Program-made: the position numbers and the translations under genes | Shown: positions 1-51,382 of the stretch, one piece after another | How positions within the stretch are numbered: position 1 is the first letter of the stretch | Layout of the letters: every line of letters starts with the position of its first letter | Source of the DNA: Acidobacteriota bacterium | Lineage (GTDB): Bacteria; Acidobacteriota; Vicinamibacteria; Vicinamibacterales; CAVVIG01 | Assembly: GCA_017883165.1 (NCBI GenBank) | Contig: JADGOC010000011.1 | Coordinates: 1 to 51,382, forward strand | Direction of reading: 5' to 3' | DNA length: 51,382 nt | Notes under the pieces: model-generated | Seen by the model: only the letters and a program-made list of their open reading frames with translations | Databases searched by the model: none | Told to the model about the DNA's origin: nothing

Positions 1-705
1 GCCGAGTACTGTGTGGCTCCGGCGCCGCAGTGTCTGCCGGTGCCGCGCGGCATGCCGTTCACGGCAGCCGCGGCAATCCCCGAAACCTTCTTTACCGTCT
101 GGACCAACGTGTTCGAGCGCGGACGGCTCGCACCGGGCGAATCGCTGCTCGTCCACGGCGGTTCGAGCGGCATCGGCACGACGGCGATCCAGCTCGCGCG
201 GGCGTTCGGCTCGCGCGTGTTCGCCACGGCGGGGTCAGCGGAGAAGTGCGCCGCCTGCGAAGCGCTCGGCGCCGATCGCGCGGTCAACTACCGCCAGACC
301 GACTTCGTCGCGGCCCTTCGCGGCGCGACCGGCGGACGCGGCGTCGACGTCATTCTCGACATGGTGGGCGGCGACTACCTGGCGCGCAATCTCGACCTAC
401 TCGCGCTCGAGGGGCGGCTCGTGCAGATCTCGACGCTCGGCGGATCCAAGGCGCAGATCAACCTTACGCCGGTGCTGCAGCGCCGCCTGACGATCACCGG
501 CTCCACGCTGCGCGCCCGCTCGGTGGCGGAGAAGGGCGCGATCGCCGTGAGCCTGCGCGAGCGCGTGTGGCCGCTCCTCGAATCCGGCCAGGTAGCGCCC
601 GTGGTGCACGCCACGTTCCCGCTGCGCGCGGCGGCCGACGCGCACCGCGTGATGGAAGCCGGTACGCATATCGGCAAGCTGGTACTGGTGGTCGGGCAGG
701 ACTGA
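1..705 (+). CDS. Zinc-type alcohol dehydrogenase-like NAD(P)H quinone oxidoreductase, 3' part
   Basis: The reading frame is open from the first base, so the N-terminus lies outside the window; 234 residues are visible. It is a medium-chain dehydrogenase/reductase of the quinone oxidoreductase group, a soluble NADPH-dependent enzyme reducing quinones or other activated carbonyls. The cofactor-binding region is clear: 'LVHGGSSGIGTTAIQLARAFG' type sequence is followed by 'VNYRQTDF' and 'GVDVILDMVGGDYLARNLDLLA', as in the PIG3/QOR family. The catalytic zinc ligands cannot be judged because the N-terminal domain is missing. The last residues (GQD and stop) are encoded by a short palindrome at 696-713. 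The true substrate is unknown. Confidence 0.88.
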   Translation, partial: AEYCVAPAPQCLPVPRGMPFTAAAAIPETFFTVWTNVFERGRLAPGESLLVHGGSSGIGTTAIQLARAFGSRVFATAGSAEKCAACEALGADRAVNYRQTDFVAALRGATGGRGVDVILDMVGGDYLARNLDLLALEGRLVQISTLGGSKAQINLTPVLQRRLTITGSTLRARSVAEKGAIAVSLRERVWPLLESGQVAPVVHATFPLRAAADAHRVMEAGTHIGKLVLVVGQD

Positions 706-713
706 AGTCCTGC
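696..713. repeat. Short perfect palindrome over the end of the oxidoreductase gene
   Basis: GCAGGACT and AGTCCTGC are perfect 8-base inverted arms separated by GA. The element covers the stop codon of the oxidoreductase and ends just before the -10-like hexamer of the FKBP gene. No T-run follows, so it is a weak terminator candidate. A TGAA/TTCA centre is shared with the hairpin at 20379-20396, which suggests a REP-like family. Confidence 0.5.
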
Positions 714-715
714 GC

Positions 716-721
716 TACAAT
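716..721 (+). promoter_or_regulatory. -10-like hexamer TACAAT of the FKBP gene
   Basis: TACAAT ends nine bases before the ATG at 731. With transcription starting about seven bases after the hexamer, the mRNA would have nearly no leader. No clear -35 is seen 16-18 bases upstream. Confidence 0.5.
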
Positions 722-730
722 CCATGGCTT

Positions 731-1087
731 ATGGACAACATCACGAGCTTGCAGGTCGCGGACACCAGGGTCGGTACGGGGGCGGCGGCCATCGCCGGCA
801 AAGAGGTGACCGTGCATTACACGGGATGGCTCTACGATCCCAAGACGCCGGATCACCACGGCAAGAAGTTCGACAGCTCGCGCGATCACGGGGAGCCGTT
901 CGCGTTCAAGCTCGGCGCCGGCGCGGTGATTCGGGGCTGGGATCAAGGCGTCGCCGGCATGAAGATCGGCGGCACGCGGACGCTCATCATTCCGTCCGAA
1001 CTCGGCTACGGCGCGCGCGGCGCGGGCGCCGTCATCCCGCCTCACGCGACGCTGCTCTTCGATGTTGAACTCATCGGCGTGAAATAG
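731..1087 (+). CDS. FKBP-type peptidyl-prolyl cis-trans isomerase
   Basis: This 118-residue protein is a single minimal FKBP domain that would catalyse proline cis-trans isomerisation during protein folding. The core is easily recognised: VTVHYTGWLYD near residues 27-37, KKFDSSRDHGEPFAFKLGAGAVIRGWD with the strand and loop around the active site, then GGTRTLIIPSELGYGARGAG and a closing strand LLFDVELIGVK. No signal peptide is visible, so it is probably cytoplasmic. The ATG at 731 is supported by the TACAAT hexamer nine bases upstream. An aldo/keto reductase gene follows after one base and may be co-transcribed. Confidence 0.93.
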   Translation: MDNITSLQVADTRVGTGAAAIAGKEVTVHYTGWLYDPKTPDHHGKKFDSSRDHGEPFAFKLGAGAVIRGWDQGVAGMKIGGTRTLIIPSELGYGARGAGAVIPPHATLLFDVELIGVK

Positions 1088-1088
1088 G

Positions 1089-2093
1089 ATGGAGTACGTC
1101 CGCCTCGGCTCGAGCGGCCTGAACGTCTCGCGGATCTGCCTCGGCACGATGACCTTCGGGACGTCCGCGTGGCGGCCCTGGGTGCTCGACGAAGCGGACA
1201 GCCGTCCCTTTCTGAAGCGCGCCATCGAGCGAGGCATCAATTTTTTCGACACGGCCGACATGTACTCGCGCGGCGTGAGCGAAGAAGTCGTCGGCCGCGC
1301 GCTCAAGGAGTACGCGGCGCGCGACCAGGTGGTCATCGCGACGAAGGCGTTCTATCCCATGGGCGCCGGCCCCAACGACCGCGGCCTCTCGCGGCGGCAT
1401 CTCTTCGATGCGATCGAGGGATCGCTCCGCCGTCTCGGCGTCGACTACGTCGATCTGTATCAGATTCACCGCTTCGATCCGGACACGCCGATCGAAGAAA
1501 CCCTCGAAGCGCTGCACGACATCGTGAAGGCCGGGAAGGCGCGCTATATCGGCGCGTCGAGCATGTCCGCGTGGCAGTTCACGAAGATGCTGTACGTGGC
1601 CGACGCGCACGGCTGGACGCGGTTCGTCAGCATGCAGAACCACTACAACCTCGTCTACCGTGAGGAAGAGCGCGAGATGCTGCCGCTCTGCCGCGAGGAA
1701 GGGATCGGCGTGATCCCCTGGAGCCCGCTCGCCCGCGGCTTTCTCGCCGGCAATCGCCGCAAGGCGGATCACGGCGCGACGCCGCGCGCCAAGAACGACG
1801 ACTTCGCGCGCACGCTGTACTACTCCGACGCCGACTTCGCCGTCGCCGGCCGCGTGTCGGAGCTCGCGGCGCGCCGCGGCGTCAAGCCGACGCAGATCGC
1901 GCTCGCGTGGCTTCTCGCTCAGCCCGGCGTCACCGCGCCGATCGTCGGCGCGTCGAAGCTCTCGCAGCTCGACGAGCTCGTCGACGCGCTGCGCGTCGAG
2001 CTGTCGGCCGAGGAGCGCGCGTTCGTCGAAGAACCCTACGAGCCGCATCGCGTCCTCGGTCACGACTTCATTCCAAGCCGGCCGCGCGGATAG
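1089..2093 (+). CDS. Aldo/keto reductase
   Basis: A complete 334-residue NADPH-dependent aldo/keto reductase with a TIM-barrel fold. The catalytic tetrad is visible as D54 and Y59 in FFDTADMYSRG, K86 in VIATKAF and H127 in YQIHRF. The C-terminal region contains the cofactor segment with TAPIVGASKLSQLDELVDAL. It resembles the YajO/Tas-like group acting on aldehydes and ketones. It begins one base after the FKBP stop codon and is followed two bases later by an MFS gene, so the three genes probably form one transcription unit. The physiological substrate cannot be told. Confidence 0.93.
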   Translation: MEYVRLGSSGLNVSRICLGTMTFGTSAWRPWVLDEADSRPFLKRAIERGINFFDTADMYSRGVSEEVVGRALKEYAARDQVVIATKAFYPMGAGPNDRGLSRRHLFDAIEGSLRRLGVDYVDLYQIHRFDPDTPIEETLEALHDIVKAGKARYIGASSMSAWQFTKMLYVADAHGWTRFVSMQNHYNLVYREEEREMLPLCREEGIGVIPWSPLARGFLAGNRRKADHGATPRAKNDDFARTLYYSDADFAVAGRVSELAARRGVKPTQIALAWLLAQPGVTAPIVGASKLSQLDELVDALRVELSAEERAFVEEPYEPHRVLGHDFIPSRPRG

Positions 2094-2094
2094 C

Positions 2095-3417
2095 GTGTTC
2101 TCCCGCACGTCGATCCTCGCGCTCCGGCACCGCAACTTCCGCCTGATCTGGATCGGGCTGCTCCTCTCGATGACCGGATCGACGATGCAGAACGCGGCGC
2201 TCTTGTGGCACGTCGCGCTGCTCGTGCCGCCCGGGAAGAAGGGACTCGCGCTCGGGCTCGTCGGCCTGGTCAAGGTCGTCCCGATCGTCGCGTTCTCGAT
2301 GGTCAGCGGCGTCGTCGCCGATGCCTGGAACCGGCGCCGCCTGATGCTCTTCACGCAGGCCGGCTCCGCGCTCGTCGCCGCGGCGCTGGCGGTGCTGGCC
2401 TTCAACGGGCTGTCGACCGTGTGGCCGATCTATACGCTCGCGGCGATCGGCGCGGCGGTGGCCGCATTCGATCTGCCCGCGCGCCAGGCGCTCGTGCCCA
2501 CGCTCGTGCCCCGCGAGGACCTGCCGAACGCGATCGGCCTGAACACGATCATGTTCCAGACGGCGTCGGTCGTCGGCCCCTCGATCGGCGGCGTGTTGAT
2601 TGCCGCGAGCAGCGTCGCCTGGGCGTACACCGTGAACGCGGCGTCGTTTCTGTTCGTGATCGTCGCGCTGCTGATGATGCGCAACGTCCCGAAGCGCGCG
2701 CCGTCGGAAGCCGGGTCGCGCGACGATGTGTCGTGGCACGCGGCGCTCGAAGGGCTGCGGTTCGTCTTTCGCTCGCCGGTCATCCGATCGACGATGCTGC
2801 TCGATTTCTTCGCGACGTTCTTTTCGTCGGCCACGGCGCTGCTGCCGATCTTCGCGCAGGACATCCTCCGCGTCGGCGCGAAAGGCTACGGGTGGCTGTA
2901 CGCGGCGCCGTCGGCCGGCGCGCTGATCACGAGCGCGCTGATGGTGCCGCTGAGCGAGCGCATCCAGCGCCGAGGCCCGACGCTGCTCTGGGCCGTCGCG
3001 GGCTACGGCCTGGCGACCGTCGTCTTCGGTCTGTCGCGATCGTTCTGGCTGACCTTCTTCTGTCTGGCGATGACCGGCGCCACCGACACCGTCAGCATGG
3101 TGATCCGCAACATCGTCCGGCAGCTCGAGACGCCCGACCGGCTCCGGGGACGCATGACCGGCGTGAACATGGTGTTCTTCATGGGCGGCCCGCAGCTCGG
3201 CGAGCTCGAAGCCGGAGCGCTGGCGAACTGGCTGGGTGCCACCTTCTCGGTCGTGAGCGGCGGCGTCGGCTGTCTGGTCGCGACTGGATGGGTGGCGCTG
3301 TCGACGCCGGCGTTACGGCACTATCGCAGCCGGCGATCGACCAGCAGGAAATACGGCAGCGCGACGGCGGAGAGCGCGGCGGCCGTACCGAACGCGACCG
3401 AAAACCCGAATCGCTGA
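2095..3417 (+). CDS. MFS transporter, EntS-like (MFS_3 group)
   Basis: A 440-residue major facilitator family protein with about twelve hydrophobic segments in the inner membrane. The start SILALRHRNFRLIWIGLLLSM, the DLPARQALVPTLVPREDLPNAIGLN segment and GRMTGVNMVFFMGGPQLGELEAG are typical of the enterobactin-exporter-like MFS_3 family, which usually exports small molecules. The start is GTG, immediately after the aldo/keto reductase stop. The last about 30 codons (after ALRHY) are charged and low in hydrophobicity and run 97 bases into the 3' end of the opposite MFS gene, longer than usual for the family. Confidence 0.88.
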   Translation: MFSRTSILALRHRNFRLIWIGLLLSMTGSTMQNAALLWHVALLVPPGKKGLALGLVGLVKVVPIVAFSMVSGVVADAWNRRRLMLFTQAGSALVAAALAVLAFNGLSTVWPIYTLAAIGAAVAAFDLPARQALVPTLVPREDLPNAIGLNTIMFQTASVVGPSIGGVLIAASSVAWAYTVNAASFLFVIVALLMMRNVPKRAPSEAGSRDDVSWHAALEGLRFVFRSPVIRSTMLLDFFATFFSSATALLPIFAQDILRVGAKGYGWLYAAPSAGALITSALMVPLSERIQRRGPTLLWAVAGYGLATVVFGLSRSFWLTFFCLAMTGATDTVSMVIRNIVRQLETPDRLRGRMTGVNMVFFMGGPQLGELEAGALANWLGATFSVVSGGVGCLVATGWVALSTPALRHYRSRRSTSRKYGSATAESAAAVPNATENPNR

Positions 3418-4466
3418 ATCAGCCAGCCGCCCGCGGTCGATCCGGTGCCGATGCCGATGTCGAAGGCGGCGATAATCGCGCCGAACGCGGCGCCGCGGCG
3501 TCTGGCGTCGATGTCCCCGAGTGCATAGGCGACAAACACCGGCCACGCCGTGCCGAATCCAAGACCGAACACGACCGCCGAGGCGACGAGCGACCCGCGC
3601 GTGCCGCCCAGAGCGAGGATCGCGAGGCCGCTGGAGATCAGCACGAGACTCGGCGCAAAGACACGCCGGTAGCCGATGCGATCGGCGAGCGGGCCGGAGA
3701 GCGGCCGCGTCAGCAGAATGACAACGGCGAGCGTCGTCAGATAGAGGCTTTTCGGCGTGACGCCGAGCGCGTCGGCGTAGACGGCGCTGAAGCTCGTGAT
3801 GGCGCCGTAGCCGAACGAGTACAGGAAGAGCGTCAGCGAGAGGACGAGGACGCGCCATTCGATGGCCGGCGTCAGGCGCACGGCGGAGGACGCGTGATGC
3901 GCCGCGTTGTCCCCCTCCTCATCGAGCGTCCAGGCGATTGCGCCCATCAGCAGATTCAGCCCGCCGCACGAGACGCAAATCCAGAGCCAGCCATGCTGAA
4001 ACACCCAGAACGCGATCGGCGGAGCGACCGCGATTGCGGCGACGCTCGACAAGCCCCAGTAGCCGAGCCCTTCGGCGCGCCGGCCCTCGGGAAGCATGCC
4101 GGCCATGTAGGCGCCTGAGGCGGACAGCAGCCCCGACCAGAAAATGCCGTGTACGATGACGAGCGCCAGCATCACGCGGTAATTCGATGTCGCCGCGTAG
4201 CCGGCCGAGCACAGCGCGATGACGCCGCTCGCGAGGAGCAGCGTGCGCCGCCGCCCGATCCGATCGGCGAGCGCGCCGGTGAAGGGCGCCGACGTCGCGG
4301 ACGCGTAGGTGAGAAAGCCGAGGAAGAGTCCCGACGCGAACGTACTGCCGCCGAGATCGACGATGCGGAAGGGTGCGGTCGGCAGGAGCTGGAACGCCGA
4401 CAGGAATACGGTGAAGGTGAATCCGCACATGACGAAGAAGCGCGGTGTAAAAAGTGAACCCGGCAT
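3321..4466 (-). CDS. MFS transporter, drug/sugar-efflux type
   Basis: A 381-residue twelve-segment major facilitator protein of the inner membrane. It starts MPGSLFTPRFFVMCGFTFTVFLSAF, has the loop 2-3 signature GALADRIGRRRTLLL and the repeated second-half signature GPLADRIGYRRVFAPS. A longer open frame exists upstream but its extra sequence is antisense to the phosphodiesterase gene; the start at 4466 gives the normal family N-terminus. The start codon shares CATG with the start of the divergent phosphodiesterase gene. A TATACT hexamer lies nine bases upstream. The cargo is unknown. Confidence 0.87.
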   Translation of the reverse strand: MPGSLFTPRFFVMCGFTFTVFLSAFQLLPTAPFRIVDLGGSTFASGLFLGFLTYASATSAPFTGALADRIGRRRTLLLASGVIALCSAGYAATSNYRVMLALVIVHGIFWSGLLSASGAYMAGMLPEGRRAEGLGYWGLSSVAAIAVAPPIAFWVFQHGWLWICVSCGGLNLLMGAIAWTLDEEGDNAAHHASSAVRLTPAIEWRVLVLSLTLFLYSFGYGAITSFSAVYADALGVTPKSLYLTTLAVVILLTRPLSGPLADRIGYRRVFAPSLVLISSGLAILALGGTRGSLVASAVVFGLGFGTAWPVFVAYALGDIDARRRGAAFGAIIAAFDIGIGTGSTAGGWLIQRFGFSVAFGTAAALSAVALPYFLLVDRRLR

Positions 4467-4944
4467 GAGCGGCCCAGTATACGTGGTCGGTCTGATCTCG
4501 GACACGCACGGACTGCTGCGTCCGGAGATCGCGGGCATCTTCGCCGGCGTCGACCTCATTGTGCATGCGGGTGACGTCGGTGGCCCGGCGGTGCTCGCGG
4601 CGCTTGGACGGATCGCGCCGGTCGAAGCGGTGTGGGGAAATGTGGACGACAGGCACGATCCCGCGCTGGCGCGCGAGCGCACCGTGTCCATCGGCGGCGT
4701 CACCGTGCACGTCAGCCACGGCCACGAGCTGGGGAGTCCGACGCCGGAGCTGGTGCTCGCCCGCTATGCCGCCGACGTCGTCGCGTTCGGCCACACGCAC
4801 CGCGCGGTGATCCTGCGGCGGGGTGAGCGCGTCGCAATTAATCCCGGCGCCGCGGGGCCTCGGCGATTCGACCTGCAGCCCAGCGTGGCGCGGCTGACGG
4901 TTGCCAGCGGGCGCGCCGAGGTCGAGATTATTTCTTTGGGATGA
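4465..4944 (+). CDS. YfcE/MJ0936-family metallophosphoesterase
   Basis: A 159-residue two-metal phosphodiesterase of the YfcE type, predicted to be cytoplasmic and to hydrolyse phosphodiester bonds; the natural substrate of this family is uncertain. All metal-binding blocks are visible in order: SDTHG at residues 12-16, HAGDVGG, GNVDD, VSHGHELG and FGHTH, then INPGAAGPRRF. The start at 4465 is chosen because the protein then begins just before the first beta strand (VVGLISDTHG); a longer frame upstream is antisense to the MFS gene. Its 3' end overlaps the opposite gene by 17 bases. Confidence 0.9.
   Translation: MSGPVYVVGLISDTHGLLRPEIAGIFAGVDLIVHAGDVGGPAVLAALGRIAPVEAVWGNVDDRHDPALARERTVSIGGVTVHVSHGHELGSPTPELVLARYAADVVAFGHTHRAVILRRGERVAINPGAAGPRRFDLQPSVARLTVASGRAEVEIISLG
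4476..4481 (-). promoter_or_regulatory. -10-like hexamer TATACT of the second MFS gene
   Basis: On the minus strand TATACT ends nine bases before the ATG at 4466. It lies inside the first codons of the divergent phosphodiesterase gene. No clear -35 was found. Confidence 0.45.
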
Positions 4945-5725
4945 ACTCGATCGTGATCTCGCGATCCGTGCTGATCTTCACGCCGGGAACGCCTCTGAGC
5001 GCGATTGTGGCGTCCTCGACGCTCCGGACCCCACGCAGCTGCGCGAGCGCCGCCTCATCGGCCGCGAGTTGATCGAACTGCAGATCGATCAGCGTGACGC
5101 TGCCGTTCTCGACCCAGGGGCTGCTCGTCTTGACGATCTCCCCTGACGGCTTGACGGCGATCGACAGCCGCGCACCGGCGAACGTCTCCTTGATCTGGGC
5201 GATCTGGTCCGGCGACGCCACTGGCGGAGCGCCTTTTCCAGCCGGCACGGCTGTCGTGGCCTGCGGAAACAGGATGCGAAGCAGCAGATGTCCGCCTTCA
5301 GGTGCGAGCACGAAGCGAATGTCCTGCTCGGTGTTGAGCTGTCTCGATCGAATCGTCACGCCGCCTGGCGCTGGCGGCTGCTCGTTGATTCGGAGCTGAT
5401 TGACGTCGGGAAAGGCGTACACGGCTTTCCGCCCGAGACCCTCGCCTGTCGTGATCGACGTGGACGACACGTAGCGGACATTCGGGCCGAGCGACGCGGC
5501 GAGCTGCTTCGCCTGTTCTTCCGGGAACGGGTCGAACGCCTTGCTGCTGCCGCCGGTGAGCGGAGCCACTTGGCGCATTTGAATGAGCGCGGCGCCGCTG
5601 AAGACCAGCGTCAGCTCGAGGGTCCCGCTGCCGTCGCCGTTCACCGAGATGAGCGTCGTCGATTGGAAGCAGCCTTCGCAGGCGAGGCCGACTGTGAGGA
5701 GGAGCGCAAACGCGAGTGCACGCAT
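4928..5725 (-). CDS. Exported protein of unknown function, possible lipoprotein
   Basis: I do not recognise this 265-residue protein as a characterised family. It begins with a signal peptide (MRALAFALLLTVGLACEGC); the two cysteines suggest a lipoprotein, although neither fits the classical lipobox well. After it comes TLISVNGDGSGTLELTLVFSG, a pattern seen in exported LppM-like or DUF-type proteins of bacterial envelopes, then a mostly beta-rich domain and a C-terminal segment ending EITIEFIPKK. No catalytic motif is seen. It is transcribed divergently from the beta-lactamase-like gene and converges on the phosphodiesterase gene with a 17-base overlap. Confidence 0.75.
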   Translation of the reverse strand: MRALAFALLLTVGLACEGCFQSTTLISVNGDGSGTLELTLVFSGAALIQMRQVAPLTGGSSKAFDPFPEEQAKQLAASLGPNVRYVSSTSITTGEGLGRKAVYAFPDVNQLRINEQPPAPGGVTIRSRQLNTEQDIRFVLAPEGGHLLLRILFPQATTAVPAGKGAPPVASPDQIAQIKETFAGARLSIAVKPSGEIVKTSSPWVENGSVTLIDLQFDQLAADEAALAQLRGVRSVEDATIALRGVPGVKISTDREITIEFIPKK

Positions 5726-5758
5726 GACACGACCATGCCACAGAATTGCCCGGCGCGC

Positions 5759-5764
5759 TAGAAT
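5759..5764 (+). promoter_or_regulatory. -10-like hexamer TAGAAT of the beta-lactamase-like gene
   Basis: TAGAAT ends six bases before the ATG at 5771, so the transcript would start at or within a base or two of the start codon. Confidence 0.5.
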
Positions 5765-5770
5765 CGGCCC

Positions 5771-6658
5771 ATGCAGCTCAGGTGGTCCGTCTTGTGCGTC
5801 CTCGCGGCTGGTGTGGTGCAGTTGCCCGTCGCGCCACAGCCTTCAGAGGCGGCGCTCCGCGCTGAGATCGAACAGCGGATTCGCGCGAGCGGCGCCGAGG
5901 TGGGGGTCGCCTTCCGCACGCTCGACGGGGGCGACGAGCTGCTGATTCAGCCTGACGTGTCGTTCCACGCCGCGAGCACGATGAAGGTGCCGGTGATGAT
6001 CGAGCTGTACCGGCAGGCGCACGCCGGCCTCCTGCGGCTGGACGAGGAGGTGCCCGTCGTCAATGCGTTCCACAGCATCGTCGACGGCAGCCCGTACGCG
6101 CTCGCCGTTGGCGACGACTCGGATGCCGGCGTCTCCAAGCATGTCGGCGGCCGCATGTCGTATCGCGATCTGTGCGAGGCGATGATCACGGTCAGCAGCA
6201 ACCTCGCGGCGAACGTGCTCATCGAACGCCTGGGCCCGGCCAACATTCAGCGCACGACCGACGCGCTCGGCGCGACCGGCATGCGCGTGCTGCGCGGCGT
6301 CGAGGATGGGAAGGCGTTCGACAACGGCTTGAACAACACCACCACGGCGCGGGCGCTGCTGACGCTGATGGAGAAGATCGCGCACGGCGACGCGGTGGAC
6401 AAGGCCGCGAGCGACGAGATGGTCGCTGTGCTGAAGCGGCAGACTTTTCACGACCGGATCCCCGCCGGGCTGCCGCCGGGCACGCCGGTCGCGCACAAGA
6501 CCGGGGAGATCACGCGGATTCAGCACGACGCCGCGATTGTGTATGCCGCGCGGCCGTTCGTCCTGGTCGTCCTGGTGCGCGGCCTCGATGACACGAAACG
6601 GAGTGCGGCGCTGGCCGCCGACATCGCGCGTCTCGTCTACGCCGCTTCGCAACGGTGA
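5771..6658 (+). CDS. Class A beta-lactamase-like serine hydrolase
   Basis: A 295-residue exported protein of the penicillin-binding-like serine hydrolase superfamily (beta-lactamase class A, Pfam Beta-lactamase2 group). After a signal peptide (about residues 1-27) the active-site motifs are S69-T-M-K72 (SxxK), S142-S-N144 (SxN) and H242-K-T-G245 (KTG). The omega loop carries a Glu at 178 in RGVEDGKAF at the place of the deacylating Glu166, but the usual Asn four residues later is Ala. It could therefore be a weak beta-lactamase or an esterase/peptidase relative. It has its own TAGAAT promoter element; the 200 bases after it hold no convincing gene. Confidence 0.88.
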   Translation: MQLRWSVLCVLAAGVVQLPVAPQPSEAALRAEIEQRIRASGAEVGVAFRTLDGGDELLIQPDVSFHAASTMKVPVMIELYRQAHAGLLRLDEEVPVVNAFHSIVDGSPYALAVGDDSDAGVSKHVGGRMSYRDLCEAMITVSSNLAANVLIERLGPANIQRTTDALGATGMRVLRGVEDGKAFDNGLNNTTTARALLTLMEKIAHGDAVDKAASDEMVAVLKRQTFHDRIPAGLPPGTPVAHKTGEITRIQHDAAIVYAARPFVLVVLVRGLDDTKRSAALAADIARLVYAASQR

Positions 6659-6859
6659 CGGAGCGGCCTCGGCGGTCGAACGCGATGGGCCGCGTGCCGC
6701 TGAACCGGGCGCGCCAGCATCACGGTGGACGACGAGCCGCGCGAGCGCGCGGCGTGGCGAGCGCTGACCCGCGCGGACGTGCGCGCCGCGGTTTCCGGGC
6801 GCCCTGTGATCCGCGCCACGACCCTCCGGGCCGACCGAACCGTGGGCCGTCAGCTGCGG

Positions 6860-6865
6860 TATGAT
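6860..6865 (+). promoter_or_regulatory. -10-like hexamer TATGAT of the oligoendopeptidase gene
   Basis: TATGAT ends seven bases before the ATG at 6873. The earlier in-frame ATG at 6861 lies within the hexamer itself, so 6873 is the more likely start. Confidence 0.5.
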
Positions 6866-6872
6866 CCGTCGG

Positions 6873-8720
6873 ATGGACCAGCTCGCGTCCGCCGACCCTC
6901 TTGTGGCCACGCCGCTCCGCGACCGCGACGCGATCGCTCAGCGGTTCAAGTGGTCGCTGACCGATATCTTTCCCGACTGGCGGGCGTGGCAGGCGGCCTA
7001 TGAGACCCTCAACACGAAGATCGCCTCGTACGCCGCGCTCCAGGGCACGCTCGCGCAGGGGCCCGAACGCCTGCTGACGGCGCTCAAGCTTTCCGACGAC
7101 ATCGGCCAGCTCACCTACAAAGTCTGGTATTTCGCCTCCCTGTGGTACGACCAGGATCAGCGCGACAACCAGATCAACGCCCGGCGCCAGGAGGTGCAGA
7201 TCCTCTTCGCGAAGGAAAACCAGGCGAGCGCGTGGTTCAATCCCGAGCTGCTCCAGATTCCGCTGGCGACCATCCAGGCGTGGATGGCGGCGCATCCCGC
7301 ACTCGGGGTCTACCGGTTCGCGCTGGAAGACCTGTATCGGCAGCAGGAACACGTGCTCGACGACAAAGGCGAGCATCTGCTGTCGCTGTCCAGCCGGTTC
7401 TCGTCGACGCCGAACGACGCGTACTCGGCGCTCTCAACGGCGGACATCACGTACCCGACGGTGCGTCTGTCGACCGGCGATGCGACGCTGACGTACGGAC
7501 AGTACCGCGCGATCCTCGCGACGAACCGCAATCAGGCCGACCGCGCGACGGCGTTCCGCGAGTTTCACAAGCTGTACGGGTCGAGCGTAAATACGTACGC
7601 GTCGCTCTACAACGCCGTGCTGCAGCGCGATCTGTTCTTCGCCGAGTCGCGCGGCTACAAGACGACGCTCGAGGCGGCGCTGCACGGCAACAACATTCCG
7701 ACAGCGGTCGTCGAGAATCTGATCGAGACGACCAAGGCGGGCACCGATCCGCTGCGCCGGTACCATCGGCTGCGCAAGCGCGTCCTCGGAGTGGACACCT
7801 ATCACGCATACGACACCACGATCGCGCTCGTCGGCTTCGATCGGCGGTATCAATATGAGGATGTCCTCGATTGGCTCACGGCGTCGGTGGCCCCGCTCGG
7901 CGCCGAGTATCAGAATCAGATGCGCCAGGCGTTGGCCGGCGGATGGATCGATGTCTACGAGAACCCGGGCAAGCGCAGCGGCGCGTACTCGGCTCCGGTG
8001 TACGGCGTCCACCCGTACATGCTGCTCAATTACAACGACACACTCGACGCCGTGTTCACGCTCGCGCACGAGATGGGGCACTCGATGCACACGCTCCTCT
8101 CGCACGACCATCAGCCGTTTGTCTACGCGGGCTACACGATCTTCGTCGCCGAAGTCCCATCGACGCTCAGCGAGGCGCTGTTTCTCGAGTACATGCTCGC
8201 CCACGCGAGCGATCAGCGCGAGCGTGTCGTGCTGCTGCAGCACGCCATCGACGGCATCGCATCGACCTTCTACACGCAGGTGATGTTCGCGGATTTCGAG
8301 CTGCAGGCACACCGGCTCGCCGAAGAAGGGCGCCCGGTCACCGCCGATGGCCTCGGCGAGATCTATTTCAATCTGCTCAAGGCGTATCACGGCGACGCGC
8401 TCGACAACGACGAGCTGGCGCGCCTCACGTGGGCGCGCATTCCGCATTTTTTCAGCACGCCGTACTATGTGTATCAGTACGCGACGTGCTTCGCATCGAG
8501 CGCGCAGATCATGAAGCAGATCTCGGGTGCGAGCGCCGGCGAGCGCCCGGCCGCGGTCGACCGCTACCTGACGCTCCTGAAGTCGGGAGGCAGCGACCAT
8601 CCGATGGCGCTGCTGCTGCGGGCCGGCGTCGATCTCGGCCGGCCGGAACCGGTCCGCGCCGTCGTCGAGCAGATGGAGACGCTCGTCAGCCGGCTCGAGC
8701 AGGAAATCAACGCATTGTAA
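6873..8720 (+). CDS. pepF: Oligoendopeptidase F (M3 family)
   Basis: A 615-residue zinc metallopeptidase of family M3B, normally cytoplasmic, cleaving short peptides. The zinc site is H399-E-M-G-H403 in FTLAHEMGHSMHTLL, with the downstream Glu ligand region VAEVPSTLSEALFLEYML about 25-30 residues later. Further family blocks are YEDVLDWL, NPGKRSGAYS and HPYMLLNYNDTLDAVFTLAHE. The N-terminal region (WSLTDIFPDW) and length match bacterial PepF. The start at 6873 is preferred over 6861 because the latter sits in the -10-like element. The 3' end overlaps the opposite CoA-binding gene by 14 bases. Confidence 0.94.
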   Translation: MDQLASADPLVATPLRDRDAIAQRFKWSLTDIFPDWRAWQAAYETLNTKIASYAALQGTLAQGPERLLTALKLSDDIGQLTYKVWYFASLWYDQDQRDNQINARRQEVQILFAKENQASAWFNPELLQIPLATIQAWMAAHPALGVYRFALEDLYRQQEHVLDDKGEHLLSLSSRFSSTPNDAYSALSTADITYPTVRLSTGDATLTYGQYRAILATNRNQADRATAFREFHKLYGSSVNTYASLYNAVLQRDLFFAESRGYKTTLEAALHGNNIPTAVVENLIETTKAGTDPLRRYHRLRKRVLGVDTYHAYDTTIALVGFDRRYQYEDVLDWLTASVAPLGAEYQNQMRQALAGGWIDVYENPGKRSGAYSAPVYGVHPYMLLNYNDTLDAVFTLAHEMGHSMHTLLSHDHQPFVYAGYTIFVAEVPSTLSEALFLEYMLAHASDQRERVVLLQHAIDGIASTFYTQVMFADFELQAHRLAEEGRPVTADGLGEIYFNLLKAYHGDALDNDELARLTWARIPHFFSTPYYVYQYATCFASSAQIMKQISGASAGERPAAVDRYLTLLKSGGSDHPMALLLRAGVDLGRPEPVRAVVEQMETLVSRLEQEINAL

Positions 8721-9141
8721 CGGGGGGAATCCGCAGCAGCGCATGCGTGGCCCCAATGCACGCGTCCATCACCACCGTCAATCCGCCGGCCGTGGCCCGC
8801 GCCGCGGCGTCCTCGTTGACGATACCCGTCTGCAGCCACAGAGCCTTGGCGCCAATCGTCACCGCTTCGTCGGCGATCGCCGGCGTATCTTCGGCGCGGC
8901 GGAACACGTCCACGATGTCGATGCGTTCGGGTACGTCGGTGAGCGACGGATACGATCGCTCGCCGAGGACCTCGGTCTCGCGTGGGTTCACGGGGATCAC
9001 GCGGTAACCGACACTCTGCAGCTTCCGCATGATTCCGTACGATGCCTTCTCGGGATTCGAGGAGGCGCCAACCACGGCGATGGTCGTCGCGTGGGTCAGT
9101 AGATCTCTGATCTGATCATCGGTCGGATTCCCGTGGGGCAT
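8707..9141 (-). CDS. CoA-binding domain protein (YccU type)
   Basis: A 144-residue single-domain protein with the Rossmann-like CoA-binding fold of succinyl-CoA synthetase alpha subunits. The nucleotide-binding loop TIAVVGASSNPEKASYGIMRKL (residues about 20-41), VIPVNPRETEVLGERSYPSL and the later LWLQTGIVNEDAAARA and VVMDACIG blocks are those of the YccU/YneT family. The role of these stand-alone proteins is not established. It has a TATAGT hexamer six bases before its ATG that overlaps the TATAAT of the divergent amidohydrolase gene. Confidence 0.9.
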   Translation of the reverse strand: MPHGNPTDDQIRDLLTHATTIAVVGASSNPEKASYGIMRKLQSVGYRVIPVNPRETEVLGERSYPSLTDVPERIDIVDVFRRAEDTPAIADEAVTIGAKALWLQTGIVNEDAAARATAGGLTVVMDACIGATHALLRIPPVTMR

Positions 9142-9147
9142 CCGACG

Positions 9148-9155
9148 ACTATAAT
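9148..9155. promoter_or_regulatory. Overlapping divergent -10 hexamers
   Basis: The octamer ACTATAAT reads TATAAT on the plus strand (9150-9155, ten bases before the ATG at 9166) and TATAGT on the minus strand (9153-9148, six bases before the ATG at 9141). Both divergent genes would thus use overlapping -10 elements and give near-leaderless messages. Confidence 0.55.
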
Positions 9156-9165
9156 GCGCCCACCT

Positions 9166-10854
9166 ATGACCTCACAACGCCTGACGGCCGCCGAGCTCAT
9201 TCTCGTGTCCGCCGCCGTCGCGACGGCGGCCTGCGCGCGCGCCTCCCGCACACCGGCCGATCTCGTGATCACGCGGGCAAACGTGTGGACGGGGAATCCC
9301 GCGCAGCCGGACGCCATGGGCGTGGCGATCATCGGCGACCGCATCGTCGCCGTCGGCGGCGCGGATGATATCGAGCGCTGGCGAGGTCCGGACACGCGGG
9401 TGATCAACGCCGCGGGACGCCGCGTCGTCCCCGGCTTCAACGATGCGCACGTGCACTTCGTGGACGGCGGCCGCCAGGTCGACAACGTCGACCTGAAGGA
9501 CGCCGCCACGCCCGAGGAGTTCGCGCGCCGGATCGGCGCGCGCGCGAAGACGACGGCGCGCGGCGAGTGGGTCCTCGGCGGCGACTGGGACGATCAGCGC
9601 TGGACGCCGGTGCGGCTGCCCACCAAGGAGCTGATCGATGCGGTCACGGCTGATACGCCGGTCTTCGTGAACCGCTACGACGGCCACATGGCGCTGGCCA
9701 ATTCGGCGGCGCTCGCGCTCGCCGGCGTGACCGCCGCGACACCCGATCCGCCCGGCGGCGCCATCGTCCGCGATGCGCGCGGCGCGCCGACCGGTGTTCT
9801 CAAGGACGCCGCGATGAACTACGTCGACCGCGCGATCCCGCCGATGACTCCCGAGCGCCGGCTGTACGCGGTGAAGCGCGCGCTCGAGCATGTCGCGTCG
9901 ATTGGCATCACGAGCGTGCAGGACATGAATCCGGCGTACGACGATATTGGCGTGTACGCGGAGCTCGCGAACCGCGGGGAGCTGACCGCGCGCATTTACG
10001 CGGTGCCGATGGAAACGGGATGGCAGGATCAGGCGAAGCTGGGCCTTCACCGATCGTTCGGATCGGCGTGGCTGCGCATAGGCGCCGTCAAAGGCTACGC
10101 CGACGGCTCGCTCGGATCGACGACCGCGTATTTCTTCGAGCCCTACACGGATGCGCCCAACACGCGCGGCTTGCTGTCGGACGAAATGCAGCCGCTCGAT
10201 GCGATGCGCGCGCGTCTCGTCGGAGCCGACAGAGCCGGCTTGCAGTTGTGCATTCACGCCATCGGCGACGCGGGGATCTCGCAGATCCTCGACCTCTTCG
10301 GCGAGGTCGTTCGTGCCAACGGCGACCGCGATCGGCGGTTCCGGATCGAGCACGCGCAGCACATCGCGCCAAAGGACTTCGATCGGTTCGCCTCGCTCAG
10401 CGTGATTGCCTCCGTGCAGCCGTATCACGCGATCGACGACGGGCGGTGGGCTGAACGGCGCATCGGGCCCGAGCGGATCAAGACGACCTACGCGTTCCGG
10501 ACGCTGCTCGACAAAGGCGTGCGGCTCGCGCTCGGCACCGATTGGCCCGTCGCGCCGCTGAACCCGGTGCTGACGCTCTATGCCGCCACGACGCGCGCCA
10601 CGCTCGACGGCAAGCATCCCGACGGCTGGATCCCCGAGCAGAAGATCACGATCGCCGAAGCCGTGTCGGCGTACACCGCGGGTTCGGCGTACGCGGAATT
10701 TCAGGAAGTGGAGAAGGGCACGATCGCCCGCGGCAAGCTTGCGGACCTGGTCATTCTCAGCGACGACATCTTCAGCATGCCGCTGGCGTCGATCAAGGAT
10801 GTCACGGTGATGACGACGATTGTCGGCGGGAAGGTCGTCTACGAGCGGCGATGA
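9166..10854 (+). CDS. YtcJ-like amidohydrolase, exported
   Basis: A 562-residue metal-dependent hydrolase of the amidohydrolase-3 (YtcJ/NfdA) family, hydrolysing an amide or imide bond of unknown substrate. A hydrophobic N-terminus with [10 protein letters not shown] resembles a signal or lipoprotein peptide. Metal-binding and active-site blocks are [13 protein letters not shown], then [41 protein letters not shown] and [14 protein letters not shown], followed by the closing domain [29 protein letters not shown]. The start at 9166 fits the TATAAT at 9150-9155; an ATG at 9154 lies inside that element. The gene converges on the APC permease with a 53-base overlap. Confidence 0.9.
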
Positions 10855-12154
10855 CATAGAAGACGCTCGCCACGCCCAGCACGATGCCTTCGATCGCAAA
10901 CTCCCGGGCCGACGCCTGCGACAGCAGCCAGATGATGGCCACCGCGGCAAGGATGGGAACGACGGGCCCGCCCGGGGCGGTGAACGGCGTCCCACCGGTC
11001 TGGATCTTCTTCCGCTGCAACTCGTGGGAGGCGGTGACGCACATCAAGTACAGCGTCAGCGCCGCGACGTTAGCGAGAACGGCCAGCTGCGTGAAGCTGC
11101 TGCTGATGGCCAGCGCGGCGACGATGACGGCGTAGGTGACGATCGCGACGTACGGCGTGTGGAAGCGGGGATGCACGCGGGCCAGCGCGGCGGGGAAGAT
11201 ACCGTCGCGCCCGAGAGCGAAGAGCGCCCGCGGGCTTCCCAGCATGTCACCCGACACGTACCCGAACATTGACACCGTGGCGCCGGCGAGGACCAGCACG
11301 CGTCCGGAACGGCCGAGGACGCGCGACGCCGCCTCGGCGAGCGGTGCCGCGGCATACGTCGACATCGATGGTCCCAGCAGACCCTGCGCCACTCCCTGCA
11401 CCAAGAGATACACAGTCGTCGTGATCGCGAGGGCGGTGAAGAGCGCGCGCGGCACCGTGGTCGCCGGCGCGCGCACCTCGCCGCTCGGCACGAGCGCGAC
11501 TTCGACGCCGACGAACGCGAAGATGAGGATGATGGCGGTGCGGCCGATGTCCGCGGCCTTCGGCAGCCCGGGCCACACGAGGAAGTCGGCGTGTACGAAC
11601 CAGACGCCTGCGGCGACGAACACCAGGAGCGGCACCAGTTTCGCGAGCGTGACGGCTTCGACCAGCCGTGCGCCAAATGAGACGCCGCGCACGTTGATCC
11701 ACGCCAGCGCGCCGAAGAGTGCGAGGAGCACGGCGGCGCGTCCGGCGCCCGCCGCGGCGCCGATCCACACGACGCCGAGCGATCCCGCGAACGCCGTGGC
11801 GACCGACGCGACGGCGAACGTCGCCATCAGCGCATACAGCACGCCGCTCAGAAAGCCCACGAACGGACCGAACGCGACCTCGACGTACGCGTAGAGGCCA
11901 CCGGTCAGCGACACGCGGCTGCCGGCCGACGCAAAGCAGATGACGATCAGCGCCATCAGCCCCGCGCACACGAGGTACGCGATTGGAGCCGCGGCGCCGA
12001 GGCCCGCGGCGGCGACGGCGGGGAGCACGAAGATGCCCGCGCCGATCGTGCAGTTGATGATGCTCGCGGTGAGGCGGCGCACGTCGATCGCGCGCACGAG
12101 CCCGGCGTCGCCCCGCGCCACGCCGCCCTCGCGGTCGGGCGCGGCCGCTGTCAC
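10802..12154 (-). CDS. APC-family amino acid permease
   Basis: A 450-residue integral membrane transporter with about twelve hydrophobic segments, of the amino acid-polyamine-organocation superfamily. The first transmembrane helix carries the family hallmark TIGAGIFVLPAVAAAGLG, with unwound-helix glycine motif, and helix 6 has FAFVGVEVALVPSGEV. It should import or exchange an amino acid across the inner membrane; the substrate is unknown. It starts with GTG overlapping the stop codon of the upstream 109-residue gene (GTGA), so the two are translationally coupled. The C-terminal tail is short, basic and serine-rich. Confidence 0.9.
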   Translation of the reverse strand: MTAAAPDREGGVARGDAGLVRAIDVRRLTASIINCTIGAGIFVLPAVAAAGLGAAAPIAYLVCAGLMALIVICFASAGSRVSLTGGLYAYVEVAFGPFVGFLSGVLYALMATFAVASVATAFAGSLGVVWIGAAAGAGRAAVLLALFGALAWINVRGVSFGARLVEAVTLAKLVPLLVFVAAGVWFVHADFLVWPGLPKAADIGRTAIILIFAFVGVEVALVPSGEVRAPATTVPRALFTALAITTTVYLLVQGVAQGLLGPSMSTYAAAPLAEAASRVLGRSGRVLVLAGATVSMFGYVSGDMLGSPRALFALGRDGIFPAALARVHPRFHTPYVAIVTYAVIVAALAISSSFTQLAVLANVAALTLYLMCVTASHELQRKKIQTGGTPFTAPGGPVVPILAAVAIIWLLSQASAREFAIEGIVLGVASVFYVIAARRRPSRRQSSSSP

Positions 12155-12480
12155 TCTCGTCGGCCTCGTCGATCGCGGCCGGCGCGGCGGTCCGGCAGCC
12201 GGCGCCGATCCGCGCCGATGGGAGGTCCGAGGTTCGCGACGCGCCGATCCTGGTCGCGGCGCTCGACCCGCGTGCGCCGCTCGCGCGCGGGCGGCACCGG
12301 CACCGCGCTCTGGGCCGCGTCGGCCATCTCCCGCTGCACGCGCAACGCCCGGCGGTTCGGCTCGAGCACGTCCATCAGGCCTTCATAGATGGCCTTCGTG
12401 CGGACGTCCGTGGCGCCGGCGGCGATCCGCTCGCGGAGGTACGTGACCGCCGCTTGAATGTTGGTCCGTTGCCAGTTCAC
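12151..12480 (-). CDS. Small charged protein of unknown function
   Basis: A 109-residue protein not recognised as a known family. The first about 60 residues look helical (NIQAAVTYLRERIAAGATDVRTKAIYEGLMDVLEPNRRALRVQREMADA). The remainder is a very basic tail with repeated arginine pairs (ERRTRVERRDQDRR, then GADRRRLPDRRAGRDRRG). Such DRR-rich tails could bind nucleic acid or lipid head groups, but this is a guess. GTG start; TAAAGT lies six bases upstream. It is coupled by a GTGA overlap to the APC permease, so a role with that transporter is possible. Confidence 0.7.
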   Translation of the reverse strand: MNWQRTNIQAAVTYLRERIAAGATDVRTKAIYEGLMDVLEPNRRALRVQREMADAAQSAVPVPPARERRTRVERRDQDRRVANLGPPIGADRRRLPDRRAGRDRRGRRE

Positions 12481-12486
12481 GGAGTC

Positions 12487-12492
12487 ACTTTA
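12487..12492 (-). promoter_or_regulatory. -10-like hexamer TAAAGT before the 109-residue gene
   Basis: On the minus strand TAAAGT ends six bases before the GTG at 12480, the same geometry as other unit-leading genes in the window. Confidence 0.45.
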
Positions 12493-12556
12493 GCTCATCT
12501 TTCTTGACACGTGTCGGGGAACCGCGCTCGCGAGAATCTGCGATCATAGGCCGCAG

Positions 12557-13426
12557 ATGATCCACATCCTGGCCCTCGCCGGCGTCCTGAGCATTTCGTT
12601 TTCGGCGATTTTCGTCCGACTCGCGTCGGTGTCCCCCCTGACAGCGACGTTCTTCCGCGCCGCGTACGCCGTGCCAGTGCTCGCGGTGGTGTGGGCGTTG
12701 AAGCGCTCGGACGATCGGCGCTCCGGACGCGAGCGCGCGCTCGCGGTCGGGAGCGGGTTGATTCTGGCGCTCGATCTGACCCTCTGGCACGAGTCGATCG
12801 CGCTCATCGGCGCCGGGCTCGGCACCGTGATCGCCAACGTGCAGGTAGTGTTCGTGGCGCTGGCCGGCTGGGTGATCTACGCCGAGCGCCCGACCGGCCG
12901 CACGGTCGGAATGGTGGCGGCCGTTCTCGGCGGCGTGGCGCTGACGTCGGGATTGGCGCGCCACGGCGCGTACGGATCGGCGCCGGTGGCCGGCGCGCTG
13001 ATTGGCGTCGTCGCCGGCGCCTGTTATGCGGCGTTTCTGCTGCTGTTCCGCGCGGCCAACCAATCGCTCGCACCGACGGCTGGACCGCTGCTCGACTCGA
13101 CGATCGGCACGGCGGTCGGCGCGCTGGCGTTCGCGTTCCTCGATCCGCGTTTCGCGATCGTGCCGGTGTGGCCGGCGCATCTGTGGCTCGTCCTGCTGGC
13201 GCTCGTCTCGCAGGTCGTGGGCTGGCTGCTCATCGCGACGGCGCTGCCGCGGCTGCCGACGCTCGAAACCTCGGTGATGCTCCTTGGCCAGCCGGTGTTC
13301 GCCGTCATCTGGGGCGTACTGGTCTTCGCCGAGCGGCTGTCGCCGCTTCAGTGGGTCGGCACGGCCGTCGTGCTCGCCGGCGTGGCAGCGCTGACGACGC
13401 GCACGAGACTCACGACGAGCACCTGA
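12557..13426 (+). CDS. EamA/DMT-family transporter
   Basis: A 289-residue drug/metabolite transporter with ten hydrophobic segments arranged as two EamA repeats. The first repeat begins LAGVLSISFSAIFVRLASVSPLTATFFRAAYAVPVLA and ends near GGVALTSGLA; the second begins GALIGVVAGACYAAFLLLFRA and ends with PVFAVIWGVLVFAERLSPLQWVGTAVVLAGV, both typical of the family. It would export or import a small metabolite across the inner membrane. The ATG is nine bases after a weak GATCAT hexamer. Four bases separate its stop codon from that of the opposite gene. Confidence 0.9.
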   Translation: MIHILALAGVLSISFSAIFVRLASVSPLTATFFRAAYAVPVLAVVWALKRSDDRRSGRERALAVGSGLILALDLTLWHESIALIGAGLGTVIANVQVVFVALAGWVIYAERPTGRTVGMVAAVLGGVALTSGLARHGAYGSAPVAGALIGVVAGACYAAFLLLFRAANQSLAPTAGPLLDSTIGTAVGALAFAFLDPRFAIVPVWPAHLWLVLLALVSQVVGWLLIATALPRLPTLETSVMLLGQPVFAVIWGVLVFAERLSPLQWVGTAVVLAGVAALTTRTRLTTST

Positions 13427-13429
13427 CGA

Positions 13430-13837
13430 CTACGCGATTCCCATGATCCCGTTCAGATAGCCGACGAGATACTTCCAGGCGAGGTAATACACAACAATCC
13501 CGAACGGGGCGAACATCGCGGCCAGGCCGGGCGTGATGATGTCGATGGCCAGCAGCCGGGCGAGCAGCAGCGCGATCGGCATCAGAATCAGCGGCAGCAC
13601 GGCGCCGTGCAGACCAATCGGCCAGCGATCGCCCGCGCCGATCGCCAGCCACAGGACGTTCCAGAGACCCCAGAGATTCGGGACGACCGCCATCGGGAAG
13701 ATGATGACGTGCTCGAGCGGCAGCGGCAGGCGCAGTGTCGTACGCGCGATGGTGAAGGCGGTGACCCACACGATGAGGAACGGGGTCGGCACGGCGATGC
13801 CGGCCATGTAGGCCCGCAGATACGGATGTGTCTTCAT
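13430..13837 (-). CDS. Small integral membrane protein, unknown function
   Basis: A 135-residue protein with about four hydrophobic segments and no recognised domain: VPTPFLIVWVTAFTIA, HVIIFPMAVVPNLWGLWNVLWLAIG, GAVLPLILMPIALLLARLL and LAAMFAPFGIVVYYLAWKYLVGYLNGI. The ATG at 13837 (MKTHPYLRAYMAG) is chosen because the 17 codons of the longer frame are polar and unlike a membrane start. It lies downstream of the amine oxidase gene on the same strand, 133 bases apart, and converges on the EamA transporter gene. Confidence 0.65.
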   Translation of the reverse strand: MKTHPYLRAYMAGIAVPTPFLIVWVTAFTIARTTLRLPLPLEHVIIFPMAVVPNLWGLWNVLWLAIGAGDRWPIGLHGAVLPLILMPIALLLARLLAIDIITPGLAAMFAPFGIVVYYLAWKYLVGYLNGIMGIA

Positions 13838-13970
13838 AAGGAATACAAGACCTCGATCATCAGGTGTGGGGCGGCCGAGCGGCGACATCGCCCTGCACGA
13901 GCCGGCGCTGCACGTCGCTCATCTACGGAGTCTTGCCGGCGCGGGACGGAAAAGGTTTCAGATTGAGGTG

Positions 13971-15320
13971 TCAGGTCGTTGCGCGATGCACGGCTTCGAT
14001 TTCGGCGGCCGCGCGCCGGCCGCTTTCGACCGCGCCGTTCATATAGCCCTGCCAGCGGAAGCTGGTGTGCTCGCCGGCGAAGAACAGGCGCCCGAACGGC
14101 CGCGCGAGCCACTGGCGCAGCGACGGATCGAACGCCGGATCGAAGTACGCGTACCCGCCACGCGCCCAGGGATCGGCTTCCCAGACGACTTGCCGCGAGC
14201 GCAGCAGCTCGGCGTCCGCCGAGCCGAGCCAGTCGAGCGACGTCGCGAGGCCGCGCATCCCGCTCTTGGCGACGATCGTCTGCGTTGCGTCGCTGGCGGA
14301 GCCGCCGGCCAGCAGGGCGAGGATGCCGGCGCGGCCGCGCTGATCTTCGTTGGCCTCCCACGCCGCGCCGATGGGCAGCTCGCTGCCGAACGCGCGCGGG
14401 CGGCCGGCCGCGCGCCAGAAGCGGCTCGAGAACTGCAACAGCGTCTTGGTCGCCTTGCCGTATTTCAGCCGCGCGATGGCGTCGTGCTGCTGCGCCGGCA
14501 GCGCGGGCGTGATCGGCACGCGCCGGAGCAAGGTCGCCGGCATCGCGAGCACCATGTAATCGCAGGTGAGCTGCGACACCGTGCGCGCAGCCTTGAGGGC
14601 CGCCCTAACCTCGCGCCCGCGGTGCGAGATCGCCACGAGCTCTGTGCCGAACTGCACGCGATCGCCGAGCCCGGCGGCGATCGCCGCCGGCAGGCGATCG
14701 TTGCCGCCGGCGATGCGGTACATCGACCAGCTGGCGTGCTCGTCGCTCGTGGCGAATTGATCGACGAAGGCGACGAGCGACAGCTCTTCCGGATCCGCGA
14801 GGAAGAATCCGCGCAGCCCCGTGGCGGTCGCCCGCAGGTCGCGATCCGCGCGCACCTCGTCGAGCCATTGCGCCACCGAGCGCCGTGCGAGGTCGGCCGT
14901 GATCGGCGAGTCCCAGCGCTGCTCGGCGAGCCGGTACTGGCGCGTGAGACCCGCCAGCCGTTCGGACAGCGCGTCCCAGCCGCGCGCGGCATTGCCGTTG
15001 GTGATGCGCGTCCGCCCCGCCGCGTCGCGGCGCGCGTAGCCGAAGCCGTCGCGCAGGATTCGGGTCAGCTTCAGTCCGAGCTCCCCGGCGAGTGCGCGGA
15101 TCTCGGTTTGCGCCTCATCGATCATGTCGCCGCCCGCTTCGGCGTGCTGGCTGTCGGCGAATCCGTCGCGGATCGTCCAGACACGTCCGCCGACCCGGTC
15201 GCGCGGCTCGACGACGGTGACGTCGGCGCCGTGGGCGACCAGGTCGCGCGCGGCAGCCAGTCCGGCCAGGCCCGCCCCAGCCACCAACACCGACACGCCG
15301 CGAAGCGATCCATCAGGCAC
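13971..15320 (-). CDS. Flavin-containing amine oxidase
   Basis: A 449-residue FAD-dependent oxidoreductase of the monoamine-oxidase-like family. The N-terminal dinucleotide fold has VLVAGAGLAGLAAARDLVAHGADVTVVEPRDRVGGR (residues about 11-46), the second FAD motif is near YMVLAMPATLLRRVPITPALP, and the C-terminal flavin block is GRLFFAGEHTSFRWQGYMNGAVESGRRAA. It would oxidise an amine (or a related substrate) with oxygen or another acceptor; substrate unknown. The start is GTG at 15320, six bases after a TAAGAT hexamer. No signal peptide or TAT motif is seen. Confidence 0.9.
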   Translation of the reverse strand: MPDGSLRGVSVLVAGAGLAGLAAARDLVAHGADVTVVEPRDRVGGRVWTIRDGFADSQHAEAGGDMIDEAQTEIRALAGELGLKLTRILRDGFGYARRDAAGRTRITNGNAARGWDALSERLAGLTRQYRLAEQRWDSPITADLARRSVAQWLDEVRADRDLRATATGLRGFFLADPEELSLVAFVDQFATSDEHASWSMYRIAGGNDRLPAAIAAGLGDRVQFGTELVAISHRGREVRAALKAARTVSQLTCDYMVLAMPATLLRRVPITPALPAQQHDAIARLKYGKATKTLLQFSSRFWRAAGRPRAFGSELPIGAAWEANEDQRGRAGILALLAGGSASDATQTIVAKSGMRGLATSLDWLGSADAELLRSRQVVWEADPWARGGYAYFDPAFDPSLRQWLARPFGRLFFAGEHTSFRWQGYMNGAVESGRRAAAEIEAVHRATT

Positions 15321-15326
15321 GGCTAA

Positions 15327-15332
15327 ATCTTA
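15327..15332 (-). promoter_or_regulatory. -10-like hexamer TAAGAT of the amine oxidase gene
   Basis: On the minus strand TAAGAT ends six bases before the GTG start at 15320, again the leaderless geometry. Confidence 0.48.
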
Positions 15333-15380
15333 CTCTTTCGCGGCGATCAGTCCGGCGAAAGCCGCAGACGACGGCTTCCG

Positions 15381-16289
15381 TCACAGCTGCTCGACGGCGT
15401 AGCCCTTCCCCTTAAGGAGCGCGAGCAACCCGTCCGGTCCCAGCAGATGCGCGGCGCCGACGACGACAAACGCGTGCCCGCGGCGGGCGAAGAGCGCTTC
15501 GAGCTGCGGCAGCCAGGTGCGATTACGGTCGACGAGCAGCCGCTTGTACATCGCCGGATCCTGCTTCAGATCCGGCAGTACGATGCGCTCGACCGCGAGC
15601 GCGTCACCGGCCTTCCACGCGTCGGCCATCTTGTTCACGTTGTTGATCTCGGTGTCGAGATCCTTCAACGTGTCGGCGAGCATGCGATCCTGCTGGTCCA
15701 TGGGCATGCCGTCGAACAACGACAGTTGAAACTCCGCCGTTTCGAAGCCCTGGACGGCTTTGCCCTCCGCCTGCGCGCGATCGTAGAAGTGCTTGTCGAG
15801 CCCGAGGTCGGGATCGTAGCCGGCCTTCTGCCACTCGAGTTCCTCGAACGTGACGGCGAGCATCCACGGCTTGAGCCGCTTGAGCGGCTCGATCGGCACG
15901 CCGAGATCGGCGAGGTGCTGGCTTACTTGGCCGTACGTGTCTGCTGACAGCACTCCTTCGAGCGACTGGTTCTCAGGCAGCATGGCGTGCGACAACAGGG
16001 CGAAGCCCGCTTCGCCCGACGTCGCCTCGCCGAGGTCGAGCTCCTCAACGAGGAGGTCGGACTCTTTGAACGCGTTGTCGAAGGCGGGGCTGAGCGGGTA
16101 GAAATCCTTCGACAGCATGTGGACCGATCCGACCAGGTACACGACGTTCTGCTTGCCGCTGATCTTCCAGATGAAATCGCGGGTCGCCGCCGCGGAGTGG
16201 GCGAAGGTCGAGGCGGCGAGGAACGCCGTCGCGACGAGCGTCGCGAGGACGCGCCGCCACGGCGCGCGGTGGTGCAGAGGTCGTGTCAT
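15381..16289 (-). CDS. TraB/GumN family protein, exported
   Basis: A 302-residue protein of the TraB/GumN family, proposed to be metal-dependent hydrolases or peptidases of the EreA-like fold; function mostly uncharacterised. After a signal peptide (about residues 1-34, ending FAHSAAA) come the two conserved blocks: VYLVGSVHMLSKDFYPLSP with the GxxH motif near the N-terminus, LLVEELDL, and FVVVGAAHLLGPDGLLALLKGKGYAVEQL at the very end. The ATG overlaps the stop of the upstream flavin oxidase gene by ATGA, so the two are translationally coupled. A longer in-frame extension upstream is antisense-like and is not used. Confidence 0.88.
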   Translation of the reverse strand: MTRPLHHRAPWRRVLATLVATAFLAASTFAHSAAATRDFIWKISGKQNVVYLVGSVHMLSKDFYPLSPAFDNAFKESDLLVEELDLGEATSGEAGFALLSHAMLPENQSLEGVLSADTYGQVSQHLADLGVPIEPLKRLKPWMLAVTFEELEWQKAGYDPDLGLDKHFYDRAQAEGKAVQGFETAEFQLSLFDGMPMDQQDRMLADTLKDLDTEINNVNKMADAWKAGDALAVERIVLPDLKQDPAMYKRLLVDRNRTWLPQLEALFARRGHAFVVVGAAHLLGPDGLLALLKGKGYAVEQL

Positions 16290-17704
16290 GGATTCACCAT
16301 CTTGCCGGGATTCATTCTGTTGTCCGGATCGAGCGCGCGCTTGATCGTGCGCATGACGTCCAACGCGGCGCCGTGCTCGGCCTCGAGGAACTTCATCTTG
16401 CCGTAGCCGACGCCGTGCTCGCCGGAGCAGGTGCCCCCCATCGCGAGCGCCCGCACGACCATCCGCTCGTTGAGCCGGCTCGCTTCCTCGAGCTCGGCGG
16501 GCGCGGCGGGATCCAGCACGTAGATCAGATGAAAGTTGCCGTCGCCCGCATGGCCGACGAGCGTGATGGGAAAGGACGCGCCGGCGTTGTCGCGCGTGGT
16601 CTCGAGAATGCAGTCCCCGAGGCGCGAGATCGGCACGCAGACGTCGGTCGTCCACGGACGCGAGCCGGGGCGGAGCGCGATCGCCGCGTAGAGCGCGTCG
16701 TGGCGCGCCTGCCAGAGCCGCTCGCGATCCTCGAGCCGCGTCGCCCATTCGAAGCCGCGTCCGCCGCGATCGGCGGCCAGCGCCTGCACGGCTTCCGCCT
16801 GGTCGGCGACATGCCGCTCGCTGTCGCTGTGAAATTCGAAGAACAACGTCGGCGCGACGGCGTACTGGGTCTTCGAGTAGCGATTCACCGCGTCCATCTG
16901 CGTGTCGTCGAGGAGCTCCATGCGCGCCACCGGGACGCCGAGCTGAATCGTCGCGATCACGGTCTCGACCGCGCCCTGCATGGTCTCGAACGCACACACG
17001 GCGGCGGAGACCGCCTCCGGCAGCGGGTGCAGCCGCACGGTCACCTCGGTAATCACGCCGAGCGTGCCCTCGGATCCGACGAGCAGCCGCGTGAGGTCGT
17101 AGCCGGCCGACGATTTGCGCGCGCGCGTGCCCGTGCGAATGATCTGGCCGTCGGCGAGCACTACCGTCAGCCCCAGCACGTTCTCCCTCATCGTCCCGTA
17201 CCGGACGGCCGTGGTTCCCGACGCGCGCGTCGCCGCCATGCCGCCGATGGTGCAATCGGCGCCGGGATCGACCGGGAAGGTGAGTCCGGTATTGTGGAGC
17301 GCGTGGTTCAGCTGCAGGCGCGTGACGCCGGCTTCGACCGTCGCGTCGAGATCGTCGACGCCGACGCGCAGCACGTGGTTCATCTCGCGCAGATCGATCG
17401 TGATGCCGCCGTGGATCGCGTGGACGTGGCCTTCGAGCGACGTGCCGGCGCCAAACGGGACGACCGGCACGTGATGGGTCGCGCTGATCGCCATGATCGC
17501 GGCCACCTCGGCCGTCGTGTGCGGGAAGCAGACGATGTCGGGCAGCGCGGGGAGGTGGTAGGACTCGCCGTGGCTGTGATGATCGCGGACCGCCGGCGAT
17601 TCGCTGGCGCGCGCGCCCAGCAGATGGCGGAGCGCATCGGCCGCTTCGAGTGTGAGGACGCGCGCTGACGGCCCTGACGGTGAAGACGGCGAAGACATTC
17701 CCAT
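16286..17704 (-). CDS. FAD-linked oxidase, D-lactate/glycolate dehydrogenase type (GlcD/LDHD)
   Basis: A 472-residue flavoprotein of the vanillyl-alcohol-oxidase fold, similar to D-lactate dehydrogenase (cytochrome) and GlcD. The FAD domain shows VPVVPFGAGTSLEGHV, GADCTIGGMAATRASGTTAVRYGTMRENVLGL and LLVGSEGTLGVITEVTVRLHP. The C-terminal domain has the metal and substrate blocks VGHAGDGNFHLIY and GTCSGEHGVGYGKMKFLEAEHG, ending DPDNRMNPGKMVNP. It would oxidise a 2-hydroxy acid and pass electrons to cytochrome or quinone. A TTGTCA-18-TAGACT promoter candidate precedes it. It is coupled to the TraB gene by an ATGA overlap. Confidence 0.92.
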   Translation of the reverse strand: MGMSSPSSPSGPSARVLTLEAADALRHLLGARASESPAVRDHHSHGESYHLPALPDIVCFPHTTAEVAAIMAISATHHVPVVPFGAGTSLEGHVHAIHGGITIDLREMNHVLRVGVDDLDATVEAGVTRLQLNHALHNTGLTFPVDPGADCTIGGMAATRASGTTAVRYGTMRENVLGLTVVLADGQIIRTGTRARKSSAGYDLTRLLVGSEGTLGVITEVTVRLHPLPEAVSAAVCAFETMQGAVETVIATIQLGVPVARMELLDDTQMDAVNRYSKTQYAVAPTLFFEFHSDSERHVADQAEAVQALAADRGGRGFEWATRLEDRERLWQARHDALYAAIALRPGSRPWTTDVCVPISRLGDCILETTRDNAGASFPITLVGHAGDGNFHLIYVLDPAAPAELEEASRLNERMVVRALAMGGTCSGEHGVGYGKMKFLEAEHGAALDVMRTIKRALDPDNRMNPGKMVNP

Positions 17705-17706
17705 TC

Positions 17707-17736
17707 AGTCTACGGGCGGCGGCGCTATCATGACAA
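17707..17736 (-). promoter_or_regulatory. Promoter candidate TTGTCA-N18-TAGACT for the FAD oxidase operon
   Basis: On the minus strand TTGTCA (17736-17731) and TAGACT (17712-17707) are separated by 18 bases, and the ATG at 17704 follows after two bases. It overlaps the divergent promoter of the GH99-like gene. Confidence 0.4.
17726..17731 (+). promoter_or_regulatory. -10-like hexamer TATCAT of the GH99-like gene
   Basis: TATCAT ends twelve bases before the ATG at 17744 in the 39-base divergent region. Confidence 0.42.
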
Positions 17737-17743
17737 GAACGCC

Positions 17744-19126
17744 ATGTTCCTCACGCGCCGTGATTTCCTGGCGACCTTCGGTGCGGCCGGTCTCGGGCTC
17801 GCCGCCGGCGCGCGGGTGCCGGCGGCTGAACCTCTGCCGCTCGGGCGCGCCGCGCTGGGGTTTCCCGATCCCACGCGTCATTGGCACGGCGATTCGTCGG
17901 TGGGAGCGGCGCTGCGCGCGTATGGCGCACAGGTGCAGGCGCCCCGACGGTTGCCGCCCGGCGAGTCGCCGGCGATCGAGGTGCCGCCGTTGGCCGATCG
18001 ATTCCCCGATCTCGCGCGCCATTTCATCTTCGAGTACTACCCGTGGTACGCGACCGACCCGGTGCGGCATTGGGACCAGAACGATCGGCATCCGCCCGTC
18101 GACCTCGCGTCCAACTACATGCCGCAGCTCGGAGCGTACGATTCGCGATCGACCGCCGTGATGGAGCAGCACGCCAAGTGGATGGCGGGGATCGGCGCAG
18201 GGGCGATCAACGTGAGCTGGTGGGGCCGCGACAGCGACACCGATCGTCTCGTGCCGGCGCTGATGGACGTCATGTCGGCGCACGGCATCCACGTGACCTT
18301 TCATCTCGAACCGTACAGCGACGACCACGCCCTCAACTACGCGCGCGACATTCAGTATCTCGTGACGCAGTACGGCGACCGCCGGCGGTGGGATTGCTTT
18401 CTCCTGCTGGAGGATGCGGACGGCGCGATCGGTCCGGTCTTCAAGTCGTTCCGGACGATCCTGCCGCCGCAGATGACCGATTGCCACGGCGTCACCGCCG
18501 ACGTGCCCGATTATGCGGCCGACAGCGTGTGGCACGCGCAGACCGATCGTGTGCGCGCGCTGCTCGCGGCCGATTTCGATCGCGTGACGCTCCTCGCCGA
18601 TTCGCTCGCGGTGGCGCGGACGCAGGCCGGCGGGTTCGACGGCATCGCGATCTACGACAACTTCGTCGAGCCCGACACCTGGCGCGCGCACGCGCAGGAG
18701 TGCACGTTGCGCAACCTCGTGTTCTCGTTCAACGTCAATCCGGGGTACGACAGCATCGCGCTCCGGCAGGTCGATCCCGGCTCGTGTTACAGCCCTCCGA
18801 CGTTCGAGCCGGGCGGCGGCACCTACGACTGGGCGCGAGCGTCCGGACGCGAGGCGGCCGCGGCGGCGAGCGTGAGCCGGATCACCGAGTCGTTCCGCTC
18901 GACGCTCGCGCTGCAGAGCGACGCCTCGCTCGCCAACGTCAGGCGCGGCTTCTTCCTCACCTACCTCACGTCATTCAACGAGTGGCACGAGGGGCACCAG
19001 TTCGAGCCGATGAAGGACCGTACCGCGCTGACGCCCGAGGAACTGGCGATCGGGTATCACAATCCGGACACCGGCGCCTACCGGCTCGCCACGCTCCGCT
19101 CGCTGCTGGCCGGCGTCCTCGCCTAG
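17744..19126 (+). CDS. TAT-exported GH99-like glycoside hydrolase
   Basis: A 460-residue protein similar to the GH99 (endo-alpha-mannosidase) and related GH71-like TIM-barrel hydrolases. A twin-arginine signal is obvious: TRRDFLATFGAAGLGLAAGA at residues 4-23 with R5-R6, so the protein should be folded before export. Barrel blocks are FIFEYYPWYATDPVRHWD, GIGAGAINVSWWGRDSDTD, HVTFHLEPYSD, FDGIAIYDNFVEP and FLTYLTSFNEWHEGHQFEPMKD; the last matches the conserved FNEWHEGxQxEP of GH99. It would cleave alpha-mannosyl-type or related glycans in the periplasm; the substrate is uncertain. Codon use is like its neighbours. Confidence 0.85.
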   Translation: MFLTRRDFLATFGAAGLGLAAGARVPAAEPLPLGRAALGFPDPTRHWHGDSSVGAALRAYGAQVQAPRRLPPGESPAIEVPPLADRFPDLARHFIFEYYPWYATDPVRHWDQNDRHPPVDLASNYMPQLGAYDSRSTAVMEQHAKWMAGIGAGAINVSWWGRDSDTDRLVPALMDVMSAHGIHVTFHLEPYSDDHALNYARDIQYLVTQYGDRRRWDCFLLLEDADGAIGPVFKSFRTILPPQMTDCHGVTADVPDYAADSVWHAQTDRVRALLAADFDRVTLLADSLAVARTQAGGFDGIAIYDNFVEPDTWRAHAQECTLRNLVFSFNVNPGYDSIALRQVDPGSCYSPPTFEPGGGTYDWARASGREAAAAASVSRITESFRSTLALQSDASLANVRRGFFLTYLTSFNEWHEGHQFEPMKDRTALTPEELAIGYHNPDTGAYRLATLRSLLAGVLA

Positions 19127-19161
19127 CGGCGGCCGCGCCGGCTATTGGTGGGCACGGGCCG

Positions 19162-19473
19162 TCATTGGAGGCTCGCCGGGAAGTCGGTGAACGATCGCTG
19201 GATGCGGCGCTCGAACGCCGCGTCGAAGTTCGCGCCTTCGCCGAGCACCGCGCATCGGCACGCGAATGGTGCCGTCGTAGGCGCCGACCGCCCATCCATT
19301 GGCGGTCGTCAGCGCCTGGTGGCGGCGTCGGCAACGGTGATGACGACACCTGGAAGATAAACGGCGCCGTTCTGCGTCGTGATGGCCCCGTGCAGGCCGG
19401 CGGCTGGACGTGCGGCGGACGCCTGTGCGGGCACCCCGTTCAGTGCCGACAGGACCAGAAGAAACTGAAGCAT
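19162..19473 (-). pseudogene. Frame-disrupted remnant: exported Ig/CarboxypepD-like start joined to peptidase-MA-like fragment
   Basis: This fills most of the 345-base gap between the GH99-like and phosphotransferase genes. Reading the minus strand from 19473, a signal peptide and a carboxypeptidase-regulatory-like start (MLQFLLVLSALNG, then GAVYLPGVVITVADAATRR) run into a stop. A second frame continues QALTTANGWAVGAYDGTIRV and PMRGA; the third continues VLGEGANFDAAFERR and IQRSFTDFPASLQ, then stops at 19162. The middle piece resembles the 'AYDGxIRVPxRGA' strand of peptidase-MA proteins; the place of the HExxH zinc motif reads RRIQR. Codon use is gene-like in all three pieces. Either decayed DNA or two sequencing errors. 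Confidence 0.5.
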
Positions 19474-20377
19474 GCGAATCAAGAGTACACTGCTGCACTC
19501 ATTCACTGTGACGCTCTCAAACGGCCCATCGGTTCTTCAACAGGCGCTCGCCTTCAAGGCTTACGAAATCGAAGAGCTGGCGGATGTGTATTTCTTTCGT
19601 CCGCTCGGGGCGATCATCGCCCACACGGCTCGATGGGTTGGCCTGACGCCGACGCACCTCACCATCCTCGGCGGAGCGAGTGGCGTGGTGGGCGGGGCAC
19701 TCCTGTACGACGCACGGCTTGGCCTGCTGGCCTTCGCGCTGCTCATCCTTCACGGCATCTTTGACTCGTCCGATGGGCAGCTCGCGCGGTTGACGGGACA
19801 TTCGACCGAGTTCGGCCGTTTGCTCGACGGTTTGTCCGGCTACGCGACGTACGCGGCGGTGTATACGGCGATTGTCGCCGGCGTCATCCGGGACGGCGGC
19901 AGCCCGCTGATCATTCTGTGGGCGGTGCTGGCGGCCTTCGCCAACGCGGCGCACGCCCAGATGTACGATTATCACCGGACGTCGTACGCGACGATTGCGA
20001 TCAAAGGTATCGCGCCGTGCGGCGCCGATCTGCCGGTGGGGCCGGCGTGGGCCAACTGGCTGATGGGTCTGTACCAACGGCTGCAACGGCGGTTGATCGG
20101 TCTGCACGGGGACGTCGAGGCCGCGATCGCGGCCCGCTCGCATCAAGAAACCGTGAGTGACGCGGATCGATCGCGCTACCGCCGGTTGTTCTACTGGCCG
20201 GTGCGCGGCTGGAATGTGCTCGGCGACAACACGCGCTTTTACGCGATCGGCCTGCTCGCCTGGACCCACCACCTCGAGTGGTTCTTCGCGTTCATCCTCG
20301 TGCCGATGAACCTCGCGCTGGCGGCGCTGTGGCTGTGGCAGTGGCGCGTCGATCGCAATTTCCTTTCACGTCCGTAG
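19472..20377 (+). CDS. CDP-alcohol phosphotransferase family protein, altered active site
   Basis: A 301-residue membrane protein of the CDP-alcohol phosphatidyltransferase family, which transfers a phospho-alcohol from a CDP-alcohol to a second alcohol at the inner membrane. The signature is at residues 98-123: D98-S-S-D101-G-Q-L-A-R106, G115, D119, but the fourth catalytic Asp is Gly123 (LLDGLSGY). Five or six hydrophobic segments follow the pattern of the family. ATG 19472 shares CATG with the opposite remnant; GTG 19508 would give a family-like N-terminus (EIEELADVYFFRPLG follows) and cannot be excluded. It heads the head-group operon but is separated from it by a hairpin. Confidence 0.85.
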   Translation: MRIKSTLLHSFTVTLSNGPSVLQQALAFKAYEIEELADVYFFRPLGAIIAHTARWVGLTPTHLTILGGASGVVGGALLYDARLGLLAFALLILHGIFDSSDGQLARLTGHSTEFGRLLDGLSGYATYAAVYTAIVAGVIRDGGSPLIILWAVLAAFANAAHAQMYDYHRTSYATIAIKGIAPCGADLPVGPAWANWLMGLYQRLQRRLIGLHGDVEAAIAARSHQETVSDADRSRYRRLFYWPVRGWNVLGDNTRFYAIGLLAWTHHLEWFFAFILVPMNLALAALWLWQWRVDRNFLSRP

Positions 20378-20378
20378 T

Positions 20379-20400
20379 GTCCGCCTTCAGGCGGGCCTTT
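20379..20400 (+). terminator. Hairpin with short T-run after the phosphotransferase gene
   Basis: GTCCGCC and GGCGGGC pair (seven pairs, one G-T) around a TTCA loop at 20379-20396, followed by CTTT. It starts two bases after the stop codon. The T-run is short, so it may be a weak terminator or a REP-like element related to the palindrome in the flippase gene. Confidence 0.45.
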
Positions 20401-20426
20401 CCGCTGTGATACGCTGAACCGGAGAG

Positions 20427-21125
20427 ATGATTCGAGCCCTGCTTTTCGACATGGGCGGCACGCTCGACGGCGACGGTCTGCATTGGCTGGATCGCTTTGT
20501 CGAGCTATACGCGGCCGCCGGCGTGCGGCTGCCGCGCGAGGTGCTCCGTGCCGCCTTCGATCACGCCGAAGCGCTCTCGGCCAGCGACGACGTCATGGCC
20601 ACGGCCTCGCTCGACCAGATGATCGAGCGCCACGTCGGCTGGCAGCTCGCGCACATGCATGCCAGTGGGGACCACGCGCTGCGCCGCCGTCTGGTCGACG
20701 GGTTCGTGGCGCCGGTTCGCGCCGTCGCCGCCGACAACGTCCGCCTGCTCGCCGATTTGTCCGCGCGAGGGCTGCGCCTGGGCGTCGTCTCGAACGGCTG
20801 CGGCAATGTCGATGTTCTCTGCGCCGAGCTCGGCTACGCGCCGTATCTCTCGGTCGTCGTCGACTCGCGCCGTGCCGGCCTGTACAAACCCGATCCCGCG
20901 ATCTTCATCTACGCCGCGGCGAAGATGGAGCGGCGCCCGTCGAACGTGATGATGGTCGGCGATTCCTTCGATCGCGACGTCCGGCCGGCCAAGAGCATCG
21001 GCATGATGACCGCCTGGCTGGAAGGCCCCGCGCCGCGCACCTGTCCGGATCCGTCGCTGGCGGATGTCCGGTTGCGCCACCTGGCCGAGCTGCCCGCGAT
21101 GCTCGAAATGCGAGCGTCCGCGTGA
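20427..21125 (+). CDS. HAD-superfamily hydrolase
   Basis: A 232-residue haloacid-dehalogenase-superfamily protein, cytoplasmic, with C1-type cap. Motif I is LLFDMGGTLDG with nucleophile D8, but the acid/base Asp two residues later is Gly10, as in the 'DxGGTL' subgroup. Motif II is GVVSNGCGN, motif III the Lys of GLYKPDPAIF, motif IV MMVGDSFDRDV. Members may be phosphatases of sugar or polyol phosphates; the altered motif makes the activity uncertain. GGAGAG abuts the ATG. GTGA overlap couples it to the nucleotidyltransferase gene, so it probably acts on the same polyol phosphate or nucleotide. Confidence 0.87.
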   Translation: MIRALLFDMGGTLDGDGLHWLDRFVELYAAAGVRLPREVLRAAFDHAEALSASDDVMATASLDQMIERHVGWQLAHMHASGDHALRRRLVDGFVAPVRAVAADNVRLLADLSARGLRLGVVSNGCGNVDVLCAELGYAPYLSVVVDSRRAGLYKPDPAIFIYAAAKMERRPSNVMMVGDSFDRDVRPAKSIGMMTAWLEGPAPRTCPDPSLADVRLRHLAELPAMLEMRASA

Positions 21126-21844
21126 GCCTTCGTGCCGGCGTCATCGCCGCTGGCCGTGGCGATCGCTTGCGCGGCGCCGCGCAGACGCTCAAGCCGCTCG
21201 TGCGCATCGGCGGACGGACGCTCGTCGAGCGGGTGCTCACCTCGATCGGCGAGGCCGGCCCCTCGGAGGTCGTCCTCATCATCAACGAGGCATCGACCGA
21301 AGTACGCGATCACGTCTCGTCGCGCGGATGGCCCTTCGAGCTGCGATGGATCGTCGAGACGACCCCTACGTCGATGCACAGCTTCCTGCGCGTGGTCGAA
21401 ACGCTGGCGCACACCGGCGATCCCGGGCCGTTTCTGATTTCCACGGTCGACACGGTCGCGCCGGCCGGCGCGTACGCGCGCTTCATCAATGAGGCGCGGC
21501 GTCGCGACGCGGCCGTCACGCTGGCGCTGACCGCACCGGCCTCCGACGAGAAGCCGCTGTCGGTAAGGCTCGATCGGCTCGACGGCCGAACGGTGACGGC
21601 GATCGGCGATGCCGCGGCGCCATCCGAATACGCCACCGCCGGTTACTACGCGGTGCGGCCGTCGATCCTGCAGGAAGCCGATGAGGCGCGGCGAGACGGG
21701 CTCGGCGCGTTGCGCGTCTTCCTCGCCAGGTTGCTGGCGCGCGGGTATCGGCTCGACGGCATCCCCTCGCCTGACTCGATCGACGTCGATCGTCCGCCCG
21801 ACGTCGAAGCGGCGGAAGCGTTTCTCCGGCGGGCGAGCCTGTGA
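21122..21844 (+). CDS. Nucleotidyltransferase (sugar/polyol-phosphate type)
   Basis: A 240-residue nucleotidyltransferase with the GT-A-like fold of sugar-phosphate cytidylyl- or uridylyltransferases. The nucleotide loop is AGVIAAGRGDRL (G11-R-G-D-R15-L), K24 in LKPLVRIGGRTLVERVL binds phosphate, and FLISTVDTVAPAGAY carries the metal-binding Asp region. The C-terminus ends PSPDSIDVDRPPDVEAAEAFL, like the 'xDVDxPxD' motif of cytidylyl transferases acting on polyol phosphates. It would activate a polyol or sugar phosphate as a CDP or other NDP derivative. GTG start; GTGA overlaps on both sides tie it to the HAD and ATP-grasp genes. Confidence 0.87.
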   Translation: MSLRAGVIAAGRGDRLRGAAQTLKPLVRIGGRTLVERVLTSIGEAGPSEVVLIINEASTEVRDHVSSRGWPFELRWIVETTPTSMHSFLRVVETLAHTGDPGPFLISTVDTVAPAGAYARFINEARRRDAAVTLALTAPASDEKPLSVRLDRLDGRTVTAIGDAAAPSEYATAGYYAVRPSILQEADEARRDGLGALRVFLARLLARGYRLDGIPSPDSIDVDRPPDVEAAEAFLRRASL

Positions 21845-22692
21845 CCCGGCTCCTCGGGATTTACCGCGAGAAGGAATGCTCGCCCGGCCGCCATCAGTCC
21901 AACGATGCGCGGCTGCTCGAACAGGTCGCCGACAGCCTGCGCGAACGCGGCTTCAGCATCGAGCTGTCGACGCTCGAGCAGGCGCGCACGCGCGGCGTGG
22001 ATGCGGCGCTGGTGTTCTCGATGTGCCAGGGCCGTGCGGCGCTGGAGCTTCTGGCCGGCTGGGAACGCGACGGCATCCACATCGTCAACAGCCCGATCGC
22101 GGCGCGCAACACGCACCGCGATCGGCTGCCCGATCTGATGTTGCGGGCCGGCGTGTCGTTTCCGGCGACGCAGATCATCTCGACCTCCGGCCCCGCGGCG
22201 CCGCACGCCGCGGTGGAAGAGGGCATCTGGCTGAAGCGCGGCGACGTCCATGCGTCGGTGAGCGCCGACGTGCAGCGGGTCGATTCGCTCGCCGCGTTCG
22301 AGGCGGGGCGCGCCGAGTTCGCGTCGCGCGGCATCGGCGCCGCCGCCGTGCAGGCGCACCGCGCCGGCGACGAGATCAAGTTTTACGGCGTGGCCGGCGA
22401 CGAGTTCTTCCACTGGTTCTATTCCGGACACTCGAGCGGCTACGTGTTCGAGCCGTCCGCGCTGCCGCGTCTGGCCGCGCGCGCCGCGGCCGCCGCGGGT
22501 CTCGACATCTACGGAGGCGACGTGATCGTGTCGCCCTCCGGCGAGCTGACGCTCATCGATCTCAATGACTGGCCGTCGTTCGCGCCGTGCCGCGAGCGGG
22601 CCGCCGATGCGATAGCCGATTACCTGACGAGGCGTGTGCATGCTGCCTGGAACCCAGGCCTGGTCTCGAGCGCGAACGAAAGCGCTCTTTGA
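21841..22692 (+). CDS. ATP-grasp enzyme, inositol-phosphate-kinase/RimK-like
   Basis: A 283-residue protein with the features of the ATP-grasp fold. Blocks seen are GIYREKECSPGRHQSNDARLL at the start, HIVNSPIAARNTHRDRLPDLML, the ATP-lysine strand EEGIWLKRGDVHA, and the metal-binding end GGDVIVSPSGELTLIDLNDWPSFAPCRERAADAIADYL, where D-L-N-D-W-P-S-F replaces the usual DINxFPG. This pattern is nearest to inositol-phosphate kinase (ITPK1)-like and RimK-like proteins. It may phosphorylate a polyol or ligate an amino acid; which cannot be told. GTG start, coupled by GTGA to the nucleotidyltransferase, and overlapped by the aminotransferase. Confidence 0.78.
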   Translation: MTRLLGIYREKECSPGRHQSNDARLLEQVADSLRERGFSIELSTLEQARTRGVDAALVFSMCQGRAALELLAGWERDGIHIVNSPIAARNTHRDRLPDLMLRAGVSFPATQIISTSGPAAPHAAVEEGIWLKRGDVHASVSADVQRVDSLAAFEAGRAEFASRGIGAAAVQAHRAGDEIKFYGVAGDEFFHWFYSGHSSGYVFEPSALPRLAARAAAAAGLDIYGGDVIVSPSGELTLIDLNDWPSFAPCRERAADAIADYLTRRVHAAWNPGLVSSANESAL

Positions 22693-23959
22693 CGACGAAC
22701 AGGCATTCATCGCTCCGGGCTTGCAGACGATCGCGCTGCTCTCGGAGCTGGCGATCGAGCGCGGCCGCGGCGCGACGCTCACCGATTTCGACGGCCGGAC
22801 CTACTTAGACCTCAACGCCGGCGTGTCGGTGGCCAGCCTTGGCCATTGCCACCCGCGGTACGTCAGCGCGCTCACCGCGCAGCTCGAAGCGGTGACCGTC
22901 GGCAGCTTCACCTCGCGCGCGCGAGCCGAGCTCGTCCGGCTCATCGCCGAGCTCGCCCCCGGCCGTCTCACCCGCTCGCAGTTCTTCAGCGGCGGCGCCG
23001 AAGCGGTCGAAGCGGCCATCCGCCTGGCGCGCTCGTATACCAAGCGCACCGACATCATCGGCTTCAGCGGCGGCTTTCACGGCAAGACGGCGGGAGTGCT
23101 GCCGCTGTCCGACGTCGCCTGGAAGCAGGCCGTCGGTCCGCTGCCGACGGGGTATCACATCGCGCCGTACGCCGATCCGACGCGCTTTGCCGGCAGCGAG
23201 GCCGAATGCGCCGACGCCGCGATCGCCGCGCTGCGCGCCCTGATCGAACAGCAGGCGAACGGTCGGCCCGCGGCGATCATCATGGAGCCGATCCAGGGGA
23301 CGGCCGGCAACATCGTGCCTCCGAGAGGATTCCTCGCGCGCGTCGGCGAGGTCGCGCACGAGTACGGCGCGCTCCTCATCGCCGACGAGATGATCACCGG
23401 CTTCGGCCGCACCGGTGTGATGTTCGGCTGCAACCACGACCAGGTGACGCCCGACATCATGACGATGGGGAAGGGGATGGGGGGCGGGTTTCCGGTCAGT
23501 GCTCTGATCTCCACCGACGAGATCGTCGCGGCGGAACCGTTCTCGCTGCCGAGCGCGTCCTCGTCGAGCTACGGCGGCAACCCCCTGGCGTCGGCGGCGG
23601 CGCTCGTGACGATTCAGACGATCGTGGCCGAGGGGCTGGTCGAGAACGCGGCGCGCGTGGGCGGGCTCTTCATCGACGGCCTCACGCGGATCGCCGAGCG
23701 CCGGCGATCGATCGCGAACGTTCGCGGGCGCGGACTGCTCATCGGATTCGATCTCGTGTCGGATCCCGAGCGCAAGACGCCGCTGCCCAAGGATGCCTGC
23801 GTGCGTTTCTTCAAGGACTGTCTTGCCGAAGGCGTGATTGCGATGAGCTACACGCCGCGGGTGCGGATCCATCCGCCGCTCGTGCTGACGGCCGACGAAG
23901 CGACCGACGCGCTGGCGGTCCTCGATGCCGCGCTGGGACGTCTGGACGGTCGACCGTAG
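22640..23959 (+). CDS. Class III PLP-dependent aminotransferase
   Basis: A 439-residue pyridoxal-phosphate enzyme of the class III (acetylornithine/4-aminobutyrate) group. Blocks are DFDGRTYLDLNAGVSVASLGHCHPRYV, FFSGGAEAVEAAIRLAR, GFSGGFHGKT, IIMEPIQGTAGNIVPPRGFLARV, LLIADEMITGFGRTG with the PLP-ring Asp, and TMGKGMGGGFP with the Schiff-base Lys278, then SSSSYGGNPLASAAAL. It would swap a keto and an amino group, likely on a keto-polyol made by the neighbouring dehydrogenase. The ATG at 22640 is used; a GTG six bases earlier is possible. It overlaps the ATP-grasp gene by 53 bases. Confidence 0.9.
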   Translation: MLPGTQAWSRARTKALFDDEQAFIAPGLQTIALLSELAIERGRGATLTDFDGRTYLDLNAGVSVASLGHCHPRYVSALTAQLEAVTVGSFTSRARAELVRLIAELAPGRLTRSQFFSGGAEAVEAAIRLARSYTKRTDIIGFSGGFHGKTAGVLPLSDVAWKQAVGPLPTGYHIAPYADPTRFAGSEAECADAAIAALRALIEQQANGRPAAIIMEPIQGTAGNIVPPRGFLARVGEVAHEYGALLIADEMITGFGRTGVMFGCNHDQVTPDIMTMGKGMGGGFPVSALISTDEIVAAEPFSLPSASSSSYGGNPLASAAALVTIQTIVAEGLVENAARVGGLFIDGLTRIAERRRSIANVRGRGLLIGFDLVSDPERKTPLPKDACVRFFKDCLAEGVIAMSYTPRVRIHPPLVLTADEATDALAVLDAALGRLDGRP

Positions 23960-23985
23960 TGCCCGGCCACAGCCGGACCGGGCCG

Positions 23986-24963
23986 ATGCGAGGGGTCATC
24001 GTCGGCTTCGGAGAGGTCGCCTGCCACGGCCACTGGCCCGCCTACGCCGATTCGCAGGAACTCTCCATCGTCGCCGTCGTCGAGCGGAGCGCCGAGCGGC
24101 GAGCGCTCGCCACCAGTCTCTCCCCGGGCCTGCGCGCCTACGAGACGATCAACGCGCTGGCCGCCGCCGAAGCCGTCGACTTCATCGACATCTGCACGCC
24201 GCCCTCGCTGCACGGGGCGCCGATGCTCGCCGGGCTCGAGCGCGGCTGGCACGTCGTCTGCGAAAAGCCGTTTCTGCTCGACGCCGGCCTGTTGACCCGT
24301 GCGCGTGCGCTCGCCGAGGCGCGCAACGTCGCGGCCGTGCCGGTGCACAACTGGAAGTTCGCGCCGATCGTGCGCGACGCGACCGCGCGGCTGCGGCGCG
24401 GGGACATTGGGCGTCTGGAGCGCGTGGCGATCGAGACCGAGCGCCTGCACGATTTCAAAGGCGCGGATCCGGACCGTCCCAACTGGCGTCGCGATCCGGC
24501 GATCGCCGGCGGCGGCATTCTGATGGATCACGGCTGGCACGCGCTGTATCTCGCGCTGCACTGGTTCGAACAAGACGTGCGGCAGGTGGAGGCCAGCTTT
24601 CATCGGCCGGGTCCTGGCGCGGTCGAGGACGAAGCCACGGTGCGGCTGACCTTTGATCACGGCGAGGCGTCGATTGCGCTGACGTGGAACGGTGCGGCGC
24701 GCCGCAACTCGATGCAGCTGGTGGGCGATCGCGGCTCGATGACGATCGCGGACGATCGGCTGCTCGTCCACACGACGGCCGGCGACGAGGACGTGAGGTA
24801 TCCGATGGCCCTGTCTGGCGGATCGCATCACGCCGATTGGTTTGCGGCGTTCATTCCACAGCTCGCGGGGTACTTCAAGGCCCCGGCTTCCTCGCGCGCC
24901 GCCTTCGATGAAGCGGCCGCGTGCTTCGGCATCATCCAGCGCGCGTATCAGGCCGGCGTGTAG
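23986..24963 (+). CDS. Gfo/Idh/MocA-family NAD(P)-dependent dehydrogenase
   Basis: A 325-residue oxidoreductase of the glucose-fructose oxidoreductase/inositol 2-dehydrogenase family. The Rossmann domain starts MRGVIVGFGEVACHGHWPAYADSQELSIVAVVERS; the conserved CEKPF lysine block follows (GWHVVCEKPFLLDAG), and HNWKFAPIVRDA and GGGILMDHGWHALYLALHWF form the catalytic-domain signature with the conserved His. It would oxidise a ring hydroxyl of a sugar or inositol, giving the ketone for the upstream aminotransferase. ATG 23986 gives the normal N-terminus; GTG 23959, overlapping the aminotransferase stop, adds nine residues. It converges on the next gene with a 16-base overlap. Confidence 0.87.
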   Translation: MRGVIVGFGEVACHGHWPAYADSQELSIVAVVERSAERRALATSLSPGLRAYETINALAAAEAVDFIDICTPPSLHGAPMLAGLERGWHVVCEKPFLLDAGLLTRARALAEARNVAAVPVHNWKFAPIVRDATARLRRGDIGRLERVAIETERLHDFKGADPDRPNWRRDPAIAGGGILMDHGWHALYLALHWFEQDVRQVEASFHRPGPGAVEDEATVRLTFDHGEASIALTWNGAARRNSMQLVGDRGSMTIADDRLLVHTTAGDEDVRYPMALSGGSHHADWFAAFIPQLAGYFKAPASSRAAFDEAAACFGIIQRAYQAGV

Positions 24964-26012
24964 TGCCCGGCACGCGCCCGGATCGCTGATTCAATCTCGG
25001 CGCGGTACACGAGCAGAGTCGCCGCCACGACGACGAGACCTCCTGCCAGGAGGGCGGGATAGATCGCACGCTGGCCCGTGACGAGCGACACGAGAAAGAA
25101 CGTCAGCGAGAACGCCTCACGCCGGAAGAGCACGAACACGCCGGACGCCAGGCGCAGCGCGGGGGCGCCCGTCGCGCGCGCCGCGGCGGTGACGCCGAGC
25201 TCGATGGGTTTGGTGTCGACGAAGAACTGACCGCTGAGCCCCTGGGCGCGGCGCACGAGGTGCATCGCGCAGAGCAGCGCGATGGGCAATCCCATCGCCA
25301 CGCCGATCGCGAGCGCCCATCCGGCCGGGCCGATGCCTTGCCGCCACCAGCCGACCATCACACCGGCATAGCCGAGCAGATGCGTCGCATGATCGACGGC
25401 CGTATCCAGTTGCTCGCCGTACGCCGACTCGGTCAGCGTCAGCCGTGCCATCTCGCCATCGATCCCGTCGGCGATCGAGGCACACCAGAAGAGCAGCGCT
25501 CCCGCGATCATCGTCTCATGCGTGGTCTGCGCCATGAGCCACGAGGCGGCCGCGCCGATGAGAAACGTCAGGAATGTCGCCTGGTTCGCCGTCAATCCGA
25601 GACGCAGCAGCACGTAGCTGCAGACGCGGCTGACCTTGCGGTGGACGTGCCGCGACAGCCATCCGTCGGTCGGCTTGCCCGAAGCACGCAGGAGGCGCCA
25701 AGCGGCTCGCCGTCTCGCCGAAGCGGTCGACACGTCGAGTGCCGCCCCGTCAGGCAGCCGCAGGACGGCCGGCGCGGACGCGTTGGACCCGTCGAACGCT
25801 CCAGCGCCGCGCCACACAATCGGCGGGCGGCCGCCGTCCCATTCGAGATGCCACACGCCGTCCGGCGGCAAGGCCGCGATGAGCCTTGGCGTGATGATGA
25901 CGTCTGCCGGAATCGTCAGCGCGGAGGCGATGTGCGGCATCCGCCGGACGACACGGGCGTTTCGTTCAGCGGCGGTGAGGCCGAGGAATCTGGCGGCGCT
26001 CGACCTCGTCAT
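24948..26012 (-). CDS. CDP-alcohol phosphotransferase with degenerate N-terminal domain
   Basis: A 354-residue protein whose C-terminal part (from about residue 112, GKPTDGWLSRHVHRKVSR) is a membrane-bound CDP-alcohol phosphotransferase with the complete motif D182-G-I-D185-G-E-M-A-R190, G199, D203, D207. The layout resembles the bifunctional inositol-phosphate cytidylyltransferase/di-myo-inositol-phosphate-phosphate synthase, but the first 110 residues lack a GxGxR nucleotide loop, so this part looks like a shrunken, inactive nucleotidyltransferase. It would transfer a phospho-polyol to a lipid alcohol, and is the best candidate head-group transferase. ATGA overlap with the desaturase gene. 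Confidence 0.87.
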   Translation of the reverse strand: MTRSSAARFLGLTAAERNARVVRRMPHIASALTIPADVIITPRLIAALPPDGVWHLEWDGGRPPIVWRGAGAFDGSNASAPAVLRLPDGAALDVSTASARRRAAWRLLRASGKPTDGWLSRHVHRKVSRVCSYVLLRLGLTANQATFLTFLIGAAASWLMAQTTHETMIAGALLFWCASIADGIDGEMARLTLTESAYGEQLDTAVDHATHLLGYAGVMVGWWRQGIGPAGWALAIGVAMGLPIALLCAMHLVRRAQGLSGQFFVDTKPIELGVTAAARATGAPALRLASGVFVLFRREAFSLTFFLVSLVTGQRAIYPALLAGGLVVVAATLLVYRAEIESAIRARAGHYTPA

Positions 26013-27088
26013 GCGCGATTGTGCGTCCGCGCTCGACGAACCAGATCGATGACGAGCGGCGCGATGGCGGGGTGCTGCGTGGCGACGTAGGGCGCGTCAC
26101 CGGCCAGTGTCGAGAGCAGCAGCCGATGCGCGCGGCCCAGATTGTGGTACGGGAGCGACGGAATCCAATGGTGCAGCGCGTGGTAGCGCAGCCCGACCGG
26201 CGCGCACAGCACACGCCACGCCGTGCCCGCCCGCCCGCGCACGCCGCCGCGCGGCGCGATCGTGCAGGTGTCGAGGAGCTGAGTGAGGTCGGACAATTCG
26301 TCGCCCTGATCGTGATCGTAGCGATGCGCGGCGAGCGTCCGCACGGCGTTGACGACCGACGCGAGGGCGCTCACGACCAGCCACGAGACGAACGTTGCGG
26401 CTGGCAGCAGGCCGGCGCGCCACAAGAACACCGACCCCCACACGACCGCTGCCGCGGCCGCCTCTTCGACGAGCGCCGCGCGGTCCACTGGCGCATGCCG
26501 CACGTACGCGTGATTAATTACGAGCGCCGAGAACCGGTCGATGGTGAGCCGGCGCAGCGGCGGCACGATCCACGAGAGCGGCGCGATCACGCCGAACCGG
26601 ACCGCGAGCGCCACGGGGACCAACAGCGAACCGATGGCATACGTCGCGATCAGGAGCGGCGGGCGTCTGCCAAACGGCACGTACTCCGGATCCGCGATCG
26701 TGCCGTACGAGCGCTGACGATGATGGTCGGTGTGGACGCCTTCGTAAAGAAACGATGGGAGAAGCAGCGGCACGCCGACAAGGGCATTCCAGACGGCGCG
26801 GAACGCGGGCAGCTCGCGCGCCGCCAGGTGCGTGAGCTCGTGGATGAAGAGCACCGCCCGGTAGAGCGCGAATGCAGCTACGATAAGGAACGCCGCGCGG
26901 ATCCAGAGCCCCGTCGCCAGCACGCTGAAGGCGAACGCGGTCCAGCCGACGAGGGCCGAGGCCAGCATGTCGGGCCAGTACAGGCGCGGATCTGGCTTGA
27001 ACCACGCGGACGGAATCGCGCGAATCGCGGCTGCAATCGTCGCGTCCGGCCGCGCCTCGTGGTTCGTCGCCGTCGCTTCCGGAGCCAT
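26009..27088 (-). CDS. Membrane fatty acid desaturase/hydroxylase
   Basis: A 359-residue di-iron membrane enzyme of the fatty acid desaturase family. The three histidine boxes are H83-E-L-T-H87, H119-T-D-H122-H123 and H303-A-L-H306-H307 (RYHALHHWIPSLPYHNLG), with two hydrophobic hairpins before and between them. It would introduce a double bond or hydroxyl into an acyl or sphingoid chain, using oxygen and an electron donor not encoded here. The ATG at 27088 (MAPEATATNHE) is used; the longer frame upstream is antisense to the acyltransferase gene. It is coupled to the downstream phosphotransferase and divergent from the ceramide-synthase candidate. Confidence 0.9.
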   Translation of the reverse strand: MAPEATATNHEARPDATIAAAIRAIPSAWFKPDPRLYWPDMLASALVGWTAFAFSVLATGLWIRAAFLIVAAFALYRAVLFIHELTHLAARELPAFRAVWNALVGVPLLLPSFLYEGVHTDHHRQRSYGTIADPEYVPFGRRPPLLIATYAIGSLLVPVALAVRFGVIAPLSWIVPPLRRLTIDRFSALVINHAYVRHAPVDRAALVEEAAAAAVVWGSVFLWRAGLLPAATFVSWLVVSALASVVNAVRTLAAHRYDHDQGDELSDLTQLLDTCTIAPRGGVRGRAGTAWRVLCAPVGLRYHALHHWIPSLPYHNLGRAHRLLLSTLAGDAPYVATQHPAIAPLVIDLVRRARTHNRA

Positions 27089-27091
27089 CAC

Positions 27092-28240
27092 GTGAGTGTC
27101 ACACAACGTTCCGAATCGGCGCAAGGCGGTGTGGCGATCGTTCAGGCGACCGGCGCGCGGCTCGTCAAGGAGTTCGTGGAGCTGCCGTATCGCCTGTACG
27201 GCGGCGATCCGCACTGGATCCCCGAGCTGCGCCGCGACGCGCATCGCAGGCTGTCGCCGCGCGACAATCCTTTTTGGGCGCACGCGGAGATGGCGTTGTT
27301 CCTGGCCACCAGAAACGGCCGGGTCTGCGGACGCATCGCCGCGATCGAAGATCACGCGCACAACGCGTTTCACCGCGAGCGTCTGGCGTGGTTTGGCTTC
27401 TTCGAGGCGCAGGACGCCGCAACCGCCGCGACGCTCCTGACCGCGGCCGAGGAGTGGGGGCGCCGCCGCGGCTGCACGGCCCTTCGCGGGCCGGCGAATC
27501 CGTCGCTGAACGAGAGCGCCGGCCTGCTCATCGACGGCTTCGACGACGATCCGTATGTGCTGATGCCGCACAACCCGTCCGTCTACGCGTCGTACATCGA
27601 AGGCGCCGGCTTCGCGAAGGCCAAGGACCTCTGGGCGTGGGACATCGACTTGACGGTGCCGCTTGGCGCGCGAATCGCACGCATGGCGGAGCGGGTGCGG
27701 AAGCGGCACGGCGTCACCGTCCGCCGCGTCAACATGCGCGCGTACTACGCGGACTTGAAGAAGATGGTCGGCGTGTACCGCGAGGCCTGGGAGCAGAACT
27801 GGGGATTTGTTCCGCCGACCGACGCGGAGATGAAGCAGCTGGCGACGGACCTGAAGCCGATCATCGATCCGGATCTCGTGCTCTTCGCCGAAGCCGCCGG
27901 CCGCACGGTCGCGTGCGTCGTCGTCCTGCCCGACGTGAATCAGGTGCTGAAGCGGATGCACGGCAACCTGTTCCCGCTCGGCCTGCTGCACTTCTTGAAC
28001 CGCAGGAAGATCATCAATCGATCGCGTCTCGTGCTGCTGGGTGTCATTCCCGAGTATCGCAACCTGGGCCTCTACCCGCTGATGATTGCCGAAATCCACC
28101 AGCGCGGCGTCGCGAACGGCTACGTGCGCGGCGAGCTGTCGTGGACGCTCGAGGACAACGACGCCGTCAACGCCGGCATCGAGGCCGCGGGCGGACGACG
28201 CTACAAAACCTACCGGTTGTATGAAAAGCCGCTCGGTTAG
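27092..28240 (+). CDS. GNAT-superfamily acyltransferase, bacterial ceramide synthase candidate
   Basis: A 382-residue protein of a GNAT-like family (YghO-type) whose members include the Caulobacter bacterial ceramide synthase bcerS. The family hallmarks are the N-terminal KEFVELPYRLYGGDPHWIPELRRDAHRRLSPRDNPFWAHAEMALFLA, GRIAAIEDHAHNAFHRERLAWFGFFEAQD, GPANPSLNESAGLLIDGFDD and the C-terminal VIPEYRNLGLYPLMIAEI acyl-CoA-type site with ELSWTLEDNDAVNAGIEAAGG. It would N-acylate an oxo-sphinganine. No signal peptide. GTG start with GGAG seven bases upstream. It overlaps the ceramide-reductase candidate by 20 bases. Family assignment is firm, the function inferred from context. Confidence 0.8.
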   Translation: MSVTQRSESAQGGVAIVQATGARLVKEFVELPYRLYGGDPHWIPELRRDAHRRLSPRDNPFWAHAEMALFLATRNGRVCGRIAAIEDHAHNAFHRERLAWFGFFEAQDAATAATLLTAAEEWGRRRGCTALRGPANPSLNESAGLLIDGFDDDPYVLMPHNPSVYASYIEGAGFAKAKDLWAWDIDLTVPLGARIARMAERVRKRHGVTVRRVNMRAYYADLKKMVGVYREAWEQNWGFVPPTDAEMKQLATDLKPIIDPDLVLFAEAAGRTVACVVVLPDVNQVLKRMHGNLFPLGLLHFLNRRKIINRSRLVLLGVIPEYRNLGLYPLMIAEIHQRGVANGYVRGELSWTLEDNDAVNAGIEAAGGRRYKTYRLYEKPLG

Positions 28241-29186
28241 CCTCACGGGCGCGACAGGGTTTCTTGGGTGGCACATCGCCACCACGTTTCAGCGCGCCGG
28301 CTGGACCGTCCGTGCGATCGTGCGTCCGGGCAACACGAAGCCGCTGCCCGACGGCGTCGAATCGCGCGAGTCGACGCTCCACGCGGCGGCGCTCGCGGCC
28401 GCGATCGCCGGCACCGATGTCCTGGTGCACGCGGCGGCGCTCATGCGGTCCGGCAGCGAAGACGTGCTGCGCGCGGTCAACGTCGACGGGACGCGCGCCG
28501 TCATCGATGCCGCCAACGACACCGGATCGCGGTTGGTGCTCATCTCGAGCCAGGCGGCGAACGGCCCCGGCACGCCGCTCGTCCCCTCGCGCGAGAACGA
28601 CACGCCGCATCCGCTCACGCCATACGGCCGCAGCAAGCTTGCCGCGGAGACGCATGTCCGCGCCGACGCGCGCGTGCCGTGGACGATTCTGCGTCCCTCG
28701 GCGATCTACGGCCCGCGCGATCGCGGATTCCTTCAGCTCTTTCGCCTCGCCGCGCGCGGCCGTTTTCTGCTCGTCGCACCGCCCGACACCGCGTTCACGC
28801 TGATCCATGCAGACGACGCCGCGCGCGCGGTGGTGATGGCCGCCGACGATCCACGTGCGATCGGCGAGACATTGTTCATCGGCCATCCCGAGCCGCAGAG
28901 CCCCGACGCCATCCTGCGCGAGCTCGCACGCGCATTCGGCCGTCCCTACAGGCCACGGCGTGTCCCGCCATTCGCGCTTCGCGCGATCGCGGCCGCAGGC
29001 GACGTCGCATGGCGCCTGGGGATCGAGCCGATGCTGGACCGCTCACGCCTGGCGGAGCTTCACGCGGAAGGGTTTGTGTGCGCAGTCGATCGGGCGAGCG
29101 ATCGGCTCGGGTTTACAGCGGAGACGCCACTGCCGGCGGGCCTGGAGAGCACGCTACGATGGTATCGGCGGCAGGGATGGGTTTGA
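28221..29186 (+). CDS. Extended SDR (NAD-dependent epimerase family), ceramide reductase candidate
   Basis: A 321-residue extended short-chain dehydrogenase. The NAD(P) loop is G10-A-T-G13-F-L-G16, the catalytic dyad Y135 and K139 in TPYGRSKLAAE with the Ser at about 109-110 in LVLISSQAA, followed by PWTILRPSAIYGPRDRGFLQLF. In Caulobacter a related epimerase-family enzyme (CerR) reduces the 3-oxo group of oxidised ceramide; this gene sits beside the ceramide-synthase candidate and is translationally coupled (20-base overlap), so the same role is likely. Its 3' end overlaps the opposite radical SAM gene by 74 bases, including its last about 24 codons. Confidence 0.85.
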   Translation: MKSRSVSLTGATGFLGWHIATTFQRAGWTVRAIVRPGNTKPLPDGVESRESTLHAAALAAAIAGTDVLVHAAALMRSGSEDVLRAVNVDGTRAVIDAANDTGSRLVLISSQAANGPGTPLVPSRENDTPHPLTPYGRSKLAAETHVRADARVPWTILRPSAIYGPRDRGFLQLFRLAARGRFLLVAPPDTAFTLIHADDAARAVVMAADDPRAIGETLFIGHPEPQSPDAILRELARAFGRPYRPRRVPPFALRAIAAAGDVAWRLGIEPMLDRSRLAELHAEGFVCAVDRASDRLGFTAETPLPAGLESTLRWYRRQGWV

Positions 29187-30561
29187 TCGGGATGTCGCGC
29201 GGCACTTCGGCCGGATAGGTGTCCGCCAGCGGCGAATCGCGATACAGCCCGCGCGGCAGGCAGTAGTTGGTCCACACACGGTTCCACAGGAACGTGTGCC
29301 AGGCCGCGTCGGGCGAGACGTGGTCGTGCGTCCGCCAATAGACCTTCGCGATGTGCTCGGGACGGAAAAACTGCAGCAGCTGAAAGTAGCGCCGCATCAG
29401 GCCCGCGCCGGTGATGTTCGGCATGCTCGTCACCGGGAACGCGAGCGTGTACTTCTCCCAATCATCCGGATAGTTCTTGAACAGGATGCGCCCGGCGGCG
29501 TCATACCGGGCGTAATCGCGCGTGCCCGGCAGCGGCGTCAGAATCGTGGGATTGAGCCCGTCGAGCTCCGACTCTTCGGCGAAGGCCAGGATGTCGGACA
29601 CGATCGTGTCCATGTTCTGCGTGTCGATCCCGAGGATGAACGAGCCGACGACGCCGATGCCGTGACGGCGGATGCGGGCGACGTTCTCCCGATAGTAGTC
29701 GAGGCCGCGGCGCTGCGACGTGCCGTCCTTGCGGATGAGCGCGAGCGACTTGGTGTCGGTGCTCTCGAGGCCGATGAAGACGCCGGCGCATCCCGAGGCG
29801 CGCGCCGCCGCCGGCAGCTCGTCGTCGTCGCCGAAGTTGATCGTGACCTGCGTGATCCAGCGCTTGTTGAGACGCGCGTCGGTCATCGCGCGGAAGAGAT
29901 CCATGCAGCGCTGCTTCGCCTTGCGCGAGAAGCCGTTCAGGTCGTCGTCGACGAAGATGATGTCGCGGGCCTCGATCGCCGCGATCTCTTCGATGACCTC
30001 GTCGATCGACCGCATCCGGAAGAGACGCCCGTTGAACACGGTGACCGAGCAGAACGAGCAGTCCATCGGACAGCCGCGCGAGGTCTGCGCCGACACGTAC
30101 TCGTACCGGTACTTTGCGAAGATCGACCGATCCGGCTGCAGGAGCGACTCGCCGGTCGTGCCGCCCTGATAGATTGGCTGGAGCTGGCCGCGCTCGACGT
30201 CGGCGATCGCCTCCGGCCACTTGGCTTCGCACTCGCCGATGAAGAGCGCGTCGGCGTAGCGCGCCGCCTCGTCCTGCACGAGCGAGGCGTGGATGCCGCC
30301 CATCACCACCGGAATGCCGCGCGATCGGAACTGCTCCGCGATGCGGTACGCCCGCGGCGCCTGCGTCGTGAAGGCCGTGAGGCCGACCAGATCCGCCTGC
30401 ACCTCGCTGTAGTCGCGGGCGCCCTCGCATTGTTCGTCGATGAGCTCGACTTCCCAATGCTTCGGCGTCGCGGCGGCCACGTACCCGAGCGCGAGCGGCT
30501 GCCAGAGATAGTCGCCGTACAGCGACACGCGGTTGCGTGGGTTGATGAGGACGAGCTTCAT
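29113..30561 (-). CDS. B12-binding-type radical SAM enzyme
   Basis: A 482-residue protein of the class with an N-terminal B12-binding-like domain and a radical SAM domain. The first domain has DYLWQPLALGYVAAATP, VGLTAFTTQAPRAYRIAEQFRSRGIPVVMGGIHASL and DALFIGECEAKWPEA; the canonical DxHxxG is not seen. The iron-sulphur motif is C164-P-M-D-C168-S-F-C171, followed by FVDDDLNGF and GIGVVGSFILGIDT. HpnJ/HpnP- and BchE-like members modify lipids or tetrapyrroles. It could methylate or otherwise alter a sphingoid chain or head group. Last gene of the carrier-protein operon, coupled by ATGA to the palmitoyltransferase-like gene. Confidence 0.88.
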   Translation of the reverse strand: MKLVLINPRNRVSLYGDYLWQPLALGYVAAATPKHWEVELIDEQCEGARDYSEVQADLVGLTAFTTQAPRAYRIAEQFRSRGIPVVMGGIHASLVQDEAARYADALFIGECEAKWPEAIADVERGQLQPIYQGGTTGESLLQPDRSIFAKYRYEYVSAQTSRGCPMDCSFCSVTVFNGRLFRMRSIDEVIEEIAAIEARDIIFVDDDLNGFSRKAKQRCMDLFRAMTDARLNKRWITQVTINFGDDDELPAAARASGCAGVFIGLESTDTKSLALIRKDGTSQRRGLDYYRENVARIRRHGIGVVGSFILGIDTQNMDTIVSDILAFAEESELDGLNPTILTPLPGTRDYARYDAAGRILFKNYPDDWEKYTLAFPVTSMPNITGAGLMRRYFQLLQFFRPEHIAKVYWRTHDHVSPDAAWHTFLWNRVWTNYCLPRGLYRDSPLADTYPAEVPRDIPIKPIPAADTIVACSPGPPAVASPL

Positions 30562-31751
30562 GCGGCGGCTTCGATGATCGCCAGGTCGCGGCCGACCGCC
30601 TCGAAAATAGCCAGCGCCCGTTCGATGTGGTCTGGCGTATGCGCCGCGGAATAGCTCGTGCGGAGCAGGCACGCGTCGGGCCGGCAGCCCGGCGGCAGCA
30701 CGATGTTGACGTAGAGGCCCGCTTCGAGCAGCGCCTGCCAGAGCGCCACGGTGCGTTCCGGCGCGCCGATCTGGATCGGCACGATCGGCGACTCGTTCGG
30801 ACCGATTATGTAGCCCATGCGCGAGAGGCCGGCGCGGACGTGCCGGACATTTTCCCACAGGCGGTCGCGCAGCGACCCGTCGCGCCGCACCAGGGCGAGC
30901 GCCGCCTGCACGCCGGCGATGTTGGCCGGCGAACCCGAGGCGGTGAACACGTACGAGCGCGCCGTGAAGTGCAGCGCCCTGAGCGCCGCGTGATCGGAGA
31001 CACAGAATCCGCCGACGCCCGCCAGCGTCTTCGAGAACGTGCCCACGATGAAGTCCACTTGGTCGAGCACGCCCTGCGCTTCGGCATAGCCCAGACCGCG
31101 CGCGCCGTACGCGCCGAACGAGTGCGCTTCGTCAACAGCGAGCAGCGCTCCGGCTTCGCGGCACGCGGCGGCGATGTCGACGAGCGGCGCCACGTCGCCG
31201 CCAATCGAGTACAACCCTTCGACAACGACGAGGCAGCGCCCGCGCGGCTGCCTGGCGAGCTTGCGGGCGAGGTCGGACGCGGAGTTGTGGCGGAACGCGA
31301 AGATTTGCGCGCCGCTCAGCCGCGCGCCATCGTAGATGCTCGCGTGGCTCTCGACGTCCACGACCACCACGTCGTCGGGCCCGCACAGGCCCGCGATGAC
31401 GCCAAGGTTCGCTTGATACCCGGTCGTGAACACGAGCGCCTCGCGCTTGCCGTAGAACGAGGCGAACTCGCGTTCGAGCGCGCGATGGATGGACAGCGTG
31501 CCGTTGGCCGCCCGCGATCCGGTCGTCCCGGATCCGTAGCGCTCGAGCGCGCCGCGCGCGGCCGCGATGACCTCAGGGTGAAAGCTGAGGCCAAAGTAAT
31601 TGTTGGACCCGCACATCAGCGTCCGCCGCCCCTCGATCACCACCTCGCACGGGCCGGTGGCCTCGTCGATGACCGTGTCGAATGGCACCGCGCCGTCGCC
31701 GAAGGCGCGCAGCCGATCGCTGACGTGTCCGAGCTTGTCGAGAAGCGTCAT
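30558..31751 (-). CDS. spt: Serine palmitoyltransferase-like alpha-oxoamine synthase
   Basis: A 397-residue PLP enzyme of the alpha-oxoamine synthase family (serine palmitoyltransferase, AONS, KBL, ALAS). Blocks: GSNNYFGLSFHPEV, YGSGTTGSRAANGTLSIHRALE, the PLP-stacking H136 in ESHASIYDGARLSG, D207 and H210 in AVDEAHSFGAYGARGLG, and Schiff-base K241 in IVGTFSKTLAGVGGF. Sequence alone cannot separate the subfamilies; no biotin genes are nearby, while an acyl-AMP ligase, a carrier protein and ceramide-pathway candidates are, so condensation of serine (or another amino acid) with an acyl thioester to a 3-oxo-sphinganine is inferred. ATGA overlaps with both neighbours. Confidence 0.85.
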   Translation of the reverse strand: MTLLDKLGHVSDRLRAFGDGAVPFDTVIDEATGPCEVVIEGRRTLMCGSNNYFGLSFHPEVIAAARGALERYGSGTTGSRAANGTLSIHRALEREFASFYGKREALVFTTGYQANLGVIAGLCGPDDVVVVDVESHASIYDGARLSGAQIFAFRHNSASDLARKLARQPRGRCLVVVEGLYSIGGDVAPLVDIAAACREAGALLAVDEAHSFGAYGARGLGYAEAQGVLDQVDFIVGTFSKTLAGVGGFCVSDHAALRALHFTARSYVFTASGSPANIAGVQAALALVRRDGSLRDRLWENVRHVRAGLSRMGYIIGPNESPIVPIQIGAPERTVALWQALLEAGLYVNIVLPPGCRPDACLLRTSYSAAHTPDHIERALAIFEAVGRDLAIIEAAA

Positions 31752-33400
31752 TTTTCCAGCGTACCCGCCAGGTAGCGATCGCGTGTCTCCGCCCGCCTCA
31801 CCTTGCCGGACGTCGTTCGCGGAATCGTGCCGGGCGGCGTCACCACGACGCGATCCAGCTCCAGCCCCGCCGTTTCCCTGACGCGCCGCCGCGCCTGCTC
31901 GACGACGCCGTCGGAGGCGATGCTGGCCCGCGCTTCGAGCACGGCCACCACCTCGTCAGGCTCGTCGATCCGGCTGATGCCGAAGACGACGACGCCCGAG
32001 GATCGGACGCCAGGTAGATCCGCGATCGCCGACTCGAGATCCGGCGGATGGTATTTGCGCCCCTGACGGATGATCAGATCCTTCGTCCGGCCGCAGACAA
32101 ACAGCTGCCCGTCGGCAAGATAGCCGAGGTCGCCCGTGTGCAGCCAGCCGTCGCGCAGCGCGACGGCGGTGGCCACGGGATCCTCGAAGTAGCCCTGCAT
32201 CACCGATGGCCCGCGCGCGAGAATCGAGCCGAGATGACGCTCGGGCAGCGTCCGCCCTTCGTCGTCCACGATTTTCAACTCGTGGCCGGGCAGCGCGTGG
32301 CCGCATCCGACGAGGCGGACGACGCGCGTGGATCCGTTCGCGGAGGGCACGGCAATCGAGTGGTGCACGAGCTGCTGGGCGTCGACCGCATCCTCATGGA
32401 TGCCGTCGCGGCCGAATGCGACCGCGAGCGAGTGCTCGGCGAGGCCGTAACTGGCGACGAAGCTCGAGGCGCGAAAGCCGGCGCGCGCGAAACGCTCCGC
32501 GAAGGCGCGCAGCGTGTCGGGGCGAATGGGCTCGGCGCCGCAGCCGGCGAGGCGCCAGCTCGAAAGGTCGAGAGCGTCGATTTGAGATGGCTTGACGCGG
32601 CGCAAGCAGAGCTCGTATGCAAAATTGGGGGCAAACGAAACCGTGCCGCGATACGTTGAGATCGCCTCGAGCCAGGCCGTCGGCCGTTTCAAAAAGAGGA
32701 CAGGCGACATGACAATTGTGTCCACGCACGTGTAGACCGCCGACAAGAGCATGCCGATGAGCCCCATGTCGTGATAGAGGGGCAGCCAGCTGACGCCGAT
32801 GTCGGTCGGCCTGGCGTCCAGGCCGCGCGGCCCCGCGATCGCCGTCGCGTTGGCGTGCAGGTTCGCGTGCGTCAGGACAACGCCTTTGGGCGCGGCGGTG
32901 GATCCAGAGGTGAACTGGAGCAGCGCGGGTGCATTCAAGGGCACGCGTGTCGGAACGGCGATCGCCGGTCCGCCGCGCAGTGATTCGATCGTCAACACGG
33001 CGAGACCGTCGATGCCGGAGACGTCGAGCAGCGGCGCGACGTCTTCGGATGTCACGACTGCGCTGGCGCGACTCGCCACGAGAATGTGGCGCGACTGACG
33101 CGCGAACGTCGGCAGATCGCCCGCCTGCGCGGGCGGGCAGAGCGGCACCGGCACGAGGCCGGCCGCCGTGATGCCGAAGAAGGCGCGGATGAACTCGCCG
33201 ACTTCAGGCACGACCAGCGCCACGCGGTCGCCCGGCACGAGGCCGCGCGCGTGCAGGGCGCCGGCGACCCGCAGCGATTCAGACAGCAGCGTATTGTAAG
33301 AAAGTAATAATGATCGGCCGTCGTGCTCGATCGCCCGGATGCCGCGGTCCGATGAGGCTGCGGCGATGAGCGCGTCGGTAATGGTGCCTGGACCGTTCAC
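31748..33400 (-). CDS. Fatty acyl-AMP ligase / acyl-ACP synthetase
   Basis: A 550-residue adenylate-forming enzyme. The P-loop is LQFTSGSTAAPKG at residues 161-173; WLPLYHDMGLIG (205-216) is characteristic of fatty acyl-AMP ligases that load carrier proteins rather than CoA. Other blocks are ASYGLAEHSLAVAF, GWLHTGDLGYLADGQLFVCGRTKDLIIRQGRKYHPPDLE and the catalytic K533 in PRTTSGKVRR. It would activate a free fatty acid and pass it to the carrier protein encoded next to it, feeding the palmitoyltransferase-like enzyme. GTG start overlapping the carrier-protein stop (GTGA); ATGA overlap downstream. Confidence 0.9.
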   Translation of the reverse strand: MNGPGTITDALIAAASSDRGIRAIEHDGRSLLLSYNTLLSESLRVAGALHARGLVPGDRVALVVPEVGEFIRAFFGITAAGLVPVPLCPPAQAGDLPTFARQSRHILVASRASAVVTSEDVAPLLDVSGIDGLAVLTIESLRGGPAIAVPTRVPLNAPALLQFTSGSTAAPKGVVLTHANLHANATAIAGPRGLDARPTDIGVSWLPLYHDMGLIGMLLSAVYTCVDTIVMSPVLFLKRPTAWLEAISTYRGTVSFAPNFAYELCLRRVKPSQIDALDLSSWRLAGCGAEPIRPDTLRAFAERFARAGFRASSFVASYGLAEHSLAVAFGRDGIHEDAVDAQQLVHHSIAVPSANGSTRVVRLVGCGHALPGHELKIVDDEGRTLPERHLGSILARGPSVMQGYFEDPVATAVALRDGWLHTGDLGYLADGQLFVCGRTKDLIIRQGRKYHPPDLESAIADLPGVRSSGVVVFGISRIDEPDEVVAVLEARASIASDGVVEQARRRVRETAGLELDRVVVTPPGTIPRTTSGKVRRAETRDRYLAGTLEK

Positions 33401-33678
33401 GCGGGGCGCTCCTCGGCCGTCACGAGGCTGCGGACCTCCGCCACGACCTGAGCGACGGTGCGAATGTGGGTCATGTCGTTGAGCGGCACGGCGATCTTGA
33501 AGTGATCTTCCAGTTCACCGACAAGCTCAAGCACTTGGAGCGAGTCGAACCCCAGATCCGCCAGCAGTTCGCTGTCGAGCTTCGGCTCGATCGGACGCCG
33601 GCTGATGCGCTTGAGAATCTCGAAGGTGTCCTGCTCGAACCGATCGGGGAGGCCGGCAGTCTGTGATGCTTGAACCAG
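33397..33678 (-). CDS. Acyl carrier protein, likely CTG start
   Basis: An acidic carrier protein with the phosphopantetheine site ADLGFDSLQVLELVGELEDHF; the modified residue would be S46 of 93. Helix I is RFEQDTFEILKRI; the end is TVAQVVAEVRSLVTAEERPA. The frame contains no ATG, GTG or TTG upstream of the domain: the only ATG is after the DSL motif. A CTG at 33678 begins seven bases after an extended -10 (TGC-TACATT), just where a leaderless transcript would begin, so I use it as start; the domain itself begins by about 33650. It holds the acyl chain for the sphingoid-base enzyme. Stop overlaps the ligase start (GTGA). Confidence 0.78.
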   Translation of the reverse strand: MVQASQTAGLPDRFEQDTFEILKRISRRPIEPKLDSELLADLGFDSLQVLELVGELEDHFKIAVPLNDMTHIRTVAQVVAEVRSLVTAEERPA

Positions 33679-33685
33679 GCCCCAA

Positions 33686-33694
33686 AATGTAGCA
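33686..33694 (-). promoter_or_regulatory. Extended -10 TGC-TACATT of the carrier-protein operon
   Basis: On the minus strand TG (33694-33693), C, then TACATT (33691-33686) form an extended -10. Seven bases separate it from the proposed CTG start. It would drive carrier protein, acyl-AMP ligase, palmitoyltransferase-like and radical SAM genes. Confidence 0.5.
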
Positions 33695-33743
33695 TGAACA
33701 GCACTTGCGTTGCTACCTGCATAGTGGCATCGTGCACGTGACC

Positions 33744-34859
33744 ATGCGGGTGGCGATCGATGCCCGGTACATTCGCGAGAAACCGAGCGGGATCGGCGCT
33801 TACGTGCGGGCGATCGTCGATCGCGTGCCGCGAGAGGCTCCCGCCGATCACGTTCGGTTCTGGACGCATCCTCTCGCGCCGCGTCCGCTCTCGGATGCGC
33901 CGAACACCGAGGACGTGATCATCGGTCCCGGCCCCAACTCACCGCTGACGTTGCTCTGGCCCACCCGCTACGCGCGATTCGACGATGTCGACGTCTTTCA
34001 TGCGCCCCACAACATTCTGCCGCGCGGATTGCCGTGCGCGACGATCGTCACCATGCAGGACGTGATGGAGATCGATCGTCCGGACCTGCATCTTCAGGGC
34101 GTCGAACGGATCGTCAAGAGCGGCTATTACCGGCACGCGGTGTGGCGCGCGCTCCGTCACGCGACGCGGCTGATCGTGACATCGGCCGCGACGGCCGATC
34201 GGGTCCGCGCGGTGGCGCCCGACGCCGCCTCGCGGCTGCACGTCATCTGGCTCGCGCCCGATGAGGCGTTCCGCCCTCCGGCCGATCGTGACGCCTCACG
34301 GGCGCGCGCCGCCGCGCTCACCGGCTCCGACGCGCCCTTTCTCCTCGTCGTCGGCCAGAACTCCGCCGCGAAACGCCACGCCGACGCGGTGGCCGCGTTC
34401 GCGGTCGGCGCGCCGCGCCCCTGGCGCCTCGTCCTGCTGCAACGGCAGGGCGCGAGCGCGCGCCTCGCGCGGCTCGCGCGCCGCTTGCACGTCGACGATC
34501 GCATCGTCTGGCTCCCGAGTGTCGGACAAGACGATGTGGTGGCGCTGATGCAGGCGGCGGGCGCGCTGATTCAGCCCTCGCTGTATGAAGGCTTCGGGTT
34601 GCCGGTGGTCGAAGCGATGGCGTGCGGCTGTCCGGTGATTGCCAGCGACATCGCGCCGCTCCGCGAAGTCGCCGGCGGCGCCGCGATGCTGGTGGCGGCC
34701 GGCGACGTGCCGCGTCTGGGCGCTGCCGTCGGCGATCTCATCGCGTCGGCCGAGCGTCGCCGATCGCTCGCCGGAGAGGGCCTCGTTCGCGCCCGCGCGT
34801 TCTCGTGGGACCGGTGCGCGCGCGAGACCCTGGAGGTCTACCGGCGGGCATTCGGCTAA
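33744..34859 (+). CDS. Glycosyltransferase, GT4-like (group 1)
   Basis: A 371-residue glycosyltransferase of the GT-B fold. It begins MRVAIDARYIREKPSGIGAYVRAIV, typical of group 1 transferases (donor/acceptor loop GIGxY), contains FHAPHNILPR and ends with the donor-binding block PSLYEGFGLPVVEAMACGCPVIASDIAPLREVAGGAAMLV carrying the E-x7-E motif. It transfers a sugar from a nucleotide donor in the cytoplasm or at the inner membrane. Beside ceramide and nucleotidyltransferase genes it may glycosylate the head group. ATG 33744 is used; a GTG at 33732 is possible. The 66 bases to the carrier-protein gene hold both divergent promoters. Confidence 0.9.
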   Translation: MRVAIDARYIREKPSGIGAYVRAIVDRVPREAPADHVRFWTHPLAPRPLSDAPNTEDVIIGPGPNSPLTLLWPTRYARFDDVDVFHAPHNILPRGLPCATIVTMQDVMEIDRPDLHLQGVERIVKSGYYRHAVWRALRHATRLIVTSAATADRVRAVAPDAASRLHVIWLAPDEAFRPPADRDASRARAAALTGSDAPFLLVVGQNSAAKRHADAVAAFAVGAPRPWRLVLLQRQGASARLARLARRLHVDDRIVWLPSVGQDDVVALMQAAGALIQPSLYEGFGLPVVEAMACGCPVIASDIAPLREVAGGAAMLVAAGDVPRLGAAVGDLIASAERRRSLAGEGLVRARAFSWDRCARETLEVYRRAFG

Positions 34860-34862
34860 GAT
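34857..34862 (+). promoter_or_regulatory. -10-like hexamer TAAGAT before the second nucleotidyltransferase
   Basis: TAAGAT ends seven bases before the ATG at 34870 and includes the glycosyltransferase stop TAA. It may be an internal promoter and favours the ATG at 34870 over that at 34861. Confidence 0.4.
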
Positions 34863-34869
34863 GGCTCGC

Positions 34870-35643
34870 ATGGATCGCGCCGCCGACCGCGTCACCCAAA
34901 CGGTGATTCTCGCCGCCGGCCGCGGCGTCCGCCTCGCCGGATCCGACGCCAGTGTGCCCAAGCCGCTCATCACCGTCGCGGGCGTGCCGCTCATTGCGCA
35001 CGCGCTCGCTCACGCGGCCGCCAGTGGCTGCGACGAAGCGATCATCGTCATCGGCCACGAAGGCGCCCGTGTCCGCGCCGCGATCGAAGCCCTGATCGCG
35101 ACGACCGAGCGCATCGCGGTGCGGTTTGTCGAAAATCCCGATCCGACCACGCCGAACGGGCACTCGCTGCTCGTCGCGGAACCGTGCGCACGCGACCGAT
35201 TTTTTCTGCAGATGGTCGATCACCTGTTTGCCGAGCCGGTTCTCCGGCAGCTGTCGTCGCCGCCGCTCGACGATCGCACCGCCGGCCGCGTGCTCGTCGA
35301 TCGCGCACCGGTCGATCTCGATCTGTCCGACGCGACGAAGGTCCGGCTGGCGGGCGACCGCGTGACGGCGATCGGCAAGGCGATCGATCCGTGGGATGCC
35401 ATCGATGCCGGATGCTTCCTGCTGACGCCGGCGGTGTTCGAGGCGCTCAAGCACGTGCCCCCGTCAGAGCCGCGCACCGTGTCTGCCGCGATGCGGACGC
35501 TGGCGGAGCGCCGCGCGCTCGCCGCGGGCGAACTGCGCGGCGTGCGCTGGATGGACGTCGACACGCCCGCGGATCGCGCGGCGGCCGAGCGTCTGCTCGC
35601 TCCACAGTCGGCCGGCGCGACGGGCGGGGCACCCCGTCCGTGA
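34870..35643 (+). CDS. Nucleotidyltransferase, inositol-phosphate cytidylyltransferase-like
   Basis: A 257-residue nucleotidyltransferase similar to the cytidylyltransferase half of bifunctional inositol-phosphate enzymes. The nucleotide loop is VILAAGRGVRLAG (G17-R-G-V-R21-L), K31 lies in VPKPLITVAGVPLIAHAL, the metal-binding Asp in FFLQMVDHLFAEP, and the end GVRWMDVDTPADRAAAERLL is the WxDVDTPxD motif typical of that group. It would make a CDP-polyol from a polyol phosphate. An ATG nine bases upstream is also possible. GTGA overlap with the flippase gene; preceded by the glycosyltransferase. Confidence 0.87.
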   Translation: MDRAADRVTQTVILAAGRGVRLAGSDASVPKPLITVAGVPLIAHALAHAAASGCDEAIIVIGHEGARVRAAIEALIATTERIAVRFVENPDPTTPNGHSLLVAEPCARDRFFLQMVDHLFAEPVLRQLSSPPLDDRTAGRVLVDRAPVDLDLSDATKVRLAGDRVTAIGKAIDPWDAIDAGCFLLTPAVFEALKHVPPSEPRTVSAAMRTLAERRALAAGELRGVRWMDVDTPADRAAAERLLAPQSAGATGGAPRP

Positions 35644-37187
35644 GCCGGGCGGCGTCGGTCGAAGACGGCGCCGAGCTCGCGCGCGGCGCCGCCATCAACA
35701 CGCTGGCGATGCTCGCCTCGAACTTTCGGGGCGTTTTCACCTTCCTCGTCGCGCGCCTGCTCGGGCGCGCCACGCTCGGCATCTTCACCATCGCGTGGGC
35801 GGCCACTGATCTGCTCAGCAAGGTCGGCGTCTTCGGGCTCGACAACAGCGTCACCACGTTCATCGCGCGGTCGGAGGCCGAGGGCGATCGGCATCACAGC
35901 CGCACGCTCTTTCGCATCGCGCTTGGCGTGTCCGTGTCGCTCAGCGTGATCGTGGCGGCGGCGTCGGTCGTCGCGGCGCACGCGTTCGGGCAGCGTCTCG
36001 GCCAGCCCCCTGAAGTGGTCGCCGCGCTGACGCTGGTGTTGTGGGCGATGCCGGGGCTCGCGCTCTATAAAGTCGGCACGGCGGCGTCGCGCGGCATGAA
36101 GGTCATGCGCCATGACGTGTACTCGCGCGGCTTCACCGAAACCGTGGGGACGACGGCGGCGTTTCTCGTGGCGATGGCACTTGGCGCCCGCGCGTCGGCG
36201 CCGGAAATCGCGGCCATCGCCGGGACGCTCGCGGGCGGTGTGGTTGCGGTCGCGCTGGCGGCGTCGTTGTTTGGAGAAGGAGGTCGTGTCCGCCTACCCC
36301 TCGCCGAGGCTCGGGGCAGGCAGGCGGACACTGCGGCTGTCACGCGCAAGCTGGTGACCTATGCGGCGCCGATTGCAGGCTACGATCTGCTCAACACGCT
36401 CATCCTCAGCCTCGACGTGGTGATGCTCGGTTTCTTCATCGGCAAAGCGCCGGGTGTGACGCTCGCGACCGTCGGCGTGTACGCGGCAGCCGTGGACGTG
36501 GCGAGCGGCCTGCGCAAGGTGAGCCAGCTCTTCAACCCGATCTTCGTTCCGGTCGTCGCCGCGATGGCCGCGGGCCGCGAGGACGAGCGCGCGGCGGCGA
36601 CCTACGGCCACCTCGCGCGCTGGACGCTCGCGATTCTCTTTCCGCTCGTGGCCGTGATGACGCTCGGCGGTGGGGCGCTGCTGGCGATCTACGGGCCGGG
36701 CTTCCGGGACGGCGGCCTGTGGCTCGGCATTGTCGCCGTGGCGTGCGCAACCAACGCGTTTGTGAGCCTCGGCGAGGTCGTCATCATGGTGCGGCGGCCG
36801 CGCCTGAATCTGTTCAACTCGGCGGTCACGTCCGTCGTGGCGGTCGCCGCCAATCTCTGGCTCATCCCGCACTACGGCATCACGGGCGCGGCTCTGGGCA
36901 TCCTGCTGCCGTATCTGATGCAAGGGTGCCTTCGCCACCTCGAGCTCCGCTACCTGTTCGGATGGCCGAGCCAGGCACGCGAGCTGACGCGGCCGATCAT
37001 CGCCGCCGCCGCGGCCGTGCTGCCCGGACTGGGCTGTCGGATGGCGGTGCCGGGCATCCCCGGCCAGCTCGCCGCGGTGGCGGCGTTTCTTGCGGCGTAC
37101 GTCGGCACATGGCGGCTGCTCGGCCTCGATCCTTCCGATCGCGCGATCGTCCAGGAGCTCACCGGACGCGCCGCGGTGCCGCGATGA
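35640..37187 (+). CDS. Oligosaccharide/lipid flippase, MATE/Wzx-like
   Basis: A 515-residue integral membrane protein with about fourteen hydrophobic segments of the polysaccharide-biosynthesis (Wzx/MurJ-like, MOP superfamily) exporters. It starts AAINTLAMLASNFRGVFTFLVARLLGRATLGIF and has the later blocks IFVPVVAAMAAGREDERAAATYGHLARWTLAILFPL and FVSLGEVVIMVRRPRLNLFNSAVTSVVAVAANLWLIPHYGITGAALG, as usual for the family. It would flip the glycosylated or phospho-polyol lipid to the periplasm. GTG start overlaps the nucleotidyltransferase stop (GTGA). Codons at 36286-36331 are formed by a palindromic element that adds about 15 arginine-rich residues in a loop. Confidence 0.87.
   Translation: MSRAASVEDGAELARGAAINTLAMLASNFRGVFTFLVARLLGRATLGIFTIAWAATDLLSKVGVFGLDNSVTTFIARSEAEGDRHHSRTLFRIALGVSVSLSVIVAAASVVAAHAFGQRLGQPPEVVAALTLVLWAMPGLALYKVGTAASRGMKVMRHDVYSRGFTETVGTTAAFLVAMALGARASAPEIAAIAGTLAGGVVAVALAASLFGEGGRVRLPLAEARGRQADTAAVTRKLVTYAAPIAGYDLLNTLILSLDVVMLGFFIGKAPGVTLATVGVYAAAVDVASGLRKVSQLFNPIFVPVVAAMAAGREDERAAATYGHLARWTLAILFPLVAVMTLGGGALLAIYGPGFRDGGLWLGIVAVACATNAFVSLGEVVIMVRRPRLNLFNSAVTSVVAVAANLWLIPHYGITGAALGILLPYLMQGCLRHLELRYLFGWPSQARELTRPIIAAAAAVLPGLGCRMAVPGIPGQLAAVAAFLAAYVGTWRLLGLDPSDRAIVQELTGRAAVPR
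36286..36331. repeat. Palindromic element inside the flippase gene
   Basis: GTGTCCGCCT (36286-36295) and AGGCGGACAC (36322-36331) are perfect 10-base arms; the 26 bases between them contain nested inverted repeats (CCCC/GGGG, CCGAG-G-CTCGG). The same arm, GTGTCCGCCT, occurs after the phosphotransferase gene at 20377-20386. It reads through in frame without a stop and looks like an inserted REP-type element. Confidence 0.5.
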
Positions 37188-37213
37188 GCATCGAGATCGG
37201 CACTCAGCTCGAG

Positions 37214-39937
37214 CTATAGCGGCGCGGTTTGCTGCAGCAGCTTCGCGACGAGTGCCGTCCAGCCTGTCTGATGGCTGGCGCCGACGCCCTCGCCCGTGTC
37301 GCCGTTAAAGCACTCGTAGAAGAGGATGCAATCGCGCCAGGCGGGGTCGTGCTGATAGCGCGCGAGCGTGCCGTGGACAGGCCGCGCACCATCGGCGCCC
37401 TTGAGGAAGATCCGGGTGAGACGCCGCGAGATCTCCGCCGCCACTTCCCAGAGCGTGAGCATACGCCCTGAGCCGGTCGGGCACTCCACTTTGAAATCGT
37501 TGCCGTAGTAATGATGGAAGCGCTGCAGCGCTTCGATGATGAGATAGTTGACCGGAAACCAGATCGGCCCCCGCCAGTTCGAATTGCCGCCGAAGATCGC
37601 CGTTCTCGACTCGGCCGGCTCGTACGCCACGCGATATTCGACGCCGTCCACCTCGAGGACATACGGGTGCTCGGCGTGGATGCGGGACAGCGATCGGATG
37701 CCGTACGGCGAGAGGAACTCGCGTTCGTCGAGCATGATCTTCAGCACGCGTTCGAGCCGCGTGCGGTCGGCCACCGCGAGCAGCCGGCGGCCGCTCGTGC
37801 CTGGCGTCTGCATGCACGCGACGTTGGCGGTCATGTCGGGCCGGTGCTCGACGAACCACTCGAGACGCCGGGAGAATCCAGGCAGCTTCTTCATCACCGA
37901 CGAATCGAGCGTCTCGACGGCGAGCAGCGGCAGCAGGCCGACCATCGAACGCAGCTTCAGCGGGACGTGGCGGCCGTCCGGAAACGCGATGACGTCATAG
38001 AAGAACCCGTCCTCGTTGTCCCACAGATCGTGTCCCTCGTCCTTCCCTTCGGCCGGTCCGCCGCTCATCGCGTGAGCGATGTAGAGGAAGTGCTCCCAGA
38101 ACTTGCTCGCGACGTCTTCATACGCCGGATTCTGGCGCGCGAGTTCCATCGCGATCGCGAGCATGTTCAGCGAGTACGTCGCCATCCAGCCCGTCGTGTC
38201 CGATTGTTCGAGGTGGCCGCCGGTCGGCAGCGGTTTATTGCGATCGAAGACGCCGATGTTATCGAGCCCGAGGAAGCCGCCTTCGAACACGTTGTGTCCC
38301 TCGGCGTCCTCGCGGTTGACCCACCAGGTGAAATTCAGCAGCAGTTTGTGAAACACACGCTCGAGGAACACGCGATCGCCAGCGCCGGTGCGTTTCTGTT
38401 CAATCTTGTAGACACGCAGCGCCGCCCACGCGTGAACGGGAGGGTTCACGTTGTCGAACAACCATTCGTACGCCGGCAGCTGGCCGTTCGGGCGCATGTA
38501 CCATTCGCGCAGAAGCAGCACGAGCTGATCTTTCGCGAAATCGGCGTCGACCACGGCAAGCGCGACCGCGTGAAACGCGAGATCCCACGCCGCGTACCAG
38601 GGGTATTCCCACGTGTCGGGCACCGCGAGCACGTCCGCGTTGTAGATGTGCGTCCAGTCGGCGTTGCGGCCGGTCAGCCGCTCGGGCGGCGGCGGCGACT
38701 GCGCCGGATCGCCGTCCAGCCACTCCTTGACGATGTAGTGATAGAACTGCTTCGACCAGAGCAGCCCCGCGAACGCCTGGCGCGCGACCGCGCGCGCGTC
38801 GGCCGACTGCGTCGCGGGAATGACCTGCGCGTAGAACTCGTCGGCCTCGCGCATCCGCGCGTCGAAGATGGCCGAGAAACTGTCGTCGAATCGCGGCGCC
38901 GCTGGCGCGGGTGACGGCGCCTGATTCGTGAACCGCAGCCGCAGCTCCGCGCTGCCGCCCGCGGCCAGATCGATGGTGTAACGCGCCGCGGCCTTCGTGC
39001 CCTGCATCGCCGGATTCACGGCCGCCTTGTCGCCGTCGATCACGAAGCGGTGAAAGGCGTCCTTGACGTAGGGGCCCGCGCTCGGGGTGCCGAAGCACCG
39101 CTCGCAGTTCGTCTCGTTTTCGGTGAAGAGGAGCGCCGGCGCGCCGTCGCAGTACAACCAGCGGCGCCCGTATGCGCTGTCCTCGAGCGCGACCGCGACG
39201 GCACCGCCCTCGGCCCGGGCGAGCCGCGGCTTGGCGGCGTTCGGCATCCACGTCCACGTGTTGCGAAACCAGATCGTGGGCAGCAGGTCGATCCGCGCCG
39301 CCTCGGGTCCGCGGTTGGTCACGGTGATGCGGATCAGCATGTCTTCAACGTCGGCCTTGGCGTATTCGACCTGCACGTCGAAATAGCGGTTTTCGTCGAA
39401 GACGCCAGTGTCCATCAGCTCGTATTCTGGCTGCGAGCGGTTGCGCCGCGCGTTCTCCTCGACGAGCGCCGCGTACGGAAATGCCTGCTGCGGGTACTTA
39501 TAGAGGCATTTCATGTAGCTGTGGGTCGGCGTGTTGTCGAGGTAGAAGTAGCACTCCTTGACGTCTTCGCCGTGGTTGCCTTCGTCGCCGTCGAGGCCGA
39601 AGAGCCGCTCTTTGAGAATCTGATCGTGACCGTTCCACAGGGCGATCGCGAAGCAGATGATTTGATGGCCGTCGCAGATGCCGGCGAGGCCGTCGTCGTT
39701 CCAGCGGTACGCGCGCGATCGCGCCTGATCGTGCGGGAAGTACCGCCAAGCGTCGCCGTTCGCGCTGTAGTCTTCGCGGACCGTGCCCCACGCGCGTTCG
39801 GCGAGATAGGGACCCCATCGCTTCCAGTACTTCGCGCGCTGGCGCGACTCCTCGAGGCGCCGACCTTCGGCGGTCGCGCCGGCGTCGAGCGCGCGGGCAT
39901 GGGTGGACACGCCGCTCCCTCCGCGCGTAACGGTCAT
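37214..39937 (-). CDS. GH63-type glycoside hydrolase
   Basis: A 907-residue protein similar to bacterial GH63 enzymes (processing alpha-glucosidase, mannosyl- or glucosylglycerate hydrolase; MGH1-like domain). After an N-terminal beta-sandwich-like part ([28 protein letters not shown]) comes the (alpha/alpha)6 barrel with [57 protein letters not shown] and [23 protein letters not shown]. No signal peptide is visible, so it is probably cytoplasmic and cleaves alpha-glycosidic bonds. TAAACT lies six bases upstream of its ATG. It converges on the flippase gene 26 bases away; a link to the lipid locus is possible but unsupported. Confidence 0.88.
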
Positions 39938-39943
39938 CGGCCG

Positions 39944-39949
39944 AGTTTA
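39944..39949 (-). promoter_or_regulatory. -10-like hexamer TAAACT of the GH63-type gene
   Basis: On the minus strand TAAACT ends six bases before the ATG at 39937. The divergent region to the amidohydrolase gene is only 44 bases. Confidence 0.45.
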
Positions 39950-39969
39950 CACCGGCGAGGGCGGGGGCC

Positions 39970-39975
39970 TAGAAT
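39970..39975 (+). promoter_or_regulatory. -10-like hexamer TAGAAT of the amidohydrolase gene
   Basis: TAGAAT ends six bases before the ATG at 39982, giving a leaderless geometry identical to that of the beta-lactamase-like gene at 5771. Confidence 0.48.
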
Positions 39976-39981
39976 GCGCCC

Positions 39982-41313
39982 ATGCCACGCTCAATCCTCT
40001 CTGACGTCTGCGTCTTCGTCTCCATCCTGCTCGCCTCGGCCACCCTCGCCGCGCAAACGCCGATCGCGGTGACGGCGATTCGCGCCGGCCGCCTCATCGA
40101 TCCGGACACGGGCCGGGTGGCGACCAATCAGGTTATTCTCGTCGAAGGCAATAAGATCAAAGAAGTCGGCGCGAACGTGGCGATTCCGCCGGGCGCGACG
40201 ATTATCGATCTGTCGAAGATGACTGTTCTGCCCGGTCTCGTCGACGCGCACAACCATCTCGCGCTCACGTACAAACCGGATCCCGAGAATAACTTCTACT
40301 ACCTCACCTACGTGATGGACTCGACCGCGCTGCGCGCGATTCAGGCGGTGTCGAACGGCATCCAGATGCTCGACGCCGGTTTCACGATCGTTCGCGATCT
40401 CGGCAACAACGGGAACTATGCGGACACGGCGCTGCGGCAGGGCATCGAGCAGGGGTGGATTCCCGGGCCGACGATCATCAATTCCGGGCTCATCATCGGC
40501 GGCATGGGCGGGCAGTTCTACCCGACGCCGGAAATGGCGAAGGATCACAGCATCGTCTATCCCGAGTATCTGGACGCCGACACGCCGGACGAGATCGTGA
40601 AGGCGGTGCGCCAGAACATTCTCTTTGGCGCCAAGGTGATCAAGATTTGCGTCGACTGCAAGCCGTACGGCTACACGGCCGACGAGATCCGGCTCGTGAT
40701 TCGCGAGGCGGCGAAAGCGGGGCTGAAGGTCGCCGGGCACGTGCAGACGGCGAACGGCGCGAAGAACGCGATCGATGCGGGCATCTGGTCCATCGAGCAC
40801 GGCAACGCGCTGACCGACGATCTACACAAGCTCATGGCGCAGAAGGGCATCTGGCGCGCCGGCACCGACACGCCCGACACGCTCGCGGGCCATCCCGTGA
40901 CGCCGCAGGCCTACCAGCGCACCGTCGCCGGCCTGAAAAACGCCTACGACAACAAGGTCCTCCTGACGTTTTCGACCGACGCCGACTATTTCGTGCAGGG
41001 CAAGACGCGCGGCGAAGTCTGCATGGAGTTCCTGAAGACGTGGAAGGACGCGGGCATCCCGCCGGCCGAAATTCTGCGCGCGATGACGACCAACGGCTAC
41101 AAGGTCACCGATCTCGACAAGACGCGCGGCCCCATCAAGGCGGGCTTCTTCGCCGATCTCATCGCGGTGTCCGGCGATCCGCTGCAGGATATCGACGCGC
41201 TGAAGAACGTCCAGTTCGTGATGAAGGACGGCCAGGTGTTCAAGAAGGACGGCGTCATGACGCCCGCCGCCTTCTTCCACGGAGGCCCGGTGAACGGCTG
41301 GCGCATCCGCTAG
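39982..41313 (+). CDS. Exported amidohydrolase, prolidase/imidazolonepropionase-like
   Basis: A 443-residue metal-dependent hydrolase of the amidohydrolase superfamily. A signal peptide (about residues 1-25, ending TLAAQ) directs export. Active-site blocks are VLPGLVDAHNHLA (HxH), the carboxylated-Lys candidate in AKVIKICVD, the metal ligands in VAGHVQTAN and SIEHGNAL, and the catalytic Asp in FSTDADY. The closing domain (GPIKAGFFADLIAVSGDPLQDIDAL) is typical of Xaa-Pro dipeptidase-type members, which hydrolyse dipeptides or acyl amides. The substrate is unknown. It is transcribed divergently from the GH63-type gene and lies upstream of the PadR gene. Confidence 0.92.
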   Translation: MPRSILSDVCVFVSILLASATLAAQTPIAVTAIRAGRLIDPDTGRVATNQVILVEGNKIKEVGANVAIPPGATIIDLSKMTVLPGLVDAHNHLALTYKPDPENNFYYLTYVMDSTALRAIQAVSNGIQMLDAGFTIVRDLGNNGNYADTALRQGIEQGWIPGPTIINSGLIIGGMGGQFYPTPEMAKDHSIVYPEYLDADTPDEIVKAVRQNILFGAKVIKICVDCKPYGYTADEIRLVIREAAKAGLKVAGHVQTANGAKNAIDAGIWSIEHGNALTDDLHKLMAQKGIWRAGTDTPDTLAGHPVTPQAYQRTVAGLKNAYDNKVLLTFSTDADYFVQGKTRGEVCMEFLKTWKDAGIPPAEILRAMTTNGYKVTDLDKTRGPIKAGFFADLIAVSGDPLQDIDALKNVQFVMKDGQVFKKDGVMTPAAFFHGGPVNGWRIR

Positions 41314-41331
41314 ACGTTGGTGTTGATCTCC

Positions 41332-41352
41332 ACATCTTGACAAGCAAGATGT
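41332..41352. promoter_or_regulatory. Palindromic operator candidate over the PadR promoter
   Basis: ACATCTTG-N5-CAAGATGT is a perfect 8-base inverted repeat that contains a TTGACA -35 hexamer (41337-41342). TATCAT, the likely -10, follows after 19 bases at 41362-41367. PadR-type operators commonly hold ACAT/ATGT half-sites, so this may be the autoregulatory site of the PadR gene. Confidence 0.6.
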
Positions 41353-41382
41353 AGCCTGGACTATCATCGGCCGGTACCCCGC

Positions 41383-41389
41383 GGAGGAG
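41383..41389 (+). promoter_or_regulatory. Shine-Dalgarno GGAGGAG of the PadR gene
   Basis: GGAGGAG ends five bases before the ATG at 41395, one of the few strong ribosome-binding sites in the window. It supports this start and contrasts with the many leaderless-looking genes. Confidence 0.7.
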
Positions 41390-41394
41390 CCTCC

Positions 41395-41730
41395 ATGGAC
41401 GAACCGAGCACCGATGTCATTCAGGGCACCCTCGATCTGCTCATCCTCAAGACGCTCAGCCTCGAGCCGATGCACGGCTTCGGCATCGCGCGCCGTATCG
41501 AGCAGATTTCCCGCGGTGTTTTCAAGGTCAACCCCGGATCGCTCCTCACCGCGTTTCAGCGGCTGGAGCGCGCCGGATGGCTCGACGCCGAGTGGCGCCG
41601 GACGGACAACTCCCGCCGCGCGAAGTACTACTCACTGACGCGCGCCGGCCGGAAACAGTTCGAGGTCGAGGCTGCGCACTGGACCCGGCGCGTCTCGGCG
41701 GTCGCGCGGCTGTTGAAAGCCGAGACCTAG
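41395..41730 (+). CDS. PadR-family transcriptional regulator
   Basis: A 111-residue winged-helix protein of the PadR family. It begins DVIQGTLDLLILKTLSLEPMHGFGIARRIEQISRGVFKVNPGSLLTAFQRLERAGWLDAEWR, the standard PadR DNA-binding domain, and ends with the short dimerisation helix HWTRRVSAVARLLKAET of the small (PadR-s1) type. Such regulators usually repress their own operon. A strong ribosome-binding site precedes it, and the perfect palindrome at 41332-41352 overlaps its -35, as expected for autoregulation. The permease gene starts four bases after its stop, so the two are one unit. Confidence 0.93.
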   Translation: MDEPSTDVIQGTLDLLILKTLSLEPMHGFGIARRIEQISRGVFKVNPGSLLTAFQRLERAGWLDAEWRRTDNSRRAKYYSLTRAGRKQFEVEAAHWTRRVSAVARLLKAET

Positions 41731-41734
41731 CGTC

Positions 41735-44383
41735 ATGTCCATCTGGCGCCAGCTCACGCACGGCCTTCGGGTGCTGACCCATCGAACAGCCGCCGACCAG
41801 GAGGTCGACGACGAAGTGCGCGACTACTTCGAACAGGCCACAGCCGAGTTGGTCGCGCGCGGCCTCCCTCCCGACGAGGCGCGCCGCGCCGCGCGACTGG
41901 AGCTCGGCACCATGGCCATCGTCAGCGAGGACGTGCGGTCCTACGGATGGGAAAACGTCGTCGGCACGGCGCTGGCGGATCTACGCTACGGCGCGCGCCG
42001 GCTCCGCGCCGCGCCCGGCTTCACGGCAATGACGATCCTGACGCTAGCGATCGGCATCGGCGGCACGACGGCCATCTTCAGCGCGGTGAACCCGATTCTA
42101 TTCGCACCGCTGCCGTACCCGCACGCCAGCCGCGTCGCAACGATCCTGGAGCTGCGCAACGACGGCGGCCGGAGCGGCGGCACGTTCGGCATGTATCGCG
42201 AGCTCGCGGAACGGAACCGCTCGTTCGATGCGATTGCGGTGTTCAAGCCGTGGCAGCCGACCGCCACGGGAATGGAGCAGCCGGAACGATTCGACGGACA
42301 GCGCGTCAGCGCAGGCTACTTCCAGATCCTCGGCGTGTCGCCGATCGCCGGCCGGGACTTTCTGCCGTCCGACGATCGCTTTCACGGACCGAACGTCGTC
42401 GTCCTCAGCGACGCGCTCTGGCGGAGGCGCTTCGACGCGGATCCGACGATCCTGGGGCGCGAGATGACGCTCGAGGGCAATCCCTACACGGTCATCGGCG
42501 TGATGCCGCGCGGTTTCGAAAATGTGCTGGCTCCATCAGCTTCGCTGTGGGCGCCCTTGCAGTACGACCCGTCCCTTCCGGCGCAGGGAAAGGAATGGGG
42601 CCATCATCTGCGGACGATCGGCCGGCTCCGGCCCGGTGTCAGCCTCGAGCAGGCGACCCGCGAGATCGACGGGCTCGGCCGTGCCGTGTTGAACGAGCGG
42701 CATCCGGAAACGTACGACCCCAACACGCGCTTCACGGTTACGTCGCTGCAGGATGAGCTCACGCGCGGCGTGAGATCGCCGCTGGTCGCCATCCTCGGCG
42801 CCGTGACGCTGGTGCTCGTCATCGCGTGCGTGAACGTGACGAACTTGCTTCTGGCCCGCGGTGTCCAGCGGCGCGGCGAGTTCGCGCTGCGCGCGGCGCT
42901 CGGCGCCGGACGCGGCCGTCTTGTCAGACAGCTCCTCACCGAGAGTCTGCTCCTGGCCGCGATGGGCGGCGTGGTCGGCATCGCCGTCGCGATGTCAGGC
43001 GTGCACACGCTGGTCGCGCTCAGCCCGCCCGGGCTGCCGCGCGTCGGCGCCATCCGCATCGATGCCACCGTGTTCGTCTTCGGTCTGGGCATCACCACGC
43101 TCATCGGCCTGGCTTTCGGCGTGATTCCGGCGCTGCAGGCGTCGCACGACGATCCGCAGCATCACCTCCAGCACGCCTCGCAGCGCACCGCCGGCGGACA
43201 CCGACGCACACGCAGCGCACTCGTGGTCGCGGAGGTGGCGCTCGCGCTCATCCTCCTCGTCAGCTCGGGGCTGTTGCTGCGGAGCCTCGATCGCCTGTTC
43301 TCGGTCCCCATGGGCTTCGACTCGTCCCACCTGCTGACCATGCAGGTCCAGGAATCCGGTCATCGCTACGACGAAGACAGCGCTAGGTATCGGTTTTTCG
43401 AGCAGGCCCTCGAGGCGGTCAGGCGCGTCCCCGGCGTGATGGCTGCCGGCACTACCAGCCAGATGGCGCTCAGCGGCGACCGCGACGAGTACGGCGCGCG
43501 CTTCGAGGCGAGTGGGGCGCTGCCCGCAGAGACGTACGGCGTGTTTCGTTATGCCGTGAGCCCCGGGTACATCGAGACGATGCGCATTCCAGTGCGCCGC
43601 GGCCGGCTACTCGACGAGCGCGACAACGCGGGTGCACCGCCGGTCGCGCTGATCAGTGAGTCGTTGGCGAACAGCAGGTTCCACGGGGGCGATCCGATTG
43701 GTCAGCGGTTGCACGTCGGCGGGTTCGCCAACGCGCCCCCGTTCACCATCGTCGGCGTCGTGGGCGATGTGAAACAGATGTCGCTGGCGATGACCGAGTC
43801 GGATGCTGTGTACATCACCACGACGCAATGGCACTTTGCGGACACCGTGATGACGCTCGTGGTCCGCGCGCGCCGCGACGCGGCCGCGCTCGCGCCCGCC
43901 GTGCGGCAGGCGATCTGGTCCGCCGACAAGGATCAACCGGTCGTGCGCGTCGCGACGATGGACGATCTCGTCACCGCGTCGGCGGCGGAGCGGCGCTTCG
44001 CGCTGATTCTTTTCGAGGCGTTCGCAATCGCGGCGCTGGTGCTGGCGGCCGCCGGCATTTACGGCGTGCTCGCCGGCAGCGTGGCCGAGCGCACCCGCGA
44101 GATCGGAGTCCGCGCGGCGCTGGGCGCATCGCGCGCGGACATCGTCGCCCTGGTCGTGCGCGAGGGGATGAGGCTCACCGGGCTCGGCGTCGCGATCGGA
44201 CTGGCCGGGGCGGCCGTCGCGAGCCAGGCCATCGTGGCGATGCTGTTCGGCGTGTCGCGCCTCGACCCGGTCACGTATCTGGGCGTGATTGCGCTGCTGG
44301 CGGGCGTGTCGGCGGCCGCCTGCTGGGTCCCCGCGTGGCGCGCGGCGCGGGTTGATCCGGCGATCACGTTGAGGGCAGAATAG
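41735..44383 (+). CDS. Large MacB-like ABC permease (acidobacterial duplicated orphan permease)
   Basis: An 882-residue permease with two MacB-type periplasmic domains and two FtsX-type membrane blocks in one chain. It starts with the short helical domain VDDEVRDYFEQATAELVARGLPPDEARRAARLELG, typical of these orphans, then TAMTILTLAIGIGGTTAIFSAVNPILFAPLPYP (first segment and loop), GVSPIAGRDFLPSDD and LSDALWRRRFDADPTILGREMTL, the FtsX block VTLVLVIACVNVTNLLLARGVQRRGEFALRAALGAGRGRLVRQLL, and its copy near the end (ERTREIGVRAALGASRADIVALVV). No ATPase gene is nearby. The cargo is unknown; roles in export or envelope stress are assumed. Confidence 0.92.
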   Translation: MSIWRQLTHGLRVLTHRTAADQEVDDEVRDYFEQATAELVARGLPPDEARRAARLELGTMAIVSEDVRSYGWENVVGTALADLRYGARRLRAAPGFTAMTILTLAIGIGGTTAIFSAVNPILFAPLPYPHASRVATILELRNDGGRSGGTFGMYRELAERNRSFDAIAVFKPWQPTATGMEQPERFDGQRVSAGYFQILGVSPIAGRDFLPSDDRFHGPNVVVLSDALWRRRFDADPTILGREMTLEGNPYTVIGVMPRGFENVLAPSASLWAPLQYDPSLPAQGKEWGHHLRTIGRLRPGVSLEQATREIDGLGRAVLNERHPETYDPNTRFTVTSLQDELTRGVRSPLVAILGAVTLVLVIACVNVTNLLLARGVQRRGEFALRAALGAGRGRLVRQLLTESLLLAAMGGVVGIAVAMSGVHTLVALSPPGLPRVGAIRIDATVFVFGLGITTLIGLAFGVIPALQASHDDPQHHLQHASQRTAGGHRRTRSALVVAEVALALILLVSSGLLLRSLDRLFSVPMGFDSSHLLTMQVQESGHRYDEDSARYRFFEQALEAVRRVPGVMAAGTTSQMALSGDRDEYGARFEASGALPAETYGVFRYAVSPGYIETMRIPVRRGRLLDERDNAGAPPVALISESLANSRFHGGDPIGQRLHVGGFANAPPFTIVGVVGDVKQMSLAMTESDAVYITTTQWHFADTVMTLVVRARRDAAALAPAVRQAIWSADKDQPVVRVATMDDLVTASAAERRFALILFEAFAIAALVLAAAGIYGVLAGSVAERTREIGVRAALGASRADIVALVVREGMRLTGLGVAIGLAGAAVASQAIVAMLFGVSRLDPVTYLGVIALLAGVSAAACWVPAWRAARVDPAITLRAE

Positions 44384-44389
44384 GCTTCA

Positions 44390-44408
44390 ACGCGGCGTGG
44401 CGCCGCGT
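44390..44408 (+). terminator. Hairpin after the permease gene
   Basis: ACGCGGC and GCCGCGT are perfect 7-base arms with a GTGGC loop, seven bases after the permease stop. No T-run follows, so factor-independent termination is doubtful. Confidence 0.3.
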
Positions 44409-44441
44409 CGCCCGATGTGCCCGGCACGGCGTCCGGGGAGC

Positions 44442-44446
44442 AGGAG
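44442..44446 (+). promoter_or_regulatory. Shine-Dalgarno AGGAG of the AddB-like gene
   Basis: AGGAG lies six bases before the GTG at 44453 and selects this start over an in-frame ATG at 44417. Confidence 0.6.
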
Positions 44447-44452
44447 CCGCAC

Positions 44453-47400
44453 GTGACCGTCATCGAATCCGCGTCCGCCGCGAGCCGTCTCGCGGCCGCG
44501 CGTGCCTTCCTCGATCGCCTTCCCCGTGACGGCGAAGTTCTGATCGTCGGCGCGTCGCGCGGCGCGGCGGACGATTTCGCGCGCGACGTGGCCCGCGCCC
44601 GCGGCGCGACGTTCGGCCTCTACCGCTTCAGCCTCACCCAGCTTGCCGCACGCTTTGCCGCCGCCGCGCTCGCGTCGGAGCGCCTCTCGCCGACGACGGC
44701 GCTCGGTGTCCAGGCGGTCGCGGCCCGCGCGCTCTTCGAAGCCACCGACGACCGCTCGCTGGCCTACTTCGAGCCAGTCGCGACGACGCCCGGCTTTCCG
44801 CGGGCACTCGCGAGGACGCTCGAAGAATTGGCGCTGGCGAACGTGCCCGCCGCTGCGCTGCGCCAGTCGGCTGACGGCGGACCTGACGTCGCGAATCTAC
44901 TCGAGCGGTTCGACGAGCAGTTCGAGGCGGCGTCCGCCGTCGATCGCGCGCGGTTCCTCCGTACGGCGACGCGCGCGGCGGCGGAGGGCGGCCCGTACGC
45001 CGGCTGCCGCCTGCTCCTGCTCGACGTGCCCGTGATGAACATCACCGAGCGCGCCTTCGTCGCCGCGCTGGTGGCGCGAGCGCCCGAGGCATTCGCGACC
45101 GTGCCGAAAGGCGATCGCGCCACGCGCGAGGCGCTTGCGACGTTCGGATCGATCGACTCGATTGATCCCGAGGAGGCCACGGGGCTGGCGCGCATCCGGC
45201 AGTATCTGTTCGCCGCGACCGCACCGCCGCCCGCGGACGCCCTCGACGCGGTGGAACTGTTTTCGGCGCCCGGTGAAGGCCGGGAAGCGGTCGAAATCGC
45301 GAGGCGCGTGCTGCGCGAAGCCAGACGCGGCGTCCCCTTCGATCGCATCGCCATCGTCGTTCGCTCGCCGCAGCATTATGCGGGGCTGCTCGAGCACGCG
45401 CTTGGGCGGGCCGGCGTGCCGGCCTACTTCGATCGCGGCACGAGACGCCCGCATCCTGCCGGGCGCGCATTCCTCGCGCTGCTTGCGTGCGCGACGGACA
45501 ATCTTTCGGCGCGCCGTTTCGCGGAGTATTTGTCGCTGGGCCAGGTGCCCGATCCGGCCGCGGCGCCGGCGTCAGCCGACGCGCATCCGTCCTCGACCGA
45601 CGAGGTGTTCGGGTTCCTGGCCGAGAACGCGCGGCCGGCGGAGGGTTCCGGCGCCCCCGGAGCCGATGACGAACTGCAGACCAGCGAGAGCGATCACCCG
45701 CGCCAGCGCGCGTTTCGATCGCCCTGGAAATGGGAACGCCTGCTCGCCGAGTCAAAGGTCGTGTCGGGAAGCGACCGCTGGACGCGGCGGCTGAATGGGC
45801 TGGTCAACGAATGTGAGCTGCAGCGGCGAGAGCTGACGCGCACCGAGCCGGACTCGCCGCGGATCGATCAGCTCGCGCAGAAGATCGGCGACATCGCCGA
45901 GCTCGGCGCGTTTGCGTTGCCGATCATCCGCACGCTCGCGGCCTGGCCGGCCCAGGCCACATGGGCGGCATGGATCGCGCACCTCGAGCAGCTCGCGCCG
46001 CGTGTCTTGCGATATCCAGATCACGTGCTGCGCGTGCTGGCGGATCTGCGCCCGATGGGCGAGGTCGGTCCGGTGGCCATCGAGGAGGCCGCGCAGGTGC
46101 TCGCCGATCGGCTGTCGAGCGTCGAAGCGGAGCCGCCGACGCGGCGCTACGGGCGCGTGTTCGTCGCAAGCCCGTCGCAGCTGCGCGGGCGCAGCTTTGC
46201 GGCCGTGTTCGTGCCCGCGCTGGCCGAACGGATGTTTCCGCAGAAGCCGCGCGAGGATCCGCTGCTGCTCGACGATGCCCGCCGCGTGCTCGACGCGTCG
46301 CTGACGACGCAGACCGATCGCGCGGAGATGGAGAAGCTGCAGCTGCGTCTCGCGGTCGGCTCGGCCGAAGAGCGGTTGTTCGTGTCGTTTCCGACCGTCG
46401 AAATCGGCGAAGGGCGCCCGCGCGTGCCATCGTTGTATGCGCTTGAAGTGTGGCGCGCGATGACGGGGCGCGTCCCGAGCGCCGACGAGTTGCAGCACGC
46501 CGCGGCGCGGACCTCACAGGCGACGCTCGCGTGGCCGGCGCCGGCCGATCGCGACGAGGCGATCGACGCGCTCGAGCACGATCTCGCGACGCTGCGGCGC
46601 CTGGTGGGCGAGCCTGATCACCTGGCGCGCGGCCGCGCGCAGTACATCTTGCAGTTGAACGACTCGCTGAAGCGGTCGGTGAGCGAACGCTTCATGCGCG
46701 GCAAGCGCGCGTGGTCGCACTGGGACGGTCTGACCCGCGTCACCGACGGCACGCGTGCCGTGCTCGCGGCCTATCGCCTCACCGCCCGCGCCTATTCGCT
46801 TTCGGCGCTGCAGAAATATTCGTCGTGCCCGTACCAGTTCCTGCTCGGTGCGATCTACCGGCTGCGTCCGGCGGACGATCTCGAGCCGCTGCAGCGCATG
46901 GATCCGCTGACGCGCGGGAGCCTCTTTCACGCCGTGCAGGCGGCGTTCTATCGGCAGTTGAAAGAACAAGGCGATCTGCCGGTCACGAGCGCCAACAGGG
47001 ATCACGCGCTCGACGTGCTGGACGCTGCGGTGCGGCGTGTGGCGGACGACCAGTACGAGCTGCTGGCGCCGGCGATCGATCGCGTGTGGCACGACGAGAT
47101 CGGGTCGATCCGGCGCGACTTGCGTTTGTGGGTCGACGAGATCGCGCGCGCGGACGGAGAGTGGGTGCCGATCTGGTTCGAATGGAGCTTCGGGCTCCGC
47201 GATGCCGGCCGCGATCCGAACAGCCGGCCCGAGCCGGTGTCGATCGACGGCCGGTTCCCGTTGCACGGTTCGATCGACCTCGTCGAGGAGCGGCGGGCGA
47301 CCGGCGAGCTGCGCGTCACCGATCACAAGACGGGCAAGTATCGCGGCAAGGATCACATGGTCGTCGGCGGCGGCGCGGTGCTGCAGCCGGTGCTCTACGC

Positions 47401-47707
47401 GCTGGCGCTCGAGACGGCGCTGGAGCGTCCAGCCGTCGAGGGCCGTCTTTACTACGCGACGATTGACGGCGGCTATCGGGACGTGCGCATTCCGCTGACG
47501 CCGCAGGCGCGGCGCGCCGGCGTCGAAGTGCTCGAGATCATCGATCGCGCGATCGAGACCGGCTTCCTCGCGCCGGCGCCCGCCGAGCGGGCCTGCACGT
47601 GGTGCGACTTTCGTCCGGTCTGCGGGCCGACGGCCGAGCGCCGCATCGGCCGGTTCAAGTCGCCGGATCCGCTCGCGGATCTGATCGCGCTGCGGAGGAA
47701 GCCGTGA
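44453..47707 (+). CDS. AddB-like helicase-nuclease subunit (PD-(D/E)XK, iron-sulphur)
   Basis: A 1084-residue protein matching the AddB-type nuclease subunit of AddAB double-strand-break repair. The N-terminal Walker region is degenerate (LIVGASRGAADDFARDV, no Lys), so it is unlikely to be an active motor. The C-terminal nuclease has FPLHGSIDLVEE followed by RVTDHKTGKYRGKD (PD-(D/E)XK). Four cysteines that hold the iron-sulphur cluster in AddB are present: C792 (SSCPYQF), C1048, C1051 and C1057 (ACTWCDFRPVC). It pairs with the AddA-like helicase, to which it is coupled by a GTGA overlap. GTG start chosen from the AGGAG sequence. Confidence 0.88.
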   Translation: MTVIESASAASRLAAARAFLDRLPRDGEVLIVGASRGAADDFARDVARARGATFGLYRFSLTQLAARFAAAALASERLSPTTALGVQAVAARALFEATDDRSLAYFEPVATTPGFPRALARTLEELALANVPAAALRQSADGGPDVANLLERFDEQFEAASAVDRARFLRTATRAAAEGGPYAGCRLLLLDVPVMNITERAFVAALVARAPEAFATVPKGDRATREALATFGSIDSIDPEEATGLARIRQYLFAATAPPPADALDAVELFSAPGEGREAVEIARRVLREARRGVPFDRIAIVVRSPQHYAGLLEHALGRAGVPAYFDRGTRRPHPAGRAFLALLACATDNLSARRFAEYLSLGQVPDPAAAPASADAHPSSTDEVFGFLAENARPAEGSGAPGADDELQTSESDHPRQRAFRSPWKWERLLAESKVVSGSDRWTRRLNGLVNECELQRRELTRTEPDSPRIDQLAQKIGDIAELGAFALPIIRTLAAWPAQATWAAWIAHLEQLAPRVLRYPDHVLRVLADLRPMGEVGPVAIEEAAQVLADRLSSVEAEPPTRRYGRVFVASPSQLRGRSFAAVFVPALAERMFPQKPREDPLLLDDARRVLDASLTTQTDRAEMEKLQLRLAVGSAEERLFVSFPTVEIGEGRPRVPSLYALEVWRAMTGRVPSADELQHAAARTSQATLAWPAPADRDEAIDALEHDLATLRRLVGEPDHLARGRAQYILQLNDSLKRSVSERFMRGKRAWSHWDGLTRVTDGTRAVLAAYRLTARAYSLSALQKYSSCPYQFLLGAIYRLRPADDLEPLQRMDPLTRGSLFHAVQAAFYRQLKEQGDLPVTSANRDHALDVLDAAVRRVADDQYELLAPAIDRVWHDEIGSIRRDLRLWVDEIARADGEWVPIWFEWSFGLRDAGRDPNSRPEPVSIDGRFPLHGSIDLVEERRATGELRVTDHKTGKYRGKDHMVVGGGAVLQPVLYALALETALERPAVEGRLYYATIDGGYRDVRIPLTPQARRAGVEVLEIIDRAIETGFLAPAPAERACTWCDFRPVCGPTAERRIGRFKSPDPLADLIALRRKP

Positions 47708-50700
47708 GCATTCCGCTGAGCGATCACGCCGATCGTCTCCTCATCCGCGAAGGCCTCGACGAGACCGTGATCGTCGAAGCCGCGGCCGGCACGGGCAAGA
47801 CGACCGAGCTCGTGTCACGCATGCTCAACGTGCTGGCGAGCGGGCGGGCGCGCATCGAGCAGATCGTCGCGGTCACGTTCACGGAAAAGGCGGCGGGCGA
47901 GCTGAAGCTGCGGCTGCGCATGGAGCTCGAAGGTCTGCGGCAGCGTTCCGGCGATCGCGACGTGCAGGCGAATCTCAGCGATGCGATTCAGCGGCTCGAG
48001 GAGGCGCACGTGAGCACGATTCACGGCTTCTGCGCCGATCTCCTGCGCGAGCGTCCCGTCGAAGCGCGGATCGATCCCGTGTTCGACGTGCTGACCGAGC
48101 CGCGGGCGGAGCGTCTGTTCAACGAAGCCTTCCGCGGCTGGCTGCAGGAGCAGCTCGAGGATCCGCCCGAAGGGGTGCGCCGCGCGCTTCGCCGGAGCGC
48201 CTGGTCGCGCGACGGCCGCGACCGTGCGGACGGTCCGATCGAGCGGCTCCGCCGAGCGGCACGCGAGCTGGCTGAGTGGCGCGACTTCGACGGCGCCTGG
48301 CGCCGGGAGCCCTTCGACCGCGACGCCGCGCTCGGCCAGACGCTCGCGCACCTGCACGAGCTCGCCGCGCTCACCGAGACGGCGACGTCCACACGCGACC
48401 CGCTCTATCTCGACACGGTCCCCGTGCGCGAGCTGAGCCACGACGTGTTGACGGCCGAGCGCGTCCATCTGCCGGGCGCCGCGGATCCCGACGGCTGGGA
48501 GGCGCGCGTCATCGATCTCGCGCAGCACAGAGATCTGCGGCGCGCCCGCCGCGGGCGCGAGCTCGGGTATGGCCCCGACGTGCCGCGCGACACGGTCTGG
48601 GCCGCGTACGACGCGACGATGGCGGCGCTCGATCGGTTCCAGTACGCGGCCGACTGCGATCTCGCGGCATTGCTCCGTGACGAGCTGCGCACCGTCGTGT
48701 CCGAATACGAGCGGCTCAAGCAGCGCGCCGGTGCGCTCGACTTCGTGGATCTGCTCCTCCGCGCGCGCGATCTGCTCGTCACGCACGAGCGCGTCCGAGG
48801 CGTCTTTCAATCGCGCTTCAAGTGCATCTTCGTCGACGAGTTTCAGGACACCGATCCGCTGCAGGCGGAGATCCTGCTGCTCCTGGCCGCCGCCGACCCG
48901 GCCGAGCGCAACTGGCGGCGCCTCACGCCCGCGCCGGGCAAGCTGTTCATCGTCGGCGATCCGAAGCAGGCGATCTACCGGTTCCGCCGCGCGGACGTCG
49001 AGACGTATCAGGAAGTCTGCGATCTGCTCGAAGCGCGGGGCGCGAAGCGCGCCTTCCTGCACGCGAGCTTCCGCGCGACGCCGGCGATTCAGCGCACGGT
49101 GAACGCGGCGTTTGCGCCGCTCATGACCGGCGACCGCGCGACCTTGCAGGCCCACTACCGCGAGCTGGCGCCGTATCGGCCCGACCACCCGGAGCAGCCG
49201 TCCGTCGTCGTCTTGCCGGTGCCCGAGCCCTACGGACTGCGCCGCGTGGCCGGCTACGCGATCGAAAAATCGCTGCCCGACGCCGTCGGCGCGTTCGTCC
49301 AGTGGCTCGTCAACGAGTCGAAGTGGACGGTGACCGAGCGCACGACCCGCGACGAGCTGCCGATGAGCGTGCCGATCGAGCCGCGTCACATCTGCATCCT
49401 GTTCCGCCGCTTCCTGCATTTCGGCGACGACGTGACCCGTCCCTACGTCGAGGCGCTCGAGGCGCGCGACGTGCCGCATCTGCTCGTCGGCGGCAAGTCG
49501 TTTCACGGCCGCGAAGAAGTCGAAACGATGCGCGCGGCGCTCTCCGCGATCGAATGGCCGGACGACGAACTGTCGGTGTTTGCGACCTTGCGCGGCGCGC
49601 TCTTCGCGATCGGCGACGAGGCGCTGCTCGAATACCGCCTGTCGCAGCCGAACCGGCGGCTGCATCCGTTCAGCAGGCTCGACCGCGTCGCGCCGCATCT
49701 TCAGCCGATCGTCGAGGCGCTGCAGCTGCTGAGACGCCTTCATGCCGGCAGGAACGTCCGGCCGGTCGCCGACACGATTACGCAGTTGCTCGACGCCACG
49801 CGGGCGCACGTCGGCTTCGTGCTGAGAACCGCGGGAGAACAGGCGCTCGCCAACGTGCTGCACGTCGCCGAGCTCGCCCGGCAGTACGAGATGAACGGCG
49901 GGATCTCGTTCCGCGGCTTCGTCGAGGAGCTGCACGCGCAGGCCGACGGCGGGCAGGCGGCCGAAGCGCCGATTCTCGAAGAGGGCAGCGACGGCGTGCG
50001 CCTGATGACGGTGCACAAGGCGAAGGGCCTGGAGTTTCCGGTCGTGATTCTCGCCGACATGACGGCGAAGCTGAGGAACGACCGCGCCGACCGCTCGATC
50101 GATCGCGCGCGCCACGCCTGCTACCTGCGCCTTGGACGCTGGACGCCGATCGAACTGGCGACGAACGAGGCGGCTGAAATCGAGCGCGACGAAGCCGAGG
50201 GCGTTCGCATTGCGTACGTCGCGGCGACGCGCGCGCGGGATCTGCTCGTCGTCCCCGGCGTCGGCGATGTGGCGTGGGACGGCGGCTGGACATCGCCGCT
50301 GAACGGCGCGATCTATCCCGAACCTCAGCGGCGGCGAACCTCCGGCGCGGCGCCCGGGTGTCCGCCGTTCAAGACCGATTCGGTCTGGAAGAGGCCCGAC
50401 AACGATCCGTCAACGCCGACGACCGTCTGCCCGGGGCTGCACACGTTCACCCCGGCCGAGGGGGAACCGTATTCCCTCGTGTGGTGGGACCCGCACGAGC
50501 CGCACTTTCATCTCGGCGTCGAGCCGACGCTCGGCATCAAGCGCGAGGCGTTGATCATGAAAGACGTGCCCGACGAAGTCGTTGAGGAGGGGCTGCGCGA
50601 GTACCGCAAATGGCAGGCGTCGCGCGCGGAGGCGATTGGTAAAGGTTCGATGGCGTCGCTTCGTGTGCGGACCGCGACGGAGTGGGCGGCGACCTCGGAC

Positions 50701-51288
50701 GAAGCAGGCGGCGATGCGCCGCTGGATCGCGAGCCGCCGGCGCAGCGTGGGTTGTTCGAGGAGGAGGTGACCGCGCGTCCGGCGACCCGCAGCGACGCGA
50801 CCGTCTCCATCGTCGACGTCCGCGGTCCGCATCGGCCGGGCGGCGCGCGGTTCGGCGAGCTCGTGCACGCCGTCCTCGCGTCGGCGCCGCTCGACGCGGA
50901 TCGATCGCGCATCGAGGATCTCGCCGACATGCAGGGGCGCATCCTGTCGGCGCCGCCGGAGGAAGTTGTTGCCGCGGCCGGTACTGTGGAGCGGGTCTTT
51001 GCGCACGAGCTCCTCGCGCGCGCGCGTCAGGCTGCCGCGCGTGGGGCGTGCCGCCGCGAGACGCCGGTGACATGCACGCGCCAGGACGGCACGCTCGTCG
51101 AGCTCATAGAGGGCATCGTCGATCTCGCATTCGAAGAAGAGGGGCGGTGGACGGTGGTCGATTACAAGACCGATCGCGAGCTCGCCGCAAGCGGGGAAGA
51201 GCGGTACCGCCGCCAGGTGGGACTCTACGCGTCGGCAATCGCGCAGGCGACCGGCGCGCCGGCATCAGGCGTGCTGGTGCGGATCTAG
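47704..51288 (+). CDS. AddA-like UvrD/Rep-family helicase-nuclease
   Basis: A 1194-residue superfamily 1 helicase fused to a C-terminal RecB-like nuclease. Motif I is VEAAAGTGKTT (G29-T-G-K32-T), Ia is VTFTEKAAGELKLRLR, motif II FVDEFQDTDPLQAEIL, motif III IVGDPKQAIYRFRRADV, motif V LMTVHKAKGLEFPVVILADM and motif VI RIAYVAATRARDLLVV. The nuclease ends ELIEGIVDLAFEEEGRWTVVDYKTDRELA. With the upstream AddB-like protein it would process double-strand ends for RecA-dependent repair. GTG start. I see no anti-phage genes nearby, so a housekeeping role is most likely. Confidence 0.93.
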   Translation: MSIPLSDHADRLLIREGLDETVIVEAAAGTGKTTELVSRMLNVLASGRARIEQIVAVTFTEKAAGELKLRLRMELEGLRQRSGDRDVQANLSDAIQRLEEAHVSTIHGFCADLLRERPVEARIDPVFDVLTEPRAERLFNEAFRGWLQEQLEDPPEGVRRALRRSAWSRDGRDRADGPIERLRRAARELAEWRDFDGAWRREPFDRDAALGQTLAHLHELAALTETATSTRDPLYLDTVPVRELSHDVLTAERVHLPGAADPDGWEARVIDLAQHRDLRRARRGRELGYGPDVPRDTVWAAYDATMAALDRFQYAADCDLAALLRDELRTVVSEYERLKQRAGALDFVDLLLRARDLLVTHERVRGVFQSRFKCIFVDEFQDTDPLQAEILLLLAAADPAERNWRRLTPAPGKLFIVGDPKQAIYRFRRADVETYQEVCDLLEARGAKRAFLHASFRATPAIQRTVNAAFAPLMTGDRATLQAHYRELAPYRPDHPEQPSVVVLPVPEPYGLRRVAGYAIEKSLPDAVGAFVQWLVNESKWTVTERTTRDELPMSVPIEPRHICILFRRFLHFGDDVTRPYVEALEARDVPHLLVGGKSFHGREEVETMRAALSAIEWPDDELSVFATLRGALFAIGDEALLEYRLSQPNRRLHPFSRLDRVAPHLQPIVEALQLLRRLHAGRNVRPVADTITQLLDATRAHVGFVLRTAGEQALANVLHVAELARQYEMNGGISFRGFVEELHAQADGGQAAEAPILEEGSDGVRLMTVHKAKGLEFPVVILADMTAKLRNDRADRSIDRARHACYLRLGRWTPIELATNEAAEIERDEAEGVRIAYVAATRARDLLVVPGVGDVAWDGGWTSPLNGAIYPEPQRRRTSGAAPGCPPFKTDSVWKRPDNDPSTPTTVCPGLHTFTPAEGEPYSLVWWDPHEPHFHLGVEPTLGIKREALIMKDVPDEVVEEGLREYRKWQASRAEAIGKGSMASLRVRTATEWAATSDEAGGDAPLDREPPAQRGLFEEEVTARPATRSDATVSIVDVRGPHRPGGARFGELVHAVLASAPLDADRSRIEDLADMQGRILSAPPEEVVAAAGTVERVFAHELLARARQAAARGACRRETPVTCTRQDGTLVELIEGIVDLAFEEEGRWTVVDYKTDRELAASGEERYRRQVGLYASAIAQATGAPASGVLVRI

Positions 51289-51292
51289 TTCT

Positions 51293-51382
51293 TCATCGTG
51301 GTTCTTGTTTTCCCAGGAGCGCGAGCACCGACAGGGGATCGACGCGCGCATCGCCGGCGCGCACCGCCCAGTGCAGATGCGG
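51293..51382 (-). CDS. M23-type (LytM) peptidase, 3' end only
   Basis: Only the last 29 codons are in the window: PHLHWAVRAGDARVDPLSVL and ALLGKQEPR. The HLHW with a following 'VDPLxxL' is the last catalytic-domain motif of M23 zinc peptidases (HxH and the closing strand), which cut peptidoglycan cross-links. The gene runs off the right edge on the minus strand and converges on the AddA-like gene, with four bases between the stop codons. Confidence 0.72.
   Translation of the reverse strand, partial: PHLHWAVRAGDARVDPLSVLALLGKQEPR

Follow-up and report, generated by a model that had tools for sequence, protein, structure and literature searches.

The window analysed here, a stretch of 51,382 nucleotides from an Acidobacteriota bacterium, contains 17 closely packed genes between positions 19472 and 37187 (Table 1). 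A gene model based on codon usage found 16 of these; the desaturase frame (26009-27088) lies in a gap of that model and was retrieved from the sequence. Most junctions within the locus are overlaps or gaps of a few bases, and 4-base overlaps run along the genes for the acyl carrier protein (ACP), fatty acyl-AMP ligase (FAAL), serine palmitoyltransferase (SPT) and radical SAM protein. Based on Pfam and NCBIfam matches, the products include two CDP-alcohol phosphotransferases (CDP-OH_P_transf; ptrA and ptrB), a HAD protein, two NTP transferases (NTP1 and NTP2), a class III aminotransferase, a Gfo/Idh/MocA dehydrogenase, a desaturase (FA_desaturase), a weakly matching GNAT protein, an extended SDR, a B12-binding radical SAM protein, SPT, FAAL, a PP-binding carrier protein, a GT4 glycosyltransferase and a flippase. 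The ATP-grasp enzyme was recognised from its predicted structure. Every function named in the original prediction is present, and the ceramide genes are split, as it had stated, into one unit on the + strand (27092-29186) and one on the - strand (33678-29113). Related genomes carry the same gene sets at the same chromosomal site, so their association is not due to chance. A literature search found no paper on this acidobacterial locus.

Table 1. Genes of the locus, with positions in the window, strand and principal basis of assignment
Predicted product	Position	Strand	Basis
ptrA: CDP-alcohol phosphotransferase	19472..20377	+	PF01066
Cassette HAD phosphatase	20427..21125	+	PF00702, 64 bits
Cassette NTP1, second nucleotidyltransferase	21122..21844	+	PF12804, 47 bits; weak, mixed matches
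Cassette ATP-grasp enzyme (kinase or ligase)	21841..22692	+	AlphaFold pLDDT 88; Foldseek
Cassette class III aminotransferase	22634..23959	+	PF00202, 328 bits
Cassette Gfo/Idh/MocA dehydrogenase	23986..24963	+	PF22725 and PF01408
ptrB: CDP-alcohol phosphotransferase, DIPPS-like	24948..26012	-	NF041135 C-half, 68 bits
Fatty acid desaturase	26009..27088	-	PF00487, 84 bits
GNAT-type N-acyltransferase, bCerS/YghO homologue	27092..28240	+	E. coli YghO match; tree
Extended SDR, presumed ketoceramide reductase (CerR-like)	28221..29186	+	PF01370, 98.7 bits
B12-binding radical SAM protein, own subfamily	29113..30561	-	PF04055 and PF02310
SPT	30558..31751	-	NF047599, 494 bits (BioF, 329)
FAAL / acyl-ACP synthetase (AasR-like)	31748..33400	-	PF00501, 213 bits; NF006624, 515 bits
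Specialised ACP (AcpR-like)	33397..33678	-	PF00550, 47.9 bits; Ser site GFDSL
GT4 glycosyltransferase, optional	33705..34859	+	PF00534, 85 bits; common to G317
NTP2: CTP:inositol-1-phosphate cytidylyltransferase-like	34861..35643	+	NF041135 N-half, 137 bits; ATG 34861 likely
Polysaccharide-type flippase, optional	35640..37187	+	PF01943, 60 bits; common to G317

Ceramide is a lipid core known mostly from animals, plants and fungi. Five proteins of the locus (ACP, FAAL, SPT, GNAT and SDR) had been predicted to form a Caulobacter-type ceramide set, and each matches a gene of the E. coli spt locus. In the PDB, SPT is most similar to Sphingomonas SPT (359 bits), ahead of KBL (228 bits) and AONS (190 bits), and in a tree it is placed with proteobacterial SPTs (100/100), apart from KBL and BioF. 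Because the NCBIfam scores, PDB ranking and tree all speak against it, an identity as AONS or KBL was rejected. The GNAT protein was compared with E. coli YghO as a stand-in for Caulobacter bCerS; yghO is the counterpart of Caulobacter CC_1154 (bCerS) (PMC9386255). The two proteins align end to end (33% identity over 377 aa, 209 bits), and the tree also places the GNAT protein in the bCerS/YghO family. A dedicated carrier protein and acyl-ACP ligase adjoin spt, the ligase having 39% identity to its counterpart in the E. coli spt locus. The SDR shows 29% identity to the epimerase of that locus, within a broad family; its frame overlaps the bCerS-like gene, of which it is the conserved partner across all loci. 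Judged from sequence, these five genes are a genuine ceramide gene set. The prediction withstood comparison of SPT with AONS and KBL, comparison of the GNAT protein with bCerS, and the search of related genomes, in which the set recurs.

NTP2 and ptrB best match the two halves of a single archaeal bifunctional enzyme (IPCT/DIPPS; NF041135). The score of NTP2 against the N-terminal half (IPCT) is followed by 83 bits for the next family; it lies below the curated equivalog cut-off of 580, which applies to the full fused enzyme, the proteins being split here. IPCT is the top match of NTP2 in all four genomes tested (that of the window and those of three orthologues), 35-54 bits above the next family. 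The first three PDB matches are the IPCT entries 4mnd, 2xme and 4jd0 (90, 90 and 56 bits), the last of which is named as the T. maritima IPCT (PMC12275187). PtrB scores higher against the C-terminal half of NF041135 than against archaetidylinositol-P synthase (47.5 bits) and matches AF2299 and DIPPS in the PDB. Its motif is canonical (DGIDGEMAR...G...D...D), such that the full D..DG..AR...G...D...D signature is kept. The two genes are probably a CDP-inositol module. The new phosphosphingolipid of the original prediction is thus sharpened to CDP-inositol (IPCT/DIPPS)-type genes, whereas the product itself we still infer. A myo-inositol-1-phosphate synthase (MIPS) is encoded in the window's genome, unlinked to the locus. 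As 25 of 27 family genomes carry MIPS, with or without NTP2, finding it gives no indication of the inositol module.

Nucleotidyltransferases switch substrates, and the substrate is hard to read from sequence. NTP2 could activate a different phosphorylated polyol or sugar, giving a phosphosphingolipid with another head: it also matches AglF (83 bits) and GlmU-type (71 bits) models, and the best structural match of CpgD, a phosphoglycerate enzyme, is the T. maritima IPCT (PMC12275187). This is rather unlikely, however, as IPCT ranks first for all four NTP2 orthologues and in the PDB search, and the gene at the CpgD position of a Roseomonas ceramide locus, used as a proxy for CpgD, has no BLAST relation to NTP2 or NTP1 and no match to the IPCT model. 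On the strength of the same proxy, a phosphoglycerate head of the CPG2 type was rejected.

The motif of ptrA (DSSDGQLAR...G...D...G) has Gly in place of the fourth Asp, the catalytic base of the CDP-alcohol phosphotransferase signature (PMC4634129). This Gly is invariant in six of six orthologues, so that ptrA lacks the full signature; the protein keeps the fold, and a fold search matches PIP synthases. PtrA may be a non-catalytic partner or the enzyme of a different transfer. That the base is consistently missing from ptrA puts in question the rule by which all eight residues of the signature are required.

The function of the radical SAM protein is not assignable by homology: its best NCBIfam matches are PhpK (92 bits), HpnJ (82 bits) and HpnR (72 bits), all well under cut-off, and a PDB search gave two weak matches only. 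It has 79-80% identity to proteins of three other genomes. A scan of 84,980 species returned only three true orthologues, those of the G261, G297 and G300 loci, with the other 14 matches (<=45% identity) all located away from SPT. For the ATP-grasp enzyme of the cassette, Pfam gave no match and a sequence search nothing useful. Foldseek ranks D-Ala-D-Ala ligases and ArgX first (probability 1.00, TM about 0.7), and a fused homologue carries a hint of RimK. The protein may be a kinase or a ligase; with such folds as the best matches, an inositol kinase is only a candidate. Glycoside hydrolases are encoded near by.

The SPT set, NTP2 and ptrA/ptrB are found at one chromosomal site in the window and in five related genomes (G261, G297, G300, G316 and G317). 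The head-group genes are interleaved with the core at this site across five or more genera. In G300, ptrA directly adjoins the GNAT gene and the contig ends within NTP2; no ptrB was observed there. The closest NTP2 orthologues (61-65%) all occur with ceramide genes, that of G297 being beside ACP on its own contig; elsewhere in the class, there are NTP2 relatives with no SPT near by. The B12 radical SAM gene is present in four of the six loci, the glycosyltransferase and flippase in two, and the HAD-NTP-ATP-grasp-aminotransferase-dehydrogenase cassette likewise in two. G278 has a distant relative of this cassette (NTP1-ATP-grasp-aminotransferase-dehydrogenase-CDP-OH-P) followed directly by MIPS (321 bits). 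Most other family loci examined carry the core without head-group genes. The stable part consists of NTP2, ptrA and ptrB; the radical SAM gene, GT4 with flippase, desaturase and five-gene cassette are optional. The head-group set predicted to surround the core therefore holds for the stable part, which recurs at the same site in the five related genomes, but not as one fixed module, and G302 has the core at this site without NTP2, ptrA or ptrB.

The proposed model for the pathway is as follows. By known chemistry, the AasR-like ligase would load a fatty acid onto the AcpR-like carrier, SPT would condense the carrier-bound acyl group with serine, the bCerS-like GNAT protein would N-acylate the product and the SDR would reduce the ketone. 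Inositol-1-phosphate, presumably from the genome's MIPS, would be converted to CDP-inositol by NTP2, and ptrB would transfer phosphoinositol to a ceramide hydroxyl, releasing CMP. That a ceramide lipid can receive its head in CDP-activated form has a precedent in CpgD (PMC12275187). The radical SAM protein may modify the chain or head, GT4 and the flippase may glycosylate and export the lipid, and the desaturase would be an optional part atop the stable unit. The cassette may prepare a second head, perhaps an amino-cyclitol, through oxidation, amination, phosphorylation or ligation, and CDP activation. The likely product is ceramide phosphoinositol, variably decorated; that the locus makes ceramide and then places a phosphoinositol-type head group on it has a probability of roughly 0.6. 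A more specific version is tentative: a modular system making ceramide phosphoinositol straight from CDP-inositol without phosphatidylinositol, in which the base-less transferase is an obligatory partner and add-on cassettes supply an amino-cyclitol head and a lipid modified by radical SAM chemistry.

The CDP-inositol genes might instead serve another acceptor, either a glycerolipid (giving phosphatidylinositol via a Kennedy-like route) or the solute di-myo-inositol phosphate, their link to the ceramide genes being one of position alone. Enzymes of the IPCT/DIPPS type are familiar from di-myo-inositol phosphate and archaeal lipids, a route of this kind leading first to PI-DAG was proposed by Heaver 2022 (PMC9246714), and the NTP2 relatives lacking a nearby SPT would fit; the interleaving with ceramide genes across genera and the company kept by the closest NTP2 orthologues make it unlikely. 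NTP2 and ptrB are not fused and stand next to ceramide genes, which makes a lipid the probable acceptor. It is very improbable that action on ceramide is confined to the five core genes and that the rest form a separate surface-glycan pathway, as the flippase, GT4, nearby glycoside hydrolases and loci with the core alone might suggest, given the overlapping frames, the conserved interleaving of ptrA, ptrB and NTP2 with the core, and the position of ptrA in G300.

In soil, ceramides tracked a Vicinamibacteraceae (Acidobacteriota) sequence variant, which raised the question of sphingolipid synthesis in this abundant phylum (PMC9969633). Together with SPT-bCerS-SDR sets elsewhere in Acidobacteriota, the locus supplies named genes for testing such synthesis, and the loci at one chromosomal site are natural variants for dissecting each decoration. 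What is new here is the head-group module, probably of CDP-inositol type, beside a known ceramide core.

All five parts of the Caulobacter/E. coli B dihydroceramide pathway (spt, acpR, aasR, bcerS/yghO and cerR) have recognisable homologues in the two units. SPT is of the same proteobacterial type, whereas the GNAT protein belongs to a separate acidobacterial/Rubrobacter subclade and the SDR has no obvious signal peptide, Caulobacter CerR being periplasmic (PMC11087976). The Caulobacter CPG2 system (CpgA-D) works by a comparable logic, in which a cytidylyltransferase produces the CDP-activated head group and a CDP-alcohol transferase acts on a ceramide lipid. Here, however, the cytidylyltransferase is of the IPCT type, and LptF2/LptG2 and related genes are absent among the 17 genes of the locus. 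The counterparts of the archaeal/Thermotoga IPCT-DIPPS system for di-myo-inositol phosphate are here two separate genes. In Bacteroidetes, inositol sphingolipid clusters comprise BT_1522/23/25 and a putative B. vulgatus-type alternative with an NTP transferase, CDP-alcohol transferase and HAD protein (PMC9246714). By class, the enzymes of this alternative, for which action through CDP-inositol was proposed, resemble ptrA-HAD-NTP1 and ptrB/NTP2. It includes MIPS, which here lies elsewhere in the genome, in place of a Caulobacter-type ceramide set, and no radical SAM, ATP-grasp or aminotransferase is described for it. The direct CDP-inositol route to inositol sphingolipids that was proposed for, and is unproven in, Bacteroidetes (PMC9246714) is the route that the acidobacterial locus also suggests.

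The region at 19472-37187 comprises 17 genes (identified by codon-usage modelling of the window, together with a reading of its single gap), mostly joined by overlaps or few-base spacings. Each function named in the original prediction was borne out by Pfam and NCBIfam. Only the protein encoded at 21841-22692 has no Pfam match; its predicted structure (pLDDT 88, good confidence) is that of an ATP-grasp enzyme, near D-Ala-D-Ala ligase and ArgX. The source genome (4.24 Mb, 334 contigs) has uncultured Acidobacteria assemblies such as SZAS-18 as its closest named records. The locus is flanked by genes for a GH99-like protein (17723-19126) and a GH63-like glycoside hydrolase (37214-39937); a GH99-like gene also flanks a core-only locus in another genome (G301, L157).

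Assigned enzymes of the locus
Feature	Position	Basis
GNAT	27092-28240	YghO match, tree
SPT (palmitoyltransferase-like)	30558-31751	NCBIfam, PDB ranking, tree
NTP2 (nucleotidyltransferase)	34861-35643	Cytidylyltransferase half of bifunctional archaeal inositol-1-phosphate enzyme
ptrB (CDP-alcohol phosphotransferase)	24948-26012	Other half of same bifunctional model; complete catalytic motif

Judged from sequence, the ceramide core (carrier protein, acyl-AMP ligase, SPT, GNAT and extended SDR) is genuine. With the SPT model (cut-off 500), the palmitoyltransferase-like protein reaches 494 bits, compared with 329 for BioF, and among solved structures the closest to it are Sphingomonas SPTs (359 bits; KBL 228, AONS 190). 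Grouping with AONS or KBL, the outcome named as damaging in the original prediction, is ruled out by these lower scores and by the tree, where the protein and its family join the E. coli, Pseudomonas and Roseomonas SPTs (100/100) and E. coli KBL and BioF stand apart. The GNAT likewise belongs with bCerS as predicted: it shares 33% identity across 377 residues with E. coli YghO, the counterpart of the Caulobacter N-acyltransferase CC_1154 (PMC9386255). In the E. coli spt locus, the carrier protein, ligase and SDR each have a matching counterpart; of the five core assignments, that of the SDR is the least secure, since its superfamily is broad. Of the 5426 complete E. coli genomes, 4081 contain an spt match; in the copy read (L118 3553-9173), the annotation gives a frameshift for the ligase and a broken lptG.

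The window GNAT falls in a 17-member clade that includes Rubrobacter, all adjoining SPT genes; the proteobacterial enzymes fall elsewhere, in a clade of their own. Because the SPT groups with proteobacterial SPTs but the GNAT with acidobacterial and Rubrobacter GNATs, the core looks mosaic, which suggests different histories for the two genes. On a Rubrobacter radiotolerans plasmid (L091 12743-16110), an SPT-GNAT-SDR trio (GNAT 51% identical to the window's) adjoins an LTA-synthase-family gene. In three loci of one family (L048, L050 and L052), the partner of the GNAT is an SPT-like protein that has diverged strongly (long branch, 32-35% identity); as L048 and L050 also retain the ligase and SDR, this protein may be a different condensing enzyme.

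As predicted, head-group genes recur beside the core in other family genomes. The window, G261, G316 and G317 each combine the SPT set with NTP2 and both CDP-alcohol phosphotransferases (ptrA and ptrB), and G297 has them all across two contigs; in G300 a contig end cuts NTP2 and ptrB was not seen. Shared flanking genes place these loci, and core-only G302, at one chromosomal site. The module is absent from the other core-only family loci read; GNAT is present in 19 of 27 family genomes. Further genes vary among the six loci: radical SAM (four loci, the others 79-80% identical to the window copy), GT4 with flippase (window and G317) and a HAD-NTP1-ATP-grasp-aminotransferase-dehydrogenase cassette (window and G261; NTP1 is the second nucleotidyltransferase). 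Upstream of ptrA, G261 encodes a fatty acid hydroxylase. G317 (L130 11983-13500 and L155) carries a second radical SAM gene and a further CDP-alcohol transferase fragment between ptrB and ptrA.

Against the cytidylyltransferase half of the archaeal model NTP2 scores 137 bits, a margin of 54 over the second-ranked family; the same model ranks first for three orthologues (112, 124 and 111 bits). Its top three PDB matches, 4mnd, 2xme and 4jd0 (the last described in PMC12275187), are inositol-1-phosphate cytidylyltransferases. PtrB scores 68 bits against its half of the model, and 47 and 39 against archaetidyl- and phosphatidylinositol-phosphate synthases. CDP-glycerate as the activated head was set aside: the Roseomonas nucleotidyltransferase in the position of CpgD (the Caulobacter cytidylyltransferase), taken as its proxy, has no relation by BLAST to NTP1 or NTP2 and no match to inositol-1-phosphate cytidylyltransferase models. 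From these matches we infer CDP-inositol instead. Myo-inositol-phosphate synthase (MIPS) is encoded in the source genome and in 25 of 27 family genomes, so its presence shows substrate availability only.

Of the eight signature residues, PtrA keeps seven; in all six orthologues glycine replaces the fourth aspartate. This aspartate is described as the likely catalytic base, and D-to-N substitution nearly abolished the activity of a PIP synthase (PMC4634129). The predicted PtrA fold nonetheless resembles those of PIP synthases and AF2299. Its degree of conservation is close to that of the neighbouring genes, which makes decay improbable.

Elsewhere in the phylum, three genomes belonging to one family keep relatives of NTP1, ATP-grasp and HAD side by side. 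In G278, MIPS (321 bits) comes immediately after an NTP1-ATP-grasp-aminotransferase-dehydrogenase-CDP-alcohol transferase series, and at a second locus of that genome the ATP-grasp is fused to a CDP-alcohol transferase. These arrangements link the cassette to the chemistry of inositol and CDP-alcohols. In L164 (8974-11031), an ATP-grasp-CDP-alcohol phosphotransferase fusion protein adjoins a HAD gene. An amino-cyclitol head, formed by the dehydrogenase and then the aminotransferase, is a reasonable but unproven proposal; the dehydrogenase's family matches are mixed.

Sequence establishes the gene content, the families of the core proteins, the recurrence, the modular make-up and the state of the motifs. 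The proposed model is as follows. Ceramide would be synthesized by the core, CDP-inositol would be formed and the head transferred onto ceramide, with a putative order of decoration steps. The literature searched contained no description of the core and head-group combination, of a modular series at one site, of the radical SAM subfamily or of a base-less ptrA. The core itself is already known and the head-group enzymes belong to known classes. Each half of the route has its own separate precedent: the use of CDP-glycerate for ceramide lipids in Caulobacter (PMC12275187) and, in Bacteroidetes, a putative route through CDP-inositol (PMC9246714).
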